Positions 1-64,000 of a stretch of 64,000 nucleotides of DNA are shown here, one piece after another (within the stretch, counting starts at the first letter, position 1; each line of letters opens with the position of its first letter). The DNA lies in the NCBI RefSeq assembly GCF_048128805.1, contig NC_136006.1:2192169-2256168 (forward strand), read 5' to 3'. The stretch is from Centroberyx gerrardi (taxonomy: Eukaryota; Chordata; Actinopteri; Beryciformes; Berycidae). The notes below the pieces were generated by a model that was not told where the DNA came from, made no database searches, and was given only the letters and a program-made list of their open reading frames with translations. The position numbers and the translations under genes were made by a program.

Positions 1-1324
1 AAAGGTGAACGTTTTGGTCCTCAGACCATCATCAGCACTACTTCCATGTTTTTCATGTTGGCTCTAAATAGGCAACCAACCTATTAGTGGTAGCCTCAGG
101 AATGAGGCTGATGGGTGGAATCAGTCCATTAGCCATATTGTGGCCAAGACGCCTACAAGGAAATAAACAACCCATAAAAAAATATATATACAGATAATCA
201 TAGGAATAGATCAAACATTGTTATACTATCTACTAAGAAGAAATAGGTTGGCTTATAGAAGAATGTCAGATATAATTCACATACAGGACTTACTCCATAA
301 ATACATATTACAATAGGTAGCAATAGGTAGGTATATACAAGTATACAAAATTAATCAGTTTATAAATACTTTTATTAAATGGTCATTTAAAACATTTTAA
401 TTAATGGGTTTAAAATTTTGTTTTAGTTATTTCTCTTTTAATAATTACTGATAATTAATCATGTTACTACCCTATAATAATTTCTACGGCACACTTGGGA
501 CTCCAAAAACTCCGCAAAACTTTTCATGATGCTACTGACTGTAACTGGGACAATGAGAATCAGAGTGTAATTATGTTTTTTAATTTCTTACTAAAATCTG
601 AATAAAAGGAATACAAGGCTGTTGGTCCTATTCAGCTGCATGCAGACAACAAATAAGTTTTCCTTCAAACAAGAAATGGTATTCTGGTGTAAAAGAAAAG
701 ACTAACTAAATCTGTGTCTTTACAATTACCTTTGTAATGTAACAATATTTTAATATTGTACCGAATTCACATCTTACATGAAACTGAAACATTTCTTAGT
801 GCTTATGACTGGGACTGGGAGTATGGGAACAAAAACACAGAGGAAAATACAACAATTAAAGAACGTCTAAAAATAGAATGAAATCATCCTGAGCTACAAC
901 TGAATATTATGTACATAAATTCCAAGGCAGTGTAAGAGAGACTGTGTGTAACTGAAAGATCACAGGTTCAATCCCTTTAACAGCCAAAGTATATCCATCT
1001 AAAGCCACATGTCCTGTTGAAGTGACCTTGAAAAGGACACTGAATCAGTCAGCTAAAGGTCTAATGTGTTTACATAAATGTCAAGGCCACAACATGAACA
1101 ATGCAAGGATGGCAGGTTATATTCTAGATGGAAGTACTGACAATGAACAGCAGAGGGAGACACAGACTGTCTGATAGTGAACATGATTCATGAGGATTTC
1201 AATATTTATACTGTACATATGCAGTATATGACATAAAAATGGGAGTATGTTTTTTTAATGATTCAGACTTTTGACCTTTTGAATTCACCGACTCAACAAC
1301 AATATGAACAAATACATCCCTGCT
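1..1324. other. 3' flank of TAAR-A with SINE remnant
   Basis: No gene is visible. From about 360 to 1324 the sequence matches the 3' flanks of the other four TAAR genes. Positions 941-1066 resemble an old tRNA-derived SINE: they hold a B-box-like GGTTCAATCC and a stretch like the 'cttgaaaaggacac' segment of fish SINEs. The first ~360 bases show no match that I can see to the other units and may be unique sequence. Confidence 0.6.
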
Positions 1325-2568
1325 TCATAGAAAAGGTCCCATTATGTTGGCCTCACAGGAGTTAGGCTGCAGTATCTGAAGTCTAACAATAAGATTAATA
1401 GATTTTCTAAACCAGGGGTAGAAAAAGGCATAGATCACAGGATTTAGACAGGAGTTAAAATACAACAGCCAGTCCGCAAAATATGAACCAATGATTTCAG
1501 TATCCTGGCCTGCAAGAGAGACACAGTAATATGGACAGAAACATATTAGAAACACAACTACGGCAATACCAAGAGTCCTGGCTGCTTTCATCTCAGATTT
1601 CTTAGCAGTTACAGTCACTGAACGCTGGAGTGTGACAGCCACAATGTGGGATCGCATGGCACGAGCCTGAGACACAGCCACCACAAATACTCTGATATAC
1701 AGAACTATGATGACAGTTATGGGAGCAGTAAAGTTAAAAACAAGGTCAACAACTCCTGCAATGTAGTTAATAACAACCACACACTCTCCAACGCAGGAAT
1801 TATGGCTGCCTGGATGCCTCAGTAAATCCTTTAGAAAGAGACTGCCAAAGAAAGCAGGACAGACCCAACACAGACAAACACAGATTTTAACTCTTGTCTG
1901 AGTGATTTTGGTGGGGTAACACAGAGGGTCACAAATAGCCACATAGCGGTCGACTGATATGAGCACCATGTTTCCTACTGAAGCAGAGGTAATGATAAGG
2001 GCCACAAATGAAGACAAAGCACACATGAAGTCCCCCAGAAACCAGCAGGCCCCTATGAATAAGATTTCAACCGGCATCAGCAGGAGGCCCACAAGGAGGT
2101 CTGAGACAGCCAGGGAGAGGAGGATGAGGTTGGTGGGGGTGTGGAGCTGCCTGGAGTGGGAGAATATCATTGTTTAACATATTGTTATCATCAATAGTAT
2201 CTTGGCTGTTGAAAAAAAATGTTATAGTATTACTTGCAGTAGTAGGAGTAGTAGTACAATAATATACTCATCAAAGGACTAGATGTGACAACTTCTATGT
2301 ACTAGCCCAAAGCCATTTCTTCTGGCATGTCTAACTGTTCATGTTTAGAAATATACAAATATTTTAGGCTATGCTGAGAAGTATATCTCTACTTGAAGTG
2401 GGAGATGGAGATGATGACCAGCAGGTTGAGAGCCACAGTGAGCAGAGAGATGGAGGACAGCAGAATGTAGAGGAGCATGACCTTGAAGAGAGGATGCTTC
2501 TGCTTCCTGCAGGAAGTGTTGAGGAGCTGTGGAAAGCAGAGTTCACCTCCTTCCAGGGTCTCCATCAT
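1325..2568 (-). CDS. TAAR-A, trace amine-associated receptor (two exons)
   Basis: Class A G protein-coupled receptor of the TAAR family, expected in olfactory neurons as an amine detector. Exon 1 is 2393-2568 and exon 2 is 1325-2150, with a GT-AG intron of 242 bases in intracellular loop 1. Together they give 333 codons with no break. Visible landmarks: N-glycosylation site Asn17, N1.50 at residue 48, D2.50 at 76, C3.25 at 102, DRY at 126-128, W4.50 at 154, P5.50 at 202, and the TAAR signature NSCLNPVIYAFFYPWF at 291-306. The aminergic Asp3.32 is replaced by Ala109, but Asp194 occupies 5.42 and Asp285 occupies 7.39. CWxP is CFCP. Amine binding through Asp5.42 is known for a clade of teleost TAARs. 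The first of two adjacent ATGs was chosen as start. Most like TAAR-C in extracellular loop 2 and intron sequence. The exact subfamily number cannot be given from sequence alone. Confidence 0.92.
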
Positions 2569-2589
2569 CAGAGAGAGAGGAGGAGAGGA

Positions 2590-2945
2590 GAAGCTGCTGA
2601 GGTCTGGCAGCTTTCTGACTAAAACTCTCTATCATACAGCTGATTTATCTCTCTCTTCTCTGTTTGTCACTCCCTTTCTCCCTCCCTCTCTTTCTCTCTT
2701 TCTTGGAGACTGATGTCCCTCCTTCCTCCCTCGCTATTTGCATCATCCTCTTCATCTCAATTGTCATCACTTTTTCTGCTGCCTTCCTCCTCTCTTCCCA
2801 ATCCCTCCTTCCTCCCTACTCATCTTTTCTCTCTCCCATTTCAGCCACTCCTCTCATCTGACTTCTCTTTCTCTTCCCTTCTTCTCTCTGATTCCTCTTC
2901 ATATCTCCTCTCCTCATTTCCCCCTCCTCTCTTTCCAACTCTGAT
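2590..2945. repeat. Polypurine/polypyrimidine tract upstream of TAAR-A
   Basis: Some 350 bases that are almost pure C/T on the plus strand, hence A/G on the gene's coding strand, begin about 20 bases upstream of the start codon. The tract is kept in all five units. It lies where the 5' UTR or promoter should be, but no TATA box is clear. The many small reading frames here are low-complexity artefacts. Confidence 0.7.
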
Positions 2946-3419
2946 GTAACAGGTTGTTTTCATACTAATGTGGATGACAGAATAATAATGGGAATTATTA
3001 TTATAGTCAAGAATGTGCAGTCCTATTCCTCACTGTCTAATCTGGGGGAAAGGAAACTAAACTTCTATAGCTGGCAGGGACTTCTGTTGCCATGCAGAAT
3101 ACATACAGGATTTGGACTTCAATATATCAGGAACATGTATTGCACATTCAGTCCCTTTCTTTATAGAACTACAATGCATTTCTACATTACTATTTTGTCA
3201 GTGCATGTACACAACCAATCCCCCCATACCCAGCTCATCGCTATTCCCTGACTACTACCCATTAGTATGATTGGTCAAAGTTACGTCCCATAGCAGTTCA
3301 GTCAGTGGTTTCAGACAGGCTCTCCTGGAGCGCTGTTACAGCGCAGACAGGGGAGACTGTCAAGACAGGCTACTCAAGTTTTTGACGTTTTTTTATGTGT
3401 ACCGTTGGGCTAGTTTCCA
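2946..3419. other. Upstream flank of TAAR-A
   Basis: AT-rich intergenic DNA conserved in the other units. It ends in a segment (about 3300-3360) with short self-complementary stretches around 'ggagcgctgttacagcgc'. No gene is seen. Confidence 0.5.
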
Positions 3420-4042
3420 TATAAACTGACTTACGGCAGACAGATTTGTTGGGGATGCTATTTTTCAAATTGTGGGTCCAATTAAACTCAGAAATGGGGT
3501 TTGCAGACTGCTCATGATGAGATGGCAGGTCACTTGGGTGTTAAGAAAATGTATGATAGGTATCTATGTCATTTCTACTGGCCCAGGCTAAAAAAGGACA
3601 TATCATCTTACTTCAAAACGTGTCATACCTGCCAACTCACCGGTAAACCTAACCACTCCATGAAGCCTTCCCCCTTGTATCCTATACCAGCAGTTAGTCA
3701 ACCCTTCGAACATTTGCTCATTGATTGTGTTGGCCCTTTGCCAAAGTCTAAAGCGGGTAGCGTGTACCTGTTGACTGTGATGGAGGGAACAAATATTACC
3801 TCACACACGTTTGCAGAAATTTAGAAACAACTTTGTGTTAAACATGCACAATCTACTGCTTACCATGCGCAAAGTCAGGGAACTATCGAGCGTTTCCATC
3901 AAACCCTGAAATCACTGCTTCGTGCTTATTGTACCAAACTTAACCATGATTGGGACGAAGAGTTGCCCTGGTTGATGTTGGCCGGCTAGAGAGGTGACGC
4001 AAGAAAGTACTGGCTTTAGCCCAAATGATGTCGTGTTTGGAC

Positions 4043-4560
4043 CAAGCGGCCAAAACCACGGGTAAATTTTGAAGCCAATAAGGAAGTGTCTGAAAGCTGC
4101 ACTTCCTCTAACGTCCACTAGGGTCGGCTCCAAAAAGACTCTAAATCCCGCCCAACTGCATTCAAGTCAACCACAGCCCAACTTCTAACTCAAAATATAA
4201 AGTCAATAAAGTTTTTTTGACAAGAGATTATGGTCTCAGTAGCTAATTTTTATTCTGCTAATATGTGTCCGTATGGCGATTTTCAAAATAATTGCGTCAT
4301 TAACAGGATATAACGGTTATAAAACGGGGTAGTTTCACGAGTGATTGACAGGTCGCCTTTCCAGTGATCGCGCAGGTCGCCAATCACTGACCAATAGCAG
4401 GCTCTATGGGAAATCCCCGGCTTTGCTCTGGCTGCTCCGGCTCCAAAAAATGTCAACATGGCGCCGCTCGTAGACCCCAACTTTTGGCTTCAAAATGACC
4501 CTTCAGAAACCTATGGGTGATGTCACACTCACTACGTCCATCTCTTTTTTACAGTCTATG
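4043..4560. mobile_element. Non-autonomous DNA element (hAT-like MITE) in R1
   Basis: A 518-base insertion that splits the integrase reading of the gypsy-like element. It is flanked by an 8-bp duplication GTTTGGAC (4035-4042 and 4561-4568). An 8-bp duplication suggests a hAT-type transposase, though terminal inverted repeats are weak. The same insertion is at the same site in all four repeat blocks. In R1 the right flank also has a short deletion. Confidence 0.6.
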
Positions 4561-5423
4561 GTTTGGACGACTGGAAAACACCTACACCACCAATAAATTT
4601 GATAGACTATGTTAATGGTTTCAAAAGGCGGCTATATGAAGCTGGTAAATGGATAAAAGAAACTTGCAGGCCTTACAGAAGAAGATGAAACATCGGTCCG
4701 ACCGCCAAGCAGAAAAACTTGTTTTTAGTTTGGGTGATCAAGTGTTGGCACTTCTACCTTTGGTGGGTTCTCCTTTTCAGGCGAGGTTTGTGGGGCCTTA
4801 CTCTGTTCTCCAACACGCATTAATAATTCTGACCAGAATGACATGATTTCTAATCCGGATTGGTGGAGATCTACACAACTATGCCATGTCAATTTGCTGA
4901 AACCTTTTTTTTCCCATTCCTATGTGGTTCTATAGGGGAGGTAAAGCCAGTGGCGGTGGCGGCCTCAGTGGAAGCATCATCTCCTCTGGACCTGGTGGCA
5001 GAAGGTGACAAAGGGGACGTAAACACCCCAGATGACTGCATTATGCAGGGTCGACTCAAGAATTCTGAGTCGCTTAGAAAGTAGGACTTGTTGCTTGGCC
5101 ATTTGTCGGTGTCCACACCTTTAGGCCATGCACAGATTTTCTCAAGGTAAATAAGATCACAAAGCTGTTCTCTTATCCGCTTCCTCGTGTGGAGGGATTG
5201 TATTCATCAGGTTGGTTCTGCGCAATTTGTCAGCAAGTTTGACCTTCTGATAGGTTACTGGCAGGTCCCCTTGTCCAAACGTGCTTGAGACATTGTTGCA
5301 TTTATAATACCTTCAGGTCTGTATTCTGAAACCATCATGCCGTTTGGTTTGCGTAATGCACCAGCCACTTTTTAACACTTGATGAATTGGGTGGTTGTTG
5401 GTTTGGAGGGATGTGCAGTGTAT

Positions 5424-5477
5424 AAGATAAGATAAGATAAGATAGCACTTTATTAATCCCCTTGGGGAAATTCAGGG
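5424..5477. mobile_element. 54-base retroposon-tail insertion in RT (R1)
   Basis: A tiny insertion made of repeated AAGAT units and 'ctttattaatccccttgggg', like the 3' tail of a fish non-LTR retroposon. It is flanked by TGTAT (5419-5423 and 5478-5482). It falls just before the YVDD catalytic motif of the gypsy-like RT. It is also in R2, R3 and R4, so it predates the unit duplications. Confidence 0.6.
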
Positions 5478-6636
5478 TGTATCAGTATGTAGATGATGTC
5501 GTCATCTACAGCGACACGTGGGAAGACCACTTGCAGCTCATCCAAGCTCTGTTTGACTGTCTTGCATGGGCACGCCTAACAGTAAACCTGGTGAAGTGTG
5601 AGTTTGCCAGTGCTACATGACTTACCTAGGTAAAGTTGTTGATCAGGGTCAGGTTTGTCCTGTGAGAGCCAAAGTCATGACTATTGACCAGTTCCACTCC
5701 AACCACCAAAAAAGAACTCATGCGTTTTGGCTTCTCCACATATGGGTGACCCCTTTAAGTTGCAGGTGGATGCAAGCAAGCTGGAGCGGTGTTGTTGCAG
5801 ACTGGTGCTGAAGGAATCGACCATCCAGTCAGTTTCTTTTCGTGCAAGTTCAATTCCTATCAGTTGAACTACACCATTGTGGAAAAAGGCACTAGCTCTG
5901 ATTTGGGCCCTACAGAACTTTGAGGTCTATATAGGGGGTGGAGTAGAACCACTAGTGGTATATACAGATCATAACCCACATACTTCCAAATACAAATCAG
6001 TGCCTTATGCGATGGTGTCTTTTCCTTCAGCCATTTCACTTGGACATACGCCATAAATAAGGTTCAGAGAATGTCTTGGCTGATGCATTGTCCAGGGCAT
6101 TGCTGCCTTGAAGTTCTTTTCTGTCTGTCCTGTTCTGTCTTGTTTTCTTTGGCCTGTTCTCCCCTATTCTCTTCTCTTAATTTGCTTCTTATAGGTACCA
6201 AAGTTGCTGAGTTGGGAGATGGTGGAGCTGGTTGAAGGGAGTGACGCTGGACTGGAAGTGGGACGGCCCACCCATCTGTCTGCCTGGTTTTTCTTCTTTG
6301 CCTGTGTTTGTTCTTCTCTACAGGAGCCAGGTAGACAGAGCTGGGTGGGTTGTCAGAGCAAACTGGGTGCACCTGGGAAATAGGGGTGGCTAAAGAGTAT
6401 AGAAGGCCTGCTACCTTAGGCCTCAGTCTCATTCTGGGCAGCCTCGACCACCTCCTCATGGTTAGCACTTTACCTTTCGTTTGACTCCTTGGTTTTCATA
6501 CTATACAACACTTACACTCCACTTTCCATTCATCCACTCATGCATTACACTACTGATTCTCCAAATCATCACTCTCCTTAGTTGAATAAATGAATTAGAA
6601 TTTTGAAATTGTGTGCAGACTCTCTCATTTGTTACA

Positions 6637-7126
6637 CTATCTATTAAAGCCTTCTATGTGTGGGCCAGGCACTAGCCGCTGTGTGACCATTCCCTTACCA
6701 GGTACCTCTGACCAAGGAAAGTTGTACCACTGAGGGCATCACTTGTACCACTGATACTACATGGGTGCCCCAGCCAGGAGCTGCACTGCCCGCAAGGGAT
6801 CTAACCACCACTCCCACACTCCTCACTGCTGTGTACTAATAGTAATACAGTTCATGGCATAGGTTAGCAGCAGCAGGTGGCCAATGGGAGATCCTGACAC
6901 ATCTCTGCAGATTCTCTTCTGTATTATTATTAGCATGGCACTCTCGATATGTGTGGTTAGGGTTAGGGTTAGAGTTCGGGTTAAAGCATTTATGTAATGG
7001 AAGAGGAATAGGAAAATGAATAAGCAAATGAAAAAACGAAAGGATAAATGTAAATGTCTTTTTAAAAGCCAATTTGCAAATTAAATTATAAATTAAGTGA
7101 TTATTTATGGATTACAGAAACGTATA
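6637..7126. other. Intergenic DNA with telomere-like repeats (R1)
   Basis: No gene seen. Positions 6955-6981 hold two to three TTAGGG-like units followed by degenerate ones. The same short telomere-like block recurs in R2, R3 and R4, so it was copied with the unit. The 23 bases at 7123-7145 mark the LTR-B insertion point. Confidence 0.5.
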
Positions 7127-7869
7127 TGTAATAAAGGTGGCTGGTCACTACATTTGCAGTGGAACTTGACAAATTGACCACCAACCGATAATCATATCCC
7201 AAGTTCTTTTCACGAGAGGTGAGCGGTGCTTAGTAACCCAGGACTAGGGGAGTTAGCGCATAAACGTATGTTTATTACAAATATAACAAATAAAAAACAA
7301 GGCCTTGGAATTGTTAAAACCCAAAACGGGATAAAAGATAAAAGTCTGTAAAATGTTCAAAAAATGCAAGAGGCTAAAAGATTAACACATAAAAGTTCTT
7401 AAACGTTTCCAAATGTCTAAAAGCATGTAAGCGAGGCCAGCCTAGAAGAGTCGAGGGTCTTGCCGTCTCTACGTGTGCGAAACTCTACCGTATGCAGCCT
7501 CTCGATGCTGTCACCTGTCAGCCGCTTCTCTTAGCCCTCTCTTCCGGCTTATCTGGAAAGCAGTTCAAGTAAGACCCCCCCTCCGCTGCCCCACTGGCCC
7601 ACGGAGCCAGCATGAGGCTGTTGATTGGCCAGTCCGGTTGGCCATCAATGCCAATGTCCCACTGCCTCATCAGTTTGTATTGGGGTCAGCTGTGTCTGTC
7701 CAAACTCAATCCAAAAAACATAACAAAACAAAACATTACATGCAACTAAACACTGCAACCTAAGAAACGCCGCAACTCAAAATATAACATGCAAATAAAT
7801 TAACAAAACACTCCAAACCACAGCAACCCAAAATATAACGCATAAAAAGTAAGGAGCCACAGCATGACA
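7127..7869 (-). mobile_element. Solo LTR-B in R1
   Basis: A 743-base segment that on its sense (minus) strand starts TGTCATGC and ends TTACA. It carries an AATAAA signal in its 3' third and is flanked by TATA (7123-7126 and 7870-7873). No internal retroelement sequence is present, hence solo LTR. R2 keeps the intact empty site around 16770-16793. A reading frame for ~96 residues inside it is not convincing as a gene. Confidence 0.75.
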
Positions 7870-8039
7870 TATATAATAATTATTAATTGATTATTATTTA
7901 AAAAATAATTTGTTTAATAAATGTAATTAATTGACACATTTTAATTAGTAATTTAATAAATTGTTTGACTTATTTCTCTTATGATTAGTCAATTATTTTG
8001 ATTAGTCAATTATATTAAATTACTTCAATGAGAGCTCTG

Positions 8040-9330
8040 CGGCTATTAATGCGTGTACCTTCGTATCAATTGTTTACCTCATTTAAGTGCAGTAAATAAA
8101 AGGTAATATTGCCGCCTTCTGCTTTTTGCATTTGAAAAGCAATGAGCGATGTGCATTTTTTCCATGGCGCAGCCATGGTCATCACGGGTCAAATTCAGGT
8201 CAGTCAGTCAGTCAGTCAGTCAGGTAATGCTTAGTGAGATGATGCGCTTCGTCAGATGGCCTCTAGAGGGCGTCTTTGACTGTGAGATGCAGCGTTTCCC
8301 ATACAAAGGCACAAAATCAAGTTGGTCAGTGTATAGAAATTGATCTAAATCGATCTCTGATGCGCGCATCACGTCATGTTTGTCATTTGGAGATGCGCAG
8401 ACCAGCAGCATTGTACTCAATCCATAGAGTCTGCCGGTGTGAAAACAAAAGTGAAACTTAACATTACACAATTTGCTCAAAACTCGCCTGTGTTAGTAAT
8501 GGATTTGTAGACAGTAACACGTCTAGGTAACGTTATTACCTTGTGGTATTTCAGTAACGTTATGGAACTAGGTAATTGAACCATGTTGCAGTGCTTCAGT
8601 GCATAGAATTGAACACACGCGCCATGGGTCTGTGCAGGATCTGTGCTTGTTCCTTTTTGCTTTTAGTTTGTCAATACAGAAAAGGAGTAAGTGTTGCGGA
8701 GGTGTAGACAGGACAGGCTCTGACTTCTGGACACAACGCACCTCAATTTCAGAGTTAGTGTTTGTCCGTTTGAACCAAGTTGTTAAACAGTAATTAACAT
8801 CTTTCTTCCTGTCTGAACAGAGCATGGCAGAGACGAGGGAGGCAATTAAACCTGTAGGTTTGAATAAATAACGTTAAAGCTATTGTATTCAAATTGTATT
8901 CAACCCACTGGAGGAATAAAAAAATGAAAAAAATTATTAAAAAAAACCTTATTCTGATGTAACTGTGGTCTGTCAAGTAGGCTACATTTTTACATTTACA
9001 TTAAAAAGCAAGCTGTGAAGCTTAAAAAACTTAATAGCGTAGCTTTAACGTTATTTATTCAAACCTACAGGTTTAATTTAACAACTTGGTTCAAACAGAC
9101 AAACACTAACGCCTTTACTCTGAAATTGAGGTCTGTCCTGTCCGGAAGACAGAGCCTGTCCTGTCCACACCTCTGTAACACTTAACTCCTCTTCTGTATT
9201 GACAAACTAAAAGCAAAAAGGAAAAACTTTTCTGTGGTGTCAACCCAAATGCAAAAGGCGGCTAAATCGCTTTTTTATTTATTGCACTTAAATGAGTAAA
9301 ACAATTGATACCAAGGTACATGCATTCTAA
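8040..9330. repeat. Long fold-back repeat in R1
   Basis: A ~1.3 kb nested inverted repeat. Outer arms at about 8050-8140 and 9240-9330 are mutual reverse complements, and inner arms at about 8650-8880 and 9040-9225 likewise. The left side carries ~490 extra bases with a short (GTCA)n run at 8200-8222. It may be a fold-back or Kolobok/hAT-like MITE; the family is not recognised. It is shared by all four blocks. Confidence 0.65.
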
Positions 9331-10392
9331 TGGTAAACTTGGTCGAAAAATGAATTGTGAAAAGGAAAAAGAATCCGAAACTGAATAAGCAAATGAACAA
9401 ATGAAAGGCAAATTTTAAATGTCTTTTTAGAAAGCGTTTTGCGATTTGATTTATAAATTCAGTCATTTATTTGTCCATTTAATTAATCATTTTATAAATA
9501 GTTTTATTAAATGGCCATTTAAAAACATTTTAATGAATGGGTTTAAAATTTTGTTTTAGTTATTTATCTTTTAATTAATTACTGATAATTGATCTACAGC
9601 ACACTCGGGACTCCATACCAAGGTCCATCTCAAACTGTTCATAAGACGTGATCAAAAGCACTGTGTGTTTATCAGAAACTGTTGCCCAGCTGGTCGATTT
9701 GGCAACAAAATGGACAACAAATAAGTTTTCCTTCAACCAAGAAAAGGTATTCTGGTGTAAAAGAAAAGACTAACTAAATCTGTGTCTTTGCAATTACCTT
9801 TGTAATGTAACAATATTTTAATATTGTACCGAATTCACATCTTACATGAAACTGAAACATTTCTTAGTGCTTATGACTGGGACTGGGAGTATGGGAACAA
9901 AAACACAGAGGAAAATACAACAATTAAAGAACGTCTAAAAATAGAATGAAATCATCCTGAGCTACAACTGAATATTATGTACATAAATGCCAAGGCAGTG
10001 TAAGAGAGACTGTGTGTAACTGAAAGATCACAGGTTCAATCCCTTTAACAGCCAAAGTATATCCATCTAAAGCCACATGTCCTGTTGAAGTGACCTTGAA
10101 AAGGACACTGAACCAGTCAGCTAAAGGTCTAATGTGTTTACATAAATGTCAAGGCCACAACATGAACAATGCAAGGATGGCAGGTTATATTCTAGATGAA
10201 AGTACTGACAATGAACAGCAGAAGGAGACACAGACTGTCTGATAGTGAACATGATTCATGAGGATTTCAATATTTATACTGTACATATGCAGTATATGAC
10301 ATAAAAAAGGGAGTACGTTTCTTTAATGATTCAGACTTTTGACCTTTTGAATTCACCGACTCAACAACAATATGAACAAATACATCCCTGCT
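9331..10392. other. 3' flank of TAAR-B
   Basis: AT-rich DNA matching the 3' flanks of the other TAAR genes, including the tRNA-like SINE remnant at about 10010-10130. No gene is seen. Confidence 0.6.
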
Positions 10393-11675
10393 TCATAGAA
10401 AAGGTCCCATTATGTTGGCCTCACAGGAGTTAGGCTGCAGTATCTGAAGTCTAACAATAAGATTAATAGATTTTCTAAACCAGGGGTAGAAAAAGGCATA
10501 GATCACAGGATTTAGACAGGAGTTAGAATACAACAGCCAGTCCGCAAAATTTGAACCAATGATTTCAGTATCCTGTCCTGCAAGAGAGACACAGTAATAT
10601 GGACAGAAACATATTAGAAACACAACTACGGCAATACCAAGAGTCCTGGCTGCTTTCATCTCAGATTTCTTAGCAGTTACAGTCACTGAACGCTGGAGTG
10701 TGACAGCCACAATGTGGGATCGCATGGCACGAGCCTGAGACACAGCCACCACGAATACTCTCATATACAGAACTATGATGACAGTAATGGGAGCAGTAAA
10801 GGTCACAACAAGGTCAGCAGCTCCTGCAATGTGGTTAATGACAAATACACACTCTCCATAGCAGGAATTATACCTGCCTGGTTGTGTCAGGTAATCTTTT
10901 AGAATCAAACTATTATAAAAAACAGAACAGACCCAACACAGACAAACACAGATTTTAACTCTTGTCTGAGTGATTTTGGTGGGGTAACGCAGAGGGTCAC
11001 AAATAGCCACATAGCGGTCGACTGATATGAGCACCATGTTTCCTACTGAAGCAGAGGTAATGATAAATTCTACAACGTAATATAGAGCACACATGAAGTC
11101 CCCCAGAAACCAGCAGGAGTCTATACGGAAAATTTTCACCGGCATCAGCAGGAGGCCCACAAGGAGGTCTGAGACAGCCAGGGAGAGGAGGAGGAGGTTG
11201 GTGGGGGTGTGGAGCTGCCTGGAGTGGGAGAATATTATCGTTTATTTTCATCATCAATAGTATCTTGGCGTTTGAAAAAAGCAGTTATAGTATTAGTTGC
11301 AGTAGTATGAGTAGTAGTCAAAGTAGCAGTATGACTAAAAACAAAACTAAAAGCTTTACCAAACAATAATATACTCATCACTGGACTAGATGTGACGACT
11401 TCTATGTACTAGCCCAAAGCCATTTCTTCTTGCATGTCTAACTGTTCATGTTTAGAAATATACAAATATTTTAGGCTATGCTGAGAAGTATATCTCTGCC
11501 TGTAGTGGGAAATGGAGATGATGACCAGCAGGTTGAGAGCCACAGTGAGAAGAGAGATGGAGGACAGCAGGATGTAGAGGAACATGGCCTCAGAGTGAGG
11601 ACGCATCTGCTTCCTGCAGGAAGTGTTGAGGAGCTGTGGAAAGCAGAGTTCACCTCCTTCCAGGGTCTCCATCAT
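10393..11675 (-). CDS. TAAR-B, amine receptor with Glu3.32 and a GC splice donor
   Basis: Two-exon TAAR, 333 codons: exon 1 11500-11675, exon 2 10393-11218. The intron of 281 bases ends in AG but begins GC (CAG|GCAGAG) where all the sister genes have GT. GC-AG introns are the commonest tolerated exception, so the gene is probably functional, but splicing may be less efficient. Read-through of exon 1 would stop about 30 codons later. Residue 109 (3.32) is Glu, Asp194 (5.42) and Asp285 (7.39) are kept, so three acids line the pocket. Loop 2 and the intron insertion of ~50 bases (about 11318-11368) match TAAR-E. The TAAR signature at 291-306 is intact. The start is set by homology with the four sister exons. 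Confidence 0.85.
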
Positions 11676-11694
11676 CAGAGAGAGAGGAGGAGAG

Positions 11695-12055
11695 GAGAAG
11701 CTGCTGAGGTCTGGCAGCTTTCTGACAAAGCTCTCTATCATACAGCTGATTTATCTCTCTCTTCTCTGTTTGTCACTCCCTTCCTCCCTCCCTCCCTCTC
11801 TCATTCTCTCTTTCTTGGAGACTGATGTCCCTCCTTCCTCCCTGGCTATTTGCATCATCCTCTTCATCTCAATCGTCATCACTTTTTCTGCTGCCTTCCT
11901 CCTCTCTTCCCAATCCCTCCTTCCTCCCTACTCATCTTTTCTCTCTCCCATTTCAGCCACTCCTCCCATCTGACTTCTCTTTCTCTTCCCTTCTTCTCTC
12001 TGATTCCTCTTCATATCTCCTCTCCTCATTTCCCCCTCCTCCCTTTCCAACTCTG
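11695..12055. repeat. Polypurine/polypyrimidine tract upstream of TAAR-B
   Basis: C/T-rich on the plus strand, A/G-rich on the coding strand. It is the counterpart of 2590-2945 with a few small indels. Confidence 0.7.
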
Positions 12056-12514
12056 ATGTAACAGGTTGTTTTCATACTAATGTGGATGACAGAATAATAA
12101 TGGGAATTATTATTATAGTCAAGAATGTGCAGTCCTATTCCTCACTGTCTAGTCTGGGGGAAAGGAAACTAAACTTCTATAGCTGGCAGGGACTTCTGTT
12201 GCCATGCAGAATACATACAGGATTTGGACTTCGATATATCAGGGACTTGTATTGCACATTCAGTCTCTTTCTTTATAGAACTACAATGCATTTCTACATT
12301 ACTATTTTGCCAGTGCATGTACACAACCAATCCCCCCGTACCCAGCTCATTGCTATTCCCTGGCTACTACCCATTAGTATGATTGGTCAAAGTTACTTCC
12401 TATAGCAGTTCAGTCAGTGGTTTCAGACAGGCTCTCCTGGAGCGCTGTTACAGCACAGACAGGGGAGACTGTCAAGTTTTTGACGTTTTTTTATGTGTAC
12501 CGTTGGGCTAGTTT
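12056..12514. other. Upstream flank of TAAR-B
   Basis: Counterpart of 2946-3419, lacking about 15 bases near 12478. No gene is seen. Confidence 0.5.
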
Positions 12515-12962
12515 CCATATAAACTGACTTACGGCAGACAGATTTGTTGGGGATGCTATTTTTCAAATTGTGGGTCCAATTAAACTCAGAAATGGGGTTT
12601 GCAGACTGCTCATGATGAGATGGCAGGTCACTTGGGTGTTAAGAAAATGTATGATAGGTATCTATGTCATTTCTACTGGCCCAGGCTAAAAAAGGACATA
12701 TCATCTTACTTCAAAACGTGTCATACCTTCCAACTCACCGGTAAGCCTAACCACTCCATGAAGCCTTCCCCATTGTATCCTATAGCAGCAGTTAGTCAAG
12801 CCTTCGAACATTTGCTCATTGATTGTGTTGGCCCTTTGCCAAAGTCTAAAGCGAGTAGCATGTACCTGTTGACTGTGAGGGAGGGAACAAATATTACCTC
12901 ACACACGTTTGCAGAAATTTAGAAACAACTTTGTGTTAAACATGCACAATCTACTGCTTACC

Positions 12963-13553
12963 TGTTACGGCTAGGCAAGTGAACCCAAGTGCAGACACAG
13001 AGACAAGAGGCAATGAGCACAGTTCAAAAGAGAGTTTATTCACTGGGCTGGTAGCTGGAAGCTGGAGCGAGGGCCTGGGCAGGCAGTCAGAAACCTGGAG
13101 CTGAGGATTGGCATGAAGCTGGGCCAAGGCAGGACAGGGAAAGTGCAGAGGAGAGCCAGGCAGAGCGGGCTCCAAAGAGCGGGGAGCCGAACTGATCCGA
13201 CGAGGGAAGCAGGCGAGGCAGGAAGACTGGGGATAGAGGCTGGAGTCTGGCTGGCAGGCTCAATGGTAGCTGAGTCTTTGGAAGAACAAAGTGTATGATC
13301 CGGCGGAGAGTGGATGGCAAACTGGGGATAATATACTGTGGCTGATGAGCTGATGGAAAGCAGGTGAGCAGACTGGAGATGAGCAGATTACAGGCAGGTG
13401 TGCAAGAAGAGCTTGAGCTGGGAGTCAGGAGAACGAGGGGAGACCATGCCCACACACAACAAGACAGAAAGAGAGAGACAGACAAAAGAGCACTGGGAAC
13501 ACAGGGAAAAGGAAACACAAGGAAAACACAAGGGCTAGGCAGGGCTCATGACA
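12963..13553 (-). mobile_element. Solo LTR-A in R2
   Basis: A 591-base insertion, TG...CA in both readings. Its sense strand starts TGTCATGA and has AATAAA in GTGAATAAACTC near the 3' end. It is flanked by TTACC (12958-12962 and 13554-13558). R1 and R4 have the uninterrupted site. It looks like a Ty3/gypsy-type LTR left after LTR-LTR recombination. Confidence 0.82.
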
Positions 13554-13736
13554 TTACCATGCACAAAGTCAGGGAACTATCGAGCGTTTCCATCAAACCC
13601 TGAAATCACTGCTTCGTGCTTATTGTACCAAACTTAACCATGATTGGGACGAAGAGTTGCCCTGGTTGATGTTGGCCGGCTAGAGAGGTGACGCAAGAAA
13701 GTACTGGCTTTAGCCCAAATGATGTCGTGTTTAGAC

Positions 13737-14256
13737 CAAGCGGCCAAAACCACGGGTAAATTTTGAAGCCAATAAGGAAGTGCTGAAAGCTGCACTTCCT
13801 CTAACGTCCACTAGAGTCGGCTCCAAAAAGACTCTAAATCCCGCCCAACTCCATTCAAGTCAACCACAGCCCAACTTCTAACTCAAAATATAAAGTCAAT
13901 AAAGTTTTTTTGACAAGAGATTATGGTCTTAGTAGCTAATTTAAATTCTTCTAATATGTGTCCGTATGGCGATTTTCAAAATAATTGCATCATTAACGGG
14001 ATATAACGGTTATAAAACGGGGTAGTTTCACAAGTGATTGACAGGTCGCCTGTCCAGTGATCGCGCAGGTCGCCGATCACTGACCAATAGCAGGCGGCGC
14101 TGCGGCTCTATCCCCGGCTTCGCTCTGGCTGCTCCGGCTCCAAAAAATGCCAACATGGCGGCGCTCGTAGACCCCAATTTTTGGCTTCAAAACGGCCCTT
14201 CAGAAACGTATGGGTGATGTCACACTCACTACGTCCATCTTTTTTTACAGTCTATG
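13737..14256. mobile_element. hAT-like MITE in R2
   Basis: Copy of the R1 insertion. The left duplication has mutated to GTTTAGAC (13729-13736); the right is GTTTGGAC (14257-14264). Downstream integrase sequence is more complete than in R1. Confidence 0.6.
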
Positions 14257-15146
14257 GTTTGGACACACCGTACGTGATCCATTGGCTGTGTGACAGGATG
14301 ACTGGAAAACACCTACACCACCAATAAATTTGATAGACTATGTTAATTGTTTCAAAAGGCGGCTATATGAAGCTGGTAAGTGGATAAAAGAAACTTGCAG
14401 GCCCTACAGAAGAAGATGAAACATCTGTCCGACCGCCAAACAGAAAAACTTGTTTTTAGTTTGGGTGATCAAGTGTTGGCACTTCTACCTTTGGTGGGTT
14501 CTCCTTTTCAGGCGAGGTTTGTGGGGCCTTACTCTGTTCTCCAACAAGTTTCTGACCAGAATTATATAATTTCTACTCCGGATTGGTGGAGATCTACACA
14601 ACTATGCCATGTCAATTTGCTGAAACCTTTTTTTCCCCATTCCTGTGTGGTTCTATAGGGGAGGTAAAGCCAGTAGCAGTGGCAGTCTCAGTGGAAGCAT
14701 CATCTCCTCTGGACCTGGTGGCAGAAGGTGACAAAGGGGACGTAAACACCCCAGATGACTGCATTATGCAGGGTCGACTCAAGAATTCTGAGTCGCTTAG
14801 AAAATAGGACTTGTTGCTTGGCCATTTGTCGGTGTCCACACCTTTAGGCCATGCACAGATTTTCTCAAGGTAAATAAGATCACAAAGCTGTTCTCTTATC
14901 CGCTTCCTCGTGTGGAGGGATTGTATTCATCAGGTTGGTTCTGCGCAATTTGTCAGCAAGTTTGACCTTCTGATAGGTTACTGGCAGGTCCCCTTGTCCA
15001 AACGTGCTTGAGACATTGTTGCATTTATAATACCTTCAGGTCTGTATTCTTACATCATCATGCCGTTTGGTTTGCGTAATGCACCAGCCACTTTTTAACA
15101 CTTGATGAATTGGGTGGTTGTTGGTTTGGAGGGATGTGCAGTGTAT

Positions 15147-15200
15147 AAGATAAGATAAGATAAGATAGCACTTTATTAATCCCCTTGGGGAAATTCAGGG
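15147..15200. mobile_element. 54-base retroposon-tail insertion in RT (R2)
   Basis: Same insertion as in R1, flanked by TGTAT (15142-15146) and a mutated TTTAT (15201-15205). Confidence 0.55.
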
Positions 15201-16293
15201 TTTATCAGTATGTAGATGATGTCGTCATCTACAGCGACACGTGGGAAGACCACTTGCAGCGCATCCAAGCTCTGTTTGACTGTCTTGCATGGGCACGCCT
15301 TACAGTAAACCTGGTGAAGTGTGAGTTTGCCAGTGCTACATGACTTACCTAGGTAAAGTTGTTGGTCAGGCTCAGGTTTGTCCTGTGAGAGCCAAAGTCA
15401 TGACTATTGACCAGTTCCACTCCAACCACCAAAAAAGAACTCATGCGTTTTGGCTTCTCCACATATGGGTGACCCCTTTAAGTTGCAGGTGGATGCAAGC
15501 AAGCTGGAGCGGTGTTGTTGCAGACTGGTGCTGAAGGAATCGACCATCCAGTCAGTTTCTTTTCGTGCAAGTTCAATTCCTATCAGTTGAACTACGCAAT
15601 TGTGGAAAAAGGCACTATCTCTGATTTGGGCCCTACAGAACTTTGAGGTCTATATAGGGGGTGGAGTAGAACCACTAGTGGTATATACAGATCATAACCC
15701 ACATACTTCCAAATCCAAATCAGTGCCTTATGCGATGGTGTCTTTTCCTTCAGCCATTTCACTTGGACATACGCCATAAATAAGGTTCAGAGAATGTCTT
15801 GGCTGATGCATTGTCCAGGGCATTGCTGCCTTGAAGTTCTTTTCTGTCTGTCCTGTTCTGTCTTGTTTTCTTTGGCCTGTTCTCCCCTATTTTCTTCTCT
15901 TAATTTGCTTCTTATAGGTACCAAAGTTGCTGAGTTGGGAGATGGTGGAGCGGGTTGAAGGGAGCGATGCTGGACTGGAAGTGGGACGGTCCACCCATCT
16001 GTCTGCCTGGTTTTTCTTCTTTGCCTGTGTTTGTTCTTCTCTACAGGAGCCAGGTAGACAGAGTGGGGTTTATCTCAGTCTCATTCTGGGCAGCCTCGAC
16101 CACCTCCTCATGGTTAGCACTTTACCTTTCGTTTGACTCCTTGGTTTTCACACTATACAACACTTACACTCCACTTTCCATTCATCCACTCATGCATTAC
16201 ACTACTGATTCTCCAAATCATCACTCTCCGTTACTTAGTTGAATAAATGAATTAGAATTTTGAAATTGTGTGCAGACTCTCTCATTTGTTACA

Positions 16294-16929
16294 CTATCTA
16301 CTAAAGCCTTCTATGTGTGGGCCAAGCACTAGCCGCTGTGTGACCATTCCCTTACCAGGTACCTCTGACCAAGGAAAGTTGTACCACTGAGGGCATCACT
16401 TGTACCACTGATACTACATGGGTGCCCCAGCCAGGAGCTGCACTGCCCGCAAGGGACCTAACCACCACTCCCACACTCCCCACTGCTGTGTACTAATAGT
16501 AATACAGTTCATGTCATAGGTTAGCAGCAGCAGGTGGCCAATGGGAGATCCTGACACATCTCTGCAGATTCTCTCCTGTATTATTATTAGCATAGCACTC
16601 TCGATGTGTGGTTAGGGTTAGGGTTAGAGTTAGGGTTAAAGCATTTATGTAATGGAAGAAGAATAGGAAAATGAATAAGCAAATGAAAAAACAAAAGGAT
16701 AAATGTAAATGTCTTTTTAAAAGCCATTTTGCAAATTAAATTATAAATTAAGTGATTATGGATTACAGAAACATATATAGTAATTATTAATTGATTATTA
16801 TTTAAAAAATAATTTGTTTAATAAATGTAACAATTGACACATTTTAATTAGTAATTTAATAAATTGTTTGACTTATTTCTCTTATGATTAGTCAATTATT
16901 TTGATTAGTCAATTATATTAAATTACTTC
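16294..16929. other. Intergenic DNA of R2 with empty LTR-B site
   Basis: Contains the telomere-like block (about 16612-16640). At about 16770-16793 it has the direct junction of the sequences that flank LTR-B in R1, R3 and R4. No gene is seen. Confidence 0.6.
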
Positions 16930-18092
16930 AGTGAGAGCTCTCCGGCTATTAATGCGTGTACCTTCGTATCAATTGTTTACCTCATTTAAGTGCAGTAAAT
17001 AAAAAGTAATATTGCCGCTTTCTGCTTTTTGTGTTTGAAAAGGAATGAGCGATGTGCATTTTTTCCATGGCGCAGCCGTGGTCATCACGGGTCAAATTCA
17101 GGTCAGTCAGTCAGGTAACGCTTAGTGAGATGATGCTCTTCGTCAGATGGCCTCTAGAAGGCGTCTTTGACTGTGAGATGCAGCGTTTCCCATACAAAGG
17201 CACAAAATCAAGTTGGTCAGTGTATAGAAATTGATCTAAATCGATCTCTGATGCGCGCATCACGTCATGTTTGTCATTTGGAGATGCGCAGACCAGCAGC
17301 ATTGTACTCAATCCATAGAGTCTGCCGGTGTGAAAACAAAAGTGAAACTTAACATTACACAATTTGCTCAAAACTCGCCTGTGTTAGTAATGGATTTGTA
17401 GACAGTAACACATCTAGGTAACGTTATGACCTTGTGGTATTTCAGTAACGTTATGGAACTAGGTAATTGAACCATGTTGCAGTGCTTCAGTGCATAGAAT
17501 TGAACACACGCGCCATGGGTCTGTGCAGGATCTGTGCTTGTTTCTTTTTGCTTTTAGTTTGTCAATACAGAAAATGAGTAAGTGTTGCGGAGGTGTAGAC
17601 AGGACAGGCTCTGACTTCTGGACACAACGCACCTCAATTTCAGAGTTAGTGTTTGTCCGTTTGAACCAAGTTGTTAAACAGTAATTAACATCTTTCTTCC
17701 TGTCTGAGCAGAGCATGGCAGAGACGAGGGAGGCAATTAAACCTGTAGGTTTGATAAAATAACGTTAAAGCTATTCAAATTGTATTCAACCCACTGGAGA
17801 AATAAAAAAATGAATTAAAAAATTTTAAAAAATCTTATTCTGATGTAACTGTGGTCTGTCAAGTAGGCTACATTTTTACATTTACATTAAAAAGCAAGCT
17901 GTGAAGCTTAAAAAACGTAATAGCATAGCTTTAACGTTCAAACCTACAGGTTTAATTTAACAACTTGGTTCAAACAGACAAACACTAACGCTTTTACTCT
18001 GAAATTGAGGTCCGTCCTGTCCGGAAGACAGAGCCTGTCCTGTCCACACCTCCGCAACACTTAACTCCTCTTCTGTATTGACAAACTAAAAG
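16930..18092. repeat. Truncated fold-back repeat of R2
   Basis: Copy of the R1 fold-back repeat that stops inside its right inner arm at about 18092. The equivalent arm in R1 continues past 9212. This end is the left edge of the hinge between the two inverted half-arrays. Confidence 0.65.
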
Positions 18093-18539
18093 ATGCAGCA
18101 GCAGACCAATGGTAAGCTGCTGAAGACCAACAGCCCATTCAATCAGGACAATTCACATATGATATTCATAATATTCCTAAATAGTTGTGGCAACAATACA
18201 TTTTGGCAGAATAGATCTGCTTAATAGCTCGCTGCTGCACATGCATTAGATTTAATCAGGGAGCACATAACCCCCCAAAGCAGCCACCAAAATGAGTATG
18301 CTGCAATATGTGCCATTCCTGGCCACGTTAAGTAATGCAACTCCATATGGAACAGTAGAACCGCCTATGTCATGGGTTACATTTATCTATCTATAGAATC
18401 TATAGAAATTGAACACTACCTTTTCACTTGAGGCGTGTGAGTTCAGCAGCTGCAGAGCACCCTCTGATGACATATGGCAAGATATGCGCTTTTGATATAT
18501 GCATTTTTTCATTTAAAGAAGGGTAAGAAGATACCGTAG
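18093..18539. other. Unique hinge sequence
   Basis: About 450 bases without a match elsewhere in the window and without a gene. It joins the left half-array to the L2 remnant. Confidence 0.5.
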
Positions 18540-20450
18540 GTTAGTTCAAGAGGAGTCCAGGTGTAACCTGAAGAGATGTGTCTTTAGTCTCCGCCAAAAG
18601 ATGGGCAAAGATTCGGCCGTTCTGACAGAAGGGGGGAGCTCATTCCACCGTTGTGGCGCTAGGGATGAGAAGAGTTGTGACCGGGATGAGCGACTTCTGA
18701 GCCCACGTAGCGATGGAGGGGCGAGGCAACCTGCAAGGGTGGAGGAGCGGAGGGAACGAGGCGGGGTTTTGAACCTGACCAGAGATTGCAGATCGGGAGG
18801 GGCAGTCTGATGTACTGCTCTCTAGGCGAGTACCAGTGTCTTGAATTTGATGCGTGCAGAGATGGGAAGCCAGTCAAGCGACCGGAAGAGGGGAGTGACG
18901 TGAGAGAATTTTGGTTGGTTGAACACCAGATGGACTGCAGTGTTCTGAATGCGCTGTAAAGGTCTGATGGCAGGGGCAGGTAGCCCGGCCAGAAGAACGT
19001 TGCAGTAGTCCAGGCGGGAGATGACAAGTGCCTGGACCAGGAGTTGTGCCGCTTCCCTCGTAAGGAACGGGCAAATTTTGCAGATATTATAGAGGGAGAA
19101 CCTACAGGAGTGGGTTGTCGCTGCAATGTAGGCAGAGCAGGCAACACACTGTCCAGGCAACACATTGGTGTTGTCAATGGAGAAGGAGAGGTCTGTGTGA
19201 GGGTAGTCTTTCCCTGGGAGAAAGAGTAGCTCCGTCTTGTCAAGATTGAGCTTGAGGTGGTGCACAGACATCCGAGCACTGATGTCTTTGAGACATGCGG
19301 AGATGCGTCCATCAATTTGTGTATCTGAGGGGGGGGAAGAAGAGGTAGAGTTGAGTGTCGTCAGCATAACAGTGATAGGAGAAGCCATGAGAGGAGATCA
19401 CATGGCCGAGGGATTTAGTATAGAGAGAGAATAGCATGGGCCCCAGGACTGAGCCCTGAGGGACACCGGTGTTAAGAGTGCAGGATCTGGACAGAGATCC
19501 CCTCCATGAGACCTGGGAAGAGCGGTTAGACAGATAGGATGCGAACCAGGAGTGTGCAGATCCAGTGATTCCCAGTTCAGATAGGATGGAGAGAAGGATT
19601 TGGTGGTCAACAGTATCAAAAGCAGCAGACAAGTCAAGGAGGACAAGCACAGAGGAGAGGGATGAAGCCCTGGCAGTGTGCAGGCCTCTGTGACAGCAGG
19701 GAGTGCAGTCTCAGTAGAGTGGGAAGCCTTGAAACCGGATTGAAGAGGGCCCAGGAGGTCATTCTGGGAGAGATAGAGAGAGAGTTGGTTGGAAACTGCT
19801 CGCTGAAGGGTTTTGGATAGAAAGGAGAAAAGAGATACAGGTCTGTAGTTCTGGATAGCAGCAGGGTCAAGGGAGGGTTTCTTAAGAAGAGGCTTGACTC
19901 TGGCAGTCTGTAGAGCATCAGGAGCAAAACCTGAGGACAGGGAGGAGTTGATAAGGGCAGTGAGGAAGGGAGTGATGTCGGTGGAGATGGTTTGGAGAAG
20001 AGTGGAAGGGAGAGGATCAAGGGGGCAGGTGATGGCTCGGTTAGACCTGACAAGTGTGAGGACATCTTCTGGAGAGAGGGGAGAGAAGGAAGCAAGCCCA
20101 GAGACAAGGGGCAGAGAAGCAGGTTTGGAGTAAGGAACAGTGTTGTTAGTGGCCAGATGATGGAAGGAACAGCTGATGTCATCCACCTTCTTAGCAAAGT
20201 AGGTGACAAAATCATCAGCTGAGAGGGAAGAGGGAGGGGGAGGGGAGGGTGGGTTGAGGAGGGAGGAGAAGGTAGAAAACAGTTTACTGGGGTCAGAGGC
20301 AGAAGACTGGATTTCAGTAATGAAGAAGGAAGTCTTTGCTGTTGACACAGCAGAGGTGAAGTTGGAGAGGAGAAGGTGGTAGGCAGCGAAATCGTTAGGG
20401 CGCTGCGATTTTCTCCATTTCCTCTCTTTGACATTGCTTTTGTGACACAT
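18540..20450 (-). pseudogene. Broken L2-type LINE (reverse transcriptase)
   Basis: Non-LTR retrotransposon pol on the minus strand. The ORF at 19398-20450 covers the linker and the RT start ([25 protein letters not shown]); 19312-19650 has [22 protein letters not shown] and the catalytic YADD; 18822-19388 has the RT thumb and C-terminal part (LDYCNVLL). The last part (about 18560-18660) encodes a NELPPSVRTAES-like end. Frames change near 19650-19690 and at a G run near 19328-19336, so it is dead. The endonuclease is absent: the element is cut at 20450, exactly where the TAAR-C unit begins. Confidence 0.85.
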
Positions 20451-20714
20451 TCACTGGCAAAATAGTAACGTAGGGAAACCGTTTCCAAACAAATGCACTG
20501 TAGTTCTATAAAGAAAGGGACTGAATGTGCAGTACATGTTCCTGATATATCGAAGTCCAAATCCTGTATGTATTCTGCATGGCAACAGAAGTCCCTGCCA
20601 GCTATAGAAGTTTAGTTTCCTTTCCCCCAGACTAGACAGTGAGGAATAGGACTGCACATTCCTGACTATAATAATAATTTCCATTATTATTCTGTCATCC
20701 ACATTAGTATGAAA
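20451..20714. other. Upstream flank of TAAR-C
   Basis: Counterpart of the flank upstream of the other genes, with a short private insertion near 20471-20490 ('ggaaaccgtttccaaacaa', partly self-complementary). No gene is seen. Confidence 0.5.
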
Positions 20715-21010
20715 CATCAGAGTTGGAAAGGGAGGAGGGGGAAATGAGGAGAGGAGAGATGAAGAGGAAGCAGAAAAAAGAAGGGAAGAGAAAGAGAAGT
20801 CAGATGGGAGGAGTGGCTGAAATGGGAGAGCGAAAAGATGAGTAGGGAGGAAGGAGGGATTGGGAAGAGAGGAGGAAGGCAGCAGAAAAAGTGATGACAA
20901 TTTAGATGAAGAGGATGGTGCAAATAGCGAGGGAGGAAGGAAGGAGGGACATCAGTCTCCAAGAAAGAGAGAATGAGAGCGGGAGGGGGGGAGGAAGAGA
21001 ATAGAGAGAT
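20715..21010. repeat. Polypurine tract upstream of TAAR-C
   Basis: A/G-rich on the coding strand, ~300 bases, ending about 80 bases before the start codon. Same tract as in the other units. Confidence 0.7.
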
Positions 21011-21088
21011 AAATCAGCTGTATGATAGAGAGCTTTGGTCAGAAAGCTGCCAGACCTCAGCAGCTTCTCCTCTCCTCCTCTCTCTCTG

Positions 21089-22332
21089 ATGATGGAGACC
21101 CTGGAAGGAGGTGAACTCTGCTTTCCACAGCTCCTCAACACTTCCTGCAGGAAGCAGAAGCATCCTCTCTTCAAGGCCATGCTCCTCTACATTCTGCTGT
21201 CCTCCATCTCTCTGCTCACCGTGTCTCTCAACCTGCTGGTCATCATCTCCATCTCCCACTTCAGGTAGAGATATACTTCTCAGCATAGCCTAAAATATGT
21301 GTATATTTCTAAACATGAACAGTTAGACATGCCAGAAGAAATGGCTTTGGGTTAGTTCATAGAAGTTGTCACATCTAGTCCTTTGATGAGTATATTATTG
21401 TACTACTACTCCTACTACTGCAAGTAATACTATAATGATTTTTTTCAACAGCCAAGATACTATTGATGATAACAATATGTTAAACAATGATATTCTCCCA
21501 CTCCAGGCAGCTCCACACCCCCACCAACCTCATCCTCCTCTCCCTGGCTGTCTCAGACCTCCTTGTGGGCCTCCTGCTGATGCCGGCTGAAATCCTCCTC
21601 ATAGAGGCCTGCTGGTTTCTGGGGGACTTCATGTGTGCTTTGTCTCCCTTTGTGGCCCTTATCATTACCTCTGCTTCAGTAGGAAACATGGTGCTCATAT
21701 CAGTCGACCGCTATGTGGCTATTTGTGACCCTCTGTGTTACCCCACCAAAATCACTCAGACAAGAGTTAAAATCTGTGTTTGTCTGTGTTGGGTCTGTCC
21801 TGCTTTCTTTGGCAGTCTCTTTCTAAAGGATTTACTGAGGCATCCAGGCAGCCATAATTCCTGCGTTGGAGAGTGTGTAATGGTAAGTAACTCCATTGTA
21901 GGAGTTGTTGACCTTGTTGTCACTTTTATTGCTCCCATTACTGTCATCATAGTTCTGTATATGAGAGTATTTGTGGTGGCTGTGTCTCAGGCTCGTGCCA
22001 TGCGATCCCACATTGTGGCTGTCACACTCCAGCGTTCAGTGACTGTAACTGCTAAGAAATCTGAAATGAAAGCAGCCAGGACTCTTGGTATTGCTGTAGT
22101 TGTGTTTCTAATATGTTTCTGTCCATATTACTGTGTCTCTCTTGCAGGCCAGGATACTGAAATCATTGGTTCATATTTTGCGGACTGGCTGTTGTATTTT
22201 AACTCCTGTCTAAATCCTGTGATCTATGCCTTTTTCTACCCCTGGTTTAGAAAATCTATTAATGTTATTGTTAGACTTCAGATACTGCAGCCTAACTCCT
22301 GTGAGGCCAACATAATGGGACCTTTTCTATGA
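21089..22332 (+). CDS. TAAR-C, trace amine-associated receptor (two exons)
   Basis: Exon 1 21089-21264 and exon 2 21507-22332 give 333 codons; the intron is GT-AG, 242 bases. Loop 2 (residues about 159-178) and intron are nearly those of TAAR-A. 3.32 is Ala109, 5.42 is Asp194, 7.39 is Asp285. The TAAR signature at 291-306 is intact. Private changes include Pro106 after C3.25 and a Met-Val-Ser-Asn-Ser stretch at the end of loop 2. The 3' UTR region carries an (AT)n run at about 22430-22442 shared only with TAAR-D; the other three genes keep a longer sequence there. A class A receptor in the plasma membrane or cilia of olfactory neurons is inferred from family. Confidence 0.92.
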
Positions 22333-23370
22333 AGCAGGGATGTATTTGTTCATATTGTTGTTGAGTCGGTGAATTCAAAAGGTCAAAAGTCTGAATCATT
22401 AAAAAAACTTACTCCCGTTTTTATGTCATATATATATATATATGATTAATCAGTCTGTGTCTCCTTCTGCTGTTCATTGTCAGTACTTCCATCTAGAATA
22501 TAACCTGCCATCCTTGCATTGTTCATGTTGTGGCCTTGACATTTATGTAAACACATTAGACCTTTAGCTGACTGGTTCAGTGTCCTTTTCAAGGTCACTT
22601 CAACAGGACATGTGGCTTTAGATGGATATACTTTGGCTGTTAAAGGGATTGAACCTGTGATCTTTCAGTTACACACAGTCTCTCTTACACTGCCTTGGAA
22701 TTTATGTACATAATATTCAGTTGTAGCTCAGGATGATTTCATTCTATTTTTAGACGTTCTTTAATTGTTGTATTTTCCTCTGTGTTTTTGTTCCCATACT
22801 CCCAGTCCCAGTCATAAGCACTAAGAAATGTTTCAGTTTCATGTAAGATGTGAATTCGGTACAATATTAAAATATTGTTACATTACAAAGGTAATTGCAA
22901 AGACACAGATTTAGTTAGTCTTTTCTTTTACACCAGAATACCTTTTCTTGGTTGAAGGAAAACTTATTTGTTGTCCATTTTGTTGCCAACAGAGATGATC
23001 GGCCAGCTGGGCAACAGTTTCTGATAAACACACAGTGCTTTTGATCACGTTTTATGAACAGTTTGAGATGGACCTTGGTATGGAGTCCCGAGTGTGCTGT
23101 AGATCAATTATCAGTAATTAATTAAAAGATAAATAACTAAAACAAAATTTTAAACCCATTAATTAAAATGCTTTTAAATGGCCATTTAATAAAACTATTC
23201 ATAAAATGATTAATTAAATGGACAAATAAATGACTGAATTTATAAATCAAATCGCAAAACGCTTTCTAAAAAGACATTTAAAATTTGCCTTTCATTTGTT
23301 CATTTGCTTATTCAGTTTCGTATTCTTTTTCCTTTTCACAATTCATTTTTCGACCAGGTTTACCATTAGA
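22333..23370. other. 3' flank of TAAR-C
   Basis: AT-rich flank with the SINE remnant (about 22560-22690). Positions 23242-23265 preserve the empty site of the endogenous retrovirus that is filled after TAAR-D. Confidence 0.6.
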
Positions 23371-24640
23371 ATGCATGTACCTTGGTATCACTTGTTTTAC
23401 TCATTTAAGTGCAATAAATAAAAAAGCGATTTAGCCGCCTTTTGCCTTTTGCATTTGGGTTGACACCACAGAAAAGTTTTTCCTTTTTGCTTTTAGTTTG
23501 TCAATACAGAAGAGGAGTTAAGTGTTACAGAGGTGTGGACAGGACAGGCTCTGTCTTCCGGACAGGACGGACCTCAATTTCAGAGTAAAAGCGTTAGTGT
23601 TTGTCTGTTTGAACCAAGTTGTTAAATTAAACCTGTAGGTTTTAATAAATAACGTTAAAACCATGCTATTAAGTTTTTTAAGCTTCACAGCTAGCTTTTT
23701 AATGTAAATGTAAAAATGTAGCCTACTTGACAGACCACAGTTACATCAGAATAAGGTTTTTTTTATTATTTTTTTCTTTTTTTTATCCCTCCAGTGGGTT
23801 GAATACAATTTGAATACAATAGCTTTAACGTTATTTATTCAAACCTACAGGTTTAATTGCCTCCCTCGTCTCTGCCATGCTCTGTTCAGACAGGAAGAAA
23901 GATGTTAATTACTGTTTAACAACTTGGTTCAAACGGACAAACACTAACTCTGAAATTGAGGTGCGTTGTGTCCAGAAGTCAGAGCCTGTCCTGTCTACAC
24001 CTCCGCAACACTTACTCCTTTTCTGTATTGACAAACTAAAAGCAAAAAGGAACAAGCACAGATCCTGCACTGACCCATGGCGCATGTTCAATTCTATGCA
24101 CTGAAGCACTGCGACATGGTTCAATTACCTAGTTCCATAACGTTACTGAAATACCACAAGGTAATAACGTTACCTAGATGTGTTACTGTCTACAAATCCA
24201 TTACTAACACAGGCGAGTTTTGAGCAAATTGTGTAATGTTAAGTTTTACTTTTGTTTTCACACCGGCAGACTCTATGGATTGAGTACAATGCTGCTGGTC
24301 TGCGCATCTCCAAATGACAAACATGACGTGATGCGCGCATCAGAGATCGATTTAGATCAATTTCTATACACTGACCAACTTGATTTTGTGCCTTTGTATG
24401 GGAAACGCTGCATCTCACAGTCAAAGACGCCCTCTAGAGGCCATCTGACGAAGCGCATCATCTCACTAAGCGTTACCTGACTGACTGACCTGAGTCAGGC
24501 TGCGCCATGGAAAAAATGCATATCGCACATTCCTTTTCAAATACAAAAAGCAGAAGGCGGCAATATTACTTTTTATTTACTGCACTTAAATGAGGTAAAC
24601 AATTGATACGAAGGTACACACATTAATAGCCGCAGAGCTC
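23371..24640. repeat. Long fold-back repeat in R3
   Basis: Same nested inverted repeat as in R1, in opposite orientation: inner arms at about 23490-23650 and 23840-24050, outer arms at about 23371-23460 and 24550-24625. An 86-residue ORF at 24220-24480 is kept in all four copies, but this follows from recent duplication and gives no evidence of a gene. Confidence 0.65.
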
Positions 24641-24802
24641 TCATTGAAGTAATTTAATATAATTGACTAATCAAAATAATTGACTAATCATAAGAGAAAT
24701 AAGTCAAACAATTTATTAAATTACTAATTAAAATGTGTCAATTAATTACATTTATTAAACAAATTATTTTTTAAATAATAATCAATTAATAATTATTATA
24801 TA

Positions 24803-25612
24803 TGTCATGCTATGGCTCCTTACTTTTTATGCGTTATATTTTGGGTTGCTGTGGTTTGGAGTGTTTTGTTAATTTATTTGCATGTTATATTTTGAGTTGC
24901 GGCGTTTCTTAAGTTGCAGTGTTTAGTTGCATGTAATGTTTTGTTTTGTTATGTTTTTTGGATTGAGTTTGGACAGACACAGCTGACCCCAATACAAACT
25001 GATGAGGCAGTGGGACATTGCCATTGATGGCCAACCGGACTGGCCAATCAACAGCCTCATGCTGGCTCCGTGGGCCAGTGGGGCAGCGGAGGGGGGGTCT
25101 TACTTGAACTGCTTTCCAGATAAGCCGGAAGAGAGGGCTGAGACCGACGCACAAGGAGTCATTGGCGTCCCGGACCCACTGGAGTCGGCGGCGGAATTGG
25201 GCGCTAAGAGAAGCGGCTGACAGGTGACAGCGTCGAGAGGCTGCATACGGTAGAGTTTCGCACACGTAGAGACGGCAATACCCTCGACTCTTCTAGGCTG
25301 GCCTCGCTTACATGCTTTTAGACATTTGGGAACGTTTTAAGAACTTTTATGTGTTAATCTTTTAGCCTCTTGCATTTTTGGAACATTTTACAGACTTTTA
25401 TCTTTTATCCCGTTTTGGGTTTTAACAATTCCAAGGCCTTGTTTTTTATTTGTTATATTTGTAATAAACATACGTTTATGCGCTAACTCCCCTTGTCCTG
25501 GGTTACTAAGCACCGCTCACCTCTCGTGAAAAGAACTTGGGATATGATTATCGGTTGGTGGTCAATTTGTCAAGTTCCACTGCAAATTTAGTGACCATCC
25601 ACCCTTATTACA
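24803..25612 (+). mobile_element. Solo LTR-B in R3
   Basis: An 810-base LTR, TGTCATGC...TTACA, flanked by TATA (24799-24802 and 25613-25616), with a GTAATAAAC signal near 25460. It is the longest copy. It keeps about 68 bases (about 25141-25208) lost from both R1 and R4, with different deletion end points in those two. Confidence 0.75.
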
Positions 25613-26180
25613 TATACGTTTCTGTAATCCATAAATAATCACTTAATTTATCATTTAATTTGCAAAATGGCTTTTAAAAAGACATTTACATTTATCCTTT
25701 CGTTTTTTCATTTGTTTATTCATTTTCCTATTCCTCTTCCATTACATAAACGCTTTAACCCGAACTCTAACCCTAACCCTAACCACACATATCGAGAGTG
25801 CCATGCTAATAATAATACACAGGAGAATCTGCAGAGATGTGTCAGGATCTCCCATTGGCCACCTGCTGCTTCTAACCTATGCCATGAACTGTATTACTAT
25901 TAGTACACAGCAGTTACCGGAATCTGTGCAGGGAAACAGGCCCAGAATGTCCACCAACCACTCCATGGGTGCTCCAGCCAGGAGCTGCTAAAGGGGAGTG
26001 TGGGAGCGGTGGTTAGGTCCCTTGCGGGCAGTGCAGCTCCTGGGTGGGGCACCCATAGAGTATCAGTGGTACAACTGATGTCCTCAGTGGTACAACTTTA
26101 CTTGGTCAGAGGTACCTGGTAAGGGAATGGTCACACAGCGGCTAGTGCCTGGCCCACACATAGAAGGCTTTACTAGATAG
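25613..26180. other. Intergenic DNA of R3 with telomere-like block and hairpin
   Basis: Telomere-like CCCTAA units at about 25757-25783. An imperfect 24-base inverted repeat (25965-25988 and 26033-26056) could form a hairpin. It is present in R3 and R4 but only one arm exists in R1 and R2. No gene is seen. Confidence 0.55.
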
Positions 26181-28282
26181 TGTAACAAATGAGAGAGTCG
26201 GCACACAATTTCAAAATTCTAATTCATTTATTCAACTAAGTAAAGGAGAGTGATGATTTGGAGAATCAGTAGTGTAATGCATGAGTGGATGAATGGAAAG
26301 TGGAGTGTAAGTGTATAGTGTGAAAACCAAGGAATCAACCGAAAGGTAAAGTGCTAACCATGAGGAGGTGGTCGAGGCTGCCCAGAATGAGACTGAGGCC
26401 TAAGGTAGCAGGCCTTCTATACTCTTGAGCCACTCCTATTTCCCAGGTGCACCCAGTTTGCTCTGACAACCCACCCAGCTCTGTCTACCTAGCTCCTGTA
26501 GAGAAGAACAAACACAGGCAAAGAAGAAAAACCAGGCAGACAGATGGGTGGGCCGTCCCACTACCAGTCCAGCGTCGCTCCCTTCAACCTGCTCCACCAT
26601 TTCCCAACTCAGCAACTTTGGTACCTATAAGAAGCAAATTAAGAGAAGAGAATAGGGGAGAACAGGCCAAAGAAAACAAGACAGAACAGGACAGACAGAA
26701 AAGAACTTCAAGGCAGCAATGCCCTGGACAATGCATCAGCCAAGACATTCTCTGAACCTTATTTATGGCGTATGTCCAAGTGAAATGGCTGAAGGAAAAG
26801 ACACCATCGCATAAGGCACTGATTTGGATTTGGAAGTATGTGGGTTATGGTCTGTATATACCACTAGTGGTTCTACTCCACCCCCTATATAGACCTCAAA
26901 GTTCTGTAGGGCCCAAATCAGAGCCAGTGCCTTTTTCCACAATGGCGTAGTTCAACTGATAGGAATTGAACTTGCACGAAAAGAAACTGACTGGATGGTC
27001 GATTCCTTCAGCACCAGTCTGCAACAACACTGCTCCGGCTTGCTTGCATCCACCTGCAACTTAAAGGGGTCACCCATATGTGGAGAAGCCAAAACGCATG
27101 AGTTCTTTTTTGGTGGTTGGAGTGGAACTGGTCAATAGTCATGACTTTGGCTCTCACAGGACAAACCTGACCCTGATCAACAACTTTACCTAGGTAAGTC
27201 ACGTAGCACTGGCAAACTCACATTTCACCAGGTTTACTGTTAGGCGTGCCCATGCAAGATGGTCAAACAGAGCTTGGATGCGCTGCAAGTGGTCTTCCCA
27301 CGTGTCGCTGTAGATGACGACATCATCTACATACTGATACACCCTGAATTTTCCTAAGGGGATTAATAAAGTGATATCTTATCTTATCATATACACTGCA
27401 CATCCCTCCAAACCAACAACCACCCAATTCATCAAGTGTTAAAAAGTGGCTGGTGCATTACGCAAACCAAACGGCATGATGGTTTCAGAATACAGACCTG
27501 AAGGTATTATAAATGCAACAATGTCTCAAGCACGTTTGGACAAGGGGACCTGCCAGTAACCTATCAGAAGGTCAAACTTGCTGACAAATTGCGCAGAACC
27601 AACCTGATGAATACAATCCCTCCACACGAGGAAGCGGATAAGAGAACAGCTTTGTGATCTTATTTGCCTTGAGAAAATCTGTGCATGGCCTAAAGGTGTG
27701 GACACCGACAAATGGCCAAGGAACAAGTCCTATTTTCTAAGCGACTCAGAATTCTTGAGTCGACCCTGCATAATGCAGTCATCTGGGGTGTTTACGTCCC
27801 CTTTGTCACCTTCTGCCACCAGGTCCAGAGGAGATGATGCTTCCATTGAGGCCGCCACCGCCACTGGCTTTACTTCCCCTATAGAACCACACAGGAATGG
27901 GAAAAAAAAAGGATTCAGCAAATTGACATGGCATAGTTGTGTAGATCTCCACCAATCCGGAGTAGAAATCATGTCATTCTGGTCAGAAACTTGTTGGAGA
28001 ACAGAGTAAGGCCCCACAAACCTCTCCTGAAAAGGAGAACCCACCAAAGGTAGAAGTGCCAACACTTGATCACCCAAACTAAAAAACAAGTTTTTCTGCT
28101 TGGCGGTCGGATAGATGTTTCATCTTCTTCTGTAAGGCCTGCAAGTTTCTTTTATCCATTTACCAGCTTCATATAGCCGCCTTTTGAAACCATTAACATA
28201 GTCTATCAAATTTATTGATGGTGTACGTGTTTTCCAGTCATCCTGTCACACAGCCAATGGATCACGTACGGTGTGTCCAAAC

Positions 28283-28808
28283 CATAGACTGTAAAAAAAG
28301 GTGGACGTAGTGAGTGTGACGTCATCCATACGTTTCTGAAGGGCCGTTTTGAAGCCAAAACTTGGGGTCTACGAGCACTGCCATTTTGACATTTTTTGGA
28401 GCCGGAGCAGCCAGAGCGAAGCCGGGGATTTCCCATAGAGCCGCAGCGCCACCTGCTATTGGTCAGTGATTGGCGACCTGCGCGTTCACTGGACAGGCGA
28501 CCTGTCAATCACTCGTGAAACTACCCCATTTTATAACCGTTATATCCTGTTAATGATGCAATTATTTTGAAAATCGCCATACGGACACATATTAGCAGAA
28601 TTAAAATTAGCTACTGAGACCATAATCTCTTGTCAAAAAAACTTTATTGACTTCATATTTTGAGTTAGAAGTTGGGCTGTGGTTGACTTGAATGGAGTTG
28701 GGCGGGATTTAGAGTCTTTAGAGCCGACCCTAGTGGACGTTAGAGGAAGTGCAGCTTTCAGCCACTTCCTTATTGGCTTCAAAATTTACCCGTGGTTTTG
28801 GCCGCTTG
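28283..28808. mobile_element. hAT-like MITE in R3
   Basis: A 526-base copy with perfect 8-bp duplications GTCCAAAC at 28275-28282 and 28809-28816. The best-kept flanks of the four copies support the duplication length. Confidence 0.65.
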
Positions 28809-28991
28809 GTCCAAACACGACATCATTTGGACTAAAGCCAGTACTTTCTTGCGTCACCTTTCTAGCCGGCCAACATCAACCAGGGCAACCCTTCGTCCCA
28901 ATCATGGTTAAGTTTGGTACAATAAGCACAAAGCAGTGATTTCAGGGTTTGATGGAAACGCTCGATAGTTCCCTGACTTTGTGCATGGTAA

Positions 28992-29583
28992 TGTCATGAT
29001 CCCTGCCTAGCCCTTGTGTTTTCCTTGTGTTTCCTTTTCCCTGTGTTCCCAGTGCTCTTTTGTCTGTCTCTCTCTTTCTGTCTTGTTGTGTGTGGGCATG
29101 GTCTCCCCTCGTTCTCCTGACTCCCAGCTCAAGCTCTTCTTGCACACCTGCCTGTAATCTGCTCATCTCCAGTCTGCTCACCTGCTTTCCATCAGCTCAT
29201 CAGCCCACAGTATATTATCCCCAATTTGCCATCCACTCTCCGCCGGATCATACACTTTGTTCTTCCAAAGACTCAGCTACCATTCAGCCTGCCAGCCAGA
29301 CTCCAGCCTCTATCCCCAGTCTTCCTGCCTCGCCTGCGTCCCTCGTCGGATCAGTTCGGCTCCCCGCTCTTTGGAGCCCGCTCTGCCTGGCTCTCCTCTG
29401 CAATTTCCCTGTCCTGCCTTGGCCCAGCTTCATGCCAATCCTCAGCTCCAGGTTTCTGACTGCCTGCCCAGGCCCTCACTCCAGCTTCCAGTTACCAGCC
29501 CAGTGAATAAACTCTCTTTTGAACTGTGCTCATTGCCTCTTGTCTCTGTGTCTGCACTTGGGTTCACTTGCCTAGCCGTAACA
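28992..29583 (+). mobile_element. Solo LTR-A in R3
   Basis: A 592-base LTR, TGTCATGA...GTAACA, flanked by GGTAA (28987-28991 and 29584-29588). It sits at the same site and in the same relative orientation as in R2, so the two copies descend from one insertion. AATAAA lies in GTGAATAAACTC near 29503. Confidence 0.82.
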
Positions 29584-30020
29584 GGTAAGCAGTAGATTGT
29601 GCATGTTTAACACAGAGTTGTTTCTAAATTTCTGCAAACGAGTGTGAGGTAATATTTGTTCCCTCCCTCACAGTCAACAGGTACATGCTACTCGCTTTAG
29701 ACTTTGGCAAAGGGCCAACACAATCAATGAGCAAACGTTCGAAGGGTTGACTAACTGCTGCTATAGGATACAAGGGGGAAGGCTTCATGGAGTGGTTAGG
29801 TTTACCGGTGAGTTGGCAAGTATGACACGTTTTGAAGTAAGATGATATGTCCTTTTTGAGCCAGGGCCAGTAGAAATGACATAGATCCCTATCATACATT
29901 TTCTTAACACCCAAATGGCCATCTCATCATGAGCAGTCTGCAAACCCCATTTCTGAGTTTAATTGGACCCACAAAAATAGCATCACCAACTAATCTGTCT
30001 GCCGTAAGTCAGTTTATATG

Positions 30021-30379
30021 GAAACTAGCCCAACGGTACACATCATGACCAATCATACTAATGGGTAGTAGCCAGGGAATAGCAATGAGCTGGGTATGGG
30101 GGGGATTGGTTGTGTACATGCACTGGCAAAATAGTAATGTAGAAATGCATTGTAGTTCTATAAAGAAAGGGACTGAATGTGCATTAAATGTCCCTGATAT
30201 ATCGAAGTCCAAATCCTGTATGTATTCTGCATGGCAACGGAAGTCCCTGCCAGCTATAGAAGTTTAGTTTCCTTTCCCCCAGACTAGACAGTGAGGAATA
30301 AGACTGCACATTCTTGACTATAATAATAATTCCCATTATTATTCTGTCATCCACATTAGTATGAAAACAACCTGTTACA
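30021..30379. other. Upstream flank of TAAR-D
   Basis: Conserved unit flank, shorter than in TAAR-A because a segment of about 130 bases near 30045 is missing. No gene is seen. Confidence 0.5.
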
Positions 30380-30680
30380 TCAGAGTTGGAAAGGGAGGAG
30401 GGGGAAATGAGGAGAGGAGAGATGAAGAGGAATCAGAGAGAAGGGAAGAGAAAGAGAAGTCAGATGGGAGGAGTGGCTGAAATGGGAGAGAGAAAAGATG
30501 AGTAGGGAGGAAGGAGGGATTGGGAAAAGAGGAGGAAGGCAGCAGAAAAAGTGATGACGATTGAGATGAAGAGGATGATGCAAACAGCGAGGGAGGGAGG
30601 CAGTCTCCAAGAAAGAGAGAATGAGAGAGGGAGGGAGGAAGGGAGTGACAAACAGAGAAGAGAGAGATAAATCAGCTGTA
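30380..30680. repeat. Polypurine tract upstream of TAAR-D
   Basis: A/G-rich on the coding strand, ending about 65 bases before the start codon. Confidence 0.7.
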
Positions 30681-30746
30681 TGATAGAGAGCTTTGGTCAG
30701 AAAGCTGCCAGACCTCAGCAGCTTCTCCTCTCCTCCTCTCTCTCTG

Positions 30747-31985
30747 ATGATGGAGACCCTGGAAGGAGGTGAACTCTGCTTTCCACAGCTCCTCAACACT
30801 TCCTGCAGGAAGCAGAAGCATCTTCGCTCCAAGGGCATGTTCCTCTACATCCTGCTGTCCTCCATCTCTCTGCTCACTGTGGCTCTCAACCTGCTGGTCA
30901 TCATCTCCATCTCCCACTTCAGGTAGAGATATACTTCTCAGCATAGCCTAAAATATGTTTATATTTCTAAATATGAACAGTTAGACATGCAAGAAGAAAT
31001 GGCTTTGGGCTAGTTCATAGAAGTCGTCACATCTAGTCCTTTGATGAGTATATTATTTTACTACTACTTCAACTACTGCAAGTAATACTATAACTACTTT
31101 TTTCAACAGCCAAGATACTATTGATGATGAAAATAAATGATAATATTCTCCCACTCCAGGCAGCTCCACACCCCCACCAACCTCCTCCTCCTCTCCCTGG
31201 CTGTCTCAGACCTCCTTGTGGGCCTCCTGCTGATGCCGGTTAAAATCTTATTCATAGAGGCCTGCTGGTTTCTGGGGGACTTCATGTGTGCTTTGTTTTC
31301 CTTTGTGGTCTTTATCATTACCTCTACTTCAGTAGGAAACATGGTGCTCATATCAGTCGACCGCTATGTGGCTATTTGTGACCCTCTGTGTTACCCCACC
31401 AAAATCACTCAGATAAGAGTTAAAATCTGTGTTTGTCTGTGTTGGGTCTGTTCTGTTTTTTATAATAGTCTGATTCTAAAAGATCACCTGACACAACCAG
31501 GCAGGTATAATTCCTGTGTTGGAGAGTGTGTGGTTGTTATTAAGTACATTGCAGGAGTTGTTGACCTTGTTTTTAACTTTACTGCTCCCATTACTGTCAT
31601 CATAGTTCTGTATATGAGAGTATTTGTGGTGGCTGTGTCTCAGGCTCGTGCCATGCGATCCCACATTGTGGCTGTCACACTCCAGCGTTCAGTGACTGTA
31701 ACTGCTAAGAAATCTGAGATGAAAGCAGCCAGGACTCTTGGTATTGCCGTAGTTGTGTTTCTAATGTGTTTCTGTCCATATTACTGTGTCTCTCTTGCAG
31801 GCCAGGATACTGAAATCATTGGTTCATATTTTGCGGACTGGCTGTTGTATTTTAACTCCTGTCTAAATCCTGTGATCTATGCCTTTTTCTACCCCTGGTT
31901 TAGAAAATCTATTCATCTTATTGTTAGACTTCAGATACTGCAGCCTAACTCCTGTGAGGCCAACATAATGGGACCTTTTCTATGA
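30747..31985 (+). CDS. TAAR-D, mosaic trace amine-associated receptor
   Basis: Exon 1 30747-30922, exon 2 31160-31985, GT-AG intron of 237 bases, 333 codons. 3.32 is Val109, 5.42 is Asp194, 7.39 is Asp285. The protein is a mosaic: residues about 155-178 of loop 2 (VFYNSLILKDHLTQPGRYNSC) follow TAAR-B and TAAR-E, while the next ~25 residues up to P5.50 follow TAAR-A. TM6 has FLMCFCPYYC, sharing Met with TAAR-E. The signature at 291-306 is intact. The 3' (AT)n run is shared with TAAR-C. Such patchwork is expected from gene conversion between units. Function as an amine receptor is inferred from family. Confidence 0.92.
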
Positions 31986-32911
31986 AGCAGGGATGTATTT
32001 GTTCATATTGTTGTTGAGTCGGTGAATTCAAAAGGTCAAAAGTCTGAATCATTAAAAAAACGTACTCCCGTTTTTATGTCATATATATATATATATATGA
32101 TTAATCAGTCTGTGTCTCCTTCTGCTGTTCATTGTCAGTACTTCCATCTAGAATATAACCTGCCATCCTTGCATTGTTCATGTTGTGGCCTTGACATTTA
32201 TGTAAACACATTAGACCTTTAGCTGACTGGTTCAGTGTCCTTTTCAAGGTCACTTCAACAGGACATGTGGCTTTAGATGGATATACTTTGGCTGTTAAAG
32301 GGATTGAACCTGTGATCTTTCAGTTACACACAGTCTCTCTTACACTGCCTTGGAATTTATGTACATAATATTCAGTTGTAGCTCAGGATGATTTCATTCT
32401 ATTTTTAGACGTTCTTTAATTGTTGTATTTTCCTCTGTGTTTTTGTTCCCATACTCCCAGTCCCAGTCATAAGCACTAAGAAATGTTTCAGTTTCATGTA
32501 AGATGTGAATTCGGTACAATATTAAAATATTGTTACATTACAAAGGTAATTGCAAAGACACAGATTTAGTTAGTCTTTTCTTTTACACCAGAATACCTTT
32601 TCTTGGTTGAAGGAAAACTTATTTGTTGTCCATTTTGTTGCCAACAGAGATGATCGGCCAGCTGGGCAACAGTTTCTGATAAACACACAGTGCTTTTGAT
32701 CACGTTTTATGAACAGTTTGAGATGGACCTTGGTATGGAGTCCCGAGTGTGCTGTAGATCAATTATCAGTAATTAATTAAAAGATAAATAACTAAAACAA
32801 AATTTTAAACCCATTAATTAAAATGCTTTTAAATGGCCATTTAATAAAACTATTCATAAAATGATTAATTAAATGGACAAATAAATGACTGAATTTATAA
32901 ATCAAATCGCA
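31986..32911. other. 3' flank of TAAR-D up to the ERV
   Basis: Near-identical to 22333-23258, including the SINE remnant. No gene is seen. Confidence 0.6.
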
Positions 32912-32915
32912 AAAC

Positions 32916-33351
32916 TGTAAATGCAAAAATTTACTTCACCCGTTGTGGGTCAAAATGAATAAGCAAGGTTCAAGAGTCTTCCGTGGATTCTTTATTCAGC
33001 CATGCATGGTTCAGTTCAGTGTTCCAGACAAGCAACAAAGAAGTGACAAAGAACGGAGTTCAGGATCCACTTATATAGGTTAAAGTAAACAAAACTATAA
33101 ATCTTGGCTCATAGCCAAACCCACTTGGTTCAAAACCAAACCCACTAGTTCGGACTTTTTACTGCGTGTCCACCTATAGAATCACTTAAAACCACACATA
33201 ACCATATATAGTTATCATGCATGCATCCAAGCACTGATTACATCATTGTAGTAAGCAGGACAAAAAACACTCCACTTTCCAGGACAAAGGAAAGCAAGAA
33301 CAGAGTGTACTATCCATATAAAAAAGCACATTATACATTTTATTTCTTACA
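32916..33351 (-). repeat. 3' LTR of the ERV
   Basis: 436 bases, TG...CA. In sense it carries TATATAAG and AATAAA as in the 5' LTR. Reads as identical to 41619-42054. Confidence 0.9.
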
Positions 33352-33363
33352 TTCCTCCCTTTT
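33352..33363 (-). promoter_or_regulatory. Polypurine tract of the ERV
   Basis: AAAAGGGAGGAA on the minus strand directly abuts the 3' LTR. This is the expected primer for plus-strand DNA synthesis. Confidence 0.85.
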
Positions 33364-33709
33364 GTCACAAGGTGACAACTAAGATTAAAATAAAATAATG
33401 AAAATGCAGCCTATGCTATATAGTACATCACTTAAACAGTGAGGAAAACATTTCTTCTAAAGTTACAAGCAAGCCATACCCAATGTAGATAAAAACAAAA
33501 AAAATAACTGAAAACAACATTTCATCTCAATACATTCAATTCCCTATTCAGTATGAGATTAACAAACATGTCCTATATTGTTTCTCCATAACATAACAAT
33601 ACAGGGTACATCACAGGATTAATCAAATATCATTCGTCTGGTCAGAGAAGTCACAAAGCTATATTCACATTTACGTCTTTGTATTTTCAGACACAATCAC
33701 TACTGAACT
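33364..33709. other. ERV region between env and polypurine tract
   Basis: 346 AT-rich bases without an open frame of note. No accessory gene is seen. Confidence 0.6.
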
Positions 33710-35383
33710 TTAGTGATCATCTTCATCACAGTAAGGAGGAATCCACTCTTCTGGTGGAGTTCGCATTTTAACATACTGTTGTACCGCACCACCAACCACA
33801 CCACCTAACCACCTGTATATGAGAGCACGCATACACGTCAAAGTACACGTACAAAAGCAAAGAACTATGCCTAACACAATTACAACTGGAATCAATAATT
33901 GTATCAACATGGCTCCCCAAGGTCCTAATCTATCAGTTAACCATACTTGGAAACTATAACCTGCTGATGCCGAGGGACCAAAAGCATCTCTGATTACTTC
34001 CAAAGCATCAATAACACCAGTAAGATTATCTGTATTATCGGGAATCAAAGTGAAACAAACATCACCAGTAAGATTTAAGGTAGTGCAAAGTCCTCCTGTC
34101 TTAGCCATAATATAATCCAATGCCATTTCATGTTTTAGTAGAGTAAGCCTATGTGATTTACTAGTCTCTTTAAGCCATTTAAACCCTGCAATAGTCTCAT
34201 TAGCAAAAGCAGACATAGTATAAGTAATGTTGTCAATGTGATCGGCTAGATAAGTGACACCATAGTGTGGAAAAAGGCCTATTGCCCACTTTTCACCCAA
34301 AGATATTCTCCAATGATATGATTCTATATTATGAAACTTAGCCAAATCACGTTTATGCAAACGTTCAGCATGGTGATCAACCTTAGAGTCAACTGGGACC
34401 ATATGTAAATTAGTAATGGTCAGATTTGCAAGAAAACAACAGCCTGACCATTTTGCAGGAAGAAACAAGTAAGCTTTAGTTCCACAAATCCAATACACAA
34501 AAGGAAAAGGAAGAAAACCTCCTTCCATAGAGTAGGGGAGTGATGGGCTTACCAAGACAGTATTATCTTCTATACGCATTTTAATATCTAGCAAACCTTT
34601 TTCAGTAGAATATGCTTGATAACTCCGACATCTAGATATACCCAAATACGAACCTGTACTATTTTGACAAACACAACCTACTTCACGTGCAGGTGGCAAC
34701 CGAGAGCGTTCAATAGGCACAACAGGATTTACGTCTTTTGATGGGGCTGGCCACAAATTAGCACAGCACCAATCAAGGCAAGCTTCTAACCTAGGCACAT
34801 TAACATCCCTTGCCCAATATTTGTGTTCCTTAACACATTCAGAATAATTCATAGACCTGTTTGAACGATCCATAATAATATACACAGCAAACAATTCACA
34901 AGGAAAAGGATGAGCTTCAAGGTCAAAAGGACGATTAGCAACATGAGTCGTCTTATATGCAGCAATAACAGATCGATTCGGATAAACTTGGTCTCTCATA
35001 TACATAAGGAAATTGTACCAATGATTATTAGCAGGATTATATGGATCTGTCAAATCAGAGGTAGCATCAAATCCATACGGCTTCCAATTCAGTATAGCCC
35101 GCTTCTTTCTTTTCAATGAGGATACCGTGTCTTTCCAAATTGTCAGTCTGTCACTGTGTTCCATGTCTGCGTCTTCAATATCAGTGTGCATGTCGGTGTT
35201 GGGAGTAAGTGAGCTCGTGCGCTCTGACGACTTCCGCTCTCCAGGATCATCTGGAGGTGTGCTCCATGGTTGCACAACGAGGAGGGTGATGATTACACCC
35301 ACGAAGAATGCCGCCATCTGGACTCTATGACAGGCATCTTCTCCTAAGCCCCACAGACCAGGCTTACGCCGGGGTGGAGTCAT
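33710..35383 (-). CDS. env: ERV envelope glycoprotein (env)
   Basis: An intact 557-codon frame whose start overlaps the end of the pol frame by 20 bases, as expected for an env made from a spliced mRNA. Residues 23-37 are hydrophobic (signal peptide or anchor). Basic cleavage-like sites are at 91-95 (KRKKR) and 341-345 (RLHKR). The part after 345 looks like the transmembrane subunit, with possible heptads at about 385-425, a cysteine pair at 433 and 443, and a membrane segment at about 489-515 followed by Cys-rich sequence and a ~40-residue tail. Several N-x-S/T sites are present. The usual CX6CC of gamma-type Env is not seen. Assignment rests on position and architecture; the closest viral relative is not identified. 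Whether it is expressed is unknown. Confidence 0.85.
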   Translation of the reverse strand: MTPPRRKPGLWGLGEDACHRVQMAAFFVGVIITLLVVQPWSTPPDDPGERKSSERTSSLTPNTDMHTDIEDADMEHSDRLTIWKDTVSSLKRKKRAILNWKPYGFDATSDLTDPYNPANNHWYNFLMYMRDQVYPNRSVIAAYKTTHVANRPFDLEAHPFPCELFAVYIIMDRSNRSMNYSECVKEHKYWARDVNVPRLEACLDWCCANLWPAPSKDVNPVVPIERSRLPPAREVGCVCQNSTGSYLGISRCRSYQAYSTEKGLLDIKMRIEDNTVLVSPSLPYSMEGGFLPFPFVYWICGTKAYLFLPAKWSGCCFLANLTITNLHMVPVDSKVDHHAERLHKRDLAKFHNIESYHWRISLGEKWAIGLFPHYGVTYLADHIDNITYTMSAFANETIAGFKWLKETSKSHRLTLLKHEMALDYIMAKTGGLCTTLNLTGDVCFTLIPDNTDNLTGVIDALEVIRDAFGPSASAGYSFQVWLTDRLGPWGAMLIQLLIPVVIVLGIVLCFCTCTLTCMRALIYRWLGGVVGGAVQQYVKMRTPPEEWIPPYCDEDDH

Positions 35384-36299
35384 CTCGAGGGAAGGATTTA
35401 CACTGGGATGCGTGAATCCAGGTGTCTCTCTCAGCTATACGGACTGCAGTTGGTGTAGTCAACAACACCTGGAATGGTCCAGTCCAACGAGGTTGATGCC
35501 AGTACTTCCTTCTCAGATCCTTTACCACCACCCAGTCCCCTGGTTGGATAGTATGGAGTTGTGCTGTGATGGGTTCAGGAAGAGCAGCTTTCACCTTCGG
35601 AAAGATAACCTTCAGAACATTGTTAAGGGCACAACAATACTCCATCATATCATCATCTAGACCAACCAGAGTCAGCCTATTCTGGGGAAAAGGTGTATTA
35701 GTCATACGCATGGGACGCCCCGTAAGTACTTCATAAGGGGAAAGTCCAGTGGTTTGATGTGGACGACCCCTCATGTACATCAGCGCAAGAGGTAAGACCT
35801 CAACCCATGTTAGCTGCGTTTCAGCTATCAACTTTGTGAGTTTTCCTTTCAAGGTCTGATTCGCTCTTTCCACTGCACCTCCACTAGCTGGATGGTAGGC
35901 ACAGTGTGTCTTCAAATTTATTCGCAAACTCTCCGAAAGGCTCTGAATCACATTATTTACAAAATGAGAGCCATTGTCACTAGTCAATTTTGATGGGAGC
36001 CCCCATCTTGGAATGATTTCTCTCAGCAGAGCCTTTGCTACCGAAACAGCTGTAGCATGTCTGCAAGGAAAACATTCGATCCATTTAGAAAACATATCTA
36101 CCACCACTAGGCAGTATTTATATCCCCTACATGGAGTGAGTTCGATGAAATCCATCATCAAATGTTCAAAAGGGCCCTCTGGCCTTGGATGCGCAGAGAG
36201 AGGCATGTCTGTTCCTCTACCTACATTATTTGTAGCACAAATGACACATTTCTTACAAAAATTTTCAGCAAATGTAGAAAAACCTTTGGCGCATACCAA
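35364..36299 (-). CDS. pol: ERV integrase (3' part of pol, out of frame)
   Basis: Open frame for most of the retroviral integrase. It starts at the Cys pair of the zinc-binding domain (FCKKCVIC) and has the catalytic DD35E triad: Asp in LMMDFIE, Asp in TSDNGSHF, and Glu exactly 36 residues on in AVERANQT. The C-terminal DNA-binding domain follows (GDWVVVKD, WTGPFQVLL). It is shifted relative to the upstream pol frame, so it would not be made as part of Pol from this copy. The given start at 36299 is only the frame limit, not a true initiation site. Confidence 0.85.
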   Translation of the reverse strand: MVCAKGFSTFAENFCKKCVICATNNVGRGTDMPLSAHPRPEGPFEHLMMDFIELTPCRGYKYCLVVVDMFSKWIECFPCRHATAVSVAKALLREIIPRWGLPSKLTSDNGSHFVNNVIQSLSESLRINLKTHCAYHPASGGAVERANQTLKGKLTKLIAETQLTWVEVLPLALMYMRGRPHQTTGLSPYEVLTGRPMRMTNTPFPQNRLTLVGLDDDMMEYCCALNNVLKVIFPKVKAALPEPITAQLHTIQPGDWVVVKDLRRKYWHQPRWTGPFQVLLTTPTAVRIAERDTWIHASQCKSFPRDDSTPA

Positions 36300-38926
36300 A
36301 ATTTATTTACAGTGTCTAACATTCCTCTTTTTGATACATGGTCAGAACCATGAGACAATTTTGCCAGGAAAGGGAATGTAGCACGTGGCAAAACAGGCAA
36401 CCCATCCGGGCTAACCCAAACCCCTGAATCAAGGGGTTTGCACCCGTTCCTCGACCAGGAAGAAACTTCCTCCTTATCGGCTCCTCCCTGCACAAGAGAA
36501 ACGTCATGGAAAGAGAAAAAATCATCCTGGGAAGATAGATGCATCTGCAAAGTTGGGGAGACAGGTGAAAGAGCAGCAGCTTTAGCAGCAGCGTCAGCAA
36601 CAGCATTTCCCTGTGAAACTGGATCCACATTACTTGTATGAGCCTGACATTTACACACAGCAACAGAATTTGGAAGAAGAAGGGCTGACAGAAGATTAAC
36701 AATGAGAGATCTATGAGCAATAGGTTTCCCATTGGAAGCTATGAACCCACGGTTGCTCCAAAGAGCATGAAAATTATGACACACATTAAAAGCATACTGA
36801 GAATCAGTATAGACTGTGATATCCTTACCAGCACCTAGAATAAAAGCACGAGTTAAGGCAAAAAGTTCTGCTGCTTGCGCAGAAAGATGTCCCGGAAGCT
36901 TAGCACTTTCAACAACATCATGTGAAGTGCAAACAGCATAAGCAACACAAGGAATACCCTCTGCCCTTTGTGCTGAACCATCTACAAAGAAAACACAGTC
37001 AGGATTAGTCAATGGTGTATCAAACAAAGCATCGCGAGGTTTCATAGCAATGTCAATCACTTGCAAACAGCAGTGGGGTTCACCATCTTCTGCTGTAGGA
37101 AGAAGTGTAGAAGGGTTAAGAACAGTACAACGCTTCAGAGTGACATGAGACATAGTGAGTAGAACATTCTGCCAATGCAGCATTTTCGCAGGAGTCAAAT
37201 GAGCAGTCTTAGCCTGTAGGATAAGAGAATGAACAGCATGTGGAACATGAACAGTTAAAGGACACATAGCAACAAGATCGGCAGTTGCAAGAACAGCTTC
37301 AGTAGCTGCAGCAACAGACCTGAGGCACGAAACCATTGCTCTCTCAGTTGTAGACAGATGTTTAGAAAAATAACCAACAGGACGTTGCTTATCACCATGG
37401 GACTGAGTTAAAACAGCTGATATAAACCCATCTCGTTCAGAGACAAACAGATTAAAGGGTTTACTATGGTCAGGGAGTCCTAAACAAGGAGAACTAGAAA
37501 GAGCCAATTTCAAGTCAGTAAATGCTTTGTCAGCTTCAGTAGTCCAAGTCAAGGAGTCAGTCATGGCCAGATGTTTACCACCGAATGTGATATCATATAG
37601 AGGTTGAGATATCTCTGCATAGTCACGTATCCATGGGCGGCAATAGCCTACAAGACCCAAAAACGACATCATTTGCTGTTTAGTTTGAGGTTTTGGTACC
37701 TCCAAAATTGCAGTAACGCGTTCGGGACCGAGTTTACGACCTTCAGGTGTGACTATATGTCCTAAATACCGCACGGACTGTGAAACCAGCTGGAGTTTGG
37801 TTTTTGAGACCTTGTGTCCGTTCTCTGCTAAATAACAGAGAAGGGAGACAGTGTCTTTTTTGCAGGCCTGCTCAGAAGTAGAACACAACAAAAGATCATC
37901 CACATACTGTATCAATGTACTACCACAAGGAGCCTCCCAGCCTGAGAGGTTCTCAGCTACAGCCAAAGCAAACAAAGTGGGGCTGCTTGAGAAACCCTGA
38001 GGCATACGAGTCCATGTGTAGCGTTTACCATTGAAAGTGAAAGCAAACCAGAACTGGGAGTCAGGATGCACAGGAATGCTGAAAAAAGCATTAGCCAGAT
38101 CAATCACAGTAAACCAACAAGAATTAGATGGGACTTGAGACAACAGAGTTACCACATTTGGTACTGTGGGCGCTGGATGTTGCACAGCGTCATTTACAGC
38201 TCTCAAATCCTGAACAGGTCTCCAACCACCATTAGGCTTCCTAATGGGCAGAAGAGGGGTATTACAAGGAGAGTGAGGACATTCCACAATGGCACCCTGT
38301 TTTTGTAATGACTCAATAACAGGAGCAATTCCCTCCACAGCCTCTAGGCTGAGGGGATATTGCCTCTTACATGGTCTGAAAGAGGATTTAGGTTCTACCA
38401 CTATAGGTGTTGCAGTTTTCATACTACCACAATCAAATCTACTACTAGCCCATAGTGTAGGCGGAACCATAGAGATCATATTCTCCTCTTCAGTTGTTAA
38501 AGGCATATGAACAAAAGAAGTGGTATCTGGTTCTTGATTAGAAAGAACATCCTCATCTACATGCTCTGTCAAATCCCAAAAATAACCCTCATGTGTTGTC
38601 ATAGTGAAAATACCTAGCGTCTTAGAGGAAAGAATGATGCCTTCCGGACTGCAGTACATATTTATTCCCAAAGCACACATTAGATCACGCCCTAACAAAT
38701 TCACTGGACAAAAATCTGTCAACAAGAACGGATGATCTCCTATGTAATCACCATGAGTGACAGAAAGTGGTTCAGAAATTGGTTCTAACACCGGGACTCC
38801 TGATGAGCCAACTGTTTTAAGAAATTTTGTCGATTTAGGCGCATTTGGGAGTAATTTGGACTGCACAACGGAAACATCAGCACCAGAATCAACCAAAAAG
38901 GGCACTACTACATTTCCTACTTTCAA
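36221..38926 (-). pseudogene. pol: ERV pro-pol: protease, RT, RNase H, frame-broken
   Basis: A long open frame that continues the gag frame after its UAG (44 codons between the stop and 38926, no further stop). Order: aspartic protease with FLVDSGADVS (38860-38900), RT with YVDD at 37895-37906, connection domain, RNase H with FFVDGSAQ and YTDSQYA (about 36770-37000), and the His part of the integrase zinc domain. The frame ends at 36221 in unrelated residues because a one-base shift occurs around 36285-36300. The rest of integrase lies in the next frame. Apart from this lesion the protein looks intact. Expression in a related active copy would be as a Gag-Pro-Pol fusion by amber suppression. 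Confidence 0.88.
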
Positions 38927-39055
38927 ACTTAATTTAGCTGCTTTCTGTTTCTGTGGGTCTAATTTAGTATACTGACCATAAGTTATAATAGGGCCAGTGT
39001 CTGTTTGTCCATCTGAACTATCTTGTTGATCTATCTGACCTGCCCCCGCTGTCTC

Positions 39056-40744
39056 CTATTGGTTAGCTGGCTGAAATCCTGGAGCATTCACAGATAGGCT
39101 TGAGGGGGGTGCATGTGGCCAGGATCCATCAGGTGCATTCTCATGTCTTTGTATGCCAGACCTGTGTTCTGATGAACAATCACGAGCCATATGACCATAC
39201 CCCCCACAGTTGAAACACCTTAGACGTTGCTGGTTGTAAAACTGTGTGGATGGCTGTCTTCCATAGCCTCTTCCTCCACGTCCTCGTCCTCTTCCTCGTC
39301 CTCTGCGCATTTCATTGCCCCAAGTTCCCGTCTGTTGATAAAACATTAACTGTGCAGTTTGGATTTTCTTACTGTGTCTTTGCTCGATGTCAGTCTGGTT
39401 CCTTTCAGCATGAAGGACATGAGCCCAGACTTCGCTGAGAGGTTTGGTTTCCCAGGCGATGCACGTGGCCACGGTTTGGCTCTTCAGCATTGGATGAAGG
39501 CCTTGTATCAACGCATTCTTCAGCAGACTATTATAGGCATCATTATCCTGGTCAACTCCTGAATGGGCAGCAAACACAGATTCCATTCTAGCACGATAAT
39601 CAGTAGCAGACTCACCATCATTTTGCTTGGTCCTGTAGATGTCGGGCCAACTGGTACGTAAGGGATATGCTGTCTTCACAGCAGCATAGAGCTCATCCAT
39701 CTGATCTCTGTAGCCGTGACTGCCTGGATCATGATTTATGTCCCAACTGCCTGGCTTGATGTTCGGCCATCTCAACAGAAAACACCTGCGACATACTGCT
39801 TCCACCTCTGCCAATGTAGGATTATACATTATCAACAACTGTTGCATTGCGATCACCCATTTCTCACCTCCAGTTTTATTGGGGTCCGGCAATTCTGTGG
39901 CAACTTCCTTCAGTTCATCAGGTTGCCATGGCCTGTAGACCAAGACATGCGACTGCCAAAGACCTTTTCCATCATCTGGCTGTGGATTCGGATATATCAT
40001 CATGGGCATCTGATTCACTGTCTCTGTCTGTAGGTTTGCTGCCATACTACGAGTCTGTGGGCGGTGTGTAACAGGAGTACCAGAGGCGGAACCTACATTT
40101 GAAGGAGGAGTTAAAAACCCCAATGAAGCCTCCTTCTCCTTGAGCTCAGACCCTCCCACAGTTTGTAGTGTTGGATAAACATTAGATGGTTGAGGTGGAG
40201 CCTGAGATGTAGGAGGGGCTGAAACTGCCTTCTTCAGAACCGCCCCCTCATCTTCATCATCCTCTTCGTCACTCTCGTCATCACGCATTCCTGAAGGTGG
40301 AGCTATGCGAGAAAGAGCATAGGGGGGAGGCAGATCCCTCTCTCTGTCCCTGAGTTTCTTCATCTTTTTCTTTCTTCTAACCCTTTCTTCTGTTTCCTTA
40401 CATATCTCTGCTGTTCCTTTTGAGAGCATTATATTAGCTGCGGACTTTACTGCCTTAGCCTCTGCTTCTCGCTCCCACTTTTGGAAAGCATGCCAATTTA
40501 CCTTCTTTCTACTCTTCTCACTCAATCTCATCTTTTCCTTCTCTTCTTTTTCTTCCAACATAACCCTACATCTGGTTAAACAATTTACACTCAAAGTACC
40601 TCTCATGGGAAAAATACCTTCAGTAACATAGTGCCAGAGCGGAACCTCATCAACCACACTTTTACCCCATTTGTCTGCCATCACTTTTACAGGACCTACT
40701 AAGGGGTCTGTAAGTGGCTCCAATTTGTCCAATGTATTTCCCAT
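39056..40744 (-). CDS. gag: ERV Gag polyprotein
   Basis: 562 codons. It begins MGNT, a myristoylation-type start suited to membrane targeting. A Lys/Glu-rich, probably coiled region is at about 65-135, then a Pro-rich acidic segment, then the capsid region (about 270-470), an Arg-Gly repeat (RGRGRGRGRGG, about 478-490) and one zinc knuckle CX2CX4HX4C at 510-523. It ends at UAG (39058-39056), after which the same frame stays open into protease. The start at 40744 is the first ATG that gives the MGN context. Confidence 0.88.
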   Translation of the reverse strand: MGNTLDKLEPLTDPLVGPVKVMADKWGKSVVDEVPLWHYVTEGIFPMRGTLSVNCLTRCRVMLEEKEEKEKMRLSEKSRKKVNWHAFQKWEREAEAKAVKSAANIMLSKGTAEICKETEERVRRKKKMKKLRDRERDLPPPYALSRIAPPSGMRDDESDEEDDEDEGAVLKKAVSAPPTSQAPPQPSNVYPTLQTVGGSELKEKEASLGFLTPPSNVGSASGTPVTHRPQTRSMAANLQTETVNQMPMMIYPNPQPDDGKGLWQSHVLVYRPWQPDELKEVATELPDPNKTGGEKWVIAMQQLLIMYNPTLAEVEAVCRRCFLLRWPNIKPGSWDINHDPGSHGYRDQMDELYAAVKTAYPLRTSWPDIYRTKQNDGESATDYRARMESVFAAHSGVDQDNDAYNSLLKNALIQGLHPMLKSQTVATCIAWETKPLSEVWAHVLHAERNQTDIEQRHSKKIQTAQLMFYQQTGTWGNEMRRGRGRGRGRGGRGYGRQPSTQFYNQQRLRCFNCGGYGHMARDCSSEHRSGIQRHENAPDGSWPHAPPSSLSVNAPGFQPANQ

Positions 40745-41597
40745 CTTTCACCCAGTTGTGGTTGCCTTCCCTAATTTTTTTTTTCTTCACACAATTAAAT
40801 CCCCCTAAACAATAACTATCGCAAAAACTAATAATCCCTATATTACAATCAATAATTAGTGTCTGCAGTTCACAAATTTTAAAATACTTCTTCCCAACAT
40901 ACACTCTTAAGTCCTATACCTTGACCACACGTTGTATAACTCCATTCACACAATGCCAATGGAATGTAGCATGATATCAGCCAGGTAGTTTGTACGACAC
41001 TTTCGTTCAGAGCAACGTACCCCTTGTGTGGATAAATACCCACAGGACACTGATATCACCACTTCATTCCCATCCACTCACAATATATCACAAACAATAT
41101 CTCCCCTTAAAACGTTTTTTTTTTTTTTTTTTCGTTCTTATGGGTTTTTTTTTTTTTTTTTTTTAATTTTTCACTCTGGATCCCTTTCTACCCCCTGGGC
41201 TATGTCTCTTTCTACCCCCTGGGCTGTGTCCCTGACAATCTTCCTTATCTAATAATGGCAACCCCCCTGAGGCCTAACTATGCTCCCTGAGCTAACATTT
41301 TACGCCCTCATTAACTACCTAGGTTTCTTTTCCTGTTTCTCTCTCTCTACAACTATGTAAAGACCTCCCTGAGGAAAAATTTTTACTCCCTCCCTGAGGA
41401 AGAGAAAAAAAATTCACAGAAACTCACCACTTGCTCTTTTAAAACGGATGGACGACCCACTGAACACCGCCCGCGCTGATTTCAGGCGGGATCCAGGCCC
41501 CCCTTTTTCTGGAGCGGAATTCTCCCTGAGTCTCCTAGGGACTCCTGTGCACAGTTGAACCCTCAGTCAGTCTCAGACGGCGCTCAGTGATGTGTCC
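40745..41597 (-). other. ERV leader between primer site and gag
   Basis: An 853-base untranslated leader, probably holding the packaging signal. It has two A homopolymers on the sense strand (41115-41132, 18 bases; 41145-41164, 20 bases), a 23-base direct repeat (41184-41206 and 41208-41230, one difference) and repeated CTCAGGGAG motifs. No open frame of note. Confidence 0.6.
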
Positions 41598-41615
41598 ATC
41601 CCATCCTCGTCGCCA
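41598..41615 (-). promoter_or_regulatory. ERV primer binding site, tRNA-Ser type
   Basis: Eighteen bases beginning TGGCGACGAGG on the sense strand, three bases after the 5' LTR. They are complementary to the 3' end of vertebrate tRNA-Ser(GCT) including CCA, as far as I recall that tRNA. Confidence 0.75.
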
Positions 41616-41618
41616 AAC

Positions 41619-42054
41619 TGTAAATGCAAAAATTTACTTCACCCGTTGTGGGTCAAAATGAATAAGCAAGGTTCAAGAGTCTTCCGTGGATTCTTTATTC
41701 AGCCATGCATGGTTCAGTTCAGTGTTCCAGACAAGCAACAAAGAAGTGACAAAGAACGGAGTTCAGGATCCACTTATATAGGTTAAAGTAAACAAAACTA
41801 TAAATCTTGGCTCATAGCCAAACCCACTTGGTTCAAAACCAAACCCACTAGTTCGGACTTTTTACTGCGTGTCCACCTATAGAATCACTTAAAACCACAC
41901 ATAACCATATATAGTTATCATGCATGCATCCAAGCACTGATTACATCATTGTAGTAAGCAGGACAAAAAACACTCCACTTTCCAGGACAAAGGAAAGCAA
42001 GAACAGAGTGTACTATCCATATAAAAAAGCACATTATACATTTTATTTCTTACA
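41619..42054 (-). repeat. 5' LTR of the ERV
   Basis: 436 bases. On the sense strand it has a TATA box TATATAAG at 41780-41773 and AATAAA at 41699-41694, giving a short R region between them. This is the promoter that would drive the provirus, transcribing towards TAAR-D, against its direction. Confidence 0.9.
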
Positions 42055-42159
42055 AAACGCTTTCTAAAAAGACATTTAAAATTTGCCTTTCATTTGTTCA
42101 TTTGCTTATTCAGTTTCGGATTCTTTTTCCTTTTCACAATTCATTTTTCGACCAGGTTT

Positions 42160-43420
42160 ACCATTAGAATGCATGTACCTTGGTATCACTTGTTTTACTC
42201 ATTTAAGTGCAATAAATAAAAAAGCGATTTAGCCGCCTTTTGCCTTTTGCATTTGGGTTGACACCACAGAAAAGTTTTTCCTTTTTGCTTTTAGTTTGTC
42301 AATACAGAAGAGGAGTTAAGTGTTACAGAGGTGTGGACAGGACAGGCTCTGTCTTCCGGACAGGACGGACCTCAATTTCAGAGTAAAAGCGTTAGTGTTT
42401 GTCTGTTTGAACCAAGTTGTTAAATTAAACCTGTAGGTTTTAATAAATAACGTTAAAACCATGCTATTAAGTTTTTTAAGCTTCACAGCTAGCTTTTTAA
42501 TGTAAATGTAAAAATGTAGCCTACTTGACAGACCACAGTTACATCAGAATAAGGTTTTTTTTATTATTTTTTTCTTTTTTTTATCCCTCCAGTGGGTTGA
42601 ATACAATTTGAATACAATAGCTTTAACGTTATTTATTCAAACCTACAGGTTTAATTGCCTCCCTCGTCTCTGCCATGCTCTGTTCAGACAGGAAGAAAGA
42701 TGTTAATTACTGTTTAACAACTTGGTTCAAACGGACAAACACTAACTCTGAAATTGAGGTGCGTTGTGTCCAGAAGTCAGAGCCTGTCCTGTCTACACCT
42801 CCGCAACACTTACTCCTTTTCTGTATTGACAAACTAAAAGCAAATGGTTCAACATGGTTCAATTACCTAGTTCCATAAAGTTACTGAAATACCACAAGGT
42901 AATAACGTTACCTAGATGTGTTACTGTCTACAAATCCATTACTAACAAAGGCGAGTTTTGAGCAAATTGTGTAATGTTAAGTTTTACTTTTGTTTTCACA
43001 CCGGCAGACTCTATGGATTGAGTACAATGCTGCTGGTCTGCGCATCTCCAAATGACAAACATGACGTGATGCGCGCATCAGAGATCAATTTAGATCAATT
43101 TCTATACACTGACCAACTTGATTTTGTGCCTTTGTATGGGAAACGCTGCATCTCACAGTCAAAGACGCCCTCTAGAGGCCATCTGACGAAGCGCATCATC
43201 TCACTAAGCATTACCTGACTGACTGACTGACTGACTGACCTGAATTTGACCCGTGATGACCATGGCTGCGCCATGGAAAAAATGCATATCGCTCATTGCT
43301 TTTCAAATGCAAAAAGCAGCGGCAATATTACCTTTTATTTACTGCACTTAAATGAGGTAAACAATTGATACGAAGGTACACGCATTAATAGCCGCAGAGC
43401 TCTCATTGAAGTAATTTAAT
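42160..43420. repeat. Long fold-back repeat in R4
   Basis: Same nested inverted repeat as 23371-24640. It has a ~70-base deletion near 42842 and a longer (GACT)n run near 43217-43240. Confidence 0.6.
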
Positions 43421-43564
43421 ATAAATGACTAATCAAAATAATTGACTAATCATAAGAGAAATAAGTCAAACAATTTATTAAATTACTAATTAAAATGTGT
43501 CAATTAATTACATTTATTGAACAAATTATTTTTTAAATAATAATCAATTAATAATTACTATATA

Positions 43565-44309
43565 TGTCATGCTATGGCTCCTTACTTTTTATGCGTTATA
43601 TTTTGGGTTGCTGTGGTTTGGAGTGTTTTGTTAATTTATTTGCATGTTATATTTTGAGTTGCGGCGTTTCTTAGGTTGCAGTGTTTAGTTGCATGTAATG
43701 TTTTGTTTTGTTATGTTTTTTGGATTGAGTTTGGACAGACACAGCTGACCCCAATACAAACTGATGAGGCAGTGGGACATTGGCATTGATGGCCAACCGG
43801 ACTGGCCAATCAACAGCCTCATGCTGGCTCCGTGGGCCAGTGGGGCAGCAGAGGGGGGGTCTTACTTGAACTGCTTTCCAGATAAGCCGGAAGAGAGGGC
43901 TGAGAGAAGCGGCTGACAGGTGACAGCGTCGAGAGGCTGCATACGGTAGAGTTTCGCACACGTAGAGACGGCAATACCCTCGACTCTTCTAGGCTGGCCT
44001 CGCTTACATGCTTTTAGACATTTGGAAACGTTTTAAGAACTTTTATGTGTTAATCTTTTAGCCTCTTGCATTTTTGGAACATTTTACAGACTTTTATCTT
44101 TTATCCCGTTTTGGGTTTTAACAATTCCAAGGCCTTGTTTTTTATTTGTTATATTTGTAATAAACATACGTTTATGCGTTAACTCCCCTTGTCCTGGGTT
44201 ACTAAGCACCGCTCACCTCTCGTGAAAAGAACTTGGGATATGATTATCGGTTGGTGGTCAATTTGTCAAGTTCCACTGCAAATGTAGTGACCAGCCAGGG
44301 TTTATTACA
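43565..44309 (+). mobile_element. Solo LTR-B in R4
   Basis: 745 bases, TGTCATGC...TTACA, flanked by TATA (43561-43564 and 44310-44313). Confidence 0.75.
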
Positions 44310-44870
44310 TATACGTTTCTGTAATCCATAAATAATCACTTAATTTATAATTTAATTTGCAAAATGGCTTTTAAAAAGACATTTAAATTTATCCTTTTGT
44401 TTTTTCATTTGCTTATTAATTTTTCTATTCCTCTTCCATTACATAAATGCTTTAACCCGAACTCTAACCCTAACCCTAACCACACATCGAGAGTGCCATG
44501 CTAATAATAATACACAGGAGAATCTGCAGAGATGTGTCAGGATCTCCCATTGGCCAACTGTTGCTGCTAACCTATGCCATGAACTGTATTACTATTAGTA
44601 CACAGCAGTTAATCTGTGCAGGGAAACAGGCCCAGAATGTCCACCAACCACTCCATGGGTGCCCCAGCCAGGAGCTGCTAAAGGGGAGTGTGGGAGTGGT
44701 GGTTAGGTCCCTTGCGGGCAGTGCAGCTCCTGGCTGGGGCACTCATGTAGTATCAGTGGTACAACTGATGTCCTCAGTGGTACAACTTTACTTGGTCAGA
44801 GGTACCTGGTAAGGGAATGGTCACACAGCGGCTAGTGCCTGGCCCACACATAGAAGGCTTTACTAGATAG
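44310..44870. other. Intergenic DNA of R4 with hairpin
   Basis: Telomere-like CCCTAA units at about 44464-44480. A 24-base inverted repeat (44655-44678 and 44723-44746, 23 of 24 paired) has a 44-base loop. No gene is seen. Confidence 0.6.
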
Positions 44871-47800
44871 TGTAACAAATGAGAGAGTCGGCACACAATT
44901 TCAAAATTCTAATTCATTTATTCAACTAAGTAAAGGAGAGTGATGATTTGGAGAATCAGTAGTGTAATGCATGAGTGGATGAATGGAAAGTGGAGTGTAA
45001 GTGTTGTATAGTGTGAAAACCAAGGAGTCAAACGAAAGGTAAAGTGCTAACCATGAGGAGGTGGTCGAGGCTGCCCAGAATGAGACTGAGGCCGAGGGTA
45101 GCAGGCCTTCTATACTCTTTAGCCACCCCTATTTCCCAGGTGCACCCAGTTTGCTCTGACAACCCACCCAGCTCTGTCTACCTGGCTCCTGTAGAGAAGA
45201 ACAAACACAGGCAAAGAAGAAAAACCAGGCAGACAGATGGGTGGGCCGTCCCACTACCAGTCCAGCGTCGCTCCCTTCAACCTGCTCCGCCATCTCCCAA
45301 CTCAGCAACTTTGGTACCTATAAGAAGCAAATTAAGAGAAGAGAATAGGGGAGAACAGGCCAAAGAAAACAAGACAGAACAGGACAGACAGAAAAGAACT
45401 TCAAGGCAGCAATGCCCTGGACAATGCATCAGCCAAGACATTCTCTGAACCTTATGTATGGCGTATGTCCAAGTGAAATGGCTGAAGGAAAAGACACCAT
45501 CGCATAAGGCACTGATTTGGATTTGGAAGTATGTGGGTTATGATCTGTATATACCACTAGTGGTTCTACTCCACCCCCTATATAGACCTCAAAGTTCTGT
45601 AGGGCCCAAATCAGAGATAGTGCCTTTTTCCACAATGGTGTAGTTCAACTGATAGGAATTGAACTTGCACGAAAAGAAACTGACTGGATGGTCGATTCCT
45701 TCAGCACCAGTCTGCAACAACACCGCTCCGGCTTGCTTGCATCCACCTGCAACTTAAAGGGGTCACCCATATGTGGAGCAGCCAAAACGCATGAGTTCTT
45801 TTTTGGTGGTTGGAGTGGAACTGGTCAATAGTCATGACTTTGGCTCTCACAGGACAAACCTGAGCCTGACCAACAACTTTACCTAGGTAAGTCATGTAGC
45901 ACTGGCAAACTCACACTTCACCAGGTTTACTGTTAGGCGTGCCCATGCAAGACGGTCAAACAGAGCTTGGATGCGCTGCAAGTGGTCTTCCCACGTGTCG
46001 CTGTAGATGACGACATCATCTACATACTGATAAACCCTGAATTTCCCCAAGGGGATTAATAAAGTGCTATCTTATCTTATCTTATCTTATACACTGCACA
46101 TCCCTCCAAACCAACAACCACCCAATTCATCAAGTGTTAAAAAGTGGCTGGTGCATTACGCAAACCAAACGGCATGATGGTTTCAGAATACAGACCTGAA
46201 GGTATTATAAATGCAACAATGTCTCAAGCACGTTTGGACAAGGGGACCTGCCAGTAACCTATCAGAAGGTCAAACTTGCTGACAAATTGCGCAGAACCAA
46301 CCTGATGAATACAATCCCTCCACACGAGGAAGCGGATAAGAGAACAGCTTTGTGATCTTATTTACCTTGAGAAAATCTGTGCATGGCCTAAAGGTGTGGA
46401 CACCGACAAATGGCCAAGCAACAAGTCCTATTTTCTAAGCGACTCAGAATTCTTGAGTCGACCCTGCATAATGCAGTCATCTGGGGTGTTTACGTCCCCT
46501 TTGTCACCTTCTGCCACCAGGTCCAGAGGAGATGATGCTTCCACTGAGGCCGCCACCGCCACTGGCTTTATCTCCCCTATAGAACCACACAGGAATGGGA
46601 AAAAAAAGGATTCAGCAAATTGACATGGCATAGTTGTGTAGATCTCCACCAATCCGGATTAGAAATCATGTAATTCTGGTCAGAAACTTGTTGGAGAACA
46701 GAGTAAGGCCCCACAAACCTCGCCTGAAAAGGAGAACCCACCAAAGGTAGAAGTGCCAACACTTGATCACCCAAACTAAAAACAAGTTTTTCTGCTTGGC
46801 GGTCGGACCGATGTTTCATCTTCTTCTGTAAGGCCTGCAAGTTTCTTTTATCCATTTACCAGCTTCATATAGCCGCCTTTTGAAACAATTAACATAGTCT
46901 ATCAAATTTATTGGTGGTGTAGGTGTTTTCCAGTCATCCTGTCACACAGCCAATGGATCACGTACGGTGTGTCCAAACCATAGACTGTAAAAAAGAGATG
47001 GACGTAGTGAGTGTGACATCACCCATAGGTTTCTGAAGGGCAATTTTGAAGCCAAAAGTTGGGGTCTACGAGCGGCGCCATGTTGACATTTTTTGGAGCC
47101 GGAGCAGCCAGAGCGAAGCCGGGGATTTCCCATAGAGCCGCAGCGCCGCCTGCTATTGGTCAGTGATTGGCGACCTGCGCGATCACTGGAAAGGCGACCT
47201 GTCAATCACTCGTGAAACTACCCCATTTTATACCTGCTATATCCCGTTAATGACGCAATTATTTTGAAAATCGCCATACGGACACATATTAGAAGAATTA
47301 AAATTAGCTACTGAGACCATAATCTCTTGTCAAAAAAACTTTATTGACTTTATATTTTGAGTTAGAAGTTGGGCTGTGGTTGACTTGAATGGAGTTGGGC
47401 GGGATTTAGAGTCTTTTTGGAGCCGACCCTAGTGGACGTTAGAGGAAGTGCAGCTTCCAGCCACTTCCTTATTGGCTTCAAAATTTACCCGTGGTTTTGG
47501 CCGCTTGGTCCAAACACAACATCATTTGGGCTAAAGCCAGTACTTTCTTGTGTCACCTCTCTAGCCGGCCAACATCAACCAGGGCAACTCTTCGTCCCAA
47601 TCATGGTTAAGTTTGGTACAATAAGCACGAAGCAGTGATTTCAGGGTTTGATGGAAACGCTCGATAGCTCCCTGACTTTGTGCATGGTAAGCAGTAGATT
47701 GTGCATGTTTAACACAAAGTTGTTTCTAAATTTCTGCAAACGTGTGTGAGGTAATATTTGTTCCCTCCATCACAGTCAACAGGTACACGCTACCCGCTTT

Positions 47801-48160
47801 AGACTTTGGCAAAGGGCCAACACAATCAATGAGCAAATGTTCGAAGGCTTGACTAACTGCTGGTATAGGATACAAGGGGGAAGGCTTCATGGAGTGGTTA
47901 GGCTTACCGGTGAGTTGGCAGGTATGACACGTTTTGAAGTAAGATGATATGTCCTTTTTTAGCCAGGGCCAGTAGAAATGACATAGATCCCTATCATACA
48001 TTTTCTTAACACCCAAGTGACCTGCCATCTCATCATGAGCAGTCTGCAAACCCCATTTCTGAGTTTAATTGGACCCACAATTTGAAAAATAGCATCCCCA
48101 ACAAATCTGTCTGCCGTAAGTCAGTTTATATGGAAACTAGCCCAACGGTACACATAAAAA
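44871..48160 (-). mobile_element. Decayed Ty3/gypsy-like element R4
   Basis: Minus-strand counterpart of R1, without LTR-A. Integrase start 47726-48049, MITE 46979-47507, integrase C-terminal domain 46577-46855, RT about 45900-46430, RNase H end about 45429-45700. The short tail insertion is near 46040-46095. Confidence 0.8.
46979..47507. mobile_element. hAT-like MITE in R4
   Basis: 529-base copy flanked by GTCCAAAC at 46971-46978 and 47508-47515. Confidence 0.65.
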
Positions 48161-48504
48161 AACGTCAAAAACTTTGGACGGTGAGTAGCCTGTCTTGACA
48201 GTCTCCCCTGTCTGCGCTGTAACAGCGCTCCAGGAGAGCCTGTCTGAAACCACTGACTGAACTGCTATAGGAAATGCATTGTAGTTCTATAAAGAAAGGG
48301 ACTGAATGTGCAGTACATGTCCCTGATATATCGAAATCCAAATCCTGTATGTATTCTGCATGGCAACGGAAGTCCCTGCCAGCTATAGAAGTTTAGTTTC
48401 CTTTCCCCCAGACTAGACAGTGAGGAATAAGACTGCACATTCTTGACTATAATAATAATTCCCATTATTATTCTGTCATCCACATTAGTATGAAAACAAC
48501 CTGT
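48161..48504. other. Upstream flank of TAAR-E
   Basis: Conserved unit flank; lacks a segment present upstream of TAAR-A near 3190-3290. No gene is seen. Confidence 0.5.
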
Positions 48505-48800
48505 TACATCAGAGTTGGAAAGGGAGGAGGGGGAAATGAGGAGAGGAGAGATGAAGAGGAATCAGAGAGAAGGGAAGAGAAAGAGAAGTCAGATGGGAGG
48601 AGTGGCTGAAATGGGAGAGAGAAAAGATGAGTAGGGAGGAAGGAGGGATTGGGAAGAGAGGAGGAAGGCAGCAGAAAAAGTGATGACGATTGAGATGAAG
48701 AGGATGATGCAAATAGCAAGGGAGGTAGGCAGTCTCCAAGAAAGAGAGAATGAGAGAGGGAGGGAGGAAGGGAGTGACAAACAGAGAAGAGAGAGATAAA
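48505..48800. repeat. Polypurine tract upstream of TAAR-E
   Basis: A/G-rich on the coding strand, ending about 75 bases before the start codon. Confidence 0.7.
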
Positions 48801-48875
48801 TCAGCTGTATGATAGAGAGCTTTGGTCAGAAAGCTGCCAGACCTCAGCAGCTTCTCCTCTCCTCCTCTCTCTCTG

Positions 48876-50157
48876 ATGATGGAGACCCTGGAAGGAGGTG
48901 AACTCTGCTTTCCACAGCTCCTCAACACTTCCTGCAGGAAGCAGAAGCATCCTTTCTTCAAGGTCATGCTCCTCTACATTCTGCTGTCCTCCATCTCTCT
49001 GTTCACCGTGTCTCTCAACCTGCTGGTCATCATCTCCATCTCCCACTACAGGTAGAGATATACTTCTTAGCATAGCCTAAAATATTTGTATATTTCTAAA
49101 CATGAACAGTTAGACATGCAAGAAGAAATGGCTTTGGGCTAGTACATAGAAGTCGTCACATCTAGTCCTTTGATGAGTATATTATTGTTTGGTAAAGCTT
49201 TTAATTTTGTTTTTAGTCATACTGCTACTTTGACTACTACTCATACTACTGCAACTAATACTATAACTACTTTTTTCAACAGCAAGATACTATTGATGAT
49301 GAAAATAAACGATAATATTCTTCCACTCCAGGCAGCTCCACACCCCCACCAACCTCCTCCTCCTCTCCCTGGCTGTCTCAGACCTCCTTGTGGGCCTCCT
49401 GCTGATGCCGGTGAAAATGTTCCGTATAGACTCCTGCTGGTTTCTGGGGGACTTCATGTGTGCTCTATATTACGTTGTAGAATTTATCATTACCTCTGCT
49501 TCAGTAGGAAACATGGTGCTCATATCAGTCGACCGCTATGTGGCTATTTGTGACCCTCTGTGTTACCCCACCAAAATCACTCAGACAAGAGTTAAAATCT
49601 GTGTTTGTCTGTGTTGGGTCTGTTCTGTTTTTTATAATAGTTTGATTCTAAAAGATTACCTGAGAGAACCAGGCAGGTATAATTCCTGCTATGGAGAGTG
49701 TGTATTTGTCATTAACCACATTGCAGGAGCTGCTGACCTTGTTGTGACCTTTACTGCTCCCATTACTGTCATCATAGTTCTGTATATAAGAGTATTTGTG
49801 GTGGCTGTGTCTCAGGCTCGTGCCATGCGATCCCACATTGTGGCTGTCACACTCCAGCGTTCAGTGACTGTAACTGCTAAGAAATCTGAGATGAAAGCAG
49901 CCAGGACTCTTGGTATTGTCGTAGTTGTGTTTCTAATGTGTTTCTGTCCACATTACTGTGTCTCTCTTGCAGGCCAGTATACTGAAATCAATGCTTTATA
50001 TTTTGTGGTCTGGCTGTTGTATTTTAACTCCTGTCTAAATCCTGTGATCTATGCCTTTTTCTACCCCTGGTTTAGAAAATCTATTAATCTTATTGTTAGA
50101 CTTCAGATACTGCAGCCTAACTCCTGTGAGGCCAACATAATGGGACCTTTTCTATGA
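48876..50157 (+). CDS. TAAR-E, amine receptor with Glu3.32 and divergent TM6-TM7
   Basis: Exon 1 48876-49051 and exon 2 49332-50157 give 333 codons; the 280-base intron is GT-AG and carries the ~50-base insertion shared with TAAR-B. 3.32 is Glu109 and 5.42 is Asp194, but 7.39 is Val285 where the four sisters have Asp. The loop 3 region is GQYTEINALYFVVW, different from the GQDTEIIGSYFADW type of the others, and TM6 reads FLMCFCPHYC. The rest, including the signature at 291-306, is standard. It is the outermost gene of the right half-array and may be the most diverged in ligand choice. Confidence 0.92.
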
Positions 50158-51204
50158 AGCAGGGATGTATTTGTTCATATTGTTGTTGAGTCAGTGAATT
50201 CAAAAGGTCAAAAAAAAAACATACTCCCATTTTTATGTCATATACTGCATATGTACAGTATAAATATTGAAATCCTCATGAATCATGTTCACTATCAGAC
50301 AGTCTGTGTCTCCCTCTGCTGTTCATTGTCAGTACTTCCATCTAGAATATAACCTGCCATCCTTGCATTGTTCATGTTGTGGCCTTGACATTTATGTAAA
50401 CACATTAGACCTTTAGCTGACTGGTTCAGTGTCCTTTTCAAGGTCACTTCAACAGGACATGTGGCTTTAGATGGATATACTTTGGCTGTTAAAGGGATTG
50501 AACCTGTGATCTTTTAGTTACACACAGTCTCTCTTACACTGCCTTGGAATTTATGTACATAATATTCAGTTGTAGCTCAGGATGATTTCATTCTATTTTT
50601 AGACGTTCTTTAATTGTTGTATTTTCCTCTGTGTTTTTGTTCCCATACTCCCAGTCCCAGTCATAAGCACTAAGAAATGTTTCAGTTTCATGTAAGATGT
50701 GAATTCGGTACAATATTAAAATATTGTTACATTACAAAGGTAATTGCAAAGATTTAGTTAGTCTTTTCTTTTACACCAGAATATCTTTTCCTGGTTGAAA
50801 GGATACATTTGTTTCACAGATTTTTCCCAAAACACCACCTCTGTGATTTTTGTCCAGAGATGATCGACCAGCTGGGCAACAGTTTCAGATAAACACACTG
50901 TGATTTTGATCACCTCTCATGAACATTTTGAGATGGACCTCGGTAGCTCCACTTTGCCGCAGTGTGGAGAAAGGTGGTGGCAACATGAAAGTTTATGGGT
51001 CAAAGACACACAGTAAATTGTGTGAGACAAGATATCATCAGATCTAACATTACTGATTTACCCTTAAATTTGAATTAGACCAGAAACTTCTGACAAGAGA
51101 TCAGAAGATAAGAAAAGTTCATAATATAGAAAAGACAGAAATTAACAATAAACTGAATGTATATATCAGAAATAATGTGGTAGATTATAATATAGAATAG
51201 CCCA
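50158..51204. other. 3' flank of TAAR-E and end of array
   Basis: TAAR 3' flank up to about 50950, where similarity to the other units ends; single-copy AT-rich DNA follows. No gene is seen. Confidence 0.6.
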
Positions 51205-51813
51205 AAACAGCACATGTCACTCCGCTGTTCATATCCCTCCACTGGCTCCCAGTCGCTGCCCGCATCAAGTTCAAGTCCTTGATGCTCGCCTACAAAGCAG
51301 CAACCAAAACGGCCTGAACTCCCTCATTCAGGTCTACGCTCCCTCCCGCTCACTACGCTCTGCCAAGGAGCGGCGCCTGGTGCTGCCGCCACAACAAGGC
51401 CCTAAGTCTCTATCCAGACTCTTCTTCCGTGGTTCCTCGGTGGTGGAACGAGTTACCAAACTCCATTCGATCTGCAGAGTCCCTCTCAATCTTTAAGAAA
51501 AGGCTAAAGACCCAGCTCTTTAGTGAACACCTTCTCACCTAATGGACTGTAATTGCTAATATCTATATATATATCTATATATATATATAGATATATATAT
51601 AGATATATATATATTTATCTGCCTCTATGCACTCTATGCACTGCCTCGTGGCACCTCTGTCCTGTCGGACCAGATCTTAGCTTTATGGCTCTTACTCTCG
51701 TTGTTCTCTCCTGACTAGATCCTTGCTTGTGATGTATTAAATTCTCATGTGTACGTCACTTTGGATAAAAGTGTCTGCCAAATGGGAAATTGTAATTGTA
51801 ATTGTAATTGTAA
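51205..51813 (+). mobile_element. L2-type LINE 3' fragment
   Basis: Encodes, with breaks, the C-terminal end of an L2-like ORF2 (YAPSRSLRSAKERRLV, then a KRLKTQLFSEHL-like end at about 51490-51540). An AT-rich stretch with ATATAT palindromes (51561-51617) follows, then the conserved tail 'ttggataaaagtgtctgccaa' region and (ATTGTA)n at 51788-51813. Confidence 0.8.
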
Positions 51814-53436
51814 AGATTGGCATAAATATATAAAACTGGCATTACTTCAACACATAAGTGACTTCAGATAGACTGAACAGTTATCAAATTAGCAATCTTG
51901 GGAACTACAACTACAACATCTACTGAATTTATTGAATTTAGCAGGAGCTAGCTGTTGGCAAGCTAGCTACCTAGACTAGACTGTGGTAGAGTGGACCAAA
52001 TATATTAAAATATATTAAAATGTGAACCGATACCGAATACCTCTGGATTCTTCAGATCCATTTGTTTCTAATGTATTTCAGTGGGTAATCTGTGGTAAAT
52101 GTTTGTATGATCATCTTGGTTCACAACAGCAGCTCAAGGCTGACTGGACTCACTCTTCAGGTACTGTTTCCCATCCTGAATGTTCAAAATGGCCGCCGTG
52201 TGAATAAGGTCATGGTGTATATTAATCTGTGTCTCCCTCTGCTGTTCATTCTCAGTACTACAGTGCCTTTCAAACTGCCTGGTTGCAGAACAGAGGTTGC
52301 CAAACTTTTTCATGTCAAGAACCCCTAAACACATACATATTATCTGTGGCATTCCTGGAGTTCACAGTAAACAAACAAAGTACACATGAATAGAGAGTTT
52401 TTCTTAACAAAAATTATACCAACTACATGAATCATGCCGTTTCATCACAGTCATAAGTACCATGAAATGTCTCTAGGAAAACACCCAGCTTCATATAAGC
52501 TGTGGATTCAGCATTGCGTGTGTATCAGATCAAGTATTATACTACAAAACTGATTAAACATTGGCCTGGTTCCCTGTACAGGACCAAACAGGGCTAGCCA
52601 GGGTTTATTCATCATTTATGTCACTGATTACCCCTGAAACATCACTTGTGTGATTCTTTTCCAGAGTTTTCTCCAACAGAGATGACTGGCCAGACGGTTT
52701 ACAGTTGCAAATACACAGTGCCTTTGATCTTGTCTTTGGCAGTTGCTTGTCACATGCACGACCATAAAATCACACACATGGTTTACAGTTTCAATAAAGA
52801 TGATGTAATTAAGAAATCATGTATGCATCAGGATCCTTCTAATTTGATTTCTGATGTTTTTTCAGCCTGGAAGTGAGGTATAAGAACGTATGCAAATGAG
52901 AGTGTTTGTGTGTGTGCGAGCGCATGTGAAGTGCTTGTGCATGAGTGTGTGTTGGTCTAATAGGATTCAGTGTCTTGACCTGATTTCTGTGGTGTGGAGG
53001 ATCCATCTTTGACCTGCTAAACCCAGACAGGACCATTCAGTTTCTTCCACATCCAGTAGCACCTGTTCATTTTTTGCAATTTTATACATTTTTTATACAG
53101 TTTTCTGCTCTCTGTGACAAAGAGGGCTGAAGAAACATTATTTATCACAGACATATTTTCACCAGTACATCATAAAGCTTCACTCTCTGCCATTCATTTT
53201 ACATATATTTACCAAATATTTGTTACTTTATCTCTAAGGTTAACAAGTAATCAAAAAAAACAAAACATGGATTAATTTTAGTTAATGTTAAGTGATCATT
53301 CTGTCAGAGTAGGTTTCATGATTTTCACATGGTGGGTTTATTATTTTGAAATAAAAGGGGATTGAAAAGTGTCTCCAGGTCTTATTTTTCTCAATCAGTC
53401 ACAAACAAAAATTACTCATGTTAAACAATAAACCTA
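51814..53436. other. Intergenic DNA with a relic of TAAR 3' flank
   Basis: Short stretches at about 52225-52260, 52440-52520 and 52640-52760 are diverged matches, in order, to the TAAR 3' flank (for TAAR-E about 50300-50930). No receptor exon is seen here. The rest shows no gene. Confidence 0.5.
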
Positions 53437-53707
53437 TGGAAGCCCATTTCCGCCACCTGTAAAAAAAAATCTGGCGCATTTTTTTTTTTTTTCATCATCA
53501 AGTGAGATTTTTTTCTCAATAGTATGACTTAGCATCTCATAATTATGAGATGCTAAGTCATAATTATGAGATACTATCTCATAATTATGAGACTGTACTA
53601 AGTCATATGTACTAAGTCATAATATTGAGAAATAATCTCACTTGATGATGGAAAAAAAAACGTTTTGTGCTGGATTTCTTTTTACAGGTGGCGGAAACGG
53701 GCTTCCA
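53437..53707. mobile_element. Mariner-type MITE
   Basis: 271 bases with ~25-base terminal inverted repeats (TGGAAGCCC...GGGCTTCCA) and a TA duplication (53435-53436, 53708-53709). The middle is a string of ATCTCATAATTATGAGAT-type palindromes. Confidence 0.75.
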
Positions 53708-56042
53708 TACATATGTGTTAAGTGATGAATGAAAGGAAAATTTGAAATCACCAGTTATTTAATCAAATCACCTTTGAATTTATCAAGTCAATTCCCATTC
53801 ATTGTCATCACCTCTAAATTTATCAGTTAATTTTTGTCACTTACTAGGGCTTGCCTTAAACAATAAATGGCAATTTTCAAATCACCTCTATCTTAATCAA
53901 ATCATCTTTGGATTTATGAAATCTCTTGACAATTTATTGTTTTTTTTAAGTTTTCATCATTTGTTACTTCCACTCTTCATAATTGCACACGGGGTCTTTT
54001 GCATTGATAAAGAAAAAATTAAGTCCGAATATGAGATTAAACCACTTGTCGAGGGGGAGATTTTTTGCAGCGAGGAGGGAGGGAAAGAGAGAGAGAGAGA
54101 GGGGCGGTGTGTAAGCAGCTCTCCACCATCACTGGAGCGCTGCCAGCAGGTGACATCACATCTGTTGAGCCAACCACAAAGCTCCCTGAGGCTGTCACAA
54201 CTCAGCACATGAGCCGCCAGTCACGCTAAGCCGAGGGACGAGTCTCAAATCTGCAATTGAGCTGCCTTCCCCTCCCCCTCGTTTCCCACCGTTTCTTACC
54301 TTATCTCCTCACAACAGGGGATATTATGAATTTGTCTATAAGGAGTTTACAGTTTAAAGTTTAAAATCCCAGCAGGCATCTTGAAAGCAGCTTTTGGGAT
54401 TAAATGAGGACAAGTGTGGGAGGAATGAGCGAGAGGAGGGAGAGTTAGTGTATTGAGGCTCACCCTAAGACACTTTCTCTTAGAGGATCAGATCATAGAG
54501 AGAGAGGAGGAGAGGAGTAGTTATGACTGTCTGTTGTCTGTAATGAGTTTCCTCTTCATGGTGGTGGACACACAGTGAGGAGCCGGCATAGGTAGGCCAG
54601 AGATACTTATTTACTGACATACCTGGGTAGAAATACACCTGTAAACGGTGCTTAAGGTGTTCTTGGTTTCTACTGTACGTGAAGGAGTTCATTTTCAAAA
54701 GCCTGTATCTCCTTTTTGTGGAAAAAAATAGTTATCAATCAGTATTTCTAAAATTCAAAGGCTCAGTCTGTAAAAAGGTTACTAAGTCATCCTTTAAAAA
54801 GTATCAAACCAAAGTAACAAACCAGAAAGTGAATTTATCATTTGCAACATGAGATAAATCGAGCATCACTTATCTGCTTTTTTTATATATTCAAAATGTA
54901 TTTTACTGCTGTTTTGCCTGTTTATTGATTATTGCTTGATATAGTATTTTTTTTTTCTTTTATTCCTATAAGACATTTTAAGAGTAAATAGCCAATCAAG
55001 CATTGTTCTGCTTTGAGGACCATCATGTATTTTGGCAATGTTGATTCTAGTGGAGATATGTATTTCGAGTTAAAGGAAACTCTGACTTTTTGCCATATTG
55101 TATGATGAGAAGATTGGTAGCTGTTCGAAATCCATGCTGCCATAAAAAGGCAAAAGGCAGTAACTGAATGTAAACAACGTGTGAAACTGAGAAAAATGGC
55201 TTTCTAGTTTTTTTGCCTAGGCAAATGACTTGTAAGATGATCTTAGAAAACATTTGTCGAGTTAGTTCAGAGGTTACTCCTGTTTGGACCAAATTTCAAA
55301 TTCCTATAGCTTTGCAGGGCAGTATGTGTCTAGCTGTATGCGTCTTTTTTTTAATTTAATAACCAGGACACAGAACATAGATACATAAAATAGAAAAACA
55401 AAGACATAAAATATAGGTGTAGTATATGGGATAACAGTAATAATAGTAGTCTACATGGGACAACAAAGGCAAACATGGATATACAATCTAGATATACAGT
55501 AATCAAATACAATAATCAAACAACAAGACACTGTAACAAACTAAACACCAGGCACACAGAAAACCCTACCAATCTACTAATCGCAAAAATGCAGTGTATT
55601 CAGGATGACATTACATACGACACAGCGTTAAAGATAAGTTTTCTGTGGGACGTCCTGCTATCTTATCTATTCTTATGTATTCATAACATGGTGGGTTTGA
55701 GTCATGCTCATGGCCTTTGTTGGATGCCTTCGCCCCTTCTTTCCTGTCTCTCTCCACTGTGTACTATCTAGTCAAGCAAAAATACCTTGAAATAATCTTT
55801 AAAAGTCTTTATTCAGTGTGTTTCCTGAGGCTTCGGTCATCATGTTGAGGCCTCTGGTCTCCCACCTGTCCTCGAAGCTCAGGCTAATCCAATTATCTCA
55901 AACAGGCGTCGCTACCAGGCCGCCTCTAAGTCCTTGTTAAGTGTTAATTGACTGGCCTTAATTGCTTTTACCTTGTAATGGACTTGGCTCCTGAATGTGG
56001 CTCTGACTCAAACTGCTGATCCTCACACAGAAAAAGGTCGTC
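53708..56042. other. Intergenic DNA upstream of TMEM237
   Basis: AT-rich; a short (GA)n at 54087-54101. The promoter and any non-coding or additional first exon of TMEM237 should lie here but I could not place them. Confidence 0.4.
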
Positions 56043-59000
56043 ATGCCGACCGTCAAAAGCAAGAAGAAGAAACCAAAGAAGGAGGTCAACGATGTAGAGG
56101 AGCAGGGAGAAGGTGAGAGGTGACACTCTGCACCGCATATCTGCCCCAATTCAACCTGCAGACCCACAGAACATTCTATTCTATTCTATTCTATTCTATT
56201 CTATTCTATTCTATTCTATTCTATTCCATTCTATTCTGTTCCACTGTAGTGGGTGTGGAGGTGGAGATGGAGGAGGTGGCCAATCGGCGCCATTCTGACG
56301 GTAGAGACCTTTTGACTCCGGAGCCCCAGGAACCAGCACCACAGAAGAAGAAGAAGAAAAAGAAGGCCCCCACTGCCGGTACCGAAGATTTTACTGCAGT
56401 AGGGAACAGGAACTGTCACTCATTACTCACTAAAGCTCGATTCGGACGGGATTAGTTTTCAGGACGATGTACGTAAAGAAAATGTTAACAGTAAAATCTG
56501 TCATGTTACTGGATAGGAGATCTGTAATCAGTCTCCAAAATGACGAGTTGGGAGTGTCTACTGTCGTCACACCAAAAATGTGCCATGCGTCAAACGAAAC
56601 TTCTGCAATAGATGTGGACCAGAGTTGGGACTTTGGGTCTGATCTCAGTTTGGGGTAAATGTTGCTTTCAAGTCAAAGTCTCAAAGGAAATGATACAATA
56701 TTCGGCAACAATCTCAGGGATGTCAGTTCGGACAGGACTAGTTTTACATAAGGTTATTTCTGCTGTCCACTTTACAGGAGGTAAAGATATTACATCAAAA
56801 GAAGAAAAGAATGCGAGAAAGAGAAAGACACAAAGCACAACAAAGTCATGGTTTCCAGGTCCAGCATAGCCAAGTCTGACCCCCACCCCTCCCCCTTTTC
56901 AAAACTACCCACTAAATTGCCACTAAATTGTTAAATCCCTCCTTAGGAACCAATGGCTTTCTTATACTTTATCTTTATATTAGCTTTTGCATTGTGCCCA
57001 CTTGGCATCAATCTTAGCAAGACTTAGGTTTGATTCTGAAGGTGCATTTACAGTCAACACACTGACCGTTGACAAGAGATAACGTTTTAAAGCCATAAAA
57101 GCCTATAATACTATTGTCAGTTTGGCTTTGGACCTATATATAATTTGTCTCTTCCATCCCTGTAGTTCTTGGACCCACAGAAAATTGTCTCCGGCCAGCT
57201 GTCTGTTGAAACAGTGAGCTCCTCTTGCTGCTAACAATGAGTCCAAACTGTTTGTCAAAATATCCCAGAAAAGCTAGTCTGTGAAAACTATATGGAGACG
57301 TGATGGATCGTCTTCTACCAAACTCTACTGTTTACACTCTGACATGACCGTCCAAAATCAGTCCGCCAGGGACCGCCTTTCACCCCACAGCGGTCTGTGC
57401 TGCGGCAGAGAAAAATAGTTCTGTGATTTCCTGAACTGAGTCGTGTTTCCTCTCAACTCACTGTGGAGCCACAAACATCTTTTTTGGAGATATTCTGACA
57501 AACAGTTTGGACTCATTGTTGCAGCAAGAGGCAGCGGACCTCGCTGCTTCAACTGACAGCTGACTCTTTATTATTATTATTATTAAACCTTTATTTAGAC
57601 AGGTAATCTCATTGAGACACGGGGTCTCATTCACAAGAGAGACCTGGTAAACTCTGGAGACAATATTGTCTGTGGGTCCAAGTACTACAGGTACAAAAGA
57701 AACAAATTATATATAGGTCCAAAATTGCCGCAGCCTTGTAACTGAAAGGTCCCTCGATCCCTGCGCTGACAAAGTGCCCTTGAGCCAGGCACTAAGCCCC
57801 AGCTGCTTAGTGGCCAACAGTAGAAGACTGTTGTACTGAGCAGCTCCCTGTGTGAATGTGTGAAACTGTGTGAATGTGAAACAGGGAGGAGCTGAAAGCA
57901 AGCTTGTTCATAAAAACCCTTCCATGGACAATAAACAAATAAAAGGCTTCTCAAGTCTCAAAGCTTTTATGTACTTGCTGTTTTATCATGTCAGACCAGG
58001 AAGGAGAGCATGCTGACATCCCTAATGGTGACACGGCAGAGCCAATCACAGACGGGGAGGAAATGACCACTGCTGTAACCAGGAAGACTAAAAGGAAGAG
58101 GTGAGTGTCGGCATCAAAGACATTGTGGGAGTCAACTAATGATTTCCCCTATTTGGTTGATGGATATTTATAATTACTGTATTTTGCTGGTATGACTGAC
58201 TTTGCTGAGGAACCAATCACAGCCGATGTCGACCTGAGGGCCCGTCCTCAGTCATGCTTATGAGATTACCAATGGACAAACTGACTTCAGCAGACCAAGT
58301 TTTCTTCTCTAACTTGTGTCCTAAAATCAGAACTCCCCTGGCCATCTTTGGTTCACACTAATACATGTTATAACCCCAGTTTAATTTTGTAGTCCATTGT
58401 TGTCCAGTGCTGTTATCTGTCTCTATAGACAGTAATTAGCTGTTTACCCTGCACCATGCCTCCTAACAACACCAGGTGCCATGGATTCAGTATAGACATC
58501 CGGATTGACAGTTTGATTCAAATTAATCCTGATTGATCCACACTTGAGCTTGATCTGTAGCTGCATCCGGCTCTGAACTCTGATCTCCCACATGTGATGC
58601 CAGATATCTAGCGGGGCATTTGAACGTTGCCAGTAGTAGTCAGATGGTATCAAGCTAGCTAAACTTGCTAGTAAGCTAGCTGCCCCTCCACAAAGGCTAA
58701 TCCACCTCGAGCTAAGGAAGGTATTTAGGTCGACAAGATGTACACAAGGCCCCTCCACTCTGCTTCTTGTTTTCTCCATTCTACCGTGTACTGGATGGTC
58801 ACAGTACGGTTTGTTTTTGCAGCATGTTTTGTTCACAGTTCAGCACAGGTATGATAGAAGTGTGCTGGTAAAACACCCACACATACAGTATCTGGTACTG
58901 TCCTGCTGGCAGGGTTACATCCAAACATTCCTCTCCAACACAAACAAGACAAAACCTACTCAGGCCAAAATTCACTAAACATTGTGCAGGGAAGAGCGTG

Positions 59001-60888
59001 CAGTGTTTCAACAAAATGACAAATCAGAACGCCATGCTATCCACTAAACGTGTGCAATGAATTAAGCTGCCTAACAGCTTTGAACTTTGGTTGATCATGA
59101 TAGACTCTTTGTGCCTGTCATGATCATGCAAATGTGATTTAAATGTAGATCAAAGTTTTGTCCACACAATAGGGATTAGTAGTTGAGGCCATGCAAATCG
59201 AGACTGCCCTCAGTTCACTAACACTTCGCCAACTCCCCCAAATTGTTGTTGTGCATATAAGATCTTTTGAAAGGCGGCATAAAGACTTTGCACAGAGTTT
59301 GTCCATTCAGGATGGCTGCTAACATCGCTGCAAAACGCAGCATCGTCACCAGCAAGTCAGGAAGCAAGGCAGAGGGTTTTCATCGTAGAACCTTGATCAG
59401 ATCAGAAAACGCTCCAAGGAGCTTTAGGGTACAAAGGGTGCAGCCTTGGTGGATTAGTCTTACAGCTGAGGAAAATTGTGCTTGTAGCTAGTGATGAAGA
59501 GGCTGATTACTGCTCAGTGCTCCTCCAAGGGCTTGTTTGCACCACTTGATTTGCATGAATTTCTTAGTATATAAAAAGCTCAAGCAACTGAGGCAAAAAA
59601 AAATTGAAAACTACCCTCACAATGCAGTCTTGGGAATCTGGACCTCAGTATTCCAATGGAAAACCAAAGGATCCTGATAATGTGTCATAACTATAGTGGT
59701 AAAAAGTATCATTCTGTTCATTCAACCTCAAATTCAGTGATAGGAAGGTGTAGCATGGTGGTCTGCTTTAAGTTCCCAGTTTTTTCCTGTTGTGATCCCA
59801 AGTTTTTGCCCTGCGAAAGTGTCCTTGAGCAAGGCACTGTCCCCAATCCCCACCAGCCACAGGGAGGGAGGGGAGGGAGGGAGGCGAAAATACAAATTCC
59901 CTCCAACGGGAACGTTAATAACGTAAGCCTAAAAAAGTGCTGTGCCCCTCCATTTATTTTAGGTTCAGAGATTACGATGGAGGGAAGGATGGAGGGAGGG
60001 ATAGGAGACGGATCAGACATAGGGAAATCACTCTCTCAGGTGCAAGGTGTTGCATTCAAACAATCGGTTCCACTTCCTCTTTCTTGTCACCTGACAGGAA
60101 GACGAAGGCGACGGAGCACTACAGCAATGACCTGGGAGCCGAAGATGAAGATATCGTCACGGACCTCCAGTCGTCCATCCCCCAGCATTCCCTGTTCTCC
60201 GCCCCCCACGGACACAGCCAGCCGGTCGGCAAAGTCTTCGTGGAGAGGAACAGTGAGTGTGAATAAGATACAGATGCACTGTACTGTACAACACCTTTTA
60301 TAGTCGCCATCGCCAGTCAGGTGAAGTTTGCAAGGCCGGTACAGAAAACATAACAGTTGCTCATTTTTTAAATGTTCCATCCCTTTAATATTAGTTCTGA
60401 CAATTTTTACCTGCTGTGCTACGATTAAAGTTATTTTTAAGTCAGTTTTGCCAAACCTCTCAGCCTCATTTTCTCAAATTCAGTTCCAAACAGCAGAGAA
60501 AGCAGCTGGAGACTCCGATTCAGTCAGTAAAGGTGATCCATCACTGTGAATGAGAAGCAACAATCTGCATCAGGACGCTGGAAACTTTTACAGCTTTTTA
60601 CAATTTTGAAAGACGTTTCAGTCACCGTTTCATATTAATGCGTCGCAATCAGGGGCCAAGATGAGACAACAGGGGGCGTCTTACTGTCACTGTCCATGTC
60701 TCTGATTTCCTTGTTTTCCTCTCCAAAATAAATCTTTCAACCAGTAGCTAACGTAAGTAAGACCCTTTCTGCCTGCTATAGTCTGTAAAATTAAATGGAA
60801 AAAGCTACATTTTACACATTTCCAACTTAGAATTGCAGTTCTTTACTGGGAGGAACTCGGAATATTTAGATAGTTTGTTTCAAAATAT

Positions 60889-60932
<44 letters not shown>

Positions 60933-60939
60933 AGGTTCT

Positions 60940-61000
<61 letters not shown>

Positions 61001-61742
61001 CTGACAGTCCATCTGTCCATCAGTGTAAAGTGTGGTGTCAAAACCAACTGTATATTTCCAAAAAAAATATGCTGTAATTCTGAACATTTTCACTTTTTAT
61101 TTGTAAGGATTTGATTTGATTTAGAAGGTTTAGTAGGTAGGACTACTAAAATTGAAATGGCAAATTTTACTTTGTGTTAGCATTCATGACTGGCATTTCT
61201 CAGACAAATCTCACCATTTAAACCTATTTCCAACCAGGCTGGTGGAAGACCACATTGTTATTTACACCGCGGCCTCTTTAATCCAGCAGAAGGAGTGCTG
61301 TTGTCTATGTGGGTCAGAGGCAGCTGACCTGACTGTCCACTTACATAATTAAAATCCCTTCAGTCACTTGGAGCGTTTGCTTTAGCCTGGCCAGAGTGCA
61401 AGATGGGCGGGGCTTACAATTTTTAGGGCAATCTGATTGGCCTCATCAGATCAATTGCTCCCAGAAAAGTAACTGAATCCATTTACCTGTTTAAACTCCA
61501 GTTTAACTTTATTTCCTCCAAAATCAGAAAAAAACAACCTCAGATGTATCTCACATCAGATAGATAGATAGATAGATAGATAGATTAGATCTTTATATGT
61601 TTCATTTGAGCTGTAACATATAGCTCAATTACACACACACACACACACACATGCTTGTGTGTGTGGCCATGCATGCATTCAGTGTGTACAGTATGTGTGT
61701 GCATGCATTTGTTTGTGCATGTTTATATTAACCCATATCCAT

Positions 61743-61785
<43 letters not shown>

Positions 61786-61912
61786 GGCGTTTCCAGGCAG
61801 AGCGAGTGGAGCAGCTCCGACACTCAGACCTAATGGACGACTACATGGAGGTCAGACAGCTGTGGACCACCAGAGACGTCGCTATGAGGGTCCACAGTTG
61901 CTTCAGGTCTGG

Positions 61913-61958
<46 letters not shown>

Positions 61959-63414
61959 ATGATTAATTCCCTGACCTCTAACCTTAACCCTTAAAATCAC
62001 CTTGAAAGTCACTTAAAGGTGCGTTCTCACAACACCTTTTACGGCTTTTTTTTAAAAAAGCCTGCTGTGTGCAGACTTGAGAAGCGTTTTTTTTAGGCAG
62101 AGATTAGATTCCCAGGAACAAGCTGAGCAGACTGTTCAGTGTTGACGCTGCTTGGATACGCTTGGATACGTGTTGCTATGGTGCAAAACATTTTCCGGGT
62201 TGAACAATATGTTTGCTTCCAACGGTGTGAAACATTTTGCGACTGCTTTTGCGGAACATTTGATCCTGTTCGGGTTGATTCTGCATTTTCATTGGCTACG
62301 TACCGTCACGCCGGTCTGCAATTGGCTCGTTTCCTTTTAAACTTCCTGAACTACTGACTGCACCCCCTGATCTACCGGGGGAGCCCTGACACTTAGCAGA
62401 CAGGACACTTAAAAAGAAAGGGTCGTGCACTGAATGTCCTGCTGCAAAACGTTTCTTACAGGTTGTTATTGGCTGAGACGCCGATTCTGTGCGTCTTCCT
62501 CGAAGAATCCTCTGAGCCAGCTGCGGATGCGTGTGACAGCTGTTTGTACGTAGCCAATGAAAATGCAGAATCAACACATTTTTACTACAAGAGTAAAGGC
62601 AGATCCTCAGACTTTTTTAAAATATGGCAATCTCATACAGAATTTGACTTTAAGGACTTCTTACACCAATGTCAGTGACTATGACAACAGCAGGATCTGA
62701 GTGCAATAGTTTGTGTTGTTTTGTTTGTCTATTTATCTTGTTTGTTTTTTTTGTTTTGTCTTTTAAACCTTGAGGATATGATATGTTTGGAGTAGGCTCG
62801 ACCCTCATTACTCCACTGACTAACCTTTTATTTTTCCCTCCACGTTGTCAGGATTGTTATATCTCATCATGTTGTGCTTCCCTTGCCTGGTTTTGCCTGT
62901 TCTGACTGTGTGGGGGATTTGAGATATGGGGAATGAGATTTATGTACATATACTCCTCGTGTTGTTCTCAAAAAGATAATAAAAAAAAAAAGAAAAAAGA
63001 AAAAGAAAATGCAGGGATCAAACGTACCTCAAAAGCCGCTGCAAAAACATCTCACACTATTGAGAGCAAATGTTTTGCAGCGTAGCAAAACGGTGCAAGG
63101 TTTGAACGTGGCCCTGTTTCTACTGATCAACCAATCAGCATGAAGCCCCTTAACTGGATCAGGTGTGAAAAGAGTAGAGCTGGAACAGAAGCTTGAAGGG
63201 TCGGTACTCTCTCTCTCTGCAGGGTGGTCGGTCTGTTCTCTCATGGCTTCCTGGCCGGCTACGCGGTGTGGAACATCATTGTTGTGTATGTGCTGGCTGG
63301 GGATCAGCTGACCACTCTACCTAACCTGCTGCAGCAGTACCACCCACTGGCCTATCCAGCTCAGTCTCTGCTCTACCTGCTGCTGGCCATCAGCACTGTG
63401 TCTGCATTCGACAG
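56043..63414 (+). CDS. tmem237: TMEM237, ciliary transition-zone protein (six exons, partial)
   Basis: TMEM237 is a tetraspan protein of the ciliary transition zone; its human form is a Joubert syndrome gene. Coding exons placed by splice phase and homology: 56031-56112 (start ATG proposed at 56043, [14 protein letters not shown]), 56250-56378, 57995-58100, 60098-60252, 61786-61906, 63223-63414. The first four encode the Lys-rich cytoplasmic N-terminus; exon four has [14 protein letters not shown] and [10 protein letters not shown], both very close to the vertebrate protein. Exon five has [11 protein letters not shown]. Exon six encodes the first two membrane helices ([20 protein letters not shown], then [17 protein letters not shown]). 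The last two helices lie beyond the window. The acceptor before 56031 would allow an upstream coding exon, so the N-terminus is uncertain. The 56378 donor (CCG|GTACCG) is my choice from phase. No frameshift is seen. Confidence 0.88.
56173..56240 (+). repeat. tmem237: (ATTCT)n microsatellite at a TMEM237 acceptor
   Basis: About 13 pentanucleotide units that fill most of the 137-base intron and end 10 bases before the acceptor AG at 56248-56249, serving as its pyrimidine-rich tract. Confidence 0.85.
57566..57960. repeat. Retroposon fragments in TMEM237 intron
   Basis: A (TTA)n run at 57568-57584 adjoins a retroposon-like segment, then a SINE-like stretch at about 57720-57880 with the fish-SINE hallmark 'gcccttgagccaggcacta'. 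Two weak open frames here are repeat artefacts. Confidence 0.6.
59862..59884 (+). repeat. G-quadruplex-type G tract in TMEM237 intron
   Basis: Five runs of three or four G separated by single A, on the transcribed sense strand, next to a SINE-like fragment at 59815-59850. Confidence 0.7.
60891..60998 (+). repeat. (GA)n microsatellites
   Basis: Two runs, about 60891-60929 and 60941-60998, in the intron before TMEM237 exon five; the open frames across them are artefacts. Confidence 0.9.
61558..61585 (+). repeat. (GATA)n microsatellite
   Basis: About seven GATA units in the intron before TMEM237 exon five; a (CA)n run lies at 61631-61651. Confidence 0.85.
61745..61782 (+). repeat. tmem237: (TG)19 abutting a TMEM237 acceptor
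   Basis: Thirty-eight bases of TG directly followed by CAG, the acceptor of the exon at 61786. There is no other pyrimidine tract. Confidence 0.95.
61914..61956 (+). repeat. tmem237: (CA)21 just after the TMEM237 donor
   Basis: Forty-three bases of CA beginning seven bases after the donor GT at 61907. It is complementary to the TG run on the other side of the same exon. Confidence 0.95.
62274..62575. repeat. Perfect 30-bp inverted repeat in TMEM237 intron
   Basis: Arms 62274-62303 and 62546-62575 pair without mismatch around a 242-base spacer. Surrounding sequence looks like a fold-back MITE, family not recognised. Confidence 0.75.
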
Positions 63415-63416
63415 GT

Positions 63417-63418
<2 letters not shown>

Positions 63419-63458
<40 letters not shown>
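63419..63458 (+). repeat. tmem237: (GT)20 next to a TMEM237 donor
   Basis: Begins four bases after the exon end at 63414, so the donor GTCAGT runs straight into the repeat. Confidence 0.95.
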
Positions 63459-63460
<2 letters not shown>

Positions 63461-64000
63461 CTCTGAAGATGACCATGAATTGGATCTAATAAATGATTGT
63501 CAAAGTGTAATTTAGTTGTATATTCTCTAGTAAAACACAATGAAATCTCCACACAGCACACATTAGTTTCAGGATTGGTCATAAGGTCTGATATCGCTTA
63601 TTGCAGGTTTAATAAAACAAGTTAAAATTGTATTATTGTGAAGATTTGACTATAAATTTAATAATTCTCTTCACATGCAACATCAGTTTTGACAACATCA
63701 CACAACTTACTTCTGAGTTAGTTTACATGAAATCAGGGGCGGAAATCACGGGGGGGACAGGGGGGTCCGGACCCCCCCTTCCTGGGAAAAACAGAGAGTT
63801 GTCCCCCTCAATATATCATTGTAAACATAACTATATAATTTTAAATAATATAATAATATGCATTGAAAGCACTTGTGCTAATTATAGACGCAAAACAATG
63901 CGTTTTTAAGTTTCGAAAGATTGAGTCCCTCTCTCATACGCCTCACAGTGGTTTGGTCCACTGCCTACCTGCCTCCCCGAACCCCCACACACACACATTA
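63459..64000. other. TMEM237 intron with G/C palindrome
   Basis: No exon seen up to the window end. Positions 63760-63777 are a perfect palindrome of six G, TCCGGA and six C, inside what looks like a dispersed repeat (about 63735-63810). Confidence 0.5.

What the first reader, a model, noticed from the sequence alone, without database searches (positions are those of the whole stretch)
1325..50157. Acidic ligand-pocket residues reshuffled between sister receptors
Every copy has Asp at 5.42 and none has the classical Asp3.32. At 3.32 the residues are Ala (A, C), Val (D) and Glu (B, E). At 7.39 four have Asp and TAAR-E has Val. Two acids facing the pocket are known to allow diamine binding in a zebrafish TAAR. 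Glu3.32 plus Asp5.42 in B and E is therefore a candidate diamine or polyamine pocket, distinct from A, C and D.
Basis: partly seen in the sequence, partly recalled or inferred. Interest (0 to 1): 0.75.

Follow-up and report, generated by a model that had tools for sequence, protein, structure and literature searches.

The report
Fish amine receptors with reshuffled pockets
Five neighbouring smell-receptor genes of a redfish keep one fixed amine-holding acid while the charges on the opposite wall of the pocket keep changing, which is a variant of a known family; whether the glutamate variants sense diamines needs a bench test.

Summary
The residue calls are correct. The window holds five two-exon TAAR genes with open frames, in a genome that very probably is Centroberyx gerrardi. 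Residues at 2.61/3.32/5.42/7.39: A and C = E/A/D/D, B = K/E/D/D, D = K/V/D/D, E = K/E/D/V.

Asp5.42 without Asp3.32 is the published rule for teleost clade III. Published TAAR13c Glu3.32 nearly abolishes cadaverine response, but loss of Asp6.58 restores it; these receptors naturally have Gly6.58.

Among 219 near relatives (from capped lists), Glu3.32 is rare (7) but recurrent (5 changes on a tree). 7.39, 3.32 and 2.61 rank 1st, 2nd and 7th of 333 columns for changes; 5.42 changes 4 times (median 14). Val7.39 is the commonest state, Asp7.39 the oddity (4 of 219).

The genes look mosaic: B and E share codons 59-203 without a synonymous difference but differ in exon 1. B has a GC splice donor. 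No ligand was tested.

The parts
1325..2150 (-). TAAR-A exon 2 (end of ICL1 to C-terminus), E2.61 A3.32 D5.42 D7.39
2393..2568 (-). TAAR-A exon 1 (N-terminus, TM1); intron 2151-2392, GT donor
10393..11218 (-). TAAR-B exon 2, K2.61 E3.32 D5.42 D7.39
11500..11675 (-). TAAR-B exon 1; intron 11219-11499 begins GC (AG|GCAGAG) instead of GT
11068..11070 (-). TAAR-B codon 3.32, GAA (Glu)
21089..21264 (+). TAAR-C exon 1; intron 21265-21506, GT donor
21507..22332 (+). TAAR-C exon 2, E2.61 A3.32 D5.42 D7.39
30747..30922 (+). TAAR-D exon 1; intron 30923-31159, GT donor
31160..31985 (+). TAAR-D exon 2, K2.61 V3.32 D5.42 D7.39; alternating A/C-like and B/E-like stretches
48876..49051 (+). TAAR-E exon 1; intron 49052-49331, GT donor
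49332..50157 (+). TAAR-E exon 2, K2.61 E3.32 D5.42 V7.39
49480..49482 (+). TAAR-E codon 3.32, GAA (Glu)

Best explanation
These are five tandem olfactory trace amine-associated receptors of the clade III type. Asp5.42 is the fixed amine anchor (inferred from published mutagenesis of clade III receptors). The facing wall, positions 2.61, 3.32 and 7.39, is where sister receptors are retuned: charges there are switched more often than at nearly all other columns of the protein. Exchange of exon segments among neighbouring copies spreads the combinations, so B and E share a Glu3.32 cassette but differ in exon 1 and in TM6-TM7. In B and E, Glu3.32 probably accepts a second cation or polar group of an amine held by Asp5.42, helped by the lack of the Asp6.58 gate and tempered by Lys2.61. 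Shown: residues, open frames, mosaic pattern, lability. Inferred: splicing, ligand class, geometry, role of Lys2.61, segment exchange as the cause of the mosaic.
For: Nearest solved relatives are TAAR13c, 13a, 13e and 13d for A and 13c, 13e, 13a, 13d for B. 5.42 is acidic in 218 of 219 relatives and needs 4 changes on the tree, against 64 for 7.39 (rank 1 of 333), 63 for 3.32 (rank 2) and 57 for 2.61 (rank 7), median 14. Entropy without a tree ranks 3.32 2nd (219 rows) or 3rd (114 rows of the first search), 7.39 23rd or 19th, 2.61 24th or 25th. A recalled list of 30 pocket positions changes more than the other positions of residues 26-316 (median 26 against 13, one-sided p = 0.004). B and E have zero synonymous and four replacement differences over codons 59-203 but dS 0.13 in exon 1; longest B=E run p = 0.029 after correction for 10 pairs. 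6.58 is Gly in all five and in 206 of 219, Asp in none of the 219, and D112E/D279N TAAR13c works (PMC6018111, passages).
Against: No ligand data and no usable model: both AlphaFold2 runs were of low confidence (mean pLDDT 53.0 and 48.3). D112E alone nearly kills TAAR13c, and D3.32E nearly silences mouse TAAR9 (PMC8546428, passages). The tree is a quick one; its rows are the best 120 of each of three searches, all with Glu3.32 queries; change counts do not tell gain from loss and are inflated where mosaic genes break tree logic. By entropy 7.39 and 2.61 are only in the top 8%. Summed pN/pS is 0.83 and 7 of 10 pairs have dN/dS below 1, so fast change could partly be relaxed constraint. Eight of 10 pairs show no significant run in the exchange test.
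Confidence: 0.65

Rival explanations
1. B and E are dedicated diamine or polyamine receptors with Glu3.32 and Asp5.42 holding the two amines, functionally distinct from A, C and D.
For: Two acids at 3.32 and 5.42 mark the zebrafish diamine TAARs (PMC4695389, section 5). Natural Gly6.58 matches the gate-less background in which Glu3.32 TAAR13c is active.
Against: Of the four sites A, B and C have three acids, D and E two. Lys2.61 sits on the same wall in B and E. Glu3.32 alone is a poor substitute in TAAR13c. Other pocket residues differ from TAAR13c, for example Phe6.48 and Tyr6.51 in B against Trp6.48 and Phe6.51.
Confidence: 0.28
2. Glu3.32 is locked in a salt bridge with Lys2.61, so B and E work as single-acid Asp5.42 monoamine receptors and the Glu/Lys swap is an internal charge compensation.
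For: Lys2.61 accompanies Glu3.32 in both B and E, and a relative on a separate branch, P0083, has Arg2.61 with Glu3.32 and Asp7.39. Among 219 relatives Glu3.32 and acidic 7.39 co-occur (counts 2,5,2,210; Fisher p = 0.005), and basic 2.61 with acidic 7.39 (2,17,2,198; p = 0.039) (four tables tested, not corrected for that or for relatedness).
Against: Basic 2.61 and Glu3.32 are not significantly associated (2,17,5,195; p = 0.12). Five of 7 Glu3.32 relatives have Gln, Glu or Ala at 2.61. D has Lys2.61 with Val3.32. No geometry could be computed.
Confidence: 0.3
3. The pocket changes are neutral drift in redundant, partly decaying duplicates.
For: Summed pN/pS 0.83. B has a GC donor, so one of the two Glu3.32 genes may splice poorly.
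Against: All five have open frames over both exons and keep D2.50, DRY, C3.25 and the TM7 motif. Asp5.42 is kept in all. Changes are more frequent at pocket positions than elsewhere. A database protein, P0001, is of the B type with 4 differences and includes exon 1.
Confidence: 0.15

Closest known systems
Teleost clade III TAARs (zebrafish TAAR16c/e/f; Li 2015, PMC4695389)
   Same: Asp5.42 present, Asp3.32 absent; TAAR sequence type
   Different: Glu3.32 in two copies, Asp7.39 in four, Lys2.61 in three (7.39 and 2.61 of the zebrafish TAAR16s were not looked up); two-exon genes, whereas zebrafish TAARs are described as single-exon (PMC4415300, passage)
Zebrafish TAAR13c and TAAR13/14 diamine receptors
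   Same: Acid at both 3.32 and 5.42 in B and E; TAAR13s are the nearest solved structures
   Different: Glu instead of Asp at 3.32; Gly instead of TAAR13c's Asp at 6.58; Phe instead of Trp at 6.48
TAAR13c D112E and D112E/D279N laboratory mutants (PMC4914996, PMC6018111; passages)
   Same: B and E carry naturally Glu3.32 + Asp5.42 without Asp6.58, as in the functional double mutant
   Different: Rest of the pocket, including Lys2.61; Gly rather than Asn at 6.58; B also has Asp6.60 and Asp7.39
Rodent TAAR7 paralogues with Glu3.32 (mTAAR7a/d, rTAAR7a/c; PMC4695389, PMC8546428)
   Same: Glu3.32; 3.32 reported under positive selection in TAAR7 (PMC4786312, passage)
   Different: Mammalian; not marked as carrying Asp5.42 in the figure legend read

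Membership tests
TAAR family | Rhodopsin-type 7TM domain (PF00001) | tested here: met
   All five proteins, 148.7-155.9 bits against cut-off 30.5
TAAR family | TM7 fingerprint NSxxNPxx[YH]xxxYxWF (motif recalled, not from a call) | tested here: met
   NSCLNPVIYAFFYPWF in all five
TAAR family | Nearest solved relatives are TAARs | tested here: met
   TAAR13 then TAAR1 chains on top for A and B; C, D and E were not searched
Teleost clade III TAAR | Asp5.42 present, Asp3.32 lost | tested here: met
   5.42 = D in 5 of 5; 3.32 = A, E, A, V, E
Teleost clade III TAAR | Placement in the clade III branch with reference clades I and II | not tested
   Trees held only near relatives; no reference members of other clades were included
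Diamine TAAR (TAAR13/14 type) | Asp at both 3.32 and 5.42 | tested here: not met
   B and E have Glu3.32, the others no acid at 3.32
Diamine TAAR (TAAR13/14 type) | Activation by molecules with two cations | not testable with these tools
   Needs a cell assay
TAAR13c-type external gate | Asp6.58 | tested here: not met
   Gly in all five

The most novel reading that the evidence does not exclude
In beryciform and percomorph clade III TAARs the amine anchor Asp5.42 is frozen while 2.61/3.32/7.39 form a rapidly switching, segment-exchanged charge code. Acid at 3.32 is toggled many times, in both directions, rather than lost once, and Glu3.32 evolved several times in a gate-less (Gly6.58) background that makes it a working second amine site. 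(Direction of change was not determined here.)
Probability: 0.35. Interest if true: 0.7.

Novelty: new variant of a known kind. Interest (0 to 1): 0.45.

Why it matters
In zebrafish 91 of 112 TAARs carry Asp5.42, and most TAARs of several other fish carry it without Asp3.32 (PMC4695389), yet few have known ligands. If the anchor is fixed and the facing wall is the tuner, ligand class might be predicted from a few residues, and the five near-identical natural receptors here (16-45 differences of 333) form a ready-made comparison set. The published two-step history (gain of Asp5.42, then loss of Asp3.32) would need extending to repeated switching. Eyun 2016 (PMC4786312, passages) already reported positive selection at 3.32 and 5.42 in mammalian TAAR7/8, so fast change at 3.32 as such is not new; a frozen 5.42 with a mobile opposite wall is the contrasting pattern here.

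Tried and rejected
Structure-based test of the Lys2.61/Glu3.32/Asp7.39 geometry: two AlphaFold2 jobs with 79 close relatives each gave mean pLDDT 53.0 (P0001) and 48.3 (P0002); not interpreted, and no fold search was run on them. No coordinate files were in the script box, so no distances and no docking.

A whole-genome count of TAARs with Glu3.32 was not obtained: the protein search of the own genome did not complete. The Pfam search of the genome scored 147 of 1331 candidates; I did not sort those hits and used the call only for the window's place. In 200 kb of flanking DNA (90 kb before, 110 kb after, as 10 kb pieces scanned apart) tblastn found one further TAAR; a gene cut by a piece border could have been missed.

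Codon-model selection tests were not run: with five mosaic genes they would mislead. The excess of replacements in E's codons 251-333 (9 against 0 synonymous versus A) has about a 0.10 chance under neutrality by a simple (193/249)^9 estimate of mine, so I make no claim. Charge coupling between 2.61, 3.32 and 7.39 was looked for and is weak.

Considered and rejected: that Glu is misaligned; that these are not TAARs; that the copies lack a first exon. One paper search on salt bridges at 2.61/7.39 and one on gene conversion in fish TAARs gave listings with nothing I could use; one for TAAR13c cryo-EM papers found none.
Full report
What is there. The window lies on contig C10 of a 778.9 Mb genome at 2192169-2256168. 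The contig is 32,697,592 bases long, the same length as the longest contig listed for Centroberyx gerrardi proteins in the homologue search, so the species is very probably Centroberyx gerrardi. They match Pfam 7tm_1. The nearest solved relatives are TAAR13c, 13a, 13e and 13d for A and 13c, 13e, 13a, 13d for B; C, D and E were not searched. Each gene has an exon 1 of 176 bases encoding the N-terminus and TM1, across an intron of 237-281 bp; joined, all five give uninterrupted 333-residue receptors that differ from each other at 16-45 residues. The intron sits in the first intracellular loop, as in most of the spliced cichlid TAARs, which are about 80% of that repertoire (PMC4415300, passages); that paper gives phase 0, whereas my reading splits the Lys/Arg codon after its second base, because the AG of the acceptor requires it. 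B differs at the donor: AG|GCAGAG, where the other four have AG|GTAGAG. GC donors exist but are uncommon (recalled), so B's splicing is uncertain. A database protein, P0001, named as Centroberyx gerrardi, is of the B type with 4 differences and includes exon 1.

The residues. Position 2.61 is in the recalled list of class A pocket positions. Formal charge over 2.61, 3.32, 5.42 and 7.39 is -3 (A, C), -2 (B), -1 (D, E), so B and E are not the most acidic pockets, and every copy has at least two acids among the four sites.

How unusual it is. I surveyed 219 relatives: 233 distinct proteins from three searches, each listing the best 120 of 4330, 3782 and 5016 matches, less 14 longer than 345 residues. 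All three queries carry Glu3.32, so Glu3.32 may be enriched and distant TAARs are not seen. At 3.32: D 59, S 52, V 36, N 18, A 13, T 11, E 7, G 7, C 5, P 4, I 3, F 2, L 2. At 5.42: D 214, E 4, V 1. At 7.39: V 99, I 66, L 23, M 7, D 4 and others. At 2.61: E 121, Q 45, R 11, G 9, K 8 and others. Acid at both 3.32 and 5.42 occurs in 65 of 219, 58 of them Asp/Asp, and at least two acids among the four sites in 146 of 219, so two acids are common here; only the Glu form is rare. Asp7.39, not Val7.39, is the oddity. On a quick IQ-TREE tree of 224 rows, built with these four columns left out, the fewest changes per column are 64 at 7.39 (rank 1 of 333), 63 at 3.32 (rank 2), 57 at 2.61 (rank 7) and 4 at 5.42, median 14. 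Acid at 3.32 needs 23 changes and Glu3.32 five; such counts cannot tell gain from loss. An earlier tree of 119 rows gave 28 changes at 3.32, 31 at 7.39, 27 at 2.61 and 4 at 5.42. Entropy, which needs no tree, ranks 3.32 2nd, 7.39 23rd and 2.61 24th of 333; in the 114 rows kept from the first search alone 3rd, 19th and 25th, so the ranks of 7.39 and 2.61 are softer than that of 3.32. The neighbours of the Glu3.32 rows from Myripristis, Scomber and Enoplosus mostly have Asp3.32, suggesting Asp to Glu; those of B and E have Val, Ala or Gly, and GAA is two changes away from GCC or GTC, so B and E may have regained an acid, or inherited an older cassette. The TM3 stretch LYYVVEFIITS of B is identical in Myripristis P0034 and P0068, which allows the second reading.

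How the combinations arose. B and E have no synonymous and four replacement differences over codons 59-203, where the other nine pairs have dS 0.07-0.17; in exon 1 the same pair has dS 0.13. The longest run of agreeing polymorphic sites for B and E has permutation p = 0.0029, 0.029 after correction for 10 pairs; A and C 0.0001, 0.001 corrected; the other eight pairs are not significant after correction. With few exceptions D groups with A and C at informative sites 510-568 (from the start codon of A), with B and E at 569-764, and with A again at 790-834. Divergence between unlike copies in the 400-800 stretch reaches 0.10-0.125, against at most 0.054 in the 600 bases before the start codon and at most 0.015 at 1400-1800 downstream; the intron stretch (200-400) reaches 0.092, the 1200-1400 stretch has a local patch of up to 0.099, and the part from 1800 on is gap-rich and not informative. 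This is what segment exchange between neighbours could leave. From codon 204 on A-D are nearly uniform; E differs at 9-11 replacements and 0-1 synonymous sites in codons 251-333, suggestive but not significant. So 'reshuffled' is apt, probably by exchange of exon segments as well as by point change.

What it most likely does. Li and co-workers (PMC4695389; abstract and section 5 parts 1-2 of 3 read, plus passages) showed that zebrafish clade III TAARs use Asp5.42 for amines, that 84 of 91 Asp5.42 receptors of zebrafish lack Asp3.32, that receptors with both acids take dications, and that no ligand was known for Glu3.32 TAARs, then named from rodent TAAR7s. The sister set here is therefore ordinary in having Asp5.42 without Asp3.32. 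For Glu3.32 the direct precedents are: TAAR13c D112E, cadaverine EC50 15 to 1000 uM, putrescine lost (PMC4914996, passages with Table 1); D112E/D279N not significantly different from wild type for cadaverine and comparable for putrescine (PMC6018111, passages), although docking in that paper still placed Glu112 about 9 A from cadaverine, so the rescue need not mean that Glu3.32 binds; lamprey TAAR365 D3.32E active with less potency and mouse TAAR9 D3.32E nearly dead (PMC8546428, abstract and passages). As 6.58 is Gly in B and E, and in 206 of 219 relatives with Asp in none, the natural context resembles the working double mutant. Against it stands Lys2.61, which may pair with Glu3.32 or Asp7.39. 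A relative on a separate branch, P0083, combines Arg2.61, Glu3.32 and Asp7.39, but the association of basic 2.61 with Glu3.32 is not significant (p = 0.12) and that with acidic 7.39 is weak (p = 0.039, uncorrected). My judgement: amine receptors anchored at Asp5.42, with the facing wall as tuner; diamine detection by B and E possible (about 0.28 as a dedicated, distinguishing function), not shown.

What is known already. Positive selection at 3.32 and 5.42 in mammalian TAAR7/8 is reported (PMC4786312, passages). Repeated change at 3.32 against a fixed 5.42 within teleost clade III, and natural Glu3.32 with Asp5.42, were not seen in the listings and passages reached through the searches; that library holds only PubMed Central papers under CC0, CC BY and CC BY-SA, and figures and supplements were not read. 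A 2009 paper by Hussain and colleagues on positive selection in a teleost TAAR clade is recalled and was not seen. Guo and colleagues (PMC8890504; abstract and section 8 read) discuss alternative histories for Asp5.42 and loss of Asp3.32, from which repeated toggling would be a further departure. PMC8745718 and PMC6895882 were seen in passages only.

Limits. No expression, ligand or structural data; low-confidence models; no genome-wide count, since the protein search of the own genome did not complete. A sixth TAAR outside the window, C10:2177891-2178721 minus, reads Q2.61 V3.32 D5.42 I7.39 by eye from its translation, with residues common in the survey.

Noticed in passing
32907-41909: A provirus-like element between TAAR-D and TAAR-E: 300-base direct repeats that are 100% identical (32907-33206 and 41610-41909) flank long minus-strand frames that by eye resemble gag (39056-40747), pol (36221-39055 and 35364-36302) and env (33710-35434). 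Identical ends point to a recent insertion. Described only; no family search was made.
   Followed up: partly
11494-11501: Splice donor of TAAR-B is GC where the four sister genes have GT; this gene is one of the two Glu3.32 copies.
   Followed up: partly
L016 (G000:C10:2177891-2178721): A sixth TAAR of the cluster on the minus strand, about 13 kb before the window, with an exon 1; the only one found in the 200 kb of flanking DNA scanned in 10 kb pieces.
   Followed up: partly
18659-20611: Overlapping long minus-strand frames that by eye resemble a non-LTR retroelement reverse transcriptase, between TAAR-B and TAAR-C.
   Followed up: no
49332-50157: TAAR-E has Tyr6.60 and His6.51 where A-D have Asp6.60 and Tyr6.51.
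   Followed up: no
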